Positions 1 to 64,000 of a stretch of 64,000 nt of DNA are shown piece after piece; the stretch's first letter is position 1; each line of letters begins with the position of its first letter. Where the stretch lies: positions 2,108,001 through 2,172,000 of the forward strand of contig JAPDRO010000001.1 in the NCBI GenBank assembly GCA_030247885.1, given 5' to 3'. The translations under genes and the position numbers were made by a program. The stretch is from Taxawa tesnikishii (nom. ined.). Its lineage: Eukaryota; Ascomycota; Dothideomycetes; Dothideales. The notes below the pieces were generated by a model. The model did no database searches, was not told the DNA's origin, and saw only the letters and a list, made by a program, of their open reading frames with translations.

Positions 1-2449
1 AGCAAAGGGGGACGGCGTAGGTTCACCATCACTCTTCTCGGCGTTGCTCCATTGCTAACACCAGCAGGTCACCGATGACACGGCAGCCATTCAGAACGCC
101 ATCAGTAGTGGCGGACGATGTGCCCCGGGTAGCTGTCAGTCCACGACTGTCACACCGGCCATTGTCTACTTCCCAGCCGGGACATACATGATCTCGGCTT
201 CCATCATCGACTATTACTACACTCAGGTAAGGTCGCAGGCCTGTGAAGTATTGTTCGTTCTGACCTGTTTTAGATAATCGGCAATCCCAACTGCATGCCA
301 ACTATCAAGGCCTTCTCGAACTTTACTGGTGGTATCGGTCTGATTGACGCTGATCCGTATGGTGCCAATGGACTAGAATTCGGCTCTACAAACGTCTTCT
401 GGAGACAGATTCGCAACTTCTACATCGATATGACTTTGATTCCTGCGTCTAGCGCTGCAACGGGCATTCACTGGCCGACTGCCCAGGCCACTAGTTTGCA
501 GAACATCGTGTTCTTGATGCCAGATGTTGCAGGTGTACAACACCAGGGAATTTTCATTGAGAGCGGCTCTGGTGGTTTCATGAACGATCTTGTCTTTTAC
601 GGAGGTCTCAATGCTGTCGTCTTTGGCAACCAGCAGTTCACCATGCGCAACCTCACTTTCAACCACGCCCAAACGGCCATCAGCCACTTCTGGAACTGGG
701 GCTGGACCTACACCAACATCAACATCAACAACTGCTCCGTGGGACTGAACATGAGCAGCGGAGGACCAACCGCTCAATCTGTGGGGTCTGTCACTTTCAT
801 TGACAGCACTATCAGCAATACAGCTATCGGTATCATTACAGCCCACGATGCCAGCTCTCTGCCACCAACGGCCGGAAGTTTGATCTTGGAGAATGTCCAA
901 TTGAATAATGTGCCCGTTGCTATCCAGAACCAGGACGACACGGTCTTGACCGGCGGTACCACCACCATTGCTGCTTGGGGTGAGGGCCATGCGTATACTC
1001 CTAACGGACCAAACACAATCATGAATCCTATTGCACCCAATGCAAGGCCAGGCTCTCTCCTTCAGGGGAACAGGTATTATCAGCGCTCTAAACCACAGTA
1101 CCAACAATACCCCGTCTCTGCTTTCATCAGTGCCCGCTCTGCGGGAGCCACGGGTGACGGCCACACTGATGATACAGCTGCGCTGCAAGCGGTCATCACC
1201 AAGGCTGCTGCCTCGAACAAGATTCTGTTCCTCGACCACGGCGATTACAGGGTCAGTCTCCATCCATGAGAAACTTTACTTGATGATGTACTGACGAAGC
1301 TAAGGTCACAAACACGATCTACATCCCGAGGAACTCAAGGATCGTTGGGGAAAGCTACCCAGTCATCCTCTCAAGTGGCAGCTACTTCAACAACATTAAC
1401 AAGCCTCAGCCAGTCGTTCGCGTTGGCCTTTCTGGCGAGTACGGCACCGTGGAATTATCGGACATCATTGTGTCGACCCAAGGTCAGCAAGAAGGTGCCA
1501 TCCTGGTCGAGTACAACCTCGCGTCGCCGTCCAGCTCACCAGCCGGAATGTGGGATTTCCATTCGCGCATCGGTGGGTTTGCCGGATCCAACCTTCAGCT
1601 TGCGCAATGTCCAACTACGCCAACACCTGGGGCTGCTATCAACACCAACTGCATTGCTGCATACCTTGACTGGCACATCACAAAGTCGGCTACAGGCTTG
1701 TACCTCGAGAACAATTGGCTTTGGGTGGCTGACCATGATGGTATGTCATCCATACTTGGAAAACAAGCAGTGAGCTTTGGAATACGCTGACAATGCCTAG
1801 TTGAGGATGCCAACCTGACTCAAATCACAATATACGCTGGTCGCGGCCTCTTAGTCGAAAGCGGTGCCGGTACCCTCTGGCTGTAAGTGGATCCTAACAT
1901 GCTCTTGCGACTGCCAACAGAACGAAATGCTGACATTGTCTCAACAACAGCGTGGGCACGGCCGTGGAGCATCACTCTCTATACCAATACCAATTTGTCT
2001 CGACGCAGAACGTCTTTGCCGGCCAGATCCAAACCGAAACAGCTTACTACCAACCCAATCCGAACGCGACCCAGCCCTTCCCAGCCGTCGCCAGCTTGCA
2101 TGATCCGGTGTTCCCTACTACGCGCGTGTACAACGCGAGCGGCACGGAAATCCCCAACGCTGAGGGCTGGGGCTTACGGATCGTCGATTCGCAGAGCATT
2201 CTCATCTACGGCGCGGGGCTGTACAGCTTCTTCAACAACTACAGCACCGCATGCTCCGCCCAGGGTAACGACGAGGTATGCCAAACGAGGATTTTCAGCG
2301 TTGAGGGGAAGAGCAGTAAAATTGGGGTGTATAACCTCAACACCGTTGGCACACACTGGCAGACCTCGCTCAATGGAGTGGATGAGGCGTTGTACAGTGA
2401 GAACTTGGATGGCTTCGTGGATACCATTGCATTGTTTAGGAGCGGTTAG
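1..2449 (+). CDS. GH55 exo/endo-beta-1,3-glucanase, 5' partial
   Basis: Likely secreted glycoside hydrolase family 55 enzyme cleaving beta-1,3-glucan (laminarin, fungal wall glucan). Exons seen: 1-16, 68-226, 274-1251, 1305-1740, 1801-1882, 1951-2449, giving 722 residues in frame; the N-terminus and any signal peptide lie left of the window. Two pectate-lyase-3-type beta-helix modules are recognisable by their tandem signatures: GDGVTDDTAAIQ at the left edge (split by the first intron) and GDGHTDDTAALQ at about 1153-1188. This duplicated beta-helix layout is characteristic of GH55. All five introns are 47-68 nt with GT..AG ends, and the frame is unbroken. The 5' end is missing only because of the window edge. 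Family call is confident; exo versus endo action cannot be decided here. Confidence 0.9.
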
Positions 2450-3179
2450 AGTCTAGAAACGCCTATCTAGCGAATATCGACGATGACTTGAACATTCAAC
2501 GAAGAGAGTTACCATTATGTCCGTTGGTGTTTGTTCAGGCAGTGCATGATGTGATTATTGCCTCTTACAGAAGTGGTAGTCCGAGTGACTTATGACTTGT
2601 GTACCTCAACCCCACCGGAGTAGGAGAAGAAGACAGATATAAAAGGTACGAGGAACAACTGGTCGTACAGCTTGCTATGAGTCTCCCTAGTGCTACCGTC
2701 CAGTAACTCGTCGTACGCGAAAGAGTCTAGAGCCAGCTCGAGCAGACAAGTTAGCGAGATCGTGCATCGTTTCTATGAAACGGAGGTATGAGACTATCGA
2801 GGAGAGGTTCGATCAAAAGCCCGAAGTCCAAAGTCCAGGCCAAATTCCGTTTATCTGCAACCATTTTGTATGTGTTAAGCCTGTGAGGGTAATTGATGTT
2901 CGTGAAGATCTCAAACGCCAAGTTTCCTCATGCAAAGTGTTGTCCTGAACCCCTTGTTGTAGACATCAGGTGTCTTCCTTTTCTATATAAGGCTGCGACG
3001 TCTTCGAGTAAGCTTCGTTACTACTGAGTGGAGAGCATCAGTTGCGGCTTCAAAGCAATTGAGTTCGCAGCTCCGTAAGACTGACGTTGTCCGGCGTCAC
3101 GTAGCCAAAAGAGTACAAAAGGTATGCAAGAGACCTTCTAACGTACACCGTCCTCATATATTTCCCTTTGGTCTCGTAC
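2450..3179. other. Intergenic: GH55 3' end and epimerase promoter
   Basis: No gene seen. A TATA-like string tatataa lies at 2984-2990, about 190 nt before the epimerase ATG, and a second one (atataaaagg) at about 2637-2646. An apparent longer frame beginning at 3168 uses TTG and is not a eukaryotic start. Confidence 0.6.
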
Positions 3180-4046
3180 ATGTCCGCACTCGCCCACAAG
3201 ATGAAGAAGGTTGCCATCACTGGGGCTCGAGGCACCGTCGGTCAGGAGGTGGTCAAGGTCTGCGCAGACGCGGGCTATCACACCGTGCAGATCAACAGAT
3301 CGGAATCAGAGCCCGACAACACACCCAACAGCGAAATGCGCACTGCGGACACTGCGGCGGATTACGAAGCTATTAAAGCGGCCTTGAAAGGCTGCGACGC
3401 TGTTATCCACCTCGCTGCCATTCCGAACCCGGTCGACAAGGACGATCATATGGTGCATTCGAACAACGTCAACAGCGCCTTCAACGGCTTACGCGCAGCC
3501 GCCGAATTGGGTATTAAGCGTGTCTGCTATGCGTCGAGTGTTAATGCGATTGGCCTGGCTTATGCGAACCGCCCGCTGCACTTCGACTATTTCCCACTTG
3601 ACGAGGATGCACCACAGAGACCAACCGACGCCTATGCGCTTGCGAAACAAGAAGCCGAGATCCAAGCTCGCGCTTTCGCCGACTGGTTTCCCGGGATGAA
3701 GATCGCGTGTCTGCGAATCCACGAAGTGGCTCCCTTGGCTGATGTGCAGAAGGAGCACAAAGAGGACTGGGAGAATGCGGCTGTGAAGCAACTATGGGGT
3801 TGGGTGAACCCGGTGGCGACGGCGCGGGCGTGTTTACTTGCTGTCGAAAGCGACAAGCTGGAGGGTTGCGAGATCTTCAACATCATTGCCCCAACGACGA
3901 CGCAGGAGACGCCGAGCAAGGAGCTTGCGAAGAAGTACTTCCCGAATGCTGAAATTAGGGGTGGTTGGGGAGAGAGCAACCAGGCGTTCTGGACCACGGA
4001 CAAGGCGAGGGAGATTCTGGGCTGGACGCACGATGAGAAGGAGTAG
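3180..4046 (+). CDS. NAD-dependent epimerase/dehydratase (extended SDR)
   Basis: Single-exon gene, 288 residues. The first ATG of the frame is at 3180. The N-terminal Rossmann motif GARGTVG is the extended-SDR nucleotide-binding loop, followed by HLAAIPNP after beta-4, the SSVNAIG segment holding the catalytic Ser, and YALAK, which supplies the Tyr and Lys of the SDR active site. Length is normal for short sugar-nucleotide epimerases and uronate-dehydrogenase-like proteins. No signal peptide or membrane segment is visible, so it is probably cytosolic. The substrate cannot be told from sequence; a sugar or uronic acid is an inference from family. Neighbours give no pathway hint. Confidence 0.85.
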   Translation: MSALAHKMKKVAITGARGTVGQEVVKVCADAGYHTVQINRSESEPDNTPNSEMRTADTAADYEAIKAALKGCDAVIHLAAIPNPVDKDDHMVHSNNVNSAFNGLRAAAELGIKRVCYASSVNAIGLAYANRPLHFDYFPLDEDAPQRPTDAYALAKQEAEIQARAFADWFPGMKIACLRIHEVAPLADVQKEHKEDWENAAVKQLWGWVNPVATARACLLAVESDKLEGCEIFNIIAPTTTQETPSKELAKKYFPNAEIRGGWGESNQAFWTTDKAREILGWTHDEKE

Positions 4047-4768
4047 CATGTTAATTCCATGGCCGGTGAGCTCCTGCATGTGTGTGACGGTGAACATTTG
4101 AGGAGGCTTAGGAGGAGAGATAGAAGAGAGGATTGGGCGCATGCAAGCATCACGAAGCACCCGGACAAGTTTGAAGTGAACACGAGTATTTAGACATCAA
4201 CCTCAAGCATGCTCTATCAAGAGCAAGCAAAAATTGCACGTCGTGGGGCTCCGTGGTTTGTAACCGTCGCAGTTCGTAATCGTCGCAGTCTGAGCATCTC
4301 TGAAGTGTATATGGTGCTGGTTCCGGCCCTAAATGTACGACTAAGACTATCGTGGTGACCTAGTTGGACTGGCGCATGATCAGACGGATCTCCATGCCGA
4401 AGTGATGGGCAACATGGACGGGGACGACTCGTAATGTCAAGTATACGCACTCGCGTTAGAAGGTTTCCATGATGCCCAACGGTCATATTTCGCACATCTC
4501 TAATGATGTTCCATCCTTACCATATACGGTTAGCATCAACTAGCGCCGTTGCTATGTTGATCTGCAATCAAACACAGAGCTTCTCGAAGTTCTCCGACTT
4601 GCGGAGTAGCTTGCGTTCGAACCACAGCGACAGCGTTACCTAATGCAGCCACACCTTGTTCTGTTGCTACTCTGGAGTTTGGTGTGATAGTCTGGGGCTC
4701 CTCTTCTTCGTTCTGCTGCTTGCGTTCTCTTCCTTTGTGTCCTCACCATCTCTCCACTCATACACGCA
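4047..4768. other. Intergenic between epimerase and SIN Cdc14 gene
   Basis: No gene seen. The last 120 nt before the ATG at 4769 are pyrimidine-rich, as is common for fungal promoters and leaders. Confidence 0.5.
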
Positions 4769-5646
4769 ATGGAGGCCCTCCTCTCAGTATCCTTCGACAA
4801 CATCTCCTCCAAGGATAGCTCCAAGATCCGCAAAGGCCTGCGCCAGATTGAAGGTCTACTAGCGCAACTATGTCTCCCGAGAACGTCTTCACGTACTTCG
4901 CCAAACAAGAGGAAGAGCTCGTCACGGACAGTTTCGAGTGAGGACACGCAGGCGCCCAAATCGCTCGGACAAGTAGCCGAGGATCCAGCTTTCAGAGAGT
5001 TCTTCAGGTTGCAGGAAGGTTTCGAGTGGAATGTGGCGACGCGGTTGATGTCGTGTTTAGAGACACTGCTGGGCATGCCTCCCAGTAAGTTGCGATCTAC
5101 TCCTTCTTTCCCTTCCGGTTCCTGACCATCTCATGCAAAATCGTGACACTAACGCGCATATAAACAGACGGTCAATCTAACGCGCTCATACTCAGCGCCC
5201 TGGACCTCCTTCAAGGCATCCTACTCCTCCACCCGCCATCACGGTCGCTCTTCCGACGAGAATCCTACATGATGATCCTACTCGACCTTCTGGACGCTGC
5301 CAATCCCGCTACCATCCAGATGCAATCGCTCCTCGTCCTTGTCACCGCACTACTCGCCACACCAGCCAACACACGCGTTTTCGAGTCTCTCGACGGGCTG
5401 TTGACCGTCGCCTCGCTAGTCAAATCGCGTGCCACGCCGCAGGAGTTGAAGAAGAAGACGATGGAGTTCTTCTACTTTTACCTGATGCCGGAGAGCACAG
5501 ACCAGGAAGAAGACGGAACGACAAAGACGATGGAGGAGAAGCAGAGGTTACTGGAAAAATACCTAGAAAAGTATCTGCCAAACCTCGATGTATCCGAGAT
5601 GGTGCAAGATTTGCGCGAGACTACGCCGTATGCGATTGCCGCCTAG
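4769..5646 (+). CDS. cdc14: SIN component Cdc14 (Sid1-binding type, not the phosphatase)
   Basis: Two exons, 4769-5084 and 5168-5646, with an 83-nt intron (gtaagt donor, acag acceptor); 264 residues. The protein opens with MEALLSVSFDNISSKDSSKI and is largely alpha-helical, matching the Pfam Cdc14/SIN family. In fission yeast this protein binds the kinase Sid1 in the septation initiation network, which triggers contractile-ring constriction and septum formation at the spindle pole body. No enzymatic motif is expected or seen. It shares its name, but no homology, with the phosphatase encoded at 27398-29550. The frame is intact and the length is typical. Confidence 0.88.
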
Positions 5647-6538
5647 TGGGAGGCGCATTGCTTCTTTACTTTGTAATGGCTTTGGATCAGAAACAGGTGA
5701 ACAGGAAACATGTTCGGGAGGCATGTTTGGGCTCCCGGAACGGCAGGTTTGGGCATGGGAGGGAGTTTTGACACATGGGAAGCGTGGTGTCCGGACTGTT
5801 TTCGTGCGGCATTGGGGTGTATTCGTTCCACTGCATCTCTTAGCCACATTCTCAGTGCAGATTGCGCTGGTTTTTCGTTTGTTCTTACCTCTTGGTGGTG
5901 TTTCGGGTGTGTGCAGAAACAATACCCCTTTGTTCAGTTTTCGTTACTGCTCTGCAATGTCACCGAAATCAACACAAACCCTCATTTCCATACGGAATTG
6001 AACTCTTGGGCTATCTGTGGTATATAACAACGTTGTACATCGATTGATTCTTGACTCACGTTGCCGTCATTTGTTGTGTCTGATTCAGACAGCTCATTGG
6101 CCGCCAAGGCTGAACAGCTTCACGACTTCAACAACAACAACATCAACCCATACTCATCACTCTATACGAGGCGGCCTGTAACCTTTCCGTTCTGCCGCAA
6201 TGTACGAAGAGGCTGGTAAGTCGAGTCGATATTCTCGTCGGCCAATCATGACTCTTGTAAGCGATTGTAGGCAACCACTTGCTCACAACTGCTTCAACGC
6301 CACCGCGATGACTCTTACCTCGAGTGTCGTTAACCCTTTGTGTTCACCGCAGCTGTTGCGGGTAGAATACGGAAAGTATGACAAGAGTCATTCTTTCTCC
6401 GGGGCGTATAAGTGTTGATGAATGTTCTTGTAAGAGTCTCTGTCACCCATCAACACTCGTCTTGCGCAGCGGAGAGCAGCTTTTGCAATCACGCGGCGGC
6501 TCCTTTGACCACGCTAGAAGGGTCTCTACATATCCAGC
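5647..6538. other. Intergenic upstream of the vWA-RBR gene
   Basis: No convincing coding exon. A short frame from the ATG at 6200 (MYEEA, then gtaagt) could be a spliced leader exon, but the acceptors I tried do not join it in frame to the ATG at 6539. Confidence 0.4.
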
Positions 6539-9500
6539 ATGGCGACGATGCAACGAGAGCATGACCTGTTGATCTTGGTCGATGCTACAGCTTCCATGGG
6601 CCAGTATCTTGACGCCCTCCGGAAGTCTTTGCCTCAGATCCTCGCGCTGTCCACCCTCACAGACTGTTTCTCTCGCATTGGTATCATCGCATACCGAGAC
6701 TACGACCAAGTTGAAGGAAGAATTGTTGAGTGGTCCGGATGGCAGGACAACCATGGTCAAGGCGCGGATATTACTCAGATGGCCGCCAATCTCTTGCAAC
6801 TTGGAGGCAGAAGCTGGGACGAGGCTGTGAAGACAGGACTCGCCAAAGCTCACGAGGTTATGAGAGATGATGCGGAAACCTTGATCTTACTGTACGCCGA
6901 CGCTCCACCTCACAACGAGTTTTCGAGACACGACGATGAAGCGGAATTGGAGAGGAAGGCACTGTCCCAGCCTCGGGCATACAATGGTTCTGGATCGCTG
7001 TTTGTCAGTTGGCCATCTGCCTGTCACACAATGGCTGGAGAGGCCCGAGTCATCAGTATCCTGGATTCGAAGATGACGTCTGATGGGTCCATCTACTTCT
7101 ACTACCTTTCTCTCGTCACTGGAGGAACATCGATCAGGATGTCGACCACGAGTAGCACGGACATAAGCCAAGTCACAATGAACATCCTAATAGCTTGGAT
7201 GGGCGTGAGCAAAGCTGGGACAGACATTGACCACGAACTCTCGGCATCGCCAGCAAACATTATCGCTTTCACACGTCTTGATAGACTGTCGGAAGGTTCC
7301 GCTGAAACCCAATTCATGTACGAGGGAGGGCATCAACCTTCTCGAAGTGCGATTGCCTCAAAGGATCTCCCTCACAAGGCCACACCTGTCCAGGACTTTG
7401 GCCAGCGATATACGAAAGACGCCTCCTTCAGACAGCATGTTGCGGTGCAGCTCACGCGCATCATCGACACCGATGTCACTGCAATATCTCTCAATGCAGT
7501 ATTTGGCTCGTTGTGGCGGGCTGTTTGCAACGACAGAAGATCGGAACACCGGGAGGGCCTACTATCGGCTTTCGGGGCGGCCATCGAAAGGATTGCTTAT
7601 CCGAATGAGAGATCTAAGATGAAGGAATGGCTCGAAGCGAGTTGTGATTACACGGCCGAAGTAACCAGTCTGATCGAAAATGTGCCGGAAGAGAAACGCT
7701 TTCCATGCGTCTGTCTTGACCCGACCTTGAGCTTCTCTCCTAGATCTGAAAACATGGACAAACCGGACAAGACCAATGGAAATACAACACTCTCCAGGGC
7801 GGACCTCCTCGAGATTGGGCGCTCGTGCGATCCTCGAATCCTCAGTCGGTTGGGGAGATGCCTGACTCAACTAACGTATCTGGAAAGCGAGAAAGACTTA
7901 CCTCCGCACGTTGCTGCAGTTGGTCTCGACAGGGCCCCACGAATTCCTACGGCTTTGGCAGGAAAGGAATACTCCCGCAAGTTCTGGAAAATCCTACTCC
8001 ATCTGGTCGTCCCCGGTACAATGCTCTCGGCGCGCCCAGCCGCAGTTCTTGCCGCTCTTGCTCTCAAGATGGGTGTTCGTCCCCTGTTGAGCATCGCTGG
8101 ACAGGAATTGATGCTGTGGCGTGATCGATGGACAGAATCTCTTGATTTCCCAGAGACTTGGAATGTCAGTTGTCTGTCGTTGCTCCTGGATGCTAATCAG
8201 GCTCACCGTCAGTTCGAGGGGTATAAGGGAGTGCACGGTGGCTCCGATCTACTCAAGAGAGAAGACAAGCGGCTTTTCGAGAACCTTGTCGCTTACAAGG
8301 CACTTGAATCCAACCTAGATACTACGCTTGTCGCGAAGCTTGGTTACGTACCGGAGAAGAGAAGCCTCCCCGTCGGCCCGATGGTACGATGTGCTCGATG
8401 CGACATAATGCGGTCAGTCACCATCATGGGTCCTGAACATGTCTGCGGTATGTGCGCGGGTGAAGCTCCAGAAGGTCATGAAGTAGGCGAGCAAAGCGAA
8501 CCAGCGTGGGTTGAATGCGTCGTTCAAGACTGCCGGGCTCAGTACGTTGTGTACAGGCCCAATAAGCTCAATGTTCGGCCGAAATGCTTCCAATGCCGAC
8601 AAAGCCACTGCAGCGTGACTGAACTTATCATGGGTCAATGGGTTAACACATCCAGTCCGCAAGGTGGGGACGGATCGCCAATCAAGCACCATAGTTCGAG
8701 AGAACCATCCTCAGTCCTGGTAGAATGCTGCGTCTGCCTCAATCGCATGATATATCCCCAGGAGTACCGTCCGGAAGGCTTCAACGGCGATATATGGCGA
8801 TGTGTCTCATGTCAGTCTGGGAAGCAAAGCATCGTCGACATCGAGACCACAGCACGAGATCTGGCAGCTCAGAACGGAACTTCTTGGCTCCTTGCCAACG
8901 AGGAGCTTTTGTCCAAGTCGTTTGGAACGAACCGCTCTTTGTTTTCTGCCGTCTCCACGCTGGGCATACAAGACGCATTTGCCATCGAGATCCTCCCACC
9001 GAGAGATCAACCCCTCACCCTGGCGGGGAAAGCTCTCCACAACACTCCATCGATACGCGAGCAACTGCAACGCTGGCTCGACAAGCGGACAGCTGAAAAG
9101 GAACTTGCACCCTCTGCTTCTCCGCCTTCCGCAAATCCGACCTTCTTCCCGCCTGCGGACGCAGAGGGTGCATACAGCGCCTCGACCGGGAATGCCTGAC
9201 CGGTTGGTACGGCCTCAACGCTGCCGGTCGGATAATCAATACCGCTGCCCTGCACTGCCCCTTTTGTCGACGAGCGCCGACGGCCAAAACGCTGGCGAAT
9301 TACGGCACGGGTGTGCACGCAGTGCAGGACCTGGCGCTGGCCGTCGCTGATCAGTCATGGGTCTGGGCGTGGTGCCGGGACTGCAGCTGCGTGAAGCGGT
9401 ACGTGGAACGGGTGTGCGCGGCCGGAGTGCCGGAGGTGAAGAACTGGAGGTGTGATGAGTGTATCGAAAAGGCTTCCAAGGGCCAATATACCGCTGGTCG

Positions 9501-9818
9501 TGTTATGCCGTGCCCGGGATGCCAACAACCGACGGAGAAGGCGGGTGGGTGCAATCATATACAGTGTACCATTTGTGGTACGCATTGGTGTTTTGTGTGT
9601 GGGTGGACGGGTGATGAGAGCACGATCTACCCGCATTTGAGTATGGCGCATGGTGGGTTCTTTGATGGGGGCAAGAGCCGGATGGGGAAGAGATGGAGTG
9701 GGAGTCTGATGGTGAGTAATGGCATTTGCTTGTTCTGATGGTCTCGTGATTAGGCAACAATCGTAGCTTCTGTTGACGCTTGCAGTCCGACCACATGTCT
9801 TCCCAGCTCTACATGTAG
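6539..9818 (+). CDS. vWA-domain RBR (RING1-IBR-RING2) E3 ubiquitin ligase, one frame break
   Basis: Exons 6539-9711 and 9786-9818 (74-nt intron). The first 850 residues are open from ATG 6539. Residues about 8-210 form a von Willebrand A domain with MIDAS start DATAS. Cys-pair zinc motifs follow around 8390-8610 and 8725-8815. Near 9096 the frame slips by -1: AAAA at 9096-9099 seems one base short. After it the reading continues as RING1 (CTLC then CGRRGC), a compact IBR, and RING2 with CPGC and GGCNHIQC. The Cys at 9550-9552 matches the catalytic, ubiquitin-accepting Cys of RBR ligases. With one base added the CDS codes for 1,068 residues. No GT donor lies in the 130 nt before the break, so an intron is unlikely. 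The substrate is unknown; the vWA domain probably binds partners. The last 10-residue exon is tentative. Confidence 0.82.
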
Positions 9819-10441
9819 TTCGTGTCTTTTCATCATTCCCATTCATGTGGTAAAACCGTAGTTCTTGGTACGCCTTACCTGACCCTCACTGCTCTTACTT
9901 CTCTAGTGTCGTGTTCGTATGCGTATACGTGACCTCCTGTAGCAACAAGCAACAGGAACCGAAGCCTCCAGTCCAAGCCGCAGATCGAAGAAGACAAAAG
10001 CAAGACGTACTTTCCCACCGTTCGCATCAGCGCTCAGCTAGACTTGTCTGTGAACATCGTCTGCAAAGCAAAGCAGATGTGTAGTCTCAAGCGTCTTGAA
10101 GAATAACGATCTGGACCAGAATCTTCCTTAGCGAGCCCATGAGTGGAAACGTTCATTTGCATAATTCATCTGTTTTACGGGATATGTTTGTCGAGATCGA
10201 TTCTGCCCACCAAATGCCCAGTGATCGATCTCCCTCACCAGAACGCCGATGCTGTCGAGAGCTGCACATAATCCTTTCCGTATCCCCTACACCCAATCCT
10301 TACATGAGCCCCAAATGACTTTTTGTCCCCCTGATAAGCTGCAAAAGGCGCTTTGTAATATATATTTATAAGAAGGGCCAATGGGGGTGACCATGAGACC
10401 CAAATGGATAGAAAAATCGGTGGTGGTGGAGAGAAGGGGTA
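9819..10441. other. Intergenic between convergent genes
   Basis: No gene seen. It holds the 3' ends of the ligase gene (+) and PSA1 (-). An AT-rich patch (tatatatttataa) near 10360 could serve 3'-end formation on either strand. Confidence 0.5.
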
Positions 10442-11816
10442 TTACATAATGATCGAGGGAACTGCAACATCGTTAGCATGTGATTGTAAGGTTGTGATTA
10501 GAAACGACTCACCCTCGACGTTCTGCTTGACGCTCTTGTGTGGCAGAATGCTGCCACCGTTGACGTAGACCTCGTCGCCGATGGTCACATCGTCGCCCAG
10601 AACACTGACGTTCTCGAGGCGCGCCCAGCGGCCGACAACACTGTTCCAGCCAACGATGGTGCTCTTGACCCAGGCGTGTTCCTTAACCTTCGAGCCCTGC
10701 AAGAGCACGCATCGCTGCAGCCTGACACCATCACCAACGACAACGTTTGGTCCGATCACGACGTTTGGTCCGATCTTGCAGTTCTTGCCGATCTTCGCTG
10801 ATGGATCAATCAAAACGTTACCACCGTGGACGTATGGCTCAGAGGGCGAGGCCAAGTCCTTGGAACCCTTCTTGGTAAGCGAGGAAAGGTAGAGGCAGGT
10901 TCCGGAGAGGAAGTCCTTTGGCTGACCGACGTCCATCCAGAAACCCTCGAGATCAAAGGAGTGGAGCTGACCGTCGCTGCAGATGGCGGGGAATGTCTCT
11001 TGCTCAATGCTGGTTGGTCTGAGCTCAATTCTGTTGAGAACGCTGGGATTCAGGATGTAAATGCCTGCATTGATCCTGTTTCCAACGAACTCAACTGGCT
11101 TCTCGACGAAACGATCAATGCGAGAGGGATGGTTGGGCTTGTGGACAACGACACCGTACTTCGAGGGCTCGTCGACCTTGGTAACAACGATGGTGCCCTC
11201 GTCGCCATGTTTCTTGTGGAACTCTGCGAGCTGCTTAAAGGGATAATCACAGATGATATCGGAGTTGAGAACGAAGAAGGGAGAATCGTCCTTGCCCAAA
11301 ATCTTCTCTGCCAGCTTCAGGGGACCAGCGGTACCGAGGGGTTCGGACTCGACGGAGAACTCTATCCGCACGTTGTACTCCTTCTCGTACTGTAGCGCCC
11401 GTTAGACTCTGCTCCTCATGGTCCAGAAGTTGTTCAAGTGTTTTCACCTTCTTGAGTGCTGCGGTCATGATCTCTGGTCTGTAGTTCACTGCGAGGACAA
11501 TATCTGTGACACCTGCGGCTGCGAGAGCCTCGACCTGGTGCAGGATCATGGGCCTGTTGCCGAACTCAACGAGAGGCTTAGGAAGGGTGAGGGTCTGTGT
11601 GCCGTTGCCGTTAGCAAAATCAAATCTGCGCCATCCGGTCGGTGAATAGTCAAGTCGTTGCTCCCCTGATGCCGCGGTCGGGGAGGGCAGAGAGGCAACT
11701 TACGAGAGGCCTCAGACGAGTGCCGAACCCGCCGACAAGAATAAGAGCTGGCACACGCGTCAGCGATGGTGCTGTGGCAATACAGTCCCCTCGTCGGCCG
11801 CGGACATACCCTTCAT
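10442..11816 (-). CDS. PSA1: Mannose-1-phosphate guanylyltransferase (GDP-mannose pyrophosphorylase)
   Basis: Makes GDP-mannose from GTP and mannose-1-phosphate in the cytosol, the donor for N- and O-mannosylation, GPI anchors and wall mannan. Exons in reading order: 11816-11810 (only 7 nt, ATGAAGG), 11747-11704, 11594-11448, 11389-10513, 10461-10442. They join to 364 residues, the normal length. Seen in sequence: nucleotidyltransferase loop [11 protein letters not shown], the FVEKP substrate motif, and a C-terminal left-handed beta-helix of hexapeptide repeats ([14 protein letters not shown]). It ends in PSIIM after VNGGSILPH, as in other fungal Psa1 proteins. The frame is intact throughout. 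It lies head-to-tail downstream of MNN9, which consumes its product. Confidence 0.96.
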
Positions 11817-12598
11817 GGTGTCTAAGAGTTAAAGATTACGTGTCGTAGAGATGTGGTGTGCGGTTGCGCTGCAGCAGGCGGTGGGTAGTTGAGCAAGCGA
11901 GTGTGTGAGTATCAATTGGATGTTCGAGGTCGAAGTCAAACAAGGAAGTCTTTCAATGGCCCGGGGAAGGAAGTGTTATTATAATTCACGGCTCAGGGCG
12001 TCGTCAGCCGATCTTTCGGAAGGCCAGCTGGAAGTTGTCAGGGACTACTTTCCCGCGCCCAGCCATTGAGCGGCCCGCGTCCAATCTAAATTAAGGAGCA
12101 CTACCCAAGCACCACTGCCCCCTTTCTCGTGTTATGTTGTAGTACCACTGCACTACACGTGCATGGCTCGTAAAAGGAGGCAATCGCATGATTTGCTCAG
12201 CCACAAACGAACCACCTTGCATGCTTAGAAGAAGGTCATACGCCCTCAACGTTACTCAGGAGGAGGAGGACAGGTAGGGAGCGGGGGATATGCGGCATGG
12301 CGGAAAACGGTGCGCCACCCCTGTACCCTGCCCTGCCCTACCCTACTCTACCCCACCCCTGCCGTACTGCATACCACAACATGGCCATTTCAAACGCACA
12401 TTCGCTTCCCCCTGCCCTGTCACAAGCATATCGATATCTATACAATTTTGATGCGCAGAGCTTCCAGCTGCAGCGCTCCTGTCTCTATGTATGTTCATGC
12501 TCCGACACCTGCAAAACGCCGCCCCCGCCAAATGAAACACCACGCCAAATCGAATCTATGTCGTTCCCTTGCCTCACTTCCGCCCCTTGGCATTAGCT
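11817..12598. other. Intergenic: PSA1 promoter and MNN9 3' region
   Basis: No gene seen. Positions about 12318-12365 hold a low-complexity pyrimidine tract of CCCTR-like units (ctgccctgccctaccctac). The frames overlapping it look like chance. Confidence 0.5.
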
Positions 12599-13835
<1,237 letters not shown>

Positions 13836-14493
13836 GATGGGCGTCTAAGGACTGGGAGGGGACAAGCGTAAGACTCGGAGAGGGCCTACTGAGCAGGTCA
13901 ATATGCAACTTGTCAAGACGGTAGCAACTAGTCGCAGCTGCGTGGAATCGCACTCCAGGAAGAGAGCACAGCTGAGGGTGCTTGGAAGCGTACAATGGAA
14001 AGGAGCCAGACCTACCAGACTTCACAACGCGGGCAGTATCCCCGATGGAAGAGCAGTAGGAAGAGCTTTCTGAACGCACGCCAATCAAGGTCGCATAGCC
14101 CAACGCATTGTCGTCCGTGAATATATTGTTGCTGCGCGATTTGGCCAGCAGCCTCGTGTGTAACCGCAGGGGAGTTAGTTTCCTCGTATCTCAAACAAGT
14201 GTCTGTTTCGTATGCGGTAGGGCTGAGTCGCTGACGCTTGGCAAAGATGCCGATTGGGGAAGTACGAGGACGTATCCTGTTCTTTCTATATTCTGCACCT
14301 TCTCTATCTCCCCTGCTGGTGGCCACTCACCATCGCTGTGTTTGTATCGGGATCTGTTTTCGTACTGCGACTGTCTACTTCTGCGGCCAGTCGTTACCTA
14401 TCGACAACAGACAGATGTTACACAGCTTCTGATGAACTGTTGAAGACTCCCCAAACCCTGGAGTTTCGGTAGGCCCGAGGGTTCATCGTACCG
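13836..14493. other. Divergent promoter region, MNN9 (-) and unknown gene (+)
   Basis: No gene seen. Frames here are short and unlike protein. Confidence 0.5.
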
Positions 14494-17400
14494 ATGCTTT
14501 GCTCCAGGAGTCGACTCGTCCGAAGGATAGCCGGGACTCATCATGGTGCAGTTGATGTCCGACTCAGGTCGTTGCGGTGCAGAGGGGTGGCGACGAAGTC
14601 TGACGACGTTAAAGAAACAAGCAGTGCTGGAGAAAGCACGCTGGTACGATACGTACGACACCCTCAGGACTGGGTGCCATTGAATAAGCTGAAGACGTTT
14701 TCTCAAGGACGGACGGAAAAGAATGGGGGAAAGAAGCGGGAAACCCATACACAGGAGGGCAAGCAAACAGGGCGTCGACATGAGTTCCAAACTGTTCTGA
14801 CCAACAACCCAAACCAAATTGTAGGCACCGTGAAGTGGTTGTGATGAGCGTCCATTAACATCGTTCTAGACCTTTCGCACACTGCTTGCTCAGCTTAAGC
14901 CCACCACGCTCCCGAACAATGGAGCGAATTGTCCGATCTTGGTCTTCTTGGTTAGCACTGCCTATGCTACCAGTGTTACACAAGAACCAGACCTTGTCAA
15001 AGACACGGCTGTTCGACTCACACGAAACGCGATTTCTACCCAAGGCAAGAATTCAGGGGAATTCCATACGATTGTGGCGGTGGTGGACAAGCTCCCGGCA
15101 CCGACCACCTCTACGTGTTCAATCAACGCATTCCGAGAAGAACCAGAAGATGAAGGTTGGGAGGGTCTCTCTTACGCTTTCCTCGACGGGACGGAGGACA
15201 CAAATGCGCTCAACGTGCCCAGCAATGGGCCCGCATCTGGAAGCTCGGCCCAATACTCAACTCCTAGTCCGGCCACCATGACCTTTAACTTCTCCAAGGG
15301 ATATGGAACGGTATGGAGCGACTCTGCAATTACTTGCGCCTACTCGGTCCAAGTTCCTCTCGCGAATACTGTCTTCCGTAACGGGCTACCGTCGACCTTA
15401 CAATACACGATCTACGCTCAAGATGGGACATCTGGAGATGTCGTCAAGACCATCTCTCGCCGGCTAAAACACCACAGTGTCACATTGCCTATCGTGCCTG
15501 CGGGGCAGTACCACCCCACAACAGGAACCCCAACGGTTGTCTCCGCGCCAATTGTGCCTTTGACTGCAGCAAGGCCTGTGGCTGCCTCTATGGGTAACAT
15601 CCTTCGCCGCCTGGCTGTGTCAACGGACCTCGAATCTGGGGACACGTCCGTACCCGCCTCACAAGAACTCGAGGCAGCCGTACAATCCTATTTCAAAGCT
15701 CGTCAAATACCCCCACAGACTGTATCTGTCTGGGCTCTTATCATTCCTAAAAAGCAGATGCAGGACATCACAGAAGCTGACAACTCCGAGCCTGGGCGGA
15801 CGGCTGGTTCCTGGGTAGAATTTAGCTCCAACTTGCTGAATATGGGAATCGATGACCTCGAGCAAGCGTGGAAGGGCAAGCCTCTAGTTGGTTTGAATGG
15901 CAGTCTCAGTATCCTTGGCAAGCTCTTGGTTCGTGGTTGCAAGCTCTGTAAGGTCCTATCAGGAGGTGGTGGTTGGGGCAAAAAGCGGGTTTACTCTCAT
16001 TGGATCCGGACATCGACTACAACACGAACAAGGATACCAACGCTTTCACAGATCGGACCATGCCCTCTTTCTTTGAAGATGAGGCCCAGGTGCGGAGCTC
16101 GGCGCTGGGGGACATCTTTCGGCCTGGGGACTATGTTCAGTTCTTTATTAGGCCGACAGATTTCGATGAAGACCCCGTATCGGATGCTCAAGTCCCTACG
16201 GACAGCATTGAAATATGGATCCGGAACTCCAAGCGTCGCAACGTGGTGAGCTTTGGTGTCGTTCCAAGCACGATTGACGCCATGCCAGCTTTGGAAAAGA
16301 AAACGGACGCGATGTCCAAGTTCATCACTGTGCCGACCACTTTGGGGCACTATCTGAGACTGGAATTGCTTTGACTCTTAACCGACACAAGGGCCGGTCC
16401 GGGCCGGTCGAACGACTCACTGCTACGCGTCTTAACGTTCCGTTTGGTCGTTTTGTTGTCAAGGAGACGAAAGAGCGGCTCAAGCTTCGGATGAAGGGAC
16501 AGCTGGGAGGGCTTTCGCACTTCTCTCAGACAAGGCCACTGTCGTCGCCTTGTCGGTATGGGTTTTCGAGCAGCATAGACCATGATCGATATTATTGCAG
16601 ATCAGTTGCTCCCGACAATCATTGGTCAGCGCGCGGCTATGCGACATTTTCAAATAAGAAAGGGTCTGCTACCTCTACTAGCACCGACAGATTGGACCGA
16701 AGTTCTGATGGCGTTACAGTGTCCAAGCCAAGTTCTAAATTTAGATTACGTCAAAGAAATCCACCAGGAGCCAATGGCAAGACGGGCATAGAGAAGCAGG
16801 CGTCCGGGAAACTTATCAGGAAGCACCTTGCCACTGATAGGGATGCGATTGAGAACTCGGCGAAAGTGAAAGCTATGGAGAACTACGAACGCAGCCGCAG
16901 GCACGGTGCTAGACCTTCCGCAGCTACGAATTCAGAAGATAGTTCGAGGCCGGCGTCTGAATCAGACGATGTGCCGTCTATAGGGGAAAAATCGATGCAA
17001 ACAGCAACCGATGTCGATTCAGAGCAACAGTCCGAAACTCCTACAATTCGCAAATTCGCGGCTCAGGGTTTTAGAAAGACCGTACCACTGTCCATGCCGC
17101 CAGTGCCGCGCAGCGTTCCAATTCGTAGGTTTCCGACGAGCAGTCTGAATGTAGTGAAATTTCTTTCAGGCCAGCCTGTGCAGCATACACAAACTACCAC
17201 CTTACCCGACACTCACACTGCAGATACGCCTCGACATGTGCGACAAGAGATTTTCCGACGGAAGAAGTCTGATGCGACATTTCGCAAACATTCGGCTAAA
17301 GGCATTACGCATACTAAGGTTGTACCGCCGTCCTTGCCGTCACTACGACGCAGCATTCCCCGGAACGTGCTAGGGACGCCTACTCCTCAACTGATACATG

Positions 17401-17830
17401 AGACGACTCAACATCCCGTGCCGTATGTAGGCTTTCAGGGGCGAGCTGAGACGACAGCGCGCATTCGCAGAGTTGCACCGTCCACATCGCCCGAGCGCAC
17501 GATACCAAGTCAAGAAGAAGAGCAAAAGAACGGCGCACTTCTCCGGCGCAGAACCAAAAATCAGAACGAAGTGTCCATTCGTAGGGTCACGGCCGGGGAA
17601 TCTGCCGCTTCGTCCTTGAGACAAATCAGGATACGCCGGAGTGAGGTAAGGCAGCTTCGAGAAAATGCGAGGGAGAAGTCTCGACAAGCTACGCAGGAGC
17701 TTTTGAAGCCGAGCAGCAGAAAGCCAAGAACATTGCAGCGATGAATGCAGTGAAAGAAGGGAGGGTCAAGATCGACGAGAAAGATCAAAGGCTCGAGGAC
17801 AGTGTTCGGGCTCTGTTGAAGGGTTTTTGA
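14494..17830 (+). CDS. Conserved fungal protein, probably mitochondrial, function unknown; three frame breaks
   Basis: Exons 14494-14820 and 14870-17830 (49-nt intron, attaac branch site). The Arg-rich N-terminus MLCSRSRLVRRIAG and a CRGVATK segment near residue 34 resemble a mitochondrial presequence with a processing site. A region of about 400 residues follows with PASQELE and the block GGGGWGKK then GLLSLDP, which I recall as shared by uncharacterised proteins of other filamentous ascomycetes. Some carry a V-type c subunit label, but no proteolipid membrane helices are seen. From about residue 630 the chain is basic, polar and low in complexity. It ends in a charged helix (EAEQQKAKNIAAMNAVKEG). 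Frame breaks lie at AAAAA 15980-15984, GGGG 16344-16347 and TTTT 17701-17704; three added bases give 1,096 residues. Confidence 0.72.
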
Positions 17831-18107
17831 CGGTGTTGTATTATTGTTTCCTTTGGACAGATCTGGGTCGAGCGGACGGAGTGTGATGCCGACTTTTGTC
17901 TATACGGCACGCGGCCTTCAATGCTGTAGTATGTGACATATCCTTCTTTAACTGTATCATATGGATATCCGTGTTTAGTATCTGGCCAGTGAACAAGTGA
18001 ATCGGAGCTTGGCCTTGGCCCTTCGTGATAAAGCCCCCACGCTATCCCCACCAAAGCGCGTTTCTGTCGCGTCAACCCGCAAAACATATTGCACATGCCA
18101 GATCAGA

Positions 18108-19922
18108 ATGCCCAGGTGTGTATACAACCAGTTATACACAGCACACGCGATTATTGACGCTTTCGTAGAGAGATTATAACCCTCCAAGCGGGCCAATGCG
18201 GTAACAGCGGTATGCGACTCTCCCCAGTACCTTCTCGATCACCCAGGCGGCATGCAGTACCTGCTTGAAAGAAGCCATGCCACCTTGCATACGGCTGGAG
18301 ACAGCAGCTAACACAGCCTCACAGTTGGCTCGCAATTCTGGCAACAGCTGTGTCAAGAGCATGGAATCAATCAGGACGGGAATCTGCAGGACTTTGCGAC
18401 CGAGGGAGGGGATAGGAAGGACGTCTTTTTCTACCAAGTCGGTCCCCTTCAAGCGCGCAACGCAGCGTCTCGAAGAGCAAGACACTGACAAAGACCATGC
18501 GTAGTCAGACGACACACGATACATCCCACGAGCCATTCTAATAGACCTCGAGCCGCGGGTATGTACAGGATTTCGTGCTGTGGACTACAACAGGGACTAA
18601 GAGACGTATCTAGGTGCTCAATGGCATACAAACGGGCGCGTACAGAAATATCTACAACCCGGAGAACTTCTATATCCATAAAGAGGGCGCAGGAGCAGGG
18701 AACATCTGGGGCGCCGGATACGATAAGGGAGAGCAGGTTCAAGAAGAGCTTCTGGATATGATCGATCGTGAAGCGGACGGCAGCGACAGTCTTGAAGTGA
18801 GTACCATGAAACGGTTTTGCGTTGGAGGGACATTGGTATTTACACAATTGGCAGGGGTTTATGCTGCTGCACTCCATCGCCGGCGGTACAGGCTCTGGCT
18901 TGGGATCCTTCCTTCTGGAGCGTCTCAACGACCGCTTCCCGAAGAAGCTCATCCAGACCTACTCTGTATTTCCGGACAGCCAAAACGCTGGCGATGTGGT
19001 CGTGCAACCTTACAACTCCCTCCTTGCCATGCAGAGACTCACGCAGAACGCCGATTGTTCTGTGGTTCTCGATAACGGCGCACTGTCACGCATCGCAGCA
19101 GACACGCTTCACGTGCAAGAGCCGTCGTTCCAGCAAACCAACCAACTCGTAAGCACAGTCATGAGCGCGGCCACCACAACCCTGAGATATCCTGGTTACA
19201 TGCACAACGACCTTGTGGGCATTGTCGCCAGCCTGATCCCGACACCCAGGTGCCATTTCCTGCAGACGAGCTACACGCCCTTCTCGGGAGAGAACATTGA
19301 AGCGGCGCGGATGGTACGCAAGACGACGGTGCTCGATGTGATGAGGCGATTGCTGCAGCCAAAGAACCGTATGGTCAGCGCCAATCCGGGCAAGAACAGC
19401 TGCTACATTTCAATCCTCAATATCATTATGGGAGAAGCAGATCCTACAGATGTAAGCCATCGAGATTCCCCTCAAAACGTCAATGTCATGACAGAATTCC
19501 CATCACAGGTCCACAAATCACTCCTGCGGATTCGTGAACGTCGCCTCGCAACCTTCATCCCCTGGGGACCGGCATCGATCCAAGTCGCTTTAACCCGCAA
19601 ATCGCCCTACACGACGACGGCCTACACACCACGCGTCTCGGGTCTTATGCTTGCCAATCACACCGGCATCGCAACAACCTTCAGGCGCATCGTTCAACAG
19701 TATGACCAGCTGCGCAAGCGCAACGCCTTTGTCGACCAGTACAAGAAGTGCAATTCGTTCCGCGACGGACTGGGTCCATTCGACGACGCGCGCGAGGTAG
19801 TTCAGGATTTGATTGCAGAGTACGAAGACGCCGAAAAGGAGACGTACCTCACGGGCACGGGACAGAGCGGTGCGGGTGCGGACGGCGGGGACGCTCGCAC
19901 AGACGGGGCCACAGGACGGTGA
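18108..19922 (+). CDS. Gamma-tubulin
   Basis: Nucleates microtubules at the spindle pole body within the gamma-tubulin complex. Seven exons: 18108-18115 (8 nt, ATGCCCAG), 18169-18209, 18325-18437, 18505-18558, 18614-18796, 18855-19451, 19509-19922, giving 469 residues with no frame break. Recognised segments: [16 protein letters not shown] at the start, the tubulin GTP-binding signature [28 protein letters not shown] and SLLRIRERR. The third intron has an unusual gtcggt donor, but continuity of [11 protein letters not shown] supports it. The last intron (19452-19508) is 57 nt with no stop, so a simple ORF search fuses it into the protein. The C-terminus is Gly-rich and acidic (about [17 protein letters not shown]), longer than in yeasts. 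Confidence 0.96.
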
Positions 19923-20708
19923 AGGTTTACCTTTTCGCATGGTTTCGGCACTTTTCTTCCCCTCGGAATCAAGCGCTTGTGGCGTTTCGAGAAGGCGGTG
20001 TTGGTCGCGTGGTCGCGTCGGGCGTTTACGGGGCGGCTTGGGCATGAAGGTGTTCAGAGGAGAGCGAAGTTGGCCTGGCCCTTCCGTTGATGAGGAGCGC
20101 TTCCCTTGTGGCTGGTTAATGCAATGACTCGACATGACATTCACCTCGGATGATGCCTGTTCATTGATGCTTGTTAGATTGAATCTTGCCCCGTACCCCA
20201 TGCAAGGTCGGCACATGGGGAACTCCGGAGCGGGGTCTCCAGACGTTTCAGGTGGCTCTCAGCTCGTGCTGCTTTTGATCTTTGCAAGGTTCGATGGATT
20301 GTGAGCTGTTCAACGGGTTTGGTGAATGACTCTCTCCCAGGCGCCGCGACTTGTGATCGCGTGATTGCCGGGCTTTGCGGGGGGACGTTTGGCGACTGGA
20401 CGGTCAGCGCATGAAGCCGCTGCTGGGGAGAAATAGGAGACGTGAAATCGTAGTTTCCAAATTCGAGGTATCGAAAGTCGTAGTTCGTTACAATTCGCTT
20501 TTCGGAAACCCCAAGCCAAAGAACTCCTGCTTTCTGTACAAGCGAGTACGAAAAAACCCCCACGTAATCTCAGCTCACGAGCGATCAGTTTCCGTCCCCA
20601 AAAGCCAAGCCCAGACAGATTGCGCGAAAGAGGTATCATAAGAAAACACACAACGAAGAGAACGTAGTCCAGCAAATCCGTCAGATACCTATCTGCCAGC
20701 TTTCGTCC
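19923..20708. other. Intergenic between convergent gamma-tubulin and FacB/CAT8 genes
   Basis: No gene seen. Confidence 0.5.
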
Positions 20709-23700
20709 TCAGTTGGCAAACACAGCATCCCAGCAATCCCCCAATAATCCCTCGTCTCCACTTCCCAAATCTGGCATCACAATGCCCCTGTATACCTCGC
20801 CCGGTATCTCAGTTCCACTGCTTGCGCTCGCCCAGTCCGCAATCGGGACCTCATCATTGCTCCCCAAGCCCTCGTCCGCCGACGAGAAACTCAGCACACT
20901 CTCGCTCTGCGGCGCCGGAACCGACGTGGAAAGGGATGCGCCCGCAAAGTTCTTTGAAAAGTGGCGGTTGTCGTGATGCTCACTCAACGCCCAGATATCC
21001 GGGCTCCAAGCGAGGCTGTCACCGACGTTAGCGGCCGGGTTTGCAGGCAGCGGTGGGATGATATCGGTCAGCGCGTCGACAGGCGGGCCGCCGTAAATGT
21101 TGTCGAAAATGTTTGTTTGGCCGTTGTCGATGCTACCGAGCAGGCGCTCCCAGTCCGAGGGTTCGGTCTTGACCGTCGCGGGCGTCTGCGAGCGCGCTGC
21201 GCTATTATCGGCGGCAAAGGAAAGATAGTCGAGGTTCAAGCTCTGAGCAGGCGCCGGGTGTTTCCGTTCGCTGGCAGGGGGCGCAGAGGGACGGGGTACG
21301 GCGGCGGGGCGGCTGTAGATGTTAGTAGGGCTGCGTGCAGGTTCCGAGCGCGAGACGTGTGCCGGGTCGTAGTTTGAGTAGATGCTGACGTTGGGTTGGC
21401 TGTGTGTTTGCAAGCTGTGTCGGTACATGGTGATGTTTGGTTCCGTGGCTCTGCGGTGGTCGACCGAGGATGGAAGCTTGGATGGCTTGCTGTTAGCAGT
21501 CATGAACCGCGCGGCTACCGCCTTGAGCTGTTTTTGGCTGCACTGGACAGATTTTGTGGAGCAGGCATCGTGCTCCCACCATCAGAATTATGGCGCGACA
21601 GTGGAGGGTGGCCGAGTGCGGTGCTCTTTGTTGGCTGCGGCGAAGGGACTGGCAGGAAGGAACAGGCGACTCTTCGGAACTCCGAGGCGCACAAGGCCTT
21701 TGCGCGATCAAGCTGCAAAACCACTGCTCCGATCATCTTTTGATTATCCTTGAGAAGCTTGCTGTTGGCGTCGAGCTCCAATCCTTGGTAAAGAAGACCA
21801 AAACCCGAAAGCACTAGTAGCTCCTCTTTGTTGAGACAGAAAGAGAAGCTCAATCCTCTCTCAGTCAGGAGCTGCATAATCTGAACAATATGCTTGCATG
21901 ACCCTGCCATCGCAATCATGGAAGAGTGAGAGCGCCTACCCAGCGAAGCGCAAACAGCAGGGCGGTGGATCAGGGCACGGATGTAGTGGTATGTAAGGGA
22001 CTGGAACAAAGTTAGTATGGAATCAGAACGCAACACGCTGAAAGGTGCTGACCAGTAGAGGAGATCGGCTGCTGATAGTGCCAGTGCTGGGCTTGTCCTG
22101 TGCAAACGTGAGACGCAGATGTGGGGCGAGCGACGATGACCATTTATCGAGCTCGTCTGAGAGCGCGGAGAGAGTTTGCAGCGAGAGGTCGTATGAGGGC
22201 AAGGCAGGGTACACCTCTTCGAGTACCCTGGATAGAACACGTGTACCACGGAAAAGAGCTAGAGCGCTAGATAACTTGGTTGATTCTCCGGGGAGAGTAG
22301 CCTGGAAGCCGCGTTCGGAGACGTACTCATCATCCGCGTCGACAGGGTATTCACAGTGGACATCATCATCCTTCAACTGTTTCGGCAGCCCGAGCAGAAC
22401 GGCAGAAAAGCTGCGTATCGTCAGCCAGGGGAATCATGTGTAACACTGGGGGCGGCGGTACCTGTCGATCGTATACAAGGTCCAAAAGACCTTCTTCCTA
22501 GTTTCGCAGGTCAAAGTCCCAAGAGCGAAACGCTTCTGAGACTGGTGCAAGCCGAGTCGCGATGACAGCGAAACAGCTAGGCCCTTGTAAGTCGAGAGTT
22601 TGGCATAGTCGCCGCGTTGAATGCAGTACAACTGTGCGAGAACAAGGCATTGCAAAGCAGCGATGGTGTGGTCGGACAAGAGCGAAGCTAGCGCAGCCTG
22701 CCACTGCACCTCGAAAGACGCTAGATCGCTCGATAAATCCTGAGACTGCAAGGCGTTAGTTGGTGTTTTCCCCATGCATGTAAGCTCGCGTGACTTACGC
22801 CACTAGAGAGGGCTGCCAAGCCAAACACGAGATTGAGCTGTGCCAGGCTCGCTTTGTCCGTTATGGCCTCTGGAGTTGCAACGTACGATTCGTACAATGA
22901 TAGGAAAGTAGGCCGATGCAATACTGGAAACAAAGGAGCCCATTCTTGGAAAAAGATGTTGACCATCTGATCGGCGACGAGTCGCGGAGGGGCCTTCCAG
23001 ATATCTACAGATTGCGACACTGTACGAAGGCGCTTCTGGCCGCTGGAGAGAAGGGTTCCTGTGTTGATGTCTGCGGTAGACCTGCCGGTCTCCTGTACCT
23101 TCTGCTTGAAGGCATCTAGGTGACAATCAGTCGACGTCTGCCAAATACACAGTCAAGGAAGCATACCTATGAAGGTCTTGCTGCTCGATGTACCGGAGAA
23201 ATAGGAGCTGGTTCCATTGCCGTGCAGTAGATACGATGATTGCTGTACTTTGAAAGTTTCATCCTTTTGGCTCGGAGGTTCTGTCGCACTGTCGGAATGG
23301 GCGCTTGGGGGTGATCCACCGAGGACCGGCGTGGTGAAGGCAGACGTATGGGTTGTGACGACTGAGAGTGTATCTTCGACAGCATATCGATCTTTTCGTC
23401 CTTCTCATCAAGTAGTTCCTTCAGTTCTCTGACTTCCGTTTCCAGGCACCGTACTCTCTCCTCCAACGACTCTGTGTAACCGCGTGGGAATGCACGACGG
23501 CTGAGCTTGTCACTCGTTTTACATTCGAATCCAACGTTGGCGCACTGTGAGCAGCATGGACGGATGCCATCGCATCGTATCTTCTTGCTACGGCATCTGA
23601 CGTGAAGCCGTAAGTACGGGTGATCAATGCCTATCGGTCAAATAGCGGTCATACCTGTCGCATGCTTGGGCAATGCGCGTCTGCGCATTCGCGCCCACCT

Positions 23701-23731
23701 TGATCACCTTCATAGGAAGAATGCCTGGCAT
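20709..23731 (-). CDS. facB: Zn2Cys6 transcription factor, FacB/CAT8 type (acetate and gluconeogenesis regulator), two frame breaks
   Basis: Activator of acetate use, glyoxylate-cycle and gluconeogenic genes. Exons in reading order: 23731-23655, 23596-23167, 23115-22799, 22745-22462, 22410-22053, 22000-20709. Residues about 25-55 hold the Zn2Cys6 cluster ([13 protein letters not shown], then CCSQC, then FEC). It is followed by [16 protein letters not shown] and a leucine-rich coiled coil, an order I know from FacB and Cat8. The fungal-specific factor domain spans exons 3-6, with RSPLL then [19 protein letters not shown] across intron 5. The C-terminus has an acidic, Ser/Pro-rich putative activation region ending [10 protein letters not shown]. 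Breaks: CCCCC (coding strand) at 23311-23307 and AAAAA at 21535-21531. Two added bases give 919 residues, near the FacB length. Confidence 0.93.
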
Positions 23732-24991
23732 CTTGACCGCACGTCCGAGGGACGTCGGAGTTATCTACCGGAAAAGCTGGTGATGATGCAGACGGAGGGT
23801 CTCGTCTAGGGAAACAGCAGGATATCTAAGAGCGCCAAGTGGGGAGATGACCGTTTGCATCTACCTCCACGTAGTATCGGATGATGCGTAAACAACGCGC
23901 TGGTGTGAGGGATGGTACGCAATGATGTGGAATATGCTTCTCTGGTCGAGTTTATGATACAGGAGAAGAAGAGCGCCGAACCGGTGGGATCCTCAGTCTG
24001 GGGTGCGCTCCCACACGCTAATCTGAACGCTTAGCAGATGATGACCGTGCGCCAGCGATGTGGAGTCCGCGCCAGATTGGGACGTCAAGCGAACGGTCGC
24101 TCATCGGTTTCTTTGATCCAGCCATGCGGCCATTGGCGCTGTGCCCGGGTTTGGCTTGCTTGGGATGATGCAGCGTTACGCGGGGAAGGGGATGGGACCG
24201 GCTTCGAGTGGTTGGTTCACCTAGATCGACGCACCTAAATCCAAGCCCTCGAAGAAAACGAGCGGCGCATAACCTTCGCTGCACCGAACTCGACTCATCC
24301 CGTTTTCTTGCGACAAGCGCTCCGCCGTCTTCCGGATGGAAGCGTAGCCTTGATGCCATGGTCCGGGGTTGCAACAGTTTCGCTGCAGCCGGAACCAGAG
24401 CGTTTGCAACGAAGAACAACAGTCTGTAAGGCCAATGTTTCTGCCAAGCAGCTGATGGACCGTGGGCTGATCCAGGGCTGCGAGCCTTCACGCGACGACT
24501 CTTTGTCAGGAGAGGCTTGCTTGCGACTGCTTTGACTGGGGTGGTCTAATAGGCTGCCGACTGGTCGATCAAGGAAGGCTGCGACTAGAGTTCAAGACAC
24601 CACTAAACTGCATAAGGGTTCCGGAAGGGTTGGCATCTCCTCATACACTATCATTCGCAAGGAGTCGCATGCTGATCGCCCACGCACTTGCGGGGTCGTC
24701 GCTATATCCGCTACGTTATCACACGTACTATCAACGTCTGATGAGTGCTTGCTGAAGGTCAGTACCGTTGCTGCTGCTGCCTGCTCAATTCGATTCGGTG
24801 TGCTATGAGACTTTCGGGCTCCCCACCCCAGCGTCGATCGAATGAGAAGCTGTCAAAACGATCATGGCAAGGAGCTGACATAAATTATCTTGGCTCGCAG
24901 CCCTTCACACAAGCAAAACTAACGCGGTCAAACGCGTTGAAACTCCTGCAACTGGCAAAAAGTTATATACGCTTGGTCGAGGCATTTGGTA
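23732..24991. other. 1.26-kb region: FacB/CAT8 promoter and SET gene 3' end
   Basis: No gene I can support; a 157-codon minus-strand frame (24491-24018) has no recognisable feature. Hexamers fitting the CreA core SYGGRG occur at 23839-23844 (GTGGGG), 23998-24003 and 24536-24541 (CTGGGG). Since facB-type genes are glucose-repressed in Aspergillus, these are candidate repressor sites, but such hexamers are common by chance. Confidence 0.4.
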
Positions 24992-26860
24992 TCAAGAGAA
25001 GTCTTCTTGCTCTTCGTCAGCCTCGTCACCAGCTCCGAGATATCGGCGAACAGTTTTGCTTTGTGCGAGCTCCGTTTTCTATGCCAAGGTCGGTTAGCAA
25101 TCGCGGGGATAGAGCGTTTCCCTGCAGATCCCCATGACCGTCGTAGGACCTAAAACAAGCATGACAACTTACCAAGTCCTCGAAATGGGAATATACTTTC
25201 TCGAGCAATTCTCCTTCCAGTGATCTGAGGCGCAGCGCCAGCTCACGTGGACGTTCTCTAACCTGTGTCCCTTCCCCATGTGGCACCTCCTTCACCTGCT
25301 CGTCCGAATCGTACAACAGCTCAAGTTGGCTAGCAACACGGTCCTGCAATATGCTCACAGCACGGAGGTGGAAAATCTCCCACATCTCATCATGCTGCAG
25401 CAACTCTTTAAAGCCTTGAATGTCTGGCAGCCGCTGGTCTTTCCAAAGCATAACAAGCTCCTGGTCTCCTTCAAGGGTCCTCTGAACCTTGAACTCCAAA
25501 CCGTCTTCTTCATTAACGCAGATCAACCAGACATAGTCGCCTTCCCAGTTGACCTGATTCGTGTCTAGAGCCTCGAAGATTTTGAACCCCGGAGCGGATT
25601 TGGCGACAATAGCCTTTGCACGTGCTAGAGGGTCGTCGTCCGGTATGGAAAGGTCCAAGAACAGCTCCTTGGCGGAATGCATGCCGTCTTCGATGAACCC
25701 GTAAGAAAAGACCATTTCGCAGGCACCTTTGTTATCGCCGTAGGTGATCGTGATCTCGTCCTCAGATTTCACGTCTTTTCCATCACGCAGAAGTAAAAGG
25801 GCGTTGCCATCACCGTCAACCTCGTACAGAGCCATGGTAGCCTCGCCGCTGGCATGATTTGCCATGTCAATACACGGCGCCATACAGTCGCCAATCCCTG
25901 GAAATTCCAAAGCGCGAGAGCGGTACATTGCATCGACCTGAAGCCAGTCATCAAAGCTGATGAGGCCATCGATCTCATCCCACCAGCTCTCTGCGCACCA
26001 CGCAATGCTGGAGGTCAATGACCGTAGGTTGTCGTACTCACGGTACAATGATTTTAGTTTTGCCGCGACAGCATCTGCCAGAGTGGTGCCGACTAGAAGC
26101 TCGCGCTCAGCTTCCGTCCAAAAAGTGGGCAGCAGCTCCATTGGGAGGAACTTGGCATATTCTGTGAAAGGGCTCGTTACACCTCGTTTTTCAGACATGG
26201 ATGGACAAGCGATGGAAGATTGCATCAGAAGGAAAAACAGGATTGCTCCGCGAGAAGTCTGACCACCGGTCAGTCACAGTATGATAAAGGGACCTCTCAG
26301 ACCATCAACTATGAATGAAGAATAACGACAACGAGATGGATGAGAATGCCAACTGAACGAGCTGCCAGGTTAAGAAGCACCAACGGCCTCTCGTGTGATG
26401 GAAGACTCGTGAGAGGAGTGTATAGCAATGCAACGTGGAGTAAATACTATGCCACAAGGGGAATGCGAGTTCTCTATGAATTGCCGTGTGGTGTTAGGGT
26501 GTATTTAAATGAACACGTTGAGCAAGCAGATGGGAAGCCATGCCGAGATAAGACGGCAGCATCACCTACCCTTCCGAACTCGCCAAGCGCTTCAAGGACG
26601 TCACGAAAGTCTTTGTCTGTTTTGGCGTGCTCCTGCACTCTCTCCAGGGAAAGAATGAGATCCCGGGGCACTGTCATGAGAGGGACAGCTTCACCATCGT
26701 TCAGTGATTGCTGAGCAACGACAGTAGATCCTCGGTCTTCATGTCCGTTCTGTGGTCCAACCCTAACACCGTTGAAAACGACGTTGTTTAGAGAGGCCCA
26801 TGGCTTCAAGGTGGTGATGGGTAGCGAGAGCCAGCCCTCTGTCTTGCCCTCTCTAATCAT
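24992..26860 (-). CDS. SET-domain lysine methyltransferase (RuBisCO-LSMT/Rkm-like)
   Basis: Exons in reading order: 26860-26570, 26258-25173, 25078-24992; 487 residues, frame intact. It is the split-SET class that methylates lysines of non-histone proteins such as ribosomal proteins or elongation factors in yeast. Seen: DRGSTVVA and LILSLERV near the N-terminus; an inserted helical segment; the post-insert SET core FPGIGDCMAPCIDMANH; and the SAM-pocket motif ITITYGDNKGACE. A RuBisCO-LSMT substrate-binding-like helical half follows. The first intron is 311 nt, long for this window, but EFGR-TSRGAILFFLL is continuous across it. The last exon is acidic (GDEADEEQED). The ATG at 26860 directly follows ctgcag, so an upstream leader exon is possible. 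Confidence 0.88.
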
Positions 26861-27397
26861 CTGCAGCTGCTGCGGCGGTATGGTCTGTCTGTCTCAAGGC
26901 GGTCAGCAGCGTGACGTGCAGACGGCAAACCAAGACGTGTCGTCTGGCGAGTTTCGGTTGTGTTGTTGTCTGGGCAATCAAAACGAAGCACGCGAGGTTT
27001 TGTGGCTCGAGCACGTCCCGCTCCGCTGCACTTGGCTGAATCCAGCTAGATCGTCCAAACAGTATCAATAACAACAACATCTCACAGAGTGGTCAAGTAC
27101 AGTACATCTCTACAGCACTCCACTACTTCTCCTCCAATCCATTGCACACAAAACATCCTTACGCACTCTTCGCATTGGAGAGGAGACTCGGAACGTCAGC
27201 AAGGGGTAGTCATCTTTCCTGCATACCGCATCATCCAGCGTCACGCTTCTCGCCATCGACAACGCTGCCATCATCTGCGTCGCAATCAGCATCTTGACTA
27301 CTGTTTGGTCTTCTTTGCTTGTACATTACTGGTCGCGCACTCCCGGACAAGCAATACCCATTGAGAGGTTTATCGCGCTGCCGCCCAGTGATCGAGA
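26861..27397. other. Divergent promoter region, SET gene (-) and CDC14 (+)
   Basis: No gene seen; the frames here have no recognisable features. Confidence 0.5.
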
Positions 27398-29550
27398 ATG
27401 CCGCACCATCAAAAGCCATCCGGCGCAGAGACGCTGCCTGCAACGACTAGTTATGGGCAGGTGATCGAGTACATACAAGGTTCGTGATACCCCGATCTCC
27501 TATCTGACGCAAGCCCCTAGCGTCGCAGTGTATTCCCTTTGGACCACGTTGCTCACCCATCTACAGACCGTCTCTACCTCGCATCGTACACGCACCCACC
27601 GAATGAGCACACTCCGTTCCCGTATCCTCCAAAGCCGACAAGGTCACCACACAAGCGGTCTGCGAGATCGCAACAAGGACCTACGCCAGCCTCTGCAACA
27701 CCGTCCCTGCCTCCCGTGTACTTCTCCATTGACAAGCATTTGCTATACAACGCTTTCCATGCCGACTTCGGTCCGTTGCACATTGGTCACCTGTATCGGT
27801 TTGCGGTTCTGTTGCACGACGTGTTAGGAGACCCGGACAATGAGAACAGGGCAGTAGTTTTCTGGAGCAATGCGGATTCAAGGAGTACGTTGCGGGCGAA
27901 GCAGTCGTTCAAGACGAGATTCGCTAACCTTGATGCACAGGTCGGGCAAACTGCGCATGTCTCCTGGCCTGTTACATGGTCTTGATACAGAACTGGCCAC
28001 CTCATTTGGCTCTTGCGCCAGTTGCACAAATGGACCCACCGTGTATGCCGTTCCGCGACGCTGGTTACAGTCAAGCAGACTACGGTCTTACCATTCAGGA
28101 TGTCGTCTACGGCGTATGGAAGGCGAAAGAAGAGGACATGATTGCGCTCAAGGACTTCAGCCTGGAGGAGTAAGCTCGCGCCGAATTCTCCTGAATCGAC
28201 GTTCACTAACCATACATTCCAGGTATGAGAGATATGAGCGGGTGGACATGGGTGACTTCAACTGGATCACACCGTCTTTCGTCGCATTCGCCTCTCCTCA
28301 ACATCAACCCACATACCCGATCGCCCCCAGCGATCCACTCTACGCCTCGCTTCCTCGTTCCATCTCCGCAGTAAAGGCGAACAGAGAACTTCCACAACCG
28401 TTCAGGAACGTTCTGTCGCATTTTACGGAGCGGGGTGTAGGGCTCGTTGTTCGTCTAAACTCCGAACTCTACTCGCCGTCGTATTTCACAGCGCTTGGAA
28501 TCAAGCATCTGGACATGATCTTCGACGATGGCACCTGCCCGCCACTCAGCCTGGTTCGGAAATTCATCAATCTTGCTCATGAGATGATCACTGTTAAGCG
28601 GAAAGGAATTGCCGTTCACTGCAAAGCTGGACTTGGCCGCACCGGGTGCTTAATAGGCGCCTACCTGATCTACAGGTACGGTTTCACAGCCAACGAAATG
28701 ATTGCATTCATGCGCTTCATGAGACCTGGCATGGTCGTCGGACCCCAACAACACTGGCTACACCTCAATCAAGGCACGTTCCGCGAGTGGTGGTTCGAGG
28801 ACACTATGAGGGAGAAGATAGTGGCATCTATGGTGCCTTGTACACCCACAAAGTCGGCAACCAGGCACCGGCTTGCGAGCAATGGTCAGACTTTCACTCC
28901 GCCAAACGGTCGCAGCACGCCTCGCGCTGCCCTTGGTGAGATCACAAACAATGACCAGCATCAGGTAGCGGCGTATGCGAACAGCATCGGGGTACAAGAT
29001 GAGAATCTCCCGCGCCGACGCCAGGCCAGCCCCGGAAGACAAGCAAGGCCTATGGCATGAGTGGCTCACGCAAGAAGTTTGCCGGTGTTCAGGAGAACGA
29101 GCCATTCGAGATCCGGCCAGATACCGAGATCGTCAGTATGCAACGGACCACGCTCGGCGAGAGCGAGAGCGAGGAAGAGGTTGCACTGCGCATGTTGAGC
29201 AGCCGAAAAGCCAGCCAATCGCCCATCAGCCGCAGTGGCAAGCGTCGCGCTGTTAGCTGCACCACCACAACCACTACCATGACGAAGTGGGACGTGGATG
29301 ACGGCAGCGATGTCGAGAACCGCATTCTGGACGATGCTGCGGGAGTCAAGGAAGAGGGTTCTCCCGTCAAGGAACGGAGACCCAAGACGCCCAGCTCGAA
29401 AGTGGGAGTGGCATCGGTAGCCTCAGCCAGGCGAAGAGGAACAGCCCGCTGCGCCGCAGCACTGAGGGCAAGACGAGCGTGCGCAAGACGAGTGGCCGTG
29501 TGGGCAGCGTAGGCGCTGCTGCCTCTGCCACCAGGAGTAGGCCGTCATAG
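27398..29550 (+). CDS. CDC14: Dual-specificity protein phosphatase Cdc14 (mitotic exit), two frame breaks
   Basis: Reverses Cdk phosphorylation at mitotic exit and cytokinesis. Exons 27398-27479, 27567-27884, 27941-28169, 28223-29550. The N-terminal A-domain includes VYFSIDKHLLYNAF and the segment DPPCMPFRDAGYSQADY. The catalytic B-domain contains the PTP loop HCKAGLGRTG (Cys nucleophile, Arg) at about 28617-28646, preceded by the general-acid region FDDGTCPP and followed by MRPGMVVGPQQHWL. The tail is basic and Ser-rich, with SPVKERRPKTP-like sites. Frame breaks: CCCC 29031-29034 and GGG 29404-29406. With two bases added the product has 652 residues and ends ATRSRPS. The donor of exon 2 lies within aggAGTACGT, so Ser comes from a split codon. 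Confidence 0.95.
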
Positions 29551-31300
29551 TGTGCGATCTCTTGATGTTTTTGCATCATCCTGGTGTTTGCTTTTGGGCA
29601 GCATTTCGTGTCGGCGCTGATACCTCACGTCAACGATCTTGGGTTTTGTTCTGGAGTTTGGTAACGGGGGACGGCGTTCTTCGATGGTGCATTCGGGGGC
29701 AGGTGGTTGGGGTCCGGGACCATTCTCGTATCTCTCTTGCTTCTGTTTGGTTGCCATTCCTGCTGCGATGCCTTGCTTGTACTGCTACTGCTCCGGCTGG
29801 CTGTTTCCTGCATCGAGATGCTGTGCGCGCATGCATGGGCTTGGACGTATATACCATGTCTTTTGGTTGGTCAAAGTGGTGCTACTTGATAACCGCCTTT
29901 CCACCCTGAAGGCACAATCTTGCATGGTTAAACGAAAACCCTTGATTCTGGACATGATCGTCCTGAGCAACATGTACTTCAACACGACTCTTTGCAGCCA
30001 AGAGCCAAGCGTCAATGTTGACTTTCCATACTATCCTATTCCACTGATACCCAGAAGCATAGCGATCGTTGTGCTTTACCCAGAATTGACTCAGGCATTC
30101 AGTTCAGCCTCACTGAACTCTTCACTTCCGACCGACGATTGAAACAGGTTAGCACATGGGTGTCAAAGGCATATCCTACCTCAGATGGTGCTTCGACTGG
30201 TTTTGTGCAGACCTTGAGGTCTCCCGTGATGGTCATCCTCGCATGGAACCAAGTCGTACTTCGCTATCGTTTCCTCTCCATCCAAACTAAGCAGATGGTG
30301 CACAAATACCCCGCTTAACATTCCATCGTCAAGCCGGTAATCTTTCCCTCCGATTCCCACCGCATTGGGCTTCCTAGTGGCGATAGGTGCCCCTGCGCTC
30401 CCGTCCTTGCGACCTGGTTTAATGAGAGGCTCTGGACGGATGAGTCTGGTCCTTCCTAAGATAGGGAAGGGTAGACGAGGGGTTACCTGCTTATGGTGAT
30501 AACTCGCTGGATCGGAAGGAACCAGGCGGATATCGACAGCTTAACCAGCGTCATGACCACGAGAGATGAGAAGCAACCAGGTGAGACGGGGTGGTTTTAC
30601 GAGGATGCCCGAGTTTTCTGCAAACACCGAGGGTGTTGTTGTAGACCCAACGACGGGATCAGGCAACAGATGCTGTGCTGTGCTAGTCGGGCAGGCACAC
30701 ATAGGCTGCAAGTAGCGCTTGCCTGCGCTAGTCTGCCTAGGCAAGGCGAGACTGCCCTCAAGGGTATTTCTACCTCTCTACGCACCTCCACTTTCCTCTC
30801 CGAACCGGCAGTGTCAATTGACAAACACTCTTCTGGTCCTTCCCCTCGCTGAACAGTGAAATTGACCGTGTCGTGGTCGTGTCCCTGTCCCTGTGAAATC
30901 GTAGCCGTGTGCTGTGTTTGCTTTGCTGTGACGCAGGGCTCGCTGTGACTGGCTCGGCTCTTCCCGCAAAGCTTTCTGAGAGGCTGGTCGAACGCGAGCT
31001 TTCAGTCCTCGCTTTCCACTTCCGAACTGAAGCAACAACACAACCTTTCCCTTCCTTTCATTGTTCCTTCCCCAAGCATCGCAATTTCAATACCTGCGAC
31101 TTGTGCTTTCCCTTCTGCATTGCGCACGCTCTCGGCGCGCAACCTTCTACGTCGCCTCGCCAGCTTAATTCAAACATCTTCAGCGCGTCCCGCACCGCAA
31201 TTGCACACATCTGGCGACTCACTCCTCGACTCTCACCTGGAACCCCACACATCTTTATCCGCCACGATCCACCTGACCAAAAACACTGTCCTCGCCCATC
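29551..31300. other. 1.75-kb gene-free region upstream of NUP145
   Basis: Longest empty stretch in the window. Frames in it look like chance: none shows a domain, a signal peptide or plausible splice partners. The last 250 nt before the NUP145 ATG are C/T-rich, like a fungal leader. No RNA gene recognised. Confidence 0.45.
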
Positions 31301-34300
31301 ATGTCGTTCGGCGGCGGCAGCGGTTTTGGAGGGTTTGGTAGCAACAACAACCAGAACACTGGCTTTGGAGGATTCGGTTCGAACAACAACAACAACAGCA
31401 GCAACAACAACAATGCAGGAGGTAAGCCCAGCGCACACAGTTTCTCGGCAGTCTTGGGGTGGAGTGGATGGCAAATCCTGGGTGCTCCTTGCGCGCATCT
31501 GCTTCAGTGACGAGGGTTGGGGCTAATGCAAGCTTCTTGTTGCATACAGGATTCGGCTCGAGCACAAATACCGGTTTCGGTAGCAACAGCAATCCCGGAG
31601 GTGGCATGTTTGGAAGCAACAACACTGCAGGCACTACTGGTTTCGGCGGTTCCGGTACGTCACAGTGCGCGCACCACGATGACCCCTTCCATCAGGACAA
31701 GCTAGAAGCATCTCGACAATGTGTCTGCTAGGAGGAATCGATCTTGCTGACGTGTCTCTTGCGCAGGTTTCGGATCGAACAACAACGCCTCCCCTTCGGC
31801 GCCAAACCCGCATTTGGTGCCTCTACCACGTCTAGCGGCGGCGGACTCTTCGGCAACAACACCGCAACAACTAGCAACACCGGCTTTGGGGGTTTGGTAG
31901 TACTGCGAATAACAACAACACCACCACCACCACCACTGGCTTCGGCAGTTCGAATAATGCCCCGGGCGGACTGTTCGGTTCAGCACAAAACAAGCCGGCG
32001 TTTGGCTCCAACACGGGCGGGAGCATCTTCGGTGGTGGTGGTGCATCGACTGGATTTGGCTCAAACACTAACACCACCAGCGCTTTTGGCGGCACATCGA
32101 CTGGATTTGGTGCTAGTGCGAACACTCAACAGAACAATGGTACTGGCGCGGTCCCTTTCTCTGCATTTACGGAGAAAGACACCGCGACCAACGCCAACAG
32201 TCATTATCAAAGTATCACATTCCAGCAGCCCTACCAGGGCTTCTCCTTTGAGGAGTTGAGGTTGGCCGACTATAACCAAGGGCGAAGGTTTGGCAACAGT
32301 AATGGACAGGCGGGCGGTTTTGGCACAAGCACCGGATTCGGAGGCTTTGGAGGCACCAACACCCCGGGCGCCACCGCAGGCTTTGGCGGCACAGCCACCA
32401 CCGGCAACAACGTGTTCGGCAGCTCCACTACTCAGTCGCCTTTCGGACAGAACAACCAACAAAGCACCACCGGCGGCTTCGGCAGCGGAGGTGGACTGTT
32501 CGGTGCTCAGAAGCCCGCCGGTTCGCTCTTTGGAAGCACACCGGCGTCTTCTGGTACGACTGGTGGCGCTTTGTTCGGCACGAGCGGGACGACTGGGGGT
32601 TTCGGTAGCGGTGGGTTCGGCTCTGGTGCGAACACTGGCAACACTGGGACGAGCTTGTTCGGAAACAACAATAACAACCAGAACCAGCCGAAGCCTGCTT
32701 TTGGCGGATTTGGCGCAAGCACCACGGGAGCGAGCACAGGCTTCGGATCTGCAACAGGCGGGTTCGGCTCTACCCAGACCTCTACTGGTGGAACCGGATT
32801 GTTTGGAAATGCCGGGACAACAACCACTACCAACAACCCCTTCGGTGGGAACCAGCAGTCTTCTGGCACACCCAACCCCTTCGGTGGGTTTGGCCAGAAC
32901 CAAAATCAAGGCCAGAATCAAACTCAGACTGGTAGCTCCCTCTTTGGTGGCTTCGGCAATCAGCAGAACCAGCAGAACCAGCAGAAGTCGTCGCTGTTTG
33001 GAGGCTCGACAGGCACCGGCACTGGCACCGGCACTGGACTCTTCGGTAGTGCCACCAACAACACTCAGACGACTGGAGGTAGCTTGTTTGGCGGCAACAA
33101 TAACCAGAATCAGCAGAAATTATCCTTGTTTGGCGGCCCCACGGGCACCGGGACCGGCGGTAGTCTCTTTGGCGGTGCCAACAACACTACCAACACCGGC
33201 ACTAGTCTTTTGGTAATACCAACAACAACAACACTAGCACCGGCACTGGCTTGTTTGGCAACCTCAACAACAACAACAACCAACAGCAGCAACAAGGCTC
33301 GAGTCTGTTCGGAGGCTCACTAAACAACAACACCGCTACGGGCAACACTGGCGGTGGCCTCTTCGGCAATCTGGGCAAGCCTCAGGCTACAGGCTTTGGA
33401 ACTTCTCAGAACCAGCAGACCGGCAACAACAGTTTGTTCGGTGGGTCGCAACAGGGTGGACAATCTCTAGGCACTTCGTTCACCGCATCTGTGCTCTCAG
33501 GAAACCCATACGGCAACGACCAGCTCTTCGCCAATCTGACTAGCCCATCTGCACCGGTCGGCCCGCTGGCTACACCGTTATCCGGCGCACAAAAGCCGGC
33601 GAAACGCCCACCAATGCTGCCAACTTTCAAAATCAACCCGAGCAACAGCTTGCGCCTCATCACACCTCAAAAGCGCGGGTACGGATTCTCTTACTCCACC
33701 TATGGAACACCTGGCAGTGCTCAGACTTTCAGTGGGTTGGGAAGCAGCTTGTTATCGTCTGGAGGTGGTCGGTTGGGCCACTCTCTCGGAAAGAGCTTCT
33801 CCACCACCAACCTCCGCCACTCGTTCAATGCAGAGGAAAGCGTGCTGGCTCCGGGAGCCTTCACTCCAAACTACTCGCGCCCTTACTCGAGCAGCAGCAT
33901 TAGGAGGCTGAAGATCGACCGTACTCTGCGTACCGACCTTTTCGGCACCGATGGTGCTACCGAGGGCCCCGCTGCCAAGAAGCGCGTCAGTTTCGACGCG
34001 GTTAATGGCACCAAGGACAAGCAGACGAACGGCGACGCCACTCCCGGACCCAACAATGCATTGGTCAGGACGGAGACGGATGGCCCAGAGCCGAGCTCCG
34101 AGGAGCTGGGTCTTTGCGCGCTCCACGTCCAAACACAAACGGCACCAAGACCAATGGGACCTCTGACGGTCCGGAGATGGAGCAGGTGCGTGGCAGCGAG
34201 CTTGCCATCGTTCCTGAGAACGAAGCAGCTCCTGCTGCAGCCCCTCCCAAGCCTTCAACGAGTAGATCACAGAAAGACCAGCAACTTGGCGAGTACTGGA

Positions 34301-37300
34301 TGATTCCATCCCTGCAAGAGCTGCGCAAGATGTCTAGAGACCAACTGAAGAAGGTTTCCAAGTTTACCGTTGGACGTATGGGTGCTGGAAAGATCGAGTT
34401 CAGTGAAGTGGACCTCACTACTGTGCCATTGGAGGAAATCATGGACGGCCTTGTCAAGCTCAAGGTCCGATCTGCCACCGTCTACGAGGACACCGCCTCA
34501 ACGCCACCGATGGGCAAAGGTCTCAACGTTCCATCCATTATCACACTCGAAAACTCCTGGCCGCGTGCTGCTGCTGGTCGTCTTCCCGTCCATGAACGCA
34601 AAGGCATGCGTTACGAAAAGCACATCCAGCGTCTGAAGGAAGTCGAGGGTGCTGAGTTCGTCGACTACATCCCAGAGACTGGCGAGTGGAAGTTCCGTGT
34701 GGAGCACTTCACAACGTATGGACTGGATGATGGCGACGATGACGACGAGTATGATGACACTCAACCTGAGAACGAGACAAGCATGTTGAGCCCCCACCAG
34801 ATTCTCCCACGCCGCAGAAGCAGACCCCTACCGTGAATTCTCTCGAAATGACTCAAACTTCTCAAGGCGATGAATCCATGTTGAGCCCGGAAGACTCTAA
34901 CCCAGACGACACTTTTGACTTCAAAAAGGGCCCACGCAAGAGCTTGCCCGGCGGGTTTGGTGACCAGTCCGCCTACGAAGACATGGATATGGAAGACCAG
35001 ACGGACATGGATGGGGAGTACGAAGCAAGCGAACACGACGCTAGCGATCTTGACGCCACTCGAACTTCGAACTTGGAGGACCCTTTCGGGCCAGCGCCTG
35101 TCGGCGATAGTGCGACGGATGCTTCTGAACACGACATGCAGAGCGACGAAGAACAGGACGTTACCAGGTCTTCTCCCAAGGCCAAGGCTATGGCTGACGT
35201 GGTGAATGTCGGCTCCACCTTTGGCGCGTCCATGTTTCCTCGCTCTATCCTCAAAGCTTCTACAGCATTTGGAACTCCAGCTAAAGAGAAGGCCGACTTT
35301 AGTGGCGATTGGGCAGAAACCCTTCAGCGCACGGTTAGTCCCAGGAAGCAGGACCGTCAGACTCTTCGTGATCGCCAAGCCAGCGCTATGGTTGAACAAG
35401 AAGCCACTCAAACCAATGCTGCTTTTCAAGGCTCCCTGGCGGGCAAGGCGTTCTCGACGACAATGGATATTATGAATTCGCTGTGGGGCCAACCACCAAA
35501 GACCGGAACGAAGAACACTGCTGGAGGAAAGGGCTTTGAGGTTTGACTTCCTTCTCCCGCGTTGACTCCATAATTGCGCTTTTCATGTTTGCATGAGTCA
35601 GGCGGACGTCCGGCTCTACGCATGTACGCACAATGTGCAAGGCAGGGCCAGACGTTGCGCCCACTCGTGTAAATAGTAACCGTAGAGAACAAATAGCTGA
35701 AATGTACTGTGTGCTTTTAGTGGCCTTACGCTAAGCGACCCAAAACTGACGACGGTTTCGACAATCTGAATGACGCCGACAAAGCCTTCCATCTCTCCTC
35801 CAAGCCGAGCTGGACGACCGACAACACAGTTGTGTATACCATCGCGGGAAACGCGCCGACCATGCAAGAAGGCAGCATGACCAACTCAAGGGAACCGCTT
35901 GTCTTTGAGAGCAAAGATGTTAGATTTGCAAAGTTCAACACGGCGGAGGATGTGAGTTTCACAAGTACGTCACTTTGTTCCTTCTTGTTGATTTCAACAG
36001 GTCCACTCTCAAACGCTGCAAGTGCAGAGTTCCCACACTGCTATCGCTATGGATGAGCACCGCCCATTCGCTCAAGCGCCTTCAGACCTTACGTTTGCTG
36101 AGCTCGCCGCAAACGCCGAGCAGAACACGGCACAATCTCGCTACGAGCGGCAGGTCTGGCAACTTGCCTCTATATTGTTCGATTCTCTGGACGAATCCTG
36201 CAGAGAATACACTCAAGGCATTCCATCAGACCAAGTGGCAGCCTTCGAACACCGCATCCGCCGCGATGCACTGTCAGCGTTTTGGGCTGAGCTTGTTCAT
36301 GACAGTTCGACTGCGCATGCCAAGAATGCGAGAACGGCCGAAGAGGAGGCACTTGCGCATCTTTCTGGTAACAACATCGAAGAAGCTTGTGCAGCGCTCG
36401 TCAATGGACGTGATTTCCGCTTGGCCACCATGATCGCGCAGATGCCGGGCGATCCCAAGACGGCGTACATGGTGAAGCAGCAGATTGAAAGCTGGCGCTC
36501 CCAAAACGTCCTTTCAGAGATACCCGAACCTCTACGCGCGCTCTACGAGCTTGTTGCTGGCAATTGCTGCGTCAGTGAAGGGAAGTCTGGTGCGTCCGAA
36601 GATAGAGCTCCCACCTTCGGTATCTCCTCTCACTTTGGACTTGACTGGCGCCGTTCGTTCGCCTTGCGGCTCTGGTTCGGCACTCAAGCCACCGATAACC
36701 TAGAGGCAGCGGTCAATGCATACAGTGACGACCTCGCTTCTGGAAAGGAGAGTGTCCGCCCAATGCCTCCTTTCACTAAGGACAGCTCTGCTCCCCAGTG
36801 GGACGATGCAAATTGGGACAAGAGGGAAGACGTTATGATGGGACTACTACGGTTGTACGCGTCTGACGACATCGAGGTCACCGAAACCCTTGCTCCCGCA
36901 GCTGTCTCGGGCAACCCACTCAACAGCCGTTTGGCGTGGCAGCTCGTTACTGTCCTGCTCGCAAAGGGCATACTCTCCTCCGAGTCCATGCCAGCCGGTT
37001 CGCTGGACGCTCTTACCCAGAGCTTTGCCTCGCAGCTCGAGACGGCTGGCTTTACTCTACCAGCAATGCGAACTCTGCTCCATCTTTCACAAGCCGCAAC
37101 CCGGGAAGGATACATTCGTGACTTGCTGTACCGTCGCGCAGGCGATTTCACTTCCTCAACGTCTTCCGAGCCTACCGACATGGCGACGCACATCATTGAG
37201 CAACTCAAAGTCCCCTCTGCCTGGATCTGGCGGGCCAGCGCACTCTACGCGCACTCAGTCCTCCAGGATGACAGTCTCCAGGTCACGTACCTCCTGCGTG

Positions 37301-37871
37301 CGGGCGACCGCCAGGAGGCTCACGACGTGCTCTGTCGGGTCGTGGGACCACGCGCCGTCATCGAGCGTGATCACGACCCGCTGCGCGAGCTGCTCGGCGA
37401 GTTTATGGAGGGCATCTCGGCCAGGGGCGTCAAAACCGCCTTTAGTAAAGGCGGCAACCAGGACATTCGTGGCTGGCAAACCGGTGGGGAGGTCTACCAT
37501 GATTACATTCATCTGCTGGACTTGGAAGGCAGGGATGAGGGACAGCAGAGAGATGACAAGGTGGCCGTACTGAGAAGGCTGACGAGGAGCCTGCCGGAGG
37601 TGCTGAAGGGTAGAAAGGGTAAGGTGGCACTAGAGGAGAGAGTTGCCGTAGGTGAAATGGCAGGCTTGGTCAGGGCAGAAGTGGAGAGGTTGAGTCGGGA
37701 GGAGAAGGTGAGTCCCCTGATTGCAGTGTCCGTCGTGTTCACTATACTAACAGTCACTGTCAGATCATCGATGCGAGCAGGGTGGATCGGTTGCCTGTCG
37801 CGGATGACACGTTTGTCAGGCAGGGTGTTGATATGAGTGGCGCTTACTATCGCGCTATCGCTGCTCAATGA
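31301..37871 (+). CDS. NUP145: Nup98-Nup96 nucleoporin precursor (Nup145/SonB type), five frame breaks
   Basis: One precursor expected to be self-cleaved into FG-nucleoporin Nup98 and scaffold Nup96 of the Y complex. Exons 31301-31421, 31550-31654, 31767-35540, 35721-35951, 36001-37707, 37764-37871. The Nup98 part has dense FG/GLFG repeats, a Gle2-binding (GLEBS) segment around 32200-32290 (YQGFSFEELRLADYNQGRR), and the autoproteolytic domain (YWMIPSLQELRKMSRDQLKK) ending in HF|TTYGL; the scissile bond falls at 34710/34711. An acidic linker leads to WPYAKRP and the helical Nup96 domain, which ends AYYRAIAAQ. Frame breaks: CCCC 31791-31794, TTT 31893-31895, TTTT 33208-33211, TTT 34113-34115, CCCCC 34791-34795. 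Five added bases give 2,016 residues, near the usual size. The 180-nt intron at 35541 has a weak gtttga donor. Confidence 0.94.
34705..34713 (+). other. Predicted Nup98 autoproteolysis site HF|T
   Basis: Codons cac ttc aca encode His-Phe-Thr in the context EHFTTYGLDD. The Nup98 S59 domain is known to cleave itself between Phe and Ser/Thr here, releasing Nup98 and Nup96. Predicted from motif; Thr replaces the more usual Ser. Confidence 0.75.
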
Positions 37872-38571
37872 ACAGAGTGGAAGGAGAAGAGCAAAGCGCA
37901 GGATGGAGAGTTGTATAACATTGGGACTTCAGTTAGGTAAGGGTCGAGGCGTGCTTGATGCCTTCCGAACAGGAGGTTCAACCATTCGCCGGATTCGAGC
38001 GTTCGGCATTAGCAGCTTTGTACTACCAGTCATCGTGTGCTTGTTCAGCACGAACAGAATTGTCTCTCGGGTAGCTTTACATGACCGCGTGTTGCGTTTC
38101 ACACTAGTCCATTCCGTTACTTCCTCTCAATGAACCTGGCAAGTACTCCGGGCTGTACACACAGTTGCGATGACGATGCAGGGACCTGCGCGAAGACTAC
38201 ATTTAGCTCGCGCTTTTGTGCTCAAAGTAATGTCCTCACGAAGGTAGAGAGACACACGTTGCCATGTCATATGTCGCCATCAGCCGGGTAAGTAGAGGGT
38301 CTACCACCGTCCATTCTGCAAACCGACTGAACTCTCTTCAGCGGGCAGCAGTCTCACGCGTCCCGTCTCTGTTCTGTAGAGCAGTCAATCAGTCCAGCAC
38401 GTAAGTAAACTACCTCCATCTCCCGGAGTCTGCGTGTGACGTCAGGGCTGATTGCCTTTGTGCAGTCCACTCTACTCGAAGACACATCTGCACGCCCGTC
38501 CAACGATAGGTAGTCTCCCCATCCGCACGTATTCTCGGCGGACCAGCAACCCCGAACCACACACCGCAAGC
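37872..38571. other. Intergenic between NUP145 and GFA gene
   Basis: No gene seen. Confidence 0.5.
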
Positions 38572-38637
38572 ATGCCCACAACAAAAGGCCACTGCCTCTG
38601 CGGAGAAGTCCAGGTATATAATCGTCGACCAACGTCG

Positions 38638-38673
<36 letters not shown>

Positions 38674-39073
38674 CGAGCGCTACAACTGCTCACACAAACC
38701 ACAGGTCTCCGTCGACGGCTCTCTCTCGTCCTTCGATAGCCTGATGTGCCACTGCTCATCCTGCAAGCGCCGTTCGGGAGGCATCGCCTCGTACGCCTTC
38801 GTCGTCCCAAAGGACAAGGTCACCGTCACGGGGTCCAGCCACCAGAGCTACGAGGACGACGACACGGGCAGCGGCAAGCCCATGACCAGGACCATGTGCA
38901 CGAAATGCGGGAGCCCGGTCATCATCATCGAAGGCAGTGCGCCGGACATGAGGTGCTTGCAGTACGGACTCTTCGCCGACGAGGAGCTGCCGCCGCCGAA
39001 GATGGAGATGTTCAGGTCAAAGGCGTGCAGGTGGGTGAAGGAGGTGGGCCAGGATGTCAGGGAGGAGGCTTGA
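38572..39073 (+). CDS. GFA (glutathione-dependent formaldehyde-activating) family protein, CENP-V fold
   Basis: Exons 38572-38613 and 38705-39073, 136 residues, frame intact. Zinc-binding Cys pairs of the GFA/CENP-V fold are all present: GHCLCGEVQ in exon 1, CHCSSCKRR shortly after the intron, and CTKCGSP near residue 88. The family includes glutathione/S-hydroxymethylglutathione-related enzymes, but most fungal members have no proven reaction, so the name describes the fold. Probably cytosolic: no signal or membrane segment. The 91-nt intron carries a TCA microsatellite. Confidence 0.88.
38638..38673 (+). repeat. (TCA)12 microsatellite inside the GFA-gene intron
   Basis: Twelve uninterrupted TCA triplets within intron 38614-38704, preceded by two CGT-containing imperfect units. 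Being intronic, length change would not alter the protein directly. Confidence 0.95.
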
Positions 39074-39210
39074 GTTGGGGTGTGTTAGTTCTTACTGGAA
39101 CGACCTGTTGGTATCGTAGCTTGTTGCAGTAGTTGGAGCCGAAGAAGGCCTTTTTTCACGCAAATATACGTCATGCGTTGTTATCAAAGACTGTAGCCCT
39201 GAAGTTGCTG

Positions 39211-39269
39211 GACAGAGAGAGAGAGAGAGAGGAGAGGGAGAGAGAGAGAGAGGGAGAGAGAGAGAGAGG
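39211..39269 (+). repeat. GA-rich dinucleotide tract
   Basis: About 59 nt of (GA)n interrupted by a few extra G bases, located between the 3' ends of the convergent GFA and seipin genes. The apparent Arg/Glu repeat frame across it is not a gene. Confidence 0.93.
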
Positions 39270-39364
39270 AATTGGTGTCGAGATCGCCGTTGAACAGGGC
39301 TACGCAGGAGGGACTGTTCGAATTTACGGAGAGGGGATCAATCCCCTTCCTTTGCATTTGAGGT

Positions 39365-40718
39365 CTACTGCTTCTGGTCTGAAAGTCTAGAGCGCCGCCT
39401 CCGTACAGTGTCGCGCCTCCCAGAACTGCTTTCCATGCTGGTACCTAGACCAGAATCGGACCGTCCGCCGGCCCTTCCAGGTTCATCGAGCAAGAAGTCG
39501 GCGTCTTCGTCCTCGTCATCAGCCTCGACGCCCTGTATGGGCGGAGCCTGTAACACGAGGTTGGCGTCGTCCCCATCCTCGTCTTTGATCGGGGGCGAAC
39601 GATACCGCAATGGTGGCTGTCCTCCGTAAGTTGGGAACGTCCGTTCCGTGTCCGACAGACCGTTCGCGGCCTCGTCCTCTTCTCCTTCTGCCTTGACTTC
39701 CCGATCTCTCGACGTTTCTTCCTTTTTGACGACCGTCTGCTCCTCTCCGGGGAAGAGAAATACGCTCAACACCAGCCACACGAGCCCGGTAGCCACCATT
39801 TCCGTGGTCCAGAACCCCAGCGTGAAGACGAATGCACTCGAGATGCGATGGTTGTACATCAACCATCTCAGTCCCCTAAACTGCGCTCTAAACTCGACCT
39901 TGGCCTCGTAGATCTGCATCCTGTGCTGGCTTTGAACCTCCAGCTTCAGCGCAGCAGGCACATTACGCCAACCCTTGGGAAACTGCACGCCCTCGAACAT
40001 GCCAACGACCAACGTCTCCGCCTCATGTCGCCAGCCCAGGAGATACCAATGCAGCTCCGCGACCTTGCCCACGAACTCCACAACCGGGGAACGGTACGTC
40101 AAGATGGCCGGTCTTCTCGCGTGCGCAAGCACAGCCTGCTGCTCCATAGTCTCCGCCGAGGCCCCGAGGATCCCATCCCTCACCATCCCCAACGCCCCCG
40201 TCCCCTTCTCGCCGGGTCCGAACATCTTGACATCCAGCATGAAGTTGCCCGTGTCGCGGTTCTCGCGCGTGCGCGGCATCCGCAGGCGCACGCTCACGTC
40301 GTAGCCTTGCACGCTCGCTAGATCGGGACCGAGGCGGACGATCCCCCAGGGGTGCGCGGCGGGGACGTCGCACCCTTGGCGCGCCGCAGCGTGGACGTTG
40401 TCGAATTGGAGGTGGACGGTGCGCGAGAAGCCGATGCGCGGGACGTAGGACCAGTAGAAGAGGGTGTAGGCTGCGAGTGCGAAGAGGAAGAGGATCAGAG
40501 AGGTTGAGGCGAAGAGGAAGGAGGTTATGTAAGCGCGTTGGGCGGGTTTGGAGGTCAGGATGCGAATGGGCGCCCTGATGGGTGCCAGCGCGGCATGCTG
40601 TTGCTTGTCAGTGAGGGAGGGGTTCAACGTAGATGCTACTTCGAGGGCTGTAATGCAAGGAACTCCATACTCTGACGCTTCCCAACAGACCTCCCGGCTC
40701 TTCGTCAGAATCGCGCAT
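39365..40718 (-). CDS. Seipin, lipid-droplet assembly protein of the ER
   Basis: Exons in reading order: 40718-40671 and 40597-39365, 426 residues, frame intact. The short first exon (MRDSDEEPGG onward) is inferred: its 73-nt intron has a gtatgg donor and caacag acceptor, and the simple ORF extension to 40843 shows no homology-like sequence. Seipin features: KPAQRAYITSFLFAST then a first membrane helix at residues about 35-58, YWSYVPRIGF, a luminal beta-sandwich (VHLQFDNV, YDVSVRLRMP, WYLLGWRHEAETL), and a second helix (TTEMVATGLVWLVLSVFLF). The C-terminal tail is long, acidic and cytosolic. Acts at ER-droplet contacts in droplet formation. Confidence 0.9.
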
Positions 40719-41092
40719 TGCTCAGGTTGGCATTGTGTATATGCTACGCACTCACAGGATAATGTTTGCGAAGCCCCAGATGGCTGGATGAAGCATGAAG
40801 CAAGGAATGACGTCTGTTTCACATGAAAGAATACAAATGCCAAGACTGATAGGTAGAACTATGTATGTGCCCCTACAAACTCCAGTCCAGACGACTCGCT
40901 ACCGGAAAACTATAACAATCTTGGTTGTGTGAAAGTTCCATCAGAAGTGGAACACACGAATATCTATAGCAAAGAGGAGATGTTAGACGCCAATGCCACC
41001 TTCATGCCTCAGGCTGTAGGTTATACACCAACGACTGAGGCAACAACAACGGGGCAGCGCTGCGTGCACCTCCTATCAACCTACCCTAATGC
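40719..41092. other. Intergenic between P450 3' end and seipin promoter
   Basis: No gene seen. Confidence 0.5.
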
Positions 41093-43043
41093 TCAGACAT
41101 GCCTCCACTGCAAAACAAGCTTGTTCCCCTTCGGTGAAGCCGTATACCCGTCAGTCTGTTCAATCCCTTCCGCATCCACGACATGGCTTGTAAAGTTCGT
41201 ATAAAGCGCCGCAACTGCATGCTTCATAGCTGCACGTCCATCACGTTAGCACTCTGCTCCTGACGTGCCAACCTTGAATCCAAGGCACAAACAATTCAGA
41301 AACTTACAATGCGTGGCAAAATTGCTCCCGATGCACATCCTCCCCCACTGCTCCAGGCCCAGAACCACCGGCGCATCTCAGCAAGCTGCGCGGCGTCAGC
41401 ATCCAACCAGCGCTTGGGCCTCCACTCTTCGGGCTCTGGAAACACATCCGGGTTCCGATGCAGGGAGTATGCAGACGATTGAACCCGTACACCGGCAGGA
41501 ATGTTGTCGTAGCCGGCGAGACTGCAACCGCCTGCCGGTGTGACCCGCGGCTGCCCGCCCGGCACCGCAGGCCAGAGCCGTAACGTCTCCTGTAAGATAG
41601 CATCGAGCAAGGGCAATGCATCGACGGCTTTGGGATCTGGCAGGGCATCGCTGGCATCTGAGGGGCGCGGGAAAATCAGAGGTGGATCCAACGTTAGTAG
41701 TTCGCGGCGTAGACATGCCTGCACCGCAGGACGCAACGAGAGCTCGTACAGCAGCCAGGTCAGCGTAGGCCCACTGGTTTCATGCGCGGCGACCATGTGG
41801 TCGTACATCTCTGTCGCGAGATCCAGGCGGAAGGGGTAGGGCTTCTCACTATCTGCAGCAGCTGCCTTACGCATATGAGCGCGCTGATGGGCAAATACGA
41901 TGGGCCGGTCTCGTGGGGATGGGTCGGAATTTTCGGTCAGAAGCTGCTCCGCCGAGTCGCAGAACTTGAGCAGCCAGGCTCTGAGTTCTTCGGCCGCTTG
42001 ATCACAGTGTGCAGGGATGAGCCTAATTCCGATGGTGCGAAGCCAGTGCTCCACGCGTGGCATCGAATCGATCCAGAAAAACCATGGCCGGGGGCTGGAG
42101 TAGTTATGGAGGTACCTGGCAAAGGTCAGAATATCCTCAGATTTCTGGGCACAGCTCACGACTCTATCAGGCGCCGGTGTTCCATAAGGCCGTTGGTAGA
42201 CGGAGACCCCTTTGGACAGGCGGTCACTAGAGGGGCAGTCTGTTAGACTGGGATCCGCTTGTTGTCTCAGGCGATTGCCCGATACTCGCATTTCAGTAAG
42301 AACTTGCGTACTGCCGACGGCCTGTTGAGAACACCGGCATCTAAATATGTTATACTGGGTACTACGTACCAACTCCGCTCCGAGACATTCTGGACGAGGT
42401 TTGGAGCGATCTTGAGACCAAACTGGAAGCTCATGAAAGTGTTCATGGAGTAGCCGTGGTTAAGGGATAGAACCTCGACCGGTTGATTACTCTCGGAGCT
42501 TGCTTGTATGATGGGCAGGAGACGGTCAAATAGCGTAGCCCTTGTTGTTTCAGCAACCGTCGAAGATGACAGGATGTACGATTTTGAGTATATTTGCGAG
42601 AGCATTCGCTTGCGGATAGAATGCTCTCTGTTGTCGATCATGGCTAACATGGGACGCATGCTATGAAAGTTAGAAGTGCTTGCCCGTCTGCAGAGACCAT
42701 TGCTTTACCCATAGTTGGTGAAACGGCGGACGTAGAACCCATCCTTCAGAAACCCACCAGCATAGATAGTTTTCAATCCTTCCTCATAACAGTTGATACT
42801 AAGTTCGTTTGGGGCCAATCTGAGGATGGGTCCCTTCTTCGTGTGCAGGTCACACACCGCTCGATTTTCCTGGCCGGTATACCGTGTGTAATACAGCCAG
42901 ACCGGTGAGATATGAGCCGAGAAATTCACAGCCGGGATTTTCGATAGAGGAGATATGAGTATGGGATAAACAAGGAACTTGTATAAACCCAGAACGAGAG
43001 CGACAGAGGCGGCCAAGACGGAGACGCTAATCAGTTGTAGCAT
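41093..43043 (-). CDS. Cytochrome P450 monooxygenase,one frame break
   Basis: ER-anchored heme monooxygenase; substrate unknown. Exons in reading order: 43043-42709, 42660-42370, 42115-41308, 41229-41093. Start is the ATG at 43043, giving the anchor MLQLISVSVLAASVALVLG. Seen: I-helix AAHETSGPTLTWLLYEL with the acid-Thr pair, the K-helix ETLR, and the heme-binding loop FWAWSSGG then RMCIGSNFATH containing the axial Cys. The loop is interrupted by a frame break at GGGGG (coding strand, 41346-41342); one added base gives a continuous 523-residue protein of normal length. Intron 2 is 254 nt, longer than most here. Neighbouring genes do not suggest a biosynthetic cluster. Confidence 0.93.
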
Positions 43044-43726
43044 GTTGCTGCTTGTTGAAAACGCTCGCTGACACAAAACAGAAGACGGACTCGCTCTATT
43101 TCCAACCGAAGGAATGCCATTAGATAAGGAGTGCCAACTTACTTATATGCTGCGATACACTAACACAGAGCCTTGAGCTGCAGCAGCTTCCTTGGCGCCG
43201 CGGGGCATCAGCCAAACTAAGGCATCCGATGCGGCTGTGATGCATAGCCTTATCTCTCAGACTCCATTGCTGCAGGGGCGATCCTGATAAGTCAACTGAG
43301 TCATCCGTATGGGTTGGGCCGCACTGTGCTAGTGGTATAGTCGTGTCTCGCATCATGTCTCGATGCAGCTGGTCGATGGGCTTTTATGATGGCTATTCTG
43401 ATTTTTGTAGACATGCTTTATGCAGGAGAAACGGGGGCCAATGCGAATCGTAGGTTGCAAGCAACGGGATTCAAACTACAGCGAGTGCCAAAAGGATAAA
43501 CCAGGTGCTCAACTCGGCGTAAGGTCTGTAGAAGAGCGAAGTGTTCGAGTTACAGCCGGCGTGGTTCTTGCTTCAATAAGAGGACGAGGGAAATCTGGAG
43601 AAGCTTTGAGAGTAGTGCCCACGCTCGATGGATGGAATGAGCGTAAAGGGAATGATGAAATGAATGTACCTAGTTTCAGTGAGTATGCTGCTTTGAAACA
43701 AAAGAACCTCAATCCCGCCGTATTGA
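43044..43726. other. Intergenic between DUF2235 gene 3' end and P450 promoter
   Basis: No gene seen. A frame at 43420-43776 on the plus strand lacks any recognisable feature. Confidence 0.5.
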
Positions 43727-45297
43727 TCAACTTCTTGCTCTGGACCTGCTCCCTGTTGACCGCCTTGACTTGGTAGGCGGCGGGTATATAACATAGTCAT
43801 AGGTGTCGGGATCGGCTTCTGCGAGCTCTCTCTCAAGCGGCCAGAGCGGACTCTCAGGTAGAATGCGCGTAGTAACGTTTCTCTCGTTAGTCCTCAACTT
43901 CCAGAATATGTCTGGTCTTGCCCTGTCCTCGTCGTATTCGACAGTGACCTTCCAATCCTTCAGGGCATCGGGATCGTAACGGCCTTCGTCGTTGACACCG
44001 GGCCCTCCTAGCTTGAATCTTGTCCTAGCAGATGGATGGATATATTCGTGCGTGTCTCGAAGAGGCGTAGATGTCTCGCGACCGTCCTCGGGGTCAACAA
44101 CAAAGTAGCGACCAGGTGTACGGGTCGACGGACCGCCAAGTGCATATATACCCTCCATGCTGTCGTAAATCTTGCCGAAAGACCACTGACGGATTTTCTT
44201 CCCGCGTTTGAGATAGTAGTCTTCATTCACCTGCTCCTGCTCAAAGAGGTAGTCAATGTCCATGTCCAGCATAGAACGCACTTGAGACATCATCCAGGCA
44301 AAGGTGATGTTGGCTAGTTGCATGTCGTTGTAGCCGCCTCCAATATTGCTGTGAACACCAGGGAACCATACTTGACGTAAAGTTGTGGTGTTACCAGGTG
44401 GTTTCTCCCATACAGCTGGCTGGAACGATGCTCGTCGCTCATCCAGAGCTAACGCTTGGAAGGCATTTTCTATGCAATTGGAGAGTCTGGTGTCATAGAA
44501 GCCCATTCGTTTACTCGCCGATGACTGTATGCCGACTTTCTCGAGCCAGCTCACTCTGGGTGTGCCGAGTGATCCGACAGTATCCCAGACTCCGATGGCT
44601 TTGATTGTGACGCCAAGCGTGGTAAGGCCGCGACGTCTGAGCTCTTGCTTGTACTGTGGGCTCGAAGCACTGGGTTTGTCTCGGAAAGGGATATTTGGAT
44701 GCTTCGGACGGTAGTGAGGATCGCGTCGGTGCTGCACATCCTCGAATACCTCTGCCAGGTAGGGCAGACCGTCCTTGGTCAGAACACCGATTTCGGAAAT
44801 CAGGCCTGCTACAGCGCGTGCAGTAAACGCGCCCCGGGAAAACCCAAACAGGAAAATCTCATCATCTGTTTCCCAGTTCAGAGCGATGAAACTGTAGGCT
44901 TCGCGGACCGCCTCTGACAAGCCTGCACCAGTGGCGCCACCGTAGACGCGGTCGACGATTCCACCTTGGGAACCAATGCCGTAGTGGTAAAAGACAATCT
45001 GTTGGATGTTGTCGGAGCTCTCAGCCTTGATAGCTCTGGAGATGCGTGTCACATTGCTGGGAATATCGAGTTGGCTCTTGAGGCTGCCACTATCGGAATT
45101 CAGCCAGGTGCCTGTCGGGGGTCAGCGGTAGTTCCATGCGACGGGATGCGGAGGAAGATTTATTGACCGTCATTGCAGACAATGATACGCTTAAACGATG
45201 CTGTCCGACGAGGTGAAGGTCTTGTGTCTTCTCTGGGTCGTCTGACGAGGGTGACTTCGTCGTCTCTGGGCCGTCTCACAAGAGTAACTTCCTGCAT
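43727..45297 (-). CDS. DUF2235 protein, Tle1-like alpha/beta-hydrolase
   Basis: Exons in reading order: 45297-45168 and 45111-43727, 504 residues, frame intact; an in-frame stop lies just upstream of the ATG. The N-terminus holds two 11-residue repeats (EVTLVRRPRDD and EVTLVRRPRED), then the domain start KRIIVCNDGTW split by the 56-nt intron. The nucleophile elbow is GFSRG within FLFGFSRGAFTARAV, followed by IGVWDTVGSLG and HSNIGGGYND, which fit the catalytic Asp and His regions of the Tle1-like family. Bacterial relatives are type VI phospholipase effectors; the fungal members have no assigned role, so lipase activity is inference. No secretion signal. Basic, Ser/Arg-rich C-terminus. Confidence 0.88.
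45226..45291 (-). repeat. Two tandem 33-nt coding repeats in DUF2235 gene
   Basis: Units 45291-45259 and 45258-45226 encode nearly identical 11-residue motifs. They differ by five synonymous third-base changes and one Asp-to-Glu change. Confidence 0.9.
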
Positions 45298-45806
45298 GGG
45301 ATGATCGACTCAGGGATGCGGGCGACGATGGGGAAAACCTGTTTTGAGCTGACTGAGCAAGTGGACAAAATGCTGTGCTCATGTCTTCAGACTACCCAGA
45401 GATAGATGTTTTGCAACAAGGACGGATGTCAAGTTATAGCAGCCTTATGGTTTGTTCGTGCGACAGTCGTGCGATGTTCTCAGCTGTCTTGCCGTTCCTT
45501 AGCAGGCAGGAGACGCGTCTTGGGTTACATCATTGACCGGGGGCTGTATGGACATGGCCACGGCCACGAGTAAGGATGCCACCGTTAATACCTAAATGGT
45601 TCTGAAATTGTTGCACGCAGTTCACCGTAGTAGAGTCAAGAAAGCAGACCGTGTTTGCTCGTATAGAATAAACAACTGCATTGCCTGCAGCATCTTTAAC
45701 CCGCTCGAAACGCCAAGTCGCACGTTTTCCATCCATGTCCACCAATACCGAACAATACACAGGTTGAGAAACGTAACGCTATTCCGTCGTCAAAAACAGT
45801 CAACGT
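45298..45806. other. Intergenic: PEX14 3' end and DUF2235 promoter
   Basis: No gene seen. A 76-codon minus frame at 45760-45530 lacks features and is probably PEX14 3' UTR. Confidence 0.45.
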
Positions 45807-47036
45807 CTAAGAAGCGGATCCCGCGTCTGCAGCAGTCCCGCTCTCAGATGTGTTACCACTTGTGTGTGCATCCTGATTCTTCTTGGCCTGCAACTGCCAG
45901 GCAGGTATGGCTGCCCTGCCGTTGGCGAACCTGCTGTATGGGCTGGAGCTGGCTGAACGCTCTGGTGGCTGAGCAGACAGAAGGTTTCTAACAGCATCTC
46001 CGTCCTGTGAAGCACCATCTGCACCGTTTGTCTGTCCTGTAGCGCCGCTTGTGGTGTTTGCTTGTTCTGAAGCAACTGGTGTTGATGCGCTGGCACCATT
46101 GGTATTCGTAGGAGTAGCGGCAGCAGGGGCAGGTGATGGCGCAGAGTAAGTGGGAGCGCCCGGGGCCGGGCCCGGCTTGTTCATGCGAGTATTCAGCAAC
46201 GCTTTCAAGCTCTTCATCTCGTTGTTGAGCTCCTTGAGCCTGTTGTCCGTATTTTCCTTTTCGGCGTTGATTGACCTCGGAATCAGATCCTTGAGTGCGC
46301 GAATGTCATCCCGTATCCGCTCAGCATCGTCGTCCCGCTTCTTGCTCGCGTCTTTCAAGTGTCCAATAACCGATTCCACCTCGGACAGCGACTGATCTAG
46401 CTTCTCTGTCCGTGATTTCTCTGACGCCTTCAGTTCCTCCGTGTCCTTCGACAGCTGCTCGATCAGCGCAAAAGCTTTGTCGAAGGATGCATCGGTGCTT
46501 TCCTTGTCCTGCTCGATTTGCGGAGGAGTTGGAGGCGCTATAAGCGGAACAATGTAACGCTTTGCGACGAAGTAAACACCATATCCTACGCCACCCATGA
46601 CTGTCGCCATGATGAACAAGTCACGCCAGTCTCGCTTGGGCGGCTCGGGTGGTGGAGGTGGTTGCCAGTAGCCGTTCGGGTAGCCATTGTAAGGTGCGGG
46701 AGGTGGTTGTCGATATTGCGGTTGTTGATATGCGTAGTTCGAAGTCACCGAGCTTGATGTAGACGGGGTCGTGGCAGGCGAGTCTGATCCGGCGCGCGCA
46801 AGGGAAAGATCGACTTCTTCTTGGGTAAGGTTCTTGGATCGAAGGAAAGCCACTCGCTGTTCAAGTGGAGCCGCGGCTACAGAGGGGTCTTGAAGGACTA
46901 TACTACAAGTTAGAGGGCGTGCTCGAAGGCTGAATTACCAACTAACAGGAAACCTATGTAGCAAGTTAGCTCAAGCGCCTCGTGAATAGCTTGTGATGTA
47001 GCTTACGGCGCTGTTCACAATGTCCTCTCGGACCAT
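45807..47036 (-). CDS. PEX14: Peroxin-14, docking component of peroxisomal protein import
   Basis: Membrane docking partner for Pex5/Pex7 cargo receptors. Exons in reading order: 47036-47007, 46953-46947 (a 7-nt microexon), 46897-45807; 375 residues, frame intact. The joined N-terminus MVREDIVNSAVSFLQDPSV and RVAFLRSKNLTQEEVDLSLA is the conserved Pex14 N-domain that binds the receptors. Then come a Pro/Tyr-rich stretch, a hydrophobic segment (FIMATVMGGVGYGVYFVA), a coiled coil of about 110 residues, and a Ser/Thr/Ala-rich tail. The frame beginning at 46853 uses GTG and is not the true start. It is divergent to NDC80. Confidence 0.95.
46947..46953 (-). other. PEX14: 7-nt internal microexon of PEX14
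   Basis: Coding GTTTCCT, flanked by an upstream intron of 53 nt (46954-47006, ctacatag acceptor) and a downstream intron of 49 nt (46898-46946, gttagt donor). It completes NSA-VSF-LQDP, a conserved Pex14 string. Skipping it would bring a TAG stop within seven codons. Confidence 0.85.
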
Positions 47037-47482
47037 CTTTGCTGAGATGCGCCCGGACCGGCGCAGTTGAGGTGGAAAACCAGCAGCAAGTAGACCCTCT
47101 GAAGGCAAATCTCTGCGTCCTCAAGAGAAATCCGTGACGATGAAAACGACAAGTGTGTTCGCGTGTTCACCGATGAGATCAGGTACGGTCTTTGGACTTC
47201 ACTTCGGCTTCACCACTTCCTATTCCACCGCTCGACCGAGGCACACGAGGCTTGGCGCTGGGCACATGCTTGGACCCTGGATATCGGCACAAGAAACGCC
47301 GATCGCTCAATGTTTGTTTACGTTCCGAAATGCGACCCGAAGCACAATCACATAACGCCAGTATACAGCATACATACATACCCACTCCCATCCGATAATA
47401 CGCGTACGAACGCGTCAAAGGTCTCCACCAAACAGCGCTTGCTCCCTATTGTATACAGCTCACAGAGCTAATCGCGCACACC
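47037..47482. other. Divergent promoter region, PEX14 (-) and NDC80 (+)
   Basis: No gene seen. Confidence 0.5.
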
Positions 47483-49899
47483 ATGGCGCAAGACGGAGGC
47501 CTCTTTTCCGTGCGTCGACCACGGGAGGTAAGTCACGACCTACGTGCACGCATGACCTCACTCGCGCCTTCTGACACGCCAATTGCAGACACTCGGCAGC
47601 ATCAGTCACAATGTATCCGCTATCCCAATGCCTTCGTCCGCTATGAAGCGCTCGAACTCCATCTCCAACCTGCAAGCGCCAGGCACAGCACAGCATGTGC
47701 GCTCAACATCTGGATCGCGCATGTCTCTTGCACCTGGGAGACCTAGTCAACCCATGTTCCAACGATCGTCTTCAGGAACCAACCTCGCCGACATGGGATT
47801 TTCCACGGTACAAAGACCTTCGACTCAGAACATGTTCGCAAGCACAGGAGGCAGGAAGAGCTATGCGCCGGTCAGCAGTACTCCGGCACCAGCACCAAAT
47901 TTTCTGGACAGTACACAAAGGAGAAGCAGTGTATACAGTGCTCGGCCCTCTGCAGGATTTGGAGGCCCTATGGGACATCAGTCTTTCTTTGCGACAGCAC
48001 CTCCAACGAGCAATACACCGCAGGATCCTCGTAGGCTGAAGGACCTCAATACACGTACGCAGATGGGCCAGGAGCTTATGGAGTTCCTGACGCAGCGCGC
48101 CTTTGAGATGGAGATGAAACATACCCTGACAGGCAGGACGATGATATCTCCAACGCAAAAGGATTTCAACCTAATGTTTCAGTTCCTGTATCATTGCATA
48201 GATCCAGCATATCGATTTCAGAAGAACATTGATCAGGAAGTACCACCGTTGCTGAAGCAGATGCGCTATCCATTCGAGAAGACCATCACGAAGTCGCAGC
48301 TTGGGGCTGTTGGAGGAAACAACTGGCATACTTTCCTTGGCTTGCTTCATTGGATGATGCAGTTAGCGAAGATGATGGAGCAGTACGCCGTAGGAACGTT
48401 CGACGAGGCATGCGTAGAGGCAGGCTTCGACGTTACCGCAGACCGCATCACTTTTGATTTCCTCAGCGATGCCTACAAGACCTGGCTGTCTGTGGAGGAT
48501 GACGACGATGACGAAGAAGAAGCCCAGAAGCTGATCCAGCCGCACATCGATGCCATGGCCGCCAAGTTCGAAGCGGCGAACCAGCAAAACCTGGAGCAAG
48601 TTAAGATACTGGAAGCGGAAAGCAAAGCGCTGCAAGATCAGATTGATGAGCTTGGGAAGAGCGCTCCGCGACTGGCAAAACTCGATGAGCAGATCAAAAT
48701 CCTTGAGGAGGATCGAGTCAAGTTCGAGAATTACAACAGCAGCATGGAGGGCAAAGTTGAGAAGTACGAGCACCGGGTGCGCGTGCTTGAAGAAGAGATC
48801 CAAAGGATCGAGCAAGAACTTGCAGAAGCCGAGGATGAGCGCAACGGACTTCAGGACATGGTTGACAGACAAGGCATCACCGTCCAGGATATCGACCGGA
48901 TGAACACGGAGCGGAAACGGCTTCAGAACGGTGTTGAGGCTACCGTAGCTCGACTTGAAGAGTGCCGGGTAACAACGCAGCAGAAAGAAGCAGAGACTGG
49001 TGAGAAGCTAGATGAGCTGCAGCAGGCTGTGTCCAACTACAACTCCATGGGATACGCTGTCAGCATCATTCCCCCGAAGCACACAACGCCAAGGGCCAGC
49101 AGTATGAGCTGACGTTGCGTCTCAACGAGGGTCCCAGCTTCGGTTCCTCACAAATGGGCGCTTCCCAGCATACAGAATCGGACAGGCTACTTGCAGATGC
49201 CGGGAACGGTTACCAGTCGCAAAACCTGCTCAACCTGGATCTAAGAGGCGGGGTTAAGAGCAACATCATCGCCCTCAGGAAAGAGATCAGCGAACGGCGA
49301 AACACTGCGCTCGAGCAAGACATGAATAACCACGATCTGCTCGATAAGATCAGAGAGGCGATTGATGACAAGCAAGCGGAAGTGGAAGCCCTCGGCCACA
49401 GAGTGAGAGGCGCTGAGGAGGAGTTTGAGAAAACGAAAGAGGTACGTCTGCTCTGCCGGGGAGATCGAGGTGTACTCTATTGACCATTTTCTTTTAGATC
49501 ACCAACGCGCAGAAGATGGCTTCTGACGCCCAGATCGAGAAGATGGAGAAGGAGCTCGCCAAGATGCGCGCCGGCCTTACGGAGAGCGTTCAACTCATGG
49601 AGCAAAGGGAGTTTAATACAAACATCGAGTGAGTCCATCGTGCATGACACCCTAGCCAAGCAAGACTAATTGATGGTTCCAGATACGAGCAACTCCAGCA
49701 GAAATCCAACTCACTGCGGGAAGAACTTCACACCGAACTCGAACGGATCATCAACGACATCATCAAGTTCAAGGTGCACATCCAGACCAGTCTTGAGGGC
49801 TTCGAAGAGTTTGTTGCGCAGGAAGTGGAGAGGGAATGCGAGGAGCAGGAGGCCGAAGAAGCTGAGGCGGCGGAGGTTGATCAGATGATGGAGGATTGA
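47483..49899 (+). CDS. NDC80: Kinetochore protein Ndc80/Hec1, one frame break
   Basis: Microtubule-binding subunit of the outer-kinetochore Ndc80 complex. Exons 47483-47527, 47589-49441, 49498-49628, 49683-49899. A basic, Ser-rich N-terminal tail (phosphoregulated in other species) precedes the calponin-homology domain at residues about 125-270 ([15 protein letters not shown]-like [41 protein letters not shown]). A long coiled coil follows to the end, which is acidic (VDQMMED). A frame break at CCCCC 49071-49075 interrupts [18 protein letters not shown]; one added base gives 748 residues. First exon encodes only [15 protein letters not shown]. Confidence 0.95.
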
Positions 49900-50594
49900 G
49901 CGGCTTCTGCGACGTTCTGCTTTTCGTTCTGCGTCCGGGCGTCCTGGAGGATTGTGATTTCTGAAGATACCTCTCTGCTGTTGATGATGATAATGATGTA
50001 TGGGACGCCGTTGGATAGGGAGTTGGTTCTTCAGGTGTCTATCATGTCATGTTCCCAAATCGAGTTTCTCGCAAACGCGAACAACAGACTGAATGTTGCT
50101 CCATCCTTACTCGACTCGGCCGTGTTTCCTCTTCGGGTATGCTTTGCGTATACAAGGCATGGCTGAAGTTCACGGCCATCAGCGGCTGCGTCAGCGCGCC
50201 ATACGACAGTTCTACGGCCGTTCCCGACAGTGGGCGAAAACTCGGGATACAAAGCTTCCGTTCATGCTGAGATGCTCCGGGTGGCTTTGATGTTGTGATT
50301 GCTGCTGCCTGTACATATCGGCTGAACTGTCTGCAGTCTTTGACGGAGATAAGATCACAAAGTGAAGCCGTACAGCGCCAAGCCTCGGATATATCGCATC
50401 TCTGTTCACGGAAGCTTCTCCGACTGCGCTTGGTCTACTCGTCATCGCAGCAAAATCGCTGTATCAAGGGAAAGACCACCAGTCGTTTTCGTGTTTCCTA
50501 AAGCCATCGAGGGTCTGGGTCGGAGTTCAATTGGTCGGTTCTAGCGTTCTTTATAAACTCTTGCCTTTCCTGCCTTTCATACGCTCTTTCTGAA
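49900..50594. other. Intergenic between NDC80 and NAPE-PLD-like gene
   Basis: No gene seen. Confidence 0.5.
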
Positions 50595-51984
50595 ATGCAT
50601 TCACTTTCCCGTACCACTCCCCTACGCTCTGTCTTGAAAGCGAGAAGAACAATAGGCATGCCGCAACGGACACAATTCCACACCAGCTCAAAGATGGGCG
50701 CCGGTGGAACTTCAGGTGCCCTCTATGCTGTTGTGTCGTCGCCCTTCCAGGCCACTGGTAGAGAACCGGAAGAAGCGAAAGAACTGAGACACCATGCAAA
50801 GGGCGGCAAGGGCTTCATCAATCCATGGGATTCTTATATTGAAAGAGGTGGATTTGAGATCGGATGGGCGATGATCAAGTATGTTGTAGACCGCGAGCCA
50901 ATCCTGCAGCGCTAGTGCTGACAACCATCACGGCGCAAGATCCAAGGCAAATCCAACAGCCCAGACACTACACCACCAACCATCCCTGTACGCAAACCTG
51001 AGTTTCTTCCTACACGTGAGACACCCGCACTGCGAGCTACCTGGCTCGGACATGCTTGCTACTATGTCGAATTTCCGAGCGGCTTCCGCGTCCTCTTCGA
51101 CCCAGTCTTCACAGAGCGCTGCTCGCCATTCACATTCATGGGGCCGAAGAGATACACAGAGATGCCGTGCAAGATTGAGGACATACCATACATAGATGCT
51201 GTGGTCATATCGCATAGTCACTACGACCACCTGTCGCATCCCACCGTCACGGAGATTGCGAAGAAGCACCCGAACGTGCATTTCTTTGTGCCATTGAAAA
51301 ACAAACAGTGGTTTGAGAAGTGCGGCATACACAACGTGACCGAGCTGGATTGGTGGCAGTCGAGGGAAATCAAGCTGTCGGCAAGGAGAAGTTCGAGAGA
51401 CGAGCCGGCGGAAGCTAGGCATGGCGAAGACAACGAGGCAATAGAGGCAGGCGAACAAGGGGATATCTCTGCAACTCTAGGCTGTCTTCCTTGCCAACAC
51501 ACGAGCGCGCGGACTCCATTCGACAAATCGCATACGCTTTGGGCATCGTGGAGCGTGGAAAGCGGAGGGAAGAAGATATGGTTCGGCGGCGATACTGGAT
51601 ACCGTGCAGTCCCCGAGCTACCGAAAGACGTGGACGATTACGACCCGACGCACAACTTTCCCGCCTGCCCGGCCTTCAAACAGATCGGAGATCTGCGTGG
51701 TCCTTTGACCTTGGCCTGATCCCTATTGGAGCCTACGACCCGCGCTGGATCATGTCTCCTATGCACTGCAATCCATACGACAGCGTCAATGTTTTTATTG
51801 ACACCAAATGCCGCCAGGCTCTAGGCATTCATTGGGGCACCTGGGTGCTGACCGAAGAAGAAGTTCTCGAGCCCCTCGGGTCTTGAAGAAAGCTCTGGCT
51901 TGGAAGGATATCCCTGAGGAGGGTGTCTTCGACACTTGCGACATTGGCGAGAGTCGTGAGTACGGTGGGCCGAAGACGCCTTGA
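50595..51984 (+). CDS. NAPE-PLD-like metallo-beta-lactamase-fold hydrolase, three frame breaks
   Basis: Resembles N-acylphosphatidylethanolamine phospholipase D (yeast Fmp30), which releases N-acylethanolamines from membrane lipid. The N-terminus ([16 protein letters not shown] then [10 protein letters not shown]) looks like a mitochondrial presequence. The metal-binding core has [15 protein letters not shown], the HxHxDH motif in [11 protein letters not shown] (51210-51242), WFGGDTGY and [10 protein letters not shown]. Exon 1 is 50595-50878 and exon 2 50916-51984, with a very short 37-nt intron (gtatgt..gctag). Frame breaks lie at about 50938 (AA), TTT 51704-51706 and CCCC 51872-51875. Three added bases give 451 residues ending EYGGPKTP. 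The splice model around 50880-50940 is the least certain part. Confidence 0.85.
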
Positions 51985-52158
51985 TTTTGGGTGCTTGGAC
52001 CTATCGCTTGTACAGTACGTTCACTTTCGATGGTGTATTCGAACAAAGACCTTTTTTCTCTAGTTTCTTGTTGCATGGCAAGTTGGCATTAGACATTATT
52101 CTATCATCATCTCTTTTCCTTCGCAAAGCTTGGGTCTTCAACAATAGTAACCATAAGC

Positions 52159-52956
52159 TCAGAGCTCCGCAAAGATCAAGCCCATCGCCAACATTGCAAC
52201 CGCTGCGGCCGCAAAACTGCCTCCGACCGCATCCGACGACGCCGCGCCACCAGTTGACGCCTCCATTGACGAAGTCGCCGCCGCACTGGTGCTATATGTC
52301 AGGGTGCCAGGGTAGTTTGCCGCCGTAGTGGTTCCAGTCAGCGACGCTGGCGTTACTGTCGCAAGAGAAACAGAGTCCGTCAGGATGGAGCCCGTGGCGG
52401 AGGTGTTGACAACCAGGCCGGCCGTGACGATTGGAAGCGTGCTGTTGGATGTGGTCATGCTGGCGGCTGTCGTCCCGGGCGCAGTCGTACTCGATGCAGC
52501 GGCAGCATCAGTTGTGGTGCTGGCATCAACAGCTGTGGAAGCGTCGCTTGCTGCTGCTGCTGCGGCCGCTGAGGAGCTGACGGCGGAGGCGTCACTCATC
52601 TGGCTCGACATGATGCCGCTGCCGGGGCAAAATTCGGTCGCAACACTTGACACGGCTAAATCATACACCATCAGCCACTGCGCGTCTATCACAGGATGGA
52701 CGCCGTTAGTATACATACCATTTTGGTCTGAAGAGCTACAAGCACCTCGAATGTCATTGGCGAGCTGTTGCAACAGCGACGCGTTGTTGCAGATACAGTT
52801 GATGTTGGCTATGCTGCAGTCTGAGCCGTTGATCCCGTCCAACAGCGGCTTCTGAGCGCATTCGGGGATGTTGGCTAGAGAGGATGTGGCTTGTGGCGCT
52901 GCCCAGCCTGTGGGTGCGAGAAGCACGGCGGCCTTGATGATTGCCTGGAAACGCAT
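52159..52956 (-). CDS. CFEM-like GPI-anchored cell-surface protein
   Basis: Exons in reading order: 52956-52719 and 52655-52159, 244 residues. A signal peptide (MRFQAIIKAAVLLAPTGWAA) is followed by a CFEM-like module with six Cys (PEC, DC, CIC, GAC, FC), then a long Ser/Thr/Ala-rich stalk and a hydrophobic tail (AAAAVAMLAMGLIFAEL) typical of GPI signals. Two of the eight CFEM Cys positions are absent, and the usual Asp between Cys 3 and 4 is Asn, so classical heme binding is doubtful. The 63-nt intron (52718-52656, gtatgt..tttag) has no stop and is a multiple of three; removing it places the last Cys at family-like spacing. Likely at the plasma membrane or wall. Confidence 0.8.
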   Translation of the reverse strand: MRFQAIIKAAVLLAPTGWAAPQATSSLANIPECAQKPLLDGINGSDCSIANINCICNNASLLQQLANDIRGACSSSDQNGMYTNGVHPVIDAQWLMVYDLAVSSVATEFCPGSGIMSSQMSDASAVSSSAAAAAAASDASTAVDASTTTDAAAASSTTAPGTTAASMTTSNSTLPIVTAGLVVNTSATGSILTDSVSLATVTPASLTGTTTAANYPGTLTYSTSAAATSSMEASTGGAASSDAVGGSFAAAAVAMLAMGLIFAEL

Positions 52957-53638
52957 CTTGGGTATCGTAGTAAAAGTGACTAACGAGTGTTAGAGTTGAC
53001 GGGACTGCAGGTAAACACTGAGAGGGATGGGGGAAAGAAACGAACAGGTGTTGGAGCATTGCTGTTGCTCAACTCTCAATTCTTATATCTATTTCCTCTT
53101 ACGTTTTCGTCTATCTCTATACCGCTCCATTCCTCCTATCTATACCAGGCACCCAGAGACGATTGCAGCATATTGCGACAAGTTCCCGAACGCCACATTG
53201 CCAACATTTCTCATACTGCTCGGTTCGGTCGCGGAGTTACCCAGTAGCTATGTCGCTACCGCAATCGGACAGGAATGCGGCTGGGTACATCCCACGCAGC
53301 GTCATTCCACAGCACTGTCTCACCATCTCCGTTTTTATCCTCTTTGTCTCGTTTGAGCCACCGCATGACTCACGTTTGCAGCTCTGACGCCTCGGGCCGA
53401 TGGTGGCACACAGGACAAAGAGAGTCGCGTTTGGGATGTCGAGCAATCAGATGTCTGACGCAGTAAGTTGCCATGCCCTCCCTCTGTGTCGGTCTTCAAT
53501 TGCGTCAGCGTAGACGTCGGAGGAATCGATTTGCTATTCGCTTTGTCTGTTGCCGTCTTTCTTAATTTGTCTGTCATCCGTTTCTTCGTGGCGCTATACG
53601 GGGCGCACATATACTCCAAGACTAGAATAGGAAACATC
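52957..53638. other. Divergent promoter region, CFEM gene (-) and hypothetical gene (+)
   Basis: No gene seen. The plus frame that begins at 53468 merges into the next gene, but its first ATG supported by protein-like sequence is at 53639. Confidence 0.45.
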
Positions 53639-54480
53639 ATGACAACAACAGTGCCGCCAACTCTTCCACACTCGCGGTATCACGAGCTGCATAAATACCT
53701 TCCCGAAATTTTCAGTCCATCGTCCTCATCGCCCGCTTCTGCACATTCGCAAACCTCAGAAAAAGGCGAAACCGATGGAGGAAGAGGAAACGCTGAATCC
53801 GACAACTTCCTCTCCCGCGCGCTGAACTACTCTCGGTAAGGTGGTATCCCTCGATCCCACCTCCCTCTCTCCCCCAACCGTCTACTCATCGCTCGGACCC
53901 CTCGACTTTACCCACTGACACCAGATCGCAGCCGCCTCCACGCCCACACGTCCAACCAAGTCTCCTCCGCCACGGGCACGATCCCCTCTTACGCACGCGT
54001 CATGCACGCCCACACCCTGAACCAGCTCTCCCAAGTGCCCACACACAGCCGTTCCAGCCCTCAGCACTACAGCACCCCGCCCCTCTCTCCAGCAGCCCCC
54101 TCGTCTGAGTACATCCCGTGCCGCAATGCGTGCGCGAGAACGGTCAAACGCAGGTCCGGCGGCGGAACCAGCTGCCCGACCGAGGGGGTCTGGCGGCCGA
54201 TGTAGCGCGCTTGCGCCTCGGCTCGGACGTGGAAGAGGGCGTGCTGGCGCCGCGCTCTGCTCCCGATTCGTACAGTGCTGTTGGTGATCGCGAAGTGGTT
54301 GTCGAGGCGAGGACGGCGGTCGGGAGGAGACGTGAGAGTGAGCCCGGATATCCTACGAGCAGTCGTAGTGACGGCGGCGGAGCTTGCAGGGGCGCTGGTA
54401 CCGCGGGACGGATGAGGAGGCCTGGGGAGGGCGTCTTGGGGAAGTGGGTCAGATGGGGTGAAGTTTGGTCTGAAGGGTGA
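53639..54480 (+). CDS. Hypothetical protein, Ser/Pro-rich, one frame break
   Basis: I do not recognise this protein. Exons 53639-53835 and 53932-54480 (96-nt intron, gtaagg..gcag). It opens MTTTVPPTLPHSRYHELHKY, with a low-complexity Ser stretch after residue 25, then RALNYSR-RLHAHTSNQ across the intron and a Ser/Pro-rich middle. At CCC 54115-54117 the frame appears one base short: reading on gives VPQCVRENGQ and a basic, Gly-rich C-terminus to the stop at 54478-54480 (248 residues). Without the extra base the protein ends at 54205. No signal peptide, membrane helix or known motif is seen. It may be lineage-restricted. Confidence 0.5.
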
Positions 54481-54612
54481 TTCGAGGGGGCCACGCGGGG
54501 AAACGAGAACGTGACCGAGTACTCTCGATGGGGTAAACAGATGGCTTGATTTTTTTTTCTTGATTTTTTTTTAGTTTGTAGAGTACCACCAATATGCCAA
54601 ATCAAAAGATCG
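54481..54612. other. Short convergent spacer with two poly-T runs
   Basis: Two T runs of about nine and nine bases lie at 54550-54574 between the 3' ends of the hypothetical gene (+) and the cyclase gene (-). Confidence 0.6.
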
Positions 54613-55901
54613 CTAGTATGTTTGGGGGCTCGCTACGCCTCCCGGAACATTGCAAGGCTCGCTGGTGATGAAGAAAGTATATCTTCCACTCTTCTTGCAC
54701 TGCTGTGAAAGCTTCTCCAGATCGAACAGCTCGCCGATGGTGCAGCCCCAGCCCGCGAGCAGGACTTCGTGCATCATGTAATCCTGCTTTGATGGCCAGC
54801 GCTCGAACGAAGGCTGGTCGCCCGCGACGGCGGAAAAGTTCTCCCAGATCCATTGCAGGACCTCTTCACTTTGCTCCACGCCGAAGAAGCTGGGCGGCAT
54901 CGCTTTGCTGAGGGCGCTCAACTCGTCTCGCGACTTTTCGGCGTATTGCGCCATGTAGCCTAGTACGCACGTCGGGGTTAGCCATGCTCGAAGAAAGGCA
55001 GATCTGAGGCACCGAGCGGAGTGTATCTTGCGACGTTGGCCGGATTGCACTCACCAGACCTGATGATCAGGATATCACCGAACTTGAACTCGACGCCCTC
55101 CCACTCTGCAACCTTCTTAAGGTCACTGAGGGGGATGTCGCCAGCCTCGAATGCATTGTGCGCAGGCTTTCCCTGTTCCTGCATCCAGGCGTACCAGTCC
55201 AGCAATACACCGCGACCCACAATACCTTGCTCAGTCCATGCACCGATGCCATTCACGTTGGTTGCATTGGGACCTGAGATCTGCTCCACCGTCACATTGT
55301 TATAGAAGCGTTGCGCTTTTTGGTAGGCGAAGTGACGCAAGCCGTCCCCTGTTACGAGCGCAAGTCAGCGATTCTGGATGTGTGGGCATTTAGAAAGCAC
55401 CCGAGAAGTGGATCAAGGACTTGTTACATTGACTGCTAGATTGCGTGTTGAAGGACCAAGTGTCGTCGTGCACGATTCGGGGCGCCTTCTGGTAGACGTG
55501 CTTGTGGAAGACTTGACGGCCGAAGAAGGGGATGTCGTTTTGAGCGTCCAGGGGCCAGTTCAGGGAGATTCTTGTGGGCGAGTCGGTCAGCAAATGTGGC
55601 CGTGCTTCCTCTCGTGAGGAGAATGACTAGAGTCTTCCCAGCGCATGTACGATGCATAGAAGAGTACGTGTGGTGGATTACCTGGTGCCGGTCTTGATTT
55701 CGGCCGCTGCCTCTTTCACAACGTCATCGGTCAAGCGGTTGAGAAAGCCCAGTTCATCATCCTTTCCATATCTAAGTCGCTCAGCAACTGACTACGTTGG
55801 AACACAGGGCTCAGGTGGTCTTACAATCCCCAGGCATTGAGCATTGGGCCATCCTTGTCGATGGGAAGATCAGAGAACTTGGGAATGCTCGGTGGAGACA
55901 T
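54613..55901 (-). CDS. Cyclase-family (PF04199, kynurenine-formamidase-like) metal-dependent hydrolase
   Basis: Exons in reading order: 55901-55825, 55771-55682, 55570-55428, 55348-55055, 54959-54613; 316 residues, no frame break. Starts MSPPSIPKFSDLPIDKDGP, a pattern shared by fungal members, then YGKDDELGFLNRL, RISLNWPLDAQ, the active-site region QWDGLRHFAYQ (formed across intron 3), GVLLDWYAW, FGDILIIRSGY and DYMMHEVLLAGWG. The canonical HxGTHxDxPxH metal motif of bacterial cyclases is only partly kept (D and the last H). No secretion signal. The reaction is unknown; related enzymes hydrolyse formamides or cyclic amides and esters. Confidence 0.88.
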
Positions 55902-56801
55902 GTTTGGTGGTCAAAGATGCAGTGGCGGAGACAGACAAGAAGAGCAAGTCTCGACAATGGTCTCAGAGACGACAGGGTGGAAAGACGAGGCTACATGTAC
56001 TGTTGATGTCTCCGCAGCGGAGACAGCAGAGGGTACCCAGATGTACCGAGATAGTTGGACCTGCTATATCCGGTGTCGGCAAATTGGCCGATCAGAGCGG
56101 AAAAGCACCAGTTCACGTCGAGAATGCCGGAAACGATGGATATGGAGGAGGCACATGTATACAACGCAAGTCTCGCAAAGAACGACGTCCGGTCTGCTAG
56201 AAGATAGAGGATTGCATTGTTACTGACGCTCTAGACGCACAGGGAGTAGGGAGTAGGGAGTAGGGGGCAGGGGGCAGGGAGTAGGGAGCAGGCAGCTGAA
56301 AGATGGCGGGCAGTTGCTTGCTTGCGTGCACAGGGAATGGGATGGAAGATTTTTGACCCGAGTCGGCAAGAGCTGCCGACGGAAGGAAAACCCGAAGGAA
56401 GGAGCGATGGAGCGCTGGAGCGCTGGAGCGAGCTGGGGCTGCGTGCGATTCCAACGTCAGAGCTTCCATTCTGCCAAGACAACAGTCGAGCTTACAATAG
56501 CTTCCTCAAAAACGCGCGCTGCCATCACAACAATCTCTGTCACTAACTTTTGTCCACCAACGCAACACGTCCGTGTCTATTGTCGCACGCGTGAAACAAC
56601 AGTCGCCGGCAACTCACAAACTCACAACACCACTTCTTCGCAGCAAACTTCTTCCCTGAGAAAGTCCGAAACAAACCTTCCGTCAAAGTCTGCAAGCAGC
56701 CACCTGCTTCTTGTCGTTGGCCTCCCTCGAACTAACGCTCCTTCTTCACAGTGGCGGGTGTCAAATACATCAAGAAGACTGCGAACCAGCAGGAAGACGA
56801 A
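55902..56801. other. Divergent promoter region, cyclase gene (-) and RCC1 (+)
   Basis: No gene seen. Holds the G-rich minisatellite at 56241-56292. The frame starting at 56751 uses GTG; the first usable RCC1 ATG is 56802. Confidence 0.5.
56241..56292 (+). repeat. G-rich minisatellite (GGGAGTA-like units), candidate G-quadruplex
   Basis: About seven units of GGGAGTA or GGGGGCA in tandem, giving seven separate runs of three or more G with 2-4-nt loops. Lies 340 nt upstream of the cyclase ATG and 510 nt upstream of the RCC1 ATG. Confidence 0.85.
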
Positions 56802-58630
56802 ATGCCTCCAAAGAAGACCGTCAATGCCCCTACACGCGCCTCGACTCGTACAAAAGCAACTCCTGATGCGCCAGAGAAACCCACAGCCAACACCAAGGCC
56901 AAGGTAACCAAGAAGGCTCCCGCTAAGGCTGCGACCGGTAAGCCACGCGGCCGGCCCAAGAAGGAGGTCACTGAGACTACGACCGCGAAAGGAAAAGCGA
57001 CGGCGACTGCAGATGGTACGTTGCGCGCTCCAACGGTTTCACGGCATCGCGAACAAAACTGAAGGTTTCTTAGATGCCCCCAAGAAGAGAGGCCGTCCAC
57101 CAAAGAAGGCTGCCGCTGCGAGCGTAGAGCCCGAAGAGAAGCCCAAGGTCTCTCGAAAGCGCAAGGCCACCGACGAGCCTGAACCGGCACCGTCCAAGAA
57201 AACAAAGGTCGTCACCAAAGGCGAAGTCATCAATGAGGCCCCGAAGCAAAAGCTCCACGTCTACGTCTTTGGCGAGGGTTCCTCCGGCGAACTTGGCCTC
57301 GGCACTGCTAAGAATGCAATCGACGTCAAGCGCCCACGTCTGAACGCAATGCTCGAGAAGGAGGGTGTGGTGCAGATTGCGGCAGGTGGCATGCACGTCA
57401 TCGCGCTCACCGCGGACAACAGAATTCTGACGTGGGGTGTCAACGACCAGGGTGCTCTAGGCAGAGATACCGCTTGGGACGGTGGCCTGAAAGACATGGA
57501 CGACAACAAGAGCGACAGCGACTCGGACGATGATGCCGAGGATAACGGACTGAACCCCCACGAGAGCACTCCAACTGCCATCCCTTCCGAAAGGTTTCGG
57601 CCAGAGGGTGCCTCGGAGGATACGGTTTTCGTTCAAGTCGCTGCTGGTGACTCCATGTCCTTTGCACTGACCGATGATGGCCAAGTATGGGGTTGGGGCA
57701 CATTCAGGGTACGTGTCCATTCCAGGTTACACAATGTGTGGTGCTAACACGTCACAGAGCAACGAAGGCATTTTCGGATTCACCGCCGATGTGCTCGTTC
57801 AGAAGGAGCCAATGCTCGTTGCTGGCCTGAAGAAGATCACGAGACTCGCGTGTGGCGCAAACCACGTTCTTGCACTCGACAGCGCCGGATCTGTGTTCGC
57901 TTGGGGCTCTGGCCAACAGAACCAACTCGGTCGCAAAGTCGTCGAGCGTACTAAGATTCAAGGGCTGATTCCCCGCGAGTTTGGACTCCCTCGGAAGCAA
58001 ATCAAACACATCTCATGCGGCGCTTATCATTCCTTTGCCATCGACAACAAGGACAGGGTTTTTACTTGGGGTTTGAACAACTACGGCGAGACTGGTATCC
58101 CCGAACGTGCTGGAGAGGACGACGCCGTCATCATTTCACCCAAGGAGGTCAAGGCTTTGAGCGGCAAGAACATCACCTGCATTCAAGGCGGTGGCCATCA
58201 CTCCATCGCCGTCACAGGTGAGGGCGATTGCCTCGTCTGGGGTCGTGTTGACGGCCACCAGATGGGTATTCCAATGGGCGAACTCCCTGAAGAGGACGTC
58301 ATCAAGGATCAGCGCAACGCGCCTCGCATTTTGAAGGTTCCCACTAAGGTAACAGCCATCTCAGAGCCAGTCCAACAAGTGACAGCTGGAAGCGAGCACT
58401 GCATTGCAATCACCCAGGATGGCAAGGCCTACTCGTGGGGTTTCAACACAAACTACCAGTGCGGCCTCGGCAGCACCGACGACATTGAGGTCGCGACACG
58501 CATCGAGAACACGGCCGTCAAAGACAAGAAGCTCAACTTCGCCGCTGCCGGTGGCCAATATTCTCTGTTGACGGCTCCTATGGAGGATGAGACTGCAACA
58601 ACGAACGGCGTGAACGGAGAGGCTCACTAG
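56802..58630 (+). CDS. RCC1 / Ran guanine-nucleotide exchange factor (Pim1/Prp20 type)
   Basis: Chromatin-bound GEF that loads GTP on Ran, setting the direction of nuclear transport and spindle assembly. Exons 56802-57015, 57074-57708, 57758-58630; 573 residues, frame intact. The basic N-terminal 130 residues carry two AT-hook-like cores (GKPRGRPKK and KKRGRPPKK), fit for DNA binding and nuclear import. The seven-bladed propeller follows, with RCC1 repeats recognisable as VYVFGEGSSGELGLG, LTWGVNDQGALGR, VWGWGTF, FAWGSGQQNQLGR, FTWGLNNYGETG, LVWGRVDGHQMG and YSWGFNTNYQCGLG. An acidic loop (SDSDSDDDAEDNG) is inserted after blade 2. Confidence 0.95.
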
Positions 58631-59653
58631 GAAAGAGTAAACGGAGATGCTCCCCAGTAAGGAGTGCGCTCGCTGTCGAAGGGAGCGGCAGAACGCCAAT
58701 TGCATTCTGGCCTTCGAGGTTCGAGGAGGGTAAGGCAGCTAGTCAAGGGATGGGAAATTGCTGGAGGGGACGGTATTTTGCGATGTACTCGACGTTGAAT
58801 GGAAGGTTGACAGGGTGCTTCTTATCTTTCTTCTGGACGTGAGGCAGGGGTGGTCCCTCCGGCTTTTACTGTACTTTTAATAGTCGTACAAACTGAGCAG
58901 CTGCATGCAATTCTCTACGAAAGCAAGACCCACTTCTATCCCAAAATGACGCTGCGCGAAGGCTACCGGAAATGAGCATGGCCTAACAGATCGGGCCTGC
59001 GCACGAGTGACCCCTTTTGATTGATGTTCGAGAGTGAAAGGTTTAGTGAAGCTCGAGTGAACGAAGTACAGTTTGATTGCTCGCTTTCGAGCAGTGACGG
59101 AACAAAACAGTGTGTTGCTCAAGGTGTTCCTGCAAGCCGAAGCCATGGTCGGTGCACGGTCTGAGATCCTCCCTCGCTTGACGTCTCATCTTCATCCTTC
59201 CAACCCTTCTGCTTGATCGCGGTCTGTGTCTCTTGCGCACACACACGCGCCCTGGCTCATCGCGTGCCTGCTTGCCATTTTTCCTTCTCTGTGGACCACG
59301 ATCCGCGATCTGAGGATCAGTACGGCTCAGATCGAGCACAGTTTGCGGTTTGCAGGCGTGTCATCCAATCAAGGTCGTATGAATCGCTGGTGTGACCTCG
59401 TCATTCTGGCGTGTTGTTTACGCGCTCACGCGCGAACACTCCACCACCGCGACGGCTGCGCTACAGCAGTGTGTTGTAACAGGAAGCCACGAGAGAGCCG
59501 CATGGTGATGATGATGATGATGAAGCAGCAACATAATCGTAATGACCAGCCACCACGTAAACAGCTACAAAGATAGGTCTTCTACGTCTCCGTGCATCCT
59601 TCATTCCGACTTTCACGCAACCTTCCTCTCACTTCCTTCAAACACCAGTGGAC
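58631..59653. other. 1.0-kb intergenic region before the aldo-keto reductase gene
   Basis: No gene seen. A short gatgat repeat lies near 59505-59523; the apparent Met run in that frame is not a gene. Confidence 0.45.
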
Positions 59654-61007
59654 ATGTCAGGCTACCTCCCACCACACTACGGCGAAGGCGAAGGCCAATG
59701 CTCCGAAATCTACCAGGCCAAGTATGATCTCAAACCCACCGACATCTCCGGCGGCTCCGAGGAGATCAAGGACTACTGGCTTGGACTCCCAGAAGACGTC
59801 ATTCCCACCGTCAACACACTCATCACGATCGGTCAGACGTCCGAGGACGAGCTGATTAAAGTGCAGCCGATCGGTTTCGGTCTCTGGGGCTGGGGGATGT
59901 GCTGAGCTACGGATGGGGACCGTCTGGAGGTTACGACCAGAAGCTCAACGACGACAGCATCCACGGCGCATGGAAGGCCATCTTCCAACGATGCACCAAC
60001 GTCCTTCTCGATACCGCAGAACACTACGGCTACACGGACGGCTACTCTGAGAAGAAGGTGGGCGACTTCTGGAGCGAGGAGCAGACGAATAATACCCTCG
60101 ATCGCAGCAGAATCGTGCTGGCGACAAAGTATTTCCCGACGCCATGGAGACATCCGTGGAGATACCCAAACATTGTGCTGGAGGCGTTCTCGGGATCCAT
60201 CCAGCGCACGAGATTGGGAAACATTGACATCTACCAGCTGCACGGACCGAGCCACTGGGGCTACTGGCCGCGCCTGGATACGTTGTGCGACGCGCTCGTC
60301 AAGGCGTACAAGACGGGCCAGTGTAAGGCGATCGGGACCTGCAACCTGAGCTTCCAGCAGGTAAAGAGTGTGTATACCATACTGAAGAGGGTACGCTGTC
60401 TCCGCCTCGAGATCCGACTTTATACGAAGCTTCCTCGACGATCACTGACAACTCAACCCTCAGCACAATGTTCCATACGTCTCCAACCAAGTCGAGTTCT
60501 CGCTCGTTCGACAAGACCCCTGGACCTGCGGCATGATCGAGAAATGCCACAAGCTGGGCGTGAGTCAACCCCCTTTCCCCCCTTACTTGCCATTTCCTCC
60601 AGCACTCCATTAACCCTTCTTGCCTCCAGATCGTGACCATCGCCTACAGCCCCATCGCCCTCGGCCGCCTTTCGGGCAAATACAGCAACCGCAATCATCC
60701 ACGCGGCAACCGCAACTTCGGCCACATCCAGTGGGACAAGATCCAGCCGATCGTCGACGAACTGACGCGCATCGGCGCAAAGGAAGGCAAGACGCCCTCG
60801 GCCGTCGCGCTCAACTGGGTCATCTGCAAGGGCGCGATCCCCATCCCAACGGTCAAGAACCGCGACCAGGTCACGGATAACCTGCAGGCTTTGGGCTGGC
60901 GGTTGAGCAAGGAGGACGAGAACAGACTTGATGTGCTGGGCCTGACCAACTCGCCGGATTGGTACACTTACAGCCACTTTCAGAACTGGTGGTGGCAGCA
61001 AGGATGA
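59654..61007 (+). CDS. Aldo-keto reductase family protein, one frame break
   Basis: NADPH-dependent oxidoreductase of the (beta/alpha)8-barrel AKR superfamily; substrate unknown. Exons 59654-60390, 60464-60559, 60630-61007. An N-terminal extension of about 70 residues precedes the barrel. Catalytic positions visible: Asp and Tyr in LLDTAEHYG, Lys in LATKYF, His in YQLHGPS. Cofactor-end motifs are IAYSPIALGRLSGKY and IPIPTVKNRDQV. A frame break at GGGGG 59892-59896 divides GLWGWG from DVLSYGWG; one added base gives 403 residues. ATG at 59654 is the first in frame (59648 is GTG). The fungal relatives I recall are similar in length. Confidence 0.9.
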
Positions 61008-61676
61008 CGTTGCCGCTGGATTGCGTCGCGTGTATTGTCCGGTGCTGGGTTGTGGGAGGGAGGTTCAAGGTCAGGGTCATCTCGGAACCGATCACAAGCA
61101 ACGACAAGATTACGAACAGACAACGATACTCAAAGTAGTGATGTGCATTCTATATGGCATTCGCCTAGCAACTCTGTTCAGACGGTACGATTACATGATC
61201 CAGACGTAGATACGGTGTGGTATCTCTTGTAGAGCACAAGGCCGCCACCCCACAGCGCGATCTATCTCGCCGGCAAGCTCATACCGGTCGTTAGTCCCAG
61301 TTATTCTGCACATCGCCCTCATAGTTATTGACAACACAGAGAGGCTAGGATTGGTCCAAATGCATGCTAAGCGTACCGTAGTGCATGCAGGATGACGTGT
61401 ATTAACCCTCAGAACGGAGCGTAGTAATCCTCAAATCCACCACCGTGGACCCGGAGAAAGGCCCCCAGGTGCATCAATGCGGCTCCACCGGCATCTGTTT
61501 CCCGTACCAAAGTCTCTTTGCACTGGTCTGTTTGTATACATGTTTTGATTGAGTCGCTTGCATGGCGCGAAAAGTTGCTCTCTTCTCTGCAAGCGGCCGT
61601 CCTGTGTGACCATGGTATCAAGGCCGAGCCTTTCGCGTAGGCATCTTGCAATCTACAGTATTCTTGCGTTAAGATA
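61008..61676. other. Intergenic between convergent aldo-keto reductase and ZIP genes
   Basis: No gene seen. A 147-codon minus frame (61852-61409) runs across the ZIP last exon in another frame and is a shadow. Confidence 0.5.
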
Positions 61677-63054
61677 CTATGCCCACTTGCCGAGCAGCGA
61701 CATGATTGCGGCGCCGAGCAGCACGCAGAAAGCCATGAAGCAAAGACGTTTGAAGTCTCTCCTCTTCTCAGGATCGAACAGGAAATCCCTCGCCAGAAGC
61801 TCGACCAGTCCGTTGTACAGAAGAATGCCTGCGCTGACGGCGTCGGCAACACCGCTTACAACAAGCTGTAATGAACGTCAGTGTTGAAGAACTTCATAGC
61901 ATCATCCAAGGGAGATCACTCACGGCAGTCATTCCTCCGGAATTGTATGTTGTCCTGACCCCGAGACCAACAGCAATCGCGATGGGGGTTGTTAAACCAT
62001 ACGCCACACACAGAACCCATGGAAGCCAGTTTGTCAAGTCCTTTGGAAAAGGAATGGCAGACATGCGGGCGCCGATTCCGAGGCCCTCGAAAGACTGATG
62101 AAAGATGAGGACGGGATAGAGGATTTTCCACTCGTCGTCGGCCACCCCAAAATTGAGACCTGCCCGGACGGTCAGCATCACAACACACCACACTGGATAA
62201 CGACGATTGACAAGCCGTACCGATGAAAACGGAATGAAGAATGATGCCAGCTTCCATGATAAAGAAGGCCATGAACTGCTGCCGAAAAGCAGTCCTGTTC
62301 AGCTCGTCTGAATCGGCGACAGAGACAGCGTCGCCCGCTCTCGTAACCTTCCTGTAATGGTTGCGGTCATCGTTACACTCGCAGTTGACTTCCTCGTCTT
62401 GCGTGCGCATGTGTGGAGCTCCGCCCGACGTGATTTCCTGGCAACGATAATTTCCTCGACGCTCGTCGCCGTCTCAAATCCATACTTCTGCCTGACATAT
62501 TCCTGGCAGCTCACGTCTACAAGGAAGACAGCCATGCAAGAAGTCAGGAGGATTGCAGGGGTCCAGGAGTAGGCCGACCAAGCCCCCGGGGTCATGCCGA
62601 CACAGGTATACGGACCGATTGAGCTGTACGCAGGATCAAGCCTGGAGGGAGGAGGGTAAGAAACCGATTGCGAGAAAGACGTTAGTGCAAGAGCGTTGAC
62701 AACGTACAGATGAACGAACGCAGTAGCCACGATGACACCGGAACCGAAGTATCTTGCGAAGAGGTAGACGTAGCGCGGTATGCTGAGCCACCTTATGCGC
62801 TTCGCGAGGACCGGGAAGACTGTGGTAGCTGTAGACACAATCTAACGTGGTTCACTATTCAGTCCAATCTTCGTCGACAGCTGCAGAGCGCAGTCCGGCG
62901 TTGCTCTCACTCACAAGAATGACGAGCAAGGCCGATATGCGTCCCCTAAACCACCAGTGTATCCATTTTCTGACAGTTGCTCGTAGCAGGCAACATCTCG
63001 GGGACTCGCCGTGTCGAGGTCGACGTTGTGCGGGTCGAAACCTGGAGTGAACAT
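61677..63054 (-). CDS. ZIP-family zinc/iron transporter, two frame breaks
   Basis: Plasma- or organelle-membrane importer of Zn2+ (or Fe2+), similar to Zrt1/Zrt2. Exons in reading order: 63054-62915, 62841-62221, 62159-61924, 61865-61677. Eight membrane helices are expected; visible ones include RISALLVIL, the segment YFGSGVIVATAFVHLY, ILHSVFIG and PVLIFHQSFEGLGIGARM. The last two hold the metal-path signature of helices IV and V (HSxxIG, HQxxEGxxxG). The loop between III and IV is Cys/His/acid-rich (EVNCECNDDRNHYRK). Frame breaks: coding-strand GGGG 62946-62943 and AAA 62436-62434. Two added bases give 395 residues ending LGKWA, as in fungal ZIPs. Confidence 0.93.
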
Positions 63055-63779
63055 AGCGGAACGTGTGTGATTGGTATAGGAAACAAATAGGACATGTCTG
63101 CGTTGAAGGACGACTTGATACCATTTTATACATGCAACCACTTGAATAAATTCTGTGTATACCTTGATGGCACACATAACACCCTAGTGGGCAACTACAC
63201 ACAGGGCAGGCGTTGCGGAAAGGGTTTGGCAGAACATCGGCATTATCATGAAGACCTACATGGGCGAAGACGGGGGCCACCGAAATTGTCGTAGGAAAAC
63301 GTGACAAGCGAAAATCGTACCGTCTCGTTCCCTCAGAGAATCTGGAGCGAACTAGTCCAGAACAGAACTCGAGTCGAGCTGAAGTGAAGCTCAAATGATG
63401 CCATAACGAAGTCTAGCCAGACTGAGGATTAGGTGAAGTTCAAGTGCTTTGGATGGCCTCTGCGATATCTCAAGTCCTGCTCGCACCCCTTTGTTGCCTC
63501 ACAATCGTGTTGGAAAGGACTTGCTAACGCTCGAGGAGGCATTTTGGTCAGGTTTGCTATAGAGGTCGCCAATCGCAAGCTTTGAACGGCATCAACGAGC
63601 GTTCCGTATACGAACGTGGATCTCTGCCATCTCAAGGCGATATCTCTGTTTGATCATACAAAACAATTTTTCAAGTGCCGGCAGGACCCAACGGATCTAC
63701 TCCTACATCTTAGCTCCTTCGCATGACCCTGCTTCCGGCGAAGGATCTCGACTAGGCTGAGCAGCCCGGATCACCAGAA
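63055..63779. other. Intergenic upstream of the ZIP gene
   Basis: No gene seen. Confidence 0.45.
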
Positions 63780-64000
63780 TCATCTGGAAATGCCGTTGAT
63801 GAAATCGTCTTGGGCGCAGAATCCATAAGGGCAAGCTTGAGCCATCGTCAGTCGATACGAACAGCACAGCCCGGTGGACTTTTGACATATAATCTGGGTG
63901 TCGATATCAGCCACACCAAGTAACGCACAGTCCTGGAGAGTGAGAGTCTCGCAGGAGCCGGGTAGTTTGGGGCTGGGCAGGTTCACGACAATGCCATCAG
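63780..64000 (-). CDS. 3' end of an unidentified Cys-rich protein gene, partial
   Basis: An open minus-strand frame enters from the right edge and stops at 63782-63780, giving about 72 residues. It has seven Cys (SCE, QDC, IICQ, GLCC, QACP, GFC). This suggests a disulfide-rich, possibly secreted protein, but no family is recognised and the frame could be chance. The start and any signal peptide lie outside the window. Confidence 0.4.
   Translation of the reverse strand, partial: DGIVVNLPSPKLPGSCETLTLQDCALLGVADIDTQIICQKSTGLCCSYRLTMAQACPYGFCAQDDFINGISR

Follow-up and report, generated by a model that had tools for sequence, protein, structure and literature searches.

Introduction

After errors at Dcm sites, wrong homopolymer length is a leading class of error in consensus sequences from ONT reads (PMC6591954), and frame damage of the same kind is known from a fungus (PMC7500977). 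Here we describe reading frame breaks in the published genome of Taxawa tesnikishii, a fungus of desert soil crusts and type species of a newly proposed genus; at least one protein of this genome is already in public databases. Strain JES_119 was sequenced with nanopore to 194.58x (guppy 3.4.4) and with Illumina to 25.38x (PMC11195213). The stretch of DNA analyzed, referred to as the window, covers 64,000 nucleotides of contig JAPDRO010000001.1 (assembly GCA_030247885.1), and ordinary genes of this fungus probably appear broken in it through homopolymers spelled one or two letters short. No published account of error in this assembly was found: in the species paper (PMC11195213) 'homopolymer' occurs 0 times and 'polish' once, about Exonerate, and beyond that paper the literature search gave no work on the T. 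tesnikishii assembly among the matches listed.

Materials and Methods

The comparison covered the letters of the assembly, protein copies and statements in the published paper. Frame breaks were scored with a frame model that gives equal penalty to a lost and a gained base, applied to the window and 23 other stretches of 8-10 kb, and trained on the same stretches it then scored. Run lengths over 290 kb were compared with expectations from a Markov model fitted to that DNA itself, rather than with the runs of another fungal genome. One AT-rich stretch (L016) was kept out of the frame model and Markov totals and reported separately.

Results

The initial annotation had claimed that the breaks in the window are all repaired by adding bases, never by removing them, and this directionality was borne out. 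At penalty 9 the model called 28 losses and 2 gains, of which 7 losses and both gains lie in the window; the other 23 stretches gave 21 losses and 0 gains, with at least one loss in 14 of them. If losses and gains were symmetric, the probability of 2 or fewer gains among 30 would be 4e-7, and simulated errors of both types were recovered alike (76/112 losses, 75/111 gains). The ratio became less pure with looser penalties (41:7 at penalty 7, 68:15 at penalty 5), and one of the seven window losses, at ~34118, was scored as an intron under other settings. Each of the two window gains (13148 and 31888) is better explained by the loss of two bases. A run of at least four lay within 25 bases of 21 of the 28 losses (75%), compared with 31% of randomly drawn coding positions; among the losses called at penalty 7 the share was 63%, against the same 31%. 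A quarter of the losses had no run of four or more nearby, which counts against the homopolymer link.

The coordinates of the breaks are collected in Table 1. All 15 runs named in the initial annotation are present, 14 at the right coordinate and that at 29031 one base off; the break listed there is real, with its site ~20 bases away, at 29009-29012. Nine of the 15 sites have support beyond open frames (9096, 15980, 31791, 33208, 34791, 41342, 49071, 51872 and 59892), one is the misplaced site, and for five (16344, 17701, 21531, 23307 and 62943) the basis is the open-frame arrangement by itself, a lost base fitting 5/5. Breaks at 13148, 22.72-22.80 kb, 29399, 31888, 49458 (intronic) and ~51700 were absent from that list. 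Its one-way pattern is confirmed, while its total of 24 breaks, spread over 12 of 25 genes, was not reproduced; only those 15 sites were named, and gene annotation here covers part of the genes.

Table 1. Positions of frame breaks, short runs and deposited introns in the window.
Feature	Position	Strand	Evidence
RBR-type E3 ubiquitin ligase gene break, AAAA	9096..9099	+	7/7 homologues switch frame
Mnn9/Anp1-like mannan polymerase gene break, GGGGG (CCCCC on gene strand)	13153..13157	-	PDB 3zf8
Break by AAAAA, gene without Pfam match	15980..16006	+	Frame model, 2/3 listed runs; absent from one penalty-9 run
Zn2Cys6 regulator gene break within Fungal_trans domain	22760..22778	-	Profile match in two frames
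Deposited CDC14 model (P0122), 62-base intron across the 29009 break	28965..29026	+	Exact mapping
CDC14 phosphatase gene break, CCC (simplest placement)	29009..29011	+	Spanned by P0121, identical either side
Deposited CDC14 model (P0122), 29-base intron just 5' of the 29399 break	29357..29385	+	Exact mapping
CDC14 second break, AAA (simplest placement)	29399..29401	+	Spanned by independent copy P0121
Nup145 FG-region break, CCCC	31791..31794	+	FG motifs change frame, by eye
Nup145 FG-region break, GGGGG	31888..31892	+	FG motifs enter third frame, by eye
Nup145 break, TTTT	33208..33211	+	Frame model, 3/3 listed runs
Nup145 break by CCCCC (34791), 3' of Nup98 autopeptidase domain	34775..34795	+	Frame model, 3/3 listed runs
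Cytochrome P450 gene break, CCCCC (GGGGG on gene strand), in heme-binding motif	41342..41346	-	Motif by eye
NDC80 kinetochore gene break, CCCCC	49071..49075	+	P0010 copy and homologues P0001, P0002 switch frame
NDC80 intron, GGGG run one base short	49458..49461	+	P0010 translated through intron
NAPE-PLD-like metallo-hydrolase gene break	51695..51719	+	PDB 4qn9; frame model 51699 at penalty 7
NAPE-PLD-like gene second break, CCCC	51872..51875	+	Open frames; frame model at penalty 7 only
Aldo/keto reductase gene break, GGGGG	59892..59896	+	Frame model, 3/3 listed runs

Four breaks, in NDC80 and CDC14, are spanned by two 'lgn' proteins (P0010 and P0121) encoded on separate contigs, which match the window exactly up to and from the joins. 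These proteins show longer runs at the four sites, although their records state no strain, run or platform. By the simplest placement the written runs are 3, 3, 4 and 5 bases long, and that two of them are three-base runs speaks against a homopolymer origin. On the flanks of 49458, P0010 is identical on both sides in differing frames. The sequence at this intronic run is free of protein constraint. Both introns of the deposited CDC14 model are likely false, because P0121 has protein across both stretches.

As written, the E3 ligase frame stops ahead of the RING module. Seven homologues of the 120 listed were tested; the switch falls at 9097/9100 in four, and the frame matches overlap the site in three. 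Among those 120 matches were homologues and the window's own protein, with no independent copy from this organism. In the mannan polymerase gene, two pieces in different frames match consecutive residues of yeast Mnn9 (PDB 3zf8). The model scores a net gain at 13148, and the run is probably two bases short, as only then does Mnn9 join the frames without a gap; one surplus base together with one missing residue is an alternative that would also fit. The Fungal_trans profile of the Zn2Cys6 regulator matches over positions 2-59 in one frame and 51-163 in the next, with ~17 bases between them, and the open frames overlap at 22724-22802. The FG repeats of Nup145 run, by eye, across three frames, each step corresponding to one lost base, and the frame model fuses the breaks at 31791 and 31888 into one gain. 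The P450 domain lies in one frame and its heme-binding motif goes on, by eye, in the next. No Pfam match was obtained for the 43-residue P450 remainder, nor for two gene pieces at 15-17 kb. The NAPE-PLD-like gene aligns with PDB 4qn9 up to residue 296 in the first frame and from 298 in the second; positions 51627-51694 fall outside these alignments and are, by eye, continuous with the first frame. The aldo/keto reductase Pfam domain begins shortly 3' of the break, and the PDB search with this piece gave a weak match that fails to reach it. Rfam (gathering thresholds) and ARAGORN (bacterial settings) searches of the window returned no hits.

Long runs were scarce in the 290 kb. Six-base G/C runs numbered 4 against 38.6 expected (observed/expected 0.10), and 4 against 26.4 outside the coding sequence called by the HMM; six-base A/T runs numbered 23 against 46.0 (0.50). 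Four-base runs were in excess (1.14 for G/C, 1.08 for A/T). Two observations go against a general loss: A/T runs of seven or more showed no clear depletion (10 found where 13.4 were expected, and 10 for an expected 10.8 in DNA outside coding sequence), and a few long runs persist (T9 twice, T11 and G11). There is a slight chance that, on top of base-calling error, a true purge of long G/C runs explains part of the six-base cut.

Discussion

The frame breaks are very likely uncorrected nanopore losses of one or two letters per homopolymer run in the JES_119 assembly, and not mutations of the fungus. The homopolymer under-calling from long reads put forward in the initial annotation is supported: the breaks go almost only one way, mostly lie by homopolymers and recur in 14 of the 23 stretches sampled elsewhere, long runs are missing, and two genes have intact copies on separate contigs. 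Inside a homopolymer the nanopore signal would be approximately constant, so that the base caller would under-count the run; the 195x of nanopore data may then have determined the consensus, with the 25x of Illumina leaving it uncorrected. Gene prediction would subsequently stop frames early, as in the written E3 ligase frame, or add false introns, of which the deposited CDC14 model is a likely case. The term 'unpolished', used in the initial annotation for these reads, goes beyond what the authors state, because they describe a MaSuRCA hybrid assembly that combines the nanopore and Illumina reads (PMC11195213). This description also counts against our reading, since a hybrid should bring Illumina accuracy. 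Complete BUSCO scores for JES_119, which come near to the check proposed in the initial annotation, agree with it, being lower with nanopore (92.9%) than with Illumina (97.4%), while against it the sister strain JES_115, with the same described methods, shows the opposite order (nanopore 92.6, Illumina 90.2; PMC11195213).

A known kind of artefact, rather than biology, is likely to lie behind the breaks. It is very improbable that many of them are overlooked introns or splice choices with no bases missing. The site at ~34118 flips between intron and loss with the model settings, the deposited CDC14 model has introns at two breaks, and the PDB alignments of the NAPE-PLD-like gene by themselves leave space for one at 51.63-51.69 kb. 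However, continuous homology across overlapping open frames leaves no such space at 9097-9100, 22.76-22.78 kb or 49073-49079, and the supposed CDC14 introns are protein in P0121. We consider it extremely improbable that the breaks reflect true decay, with many pseudogenes carrying one-base deletions at slippage-prone runs. The breaks do sit in recognisable genes, and polymerase slippage occurs at homopolymers too, but slippage should also give gains, and the run in the NDC80 intron is likewise short. Moreover, decay would have affected NDC80 and CDC14, which are essential in other fungi and have their sole matches within this genome in the window, whereas the copies on separate contigs, otherwise identical, are unbroken. 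That programmed ribosomal frameshifting, or a decoding rule of some other kind, rescues the frames is scarcely conceivable: the almost uniform direction of the shifts would suit it, but by eye the only feature common to the sites is a homopolymer, which may be of any base, one of them is intronic, and the proteins are encoded shift-free on separate contigs.

With nanopore losses as the preferred reading, the frame model gives a rate of 0.34 per kb, from 28 losses over 122 kb scored as coding and a recovery of 68%, and the two copies 1.4 per kb (4 in 2.8 kb), the latter biased upwards because both genes were chosen for having breaks. By rough extrapolation, some ten to forty thousand bases could be missing genome-wide. 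Users of the genome may be misled in gene counts, lost domains, intron statistics and pseudogene calls, and correction should be possible from the published Illumina reads (BioProject PRJNA631111).

The case resembles those described before in its main features. In Klebsiella, consensus sequences from Guppy and Albacore had wrong homopolymer length as a main error class, although this is a bacterium in which Dcm sites were dominant; homopolymer error amounted to 0.07% with Guppy 2.2.3 (PMC6591954), compared with a rough 0.03-0.14% per base in Taxawa. Closer are the ONT-only assemblies of Drechmeria coniospora (PMC7500977), also a fungus sequenced by nanopore with frame-shifting homopolymer errors. 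That study reported errors missed by BUSCO and advised caution on improbably short introns, which applies here likewise. In its polished assemblies run length was more often over-predicted, whereas nearly all changes in Taxawa are losses, a bias that resembles an assembly without run-length correction.

Direction and position of the frame breaks

We used a three-periodic model of coding sequence that also allowed for introns, starts and stops and assigned equal cost to a lost and a gained base. It was trained on the window and other sampled stretches, drawn together from 15 of the 34 contigs of the genome. One stretch left out of this set (L016, positions 500001-510000 of contig C10 of genome G000) has a GC content of 0.329, against 0.52-0.55 in the other listed stretches, and could represent an AT-rich repeat or a RIP-like island. 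At penalty 9, the window gave 7 losses and 2 gains, and 23 other stretches (226 kb in all) gave 21 losses and no gains; 14 of these stretches had at least one loss. Total losses to gains as called were 68:15, 41:7, 19:1 and 13:0 at penalties 5, 7, 11 and 13. When losses and gains were simulated inside called coding sequence and away from breaks, recovery was equal (76/112 and 75/111), with one gain called as a loss. One of the two window gains falls in the Mnn9-like gene, where two frames join without a gap on consecutive residues of PDB 3zf8 only with two bases missing; a single surplus base plus one lost residue could also account for the change. At the other, the FG repeats of Nup145, read by eye, pass stepwise through three frames. 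With 28 losses against 2 gains at penalty 9, and both gains better read as double losses, the proposal in the initial annotation that breaks are always mended by adding bases largely holds. Near a run of four or more lay 21 of the 28 losses, compared with 31% of random coding positions.

Frame breaks located by homology
Position in window	Gene or domain	Evidence
9097-9100	RBR E3 ligase gene	Frame change in 7/7 homologues tested, exactly 9097/9100 in 4
22.76-22.78 kb	Inside Fungal_trans domain	Homology
~51.70 kb	NAPE-PLD-like gene	PDB 4qn9 residues to 296 in one frame, from 298 in next; alignments leave 68 bases unassigned, join placed by eye from matching CPAF...GP-FDL stretch

Independent copies and deposited proteins

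Two proteins labelled 'lgn' provided independent copies of window genes. P0010 (45,643-base contig) matches NDC80 in three frames with 369/370, 130/130 and 12/12 identical residues, its sole mismatch sitting at a break. It spans two breaks, at a CCCCC run in an exon and a GGGG run in an intron, and the latter weighs most because no reading frame constrains intron sequence. P0121 (59,372-base contig) spans two breaks of CDC14 with 255/255, 135/144 and 49/50 identical residues, the mismatches falling where the alignment overruns a join. We read the label 'lgn' as standing for Logan, the assembly of SRA reads, described in PMC12424806 as short reads assembled into contigs with genes called by Prodigal, which fits P0010 being translated through an intron; we infer that these contigs derive from JES_119 Illumina reads.

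The deposited CDC14 protein (P0122) has an exact placement in the window, with three introns, two of which (62 and 29 bases) fall at the two breaks and are present as protein in P0121. It is also shorter at the N-terminus by about 150 residues than relatives such as P0125. The E3 ligase frame as written (P0241) ends at 886 residues, ahead of the RING module present in homologues. Separately, 43730-45052 (-) holds a fungal open frame with a Tle1-like catalytic domain, a Pfam name referring to a T6SS phospholipase effector type and uninformative on function here.

Run lengths and origin of the breaks

In the 290 kb analysed, six-base runs were scarce relative to an order-2 Markov model (G/C, 4 observed versus 38.6 expected; A/T, 23 versus 46.0), while four-base runs exceeded expectation (observed/expected 1.14 and 1.08). 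Six-base runs were also scarce outside called coding sequence (G/C, 4 versus 26.4; A/T, 16 versus 33.9), and codon selection is therefore not the sole cause. Against under-calling, A/T runs of at least seven were near expectation (10 versus 13.4; outside coding, 10 versus 10.8), and long runs (T9, T11, G11) persist. The window's longest runs, two T9 five bases apart, lie at 54550-54572, and no others exceed six.

Nanopore signal is nearly flat within a homopolymer, so that callers count too few bases. This homopolymer-length error class is documented in PMC6591954. The window is C1:2108001-2172000, on a contig of 2,828,030 bases in a genome of 29,367,862 bases in 34 contigs. JES_119, named Taxawa tesnikishii in PMC11195213, is a black fungus of the Dothideales from desert soil crust; Table 2 there gives 38 scaffolds and 29,383,553 bp, small contigs presumably having been dropped. 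The same source reports Guppy 3.4.4, nanopore depth of 195x versus 25x for Illumina, and complete BUSCO of 97.4% (Illumina) and 92.9% (nanopore), indicating that nanopore reads would have set the consensus, with no later correction. The sister strain JES_115 shows the opposite order (Illumina 90.2, nanopore 92.6), so BUSCO by itself is no proof of this, and since the authors describe a MaSuRCA hybrid assembly, we infer the absence of a correction step.

The homopolymer under-calling initially proposed is supported: the breaks are very likely an artefact of known kind, of low biological interest and real practical use for users of this genome. The same kind of artefact has a fungal precedent, reported in PMC7500977.
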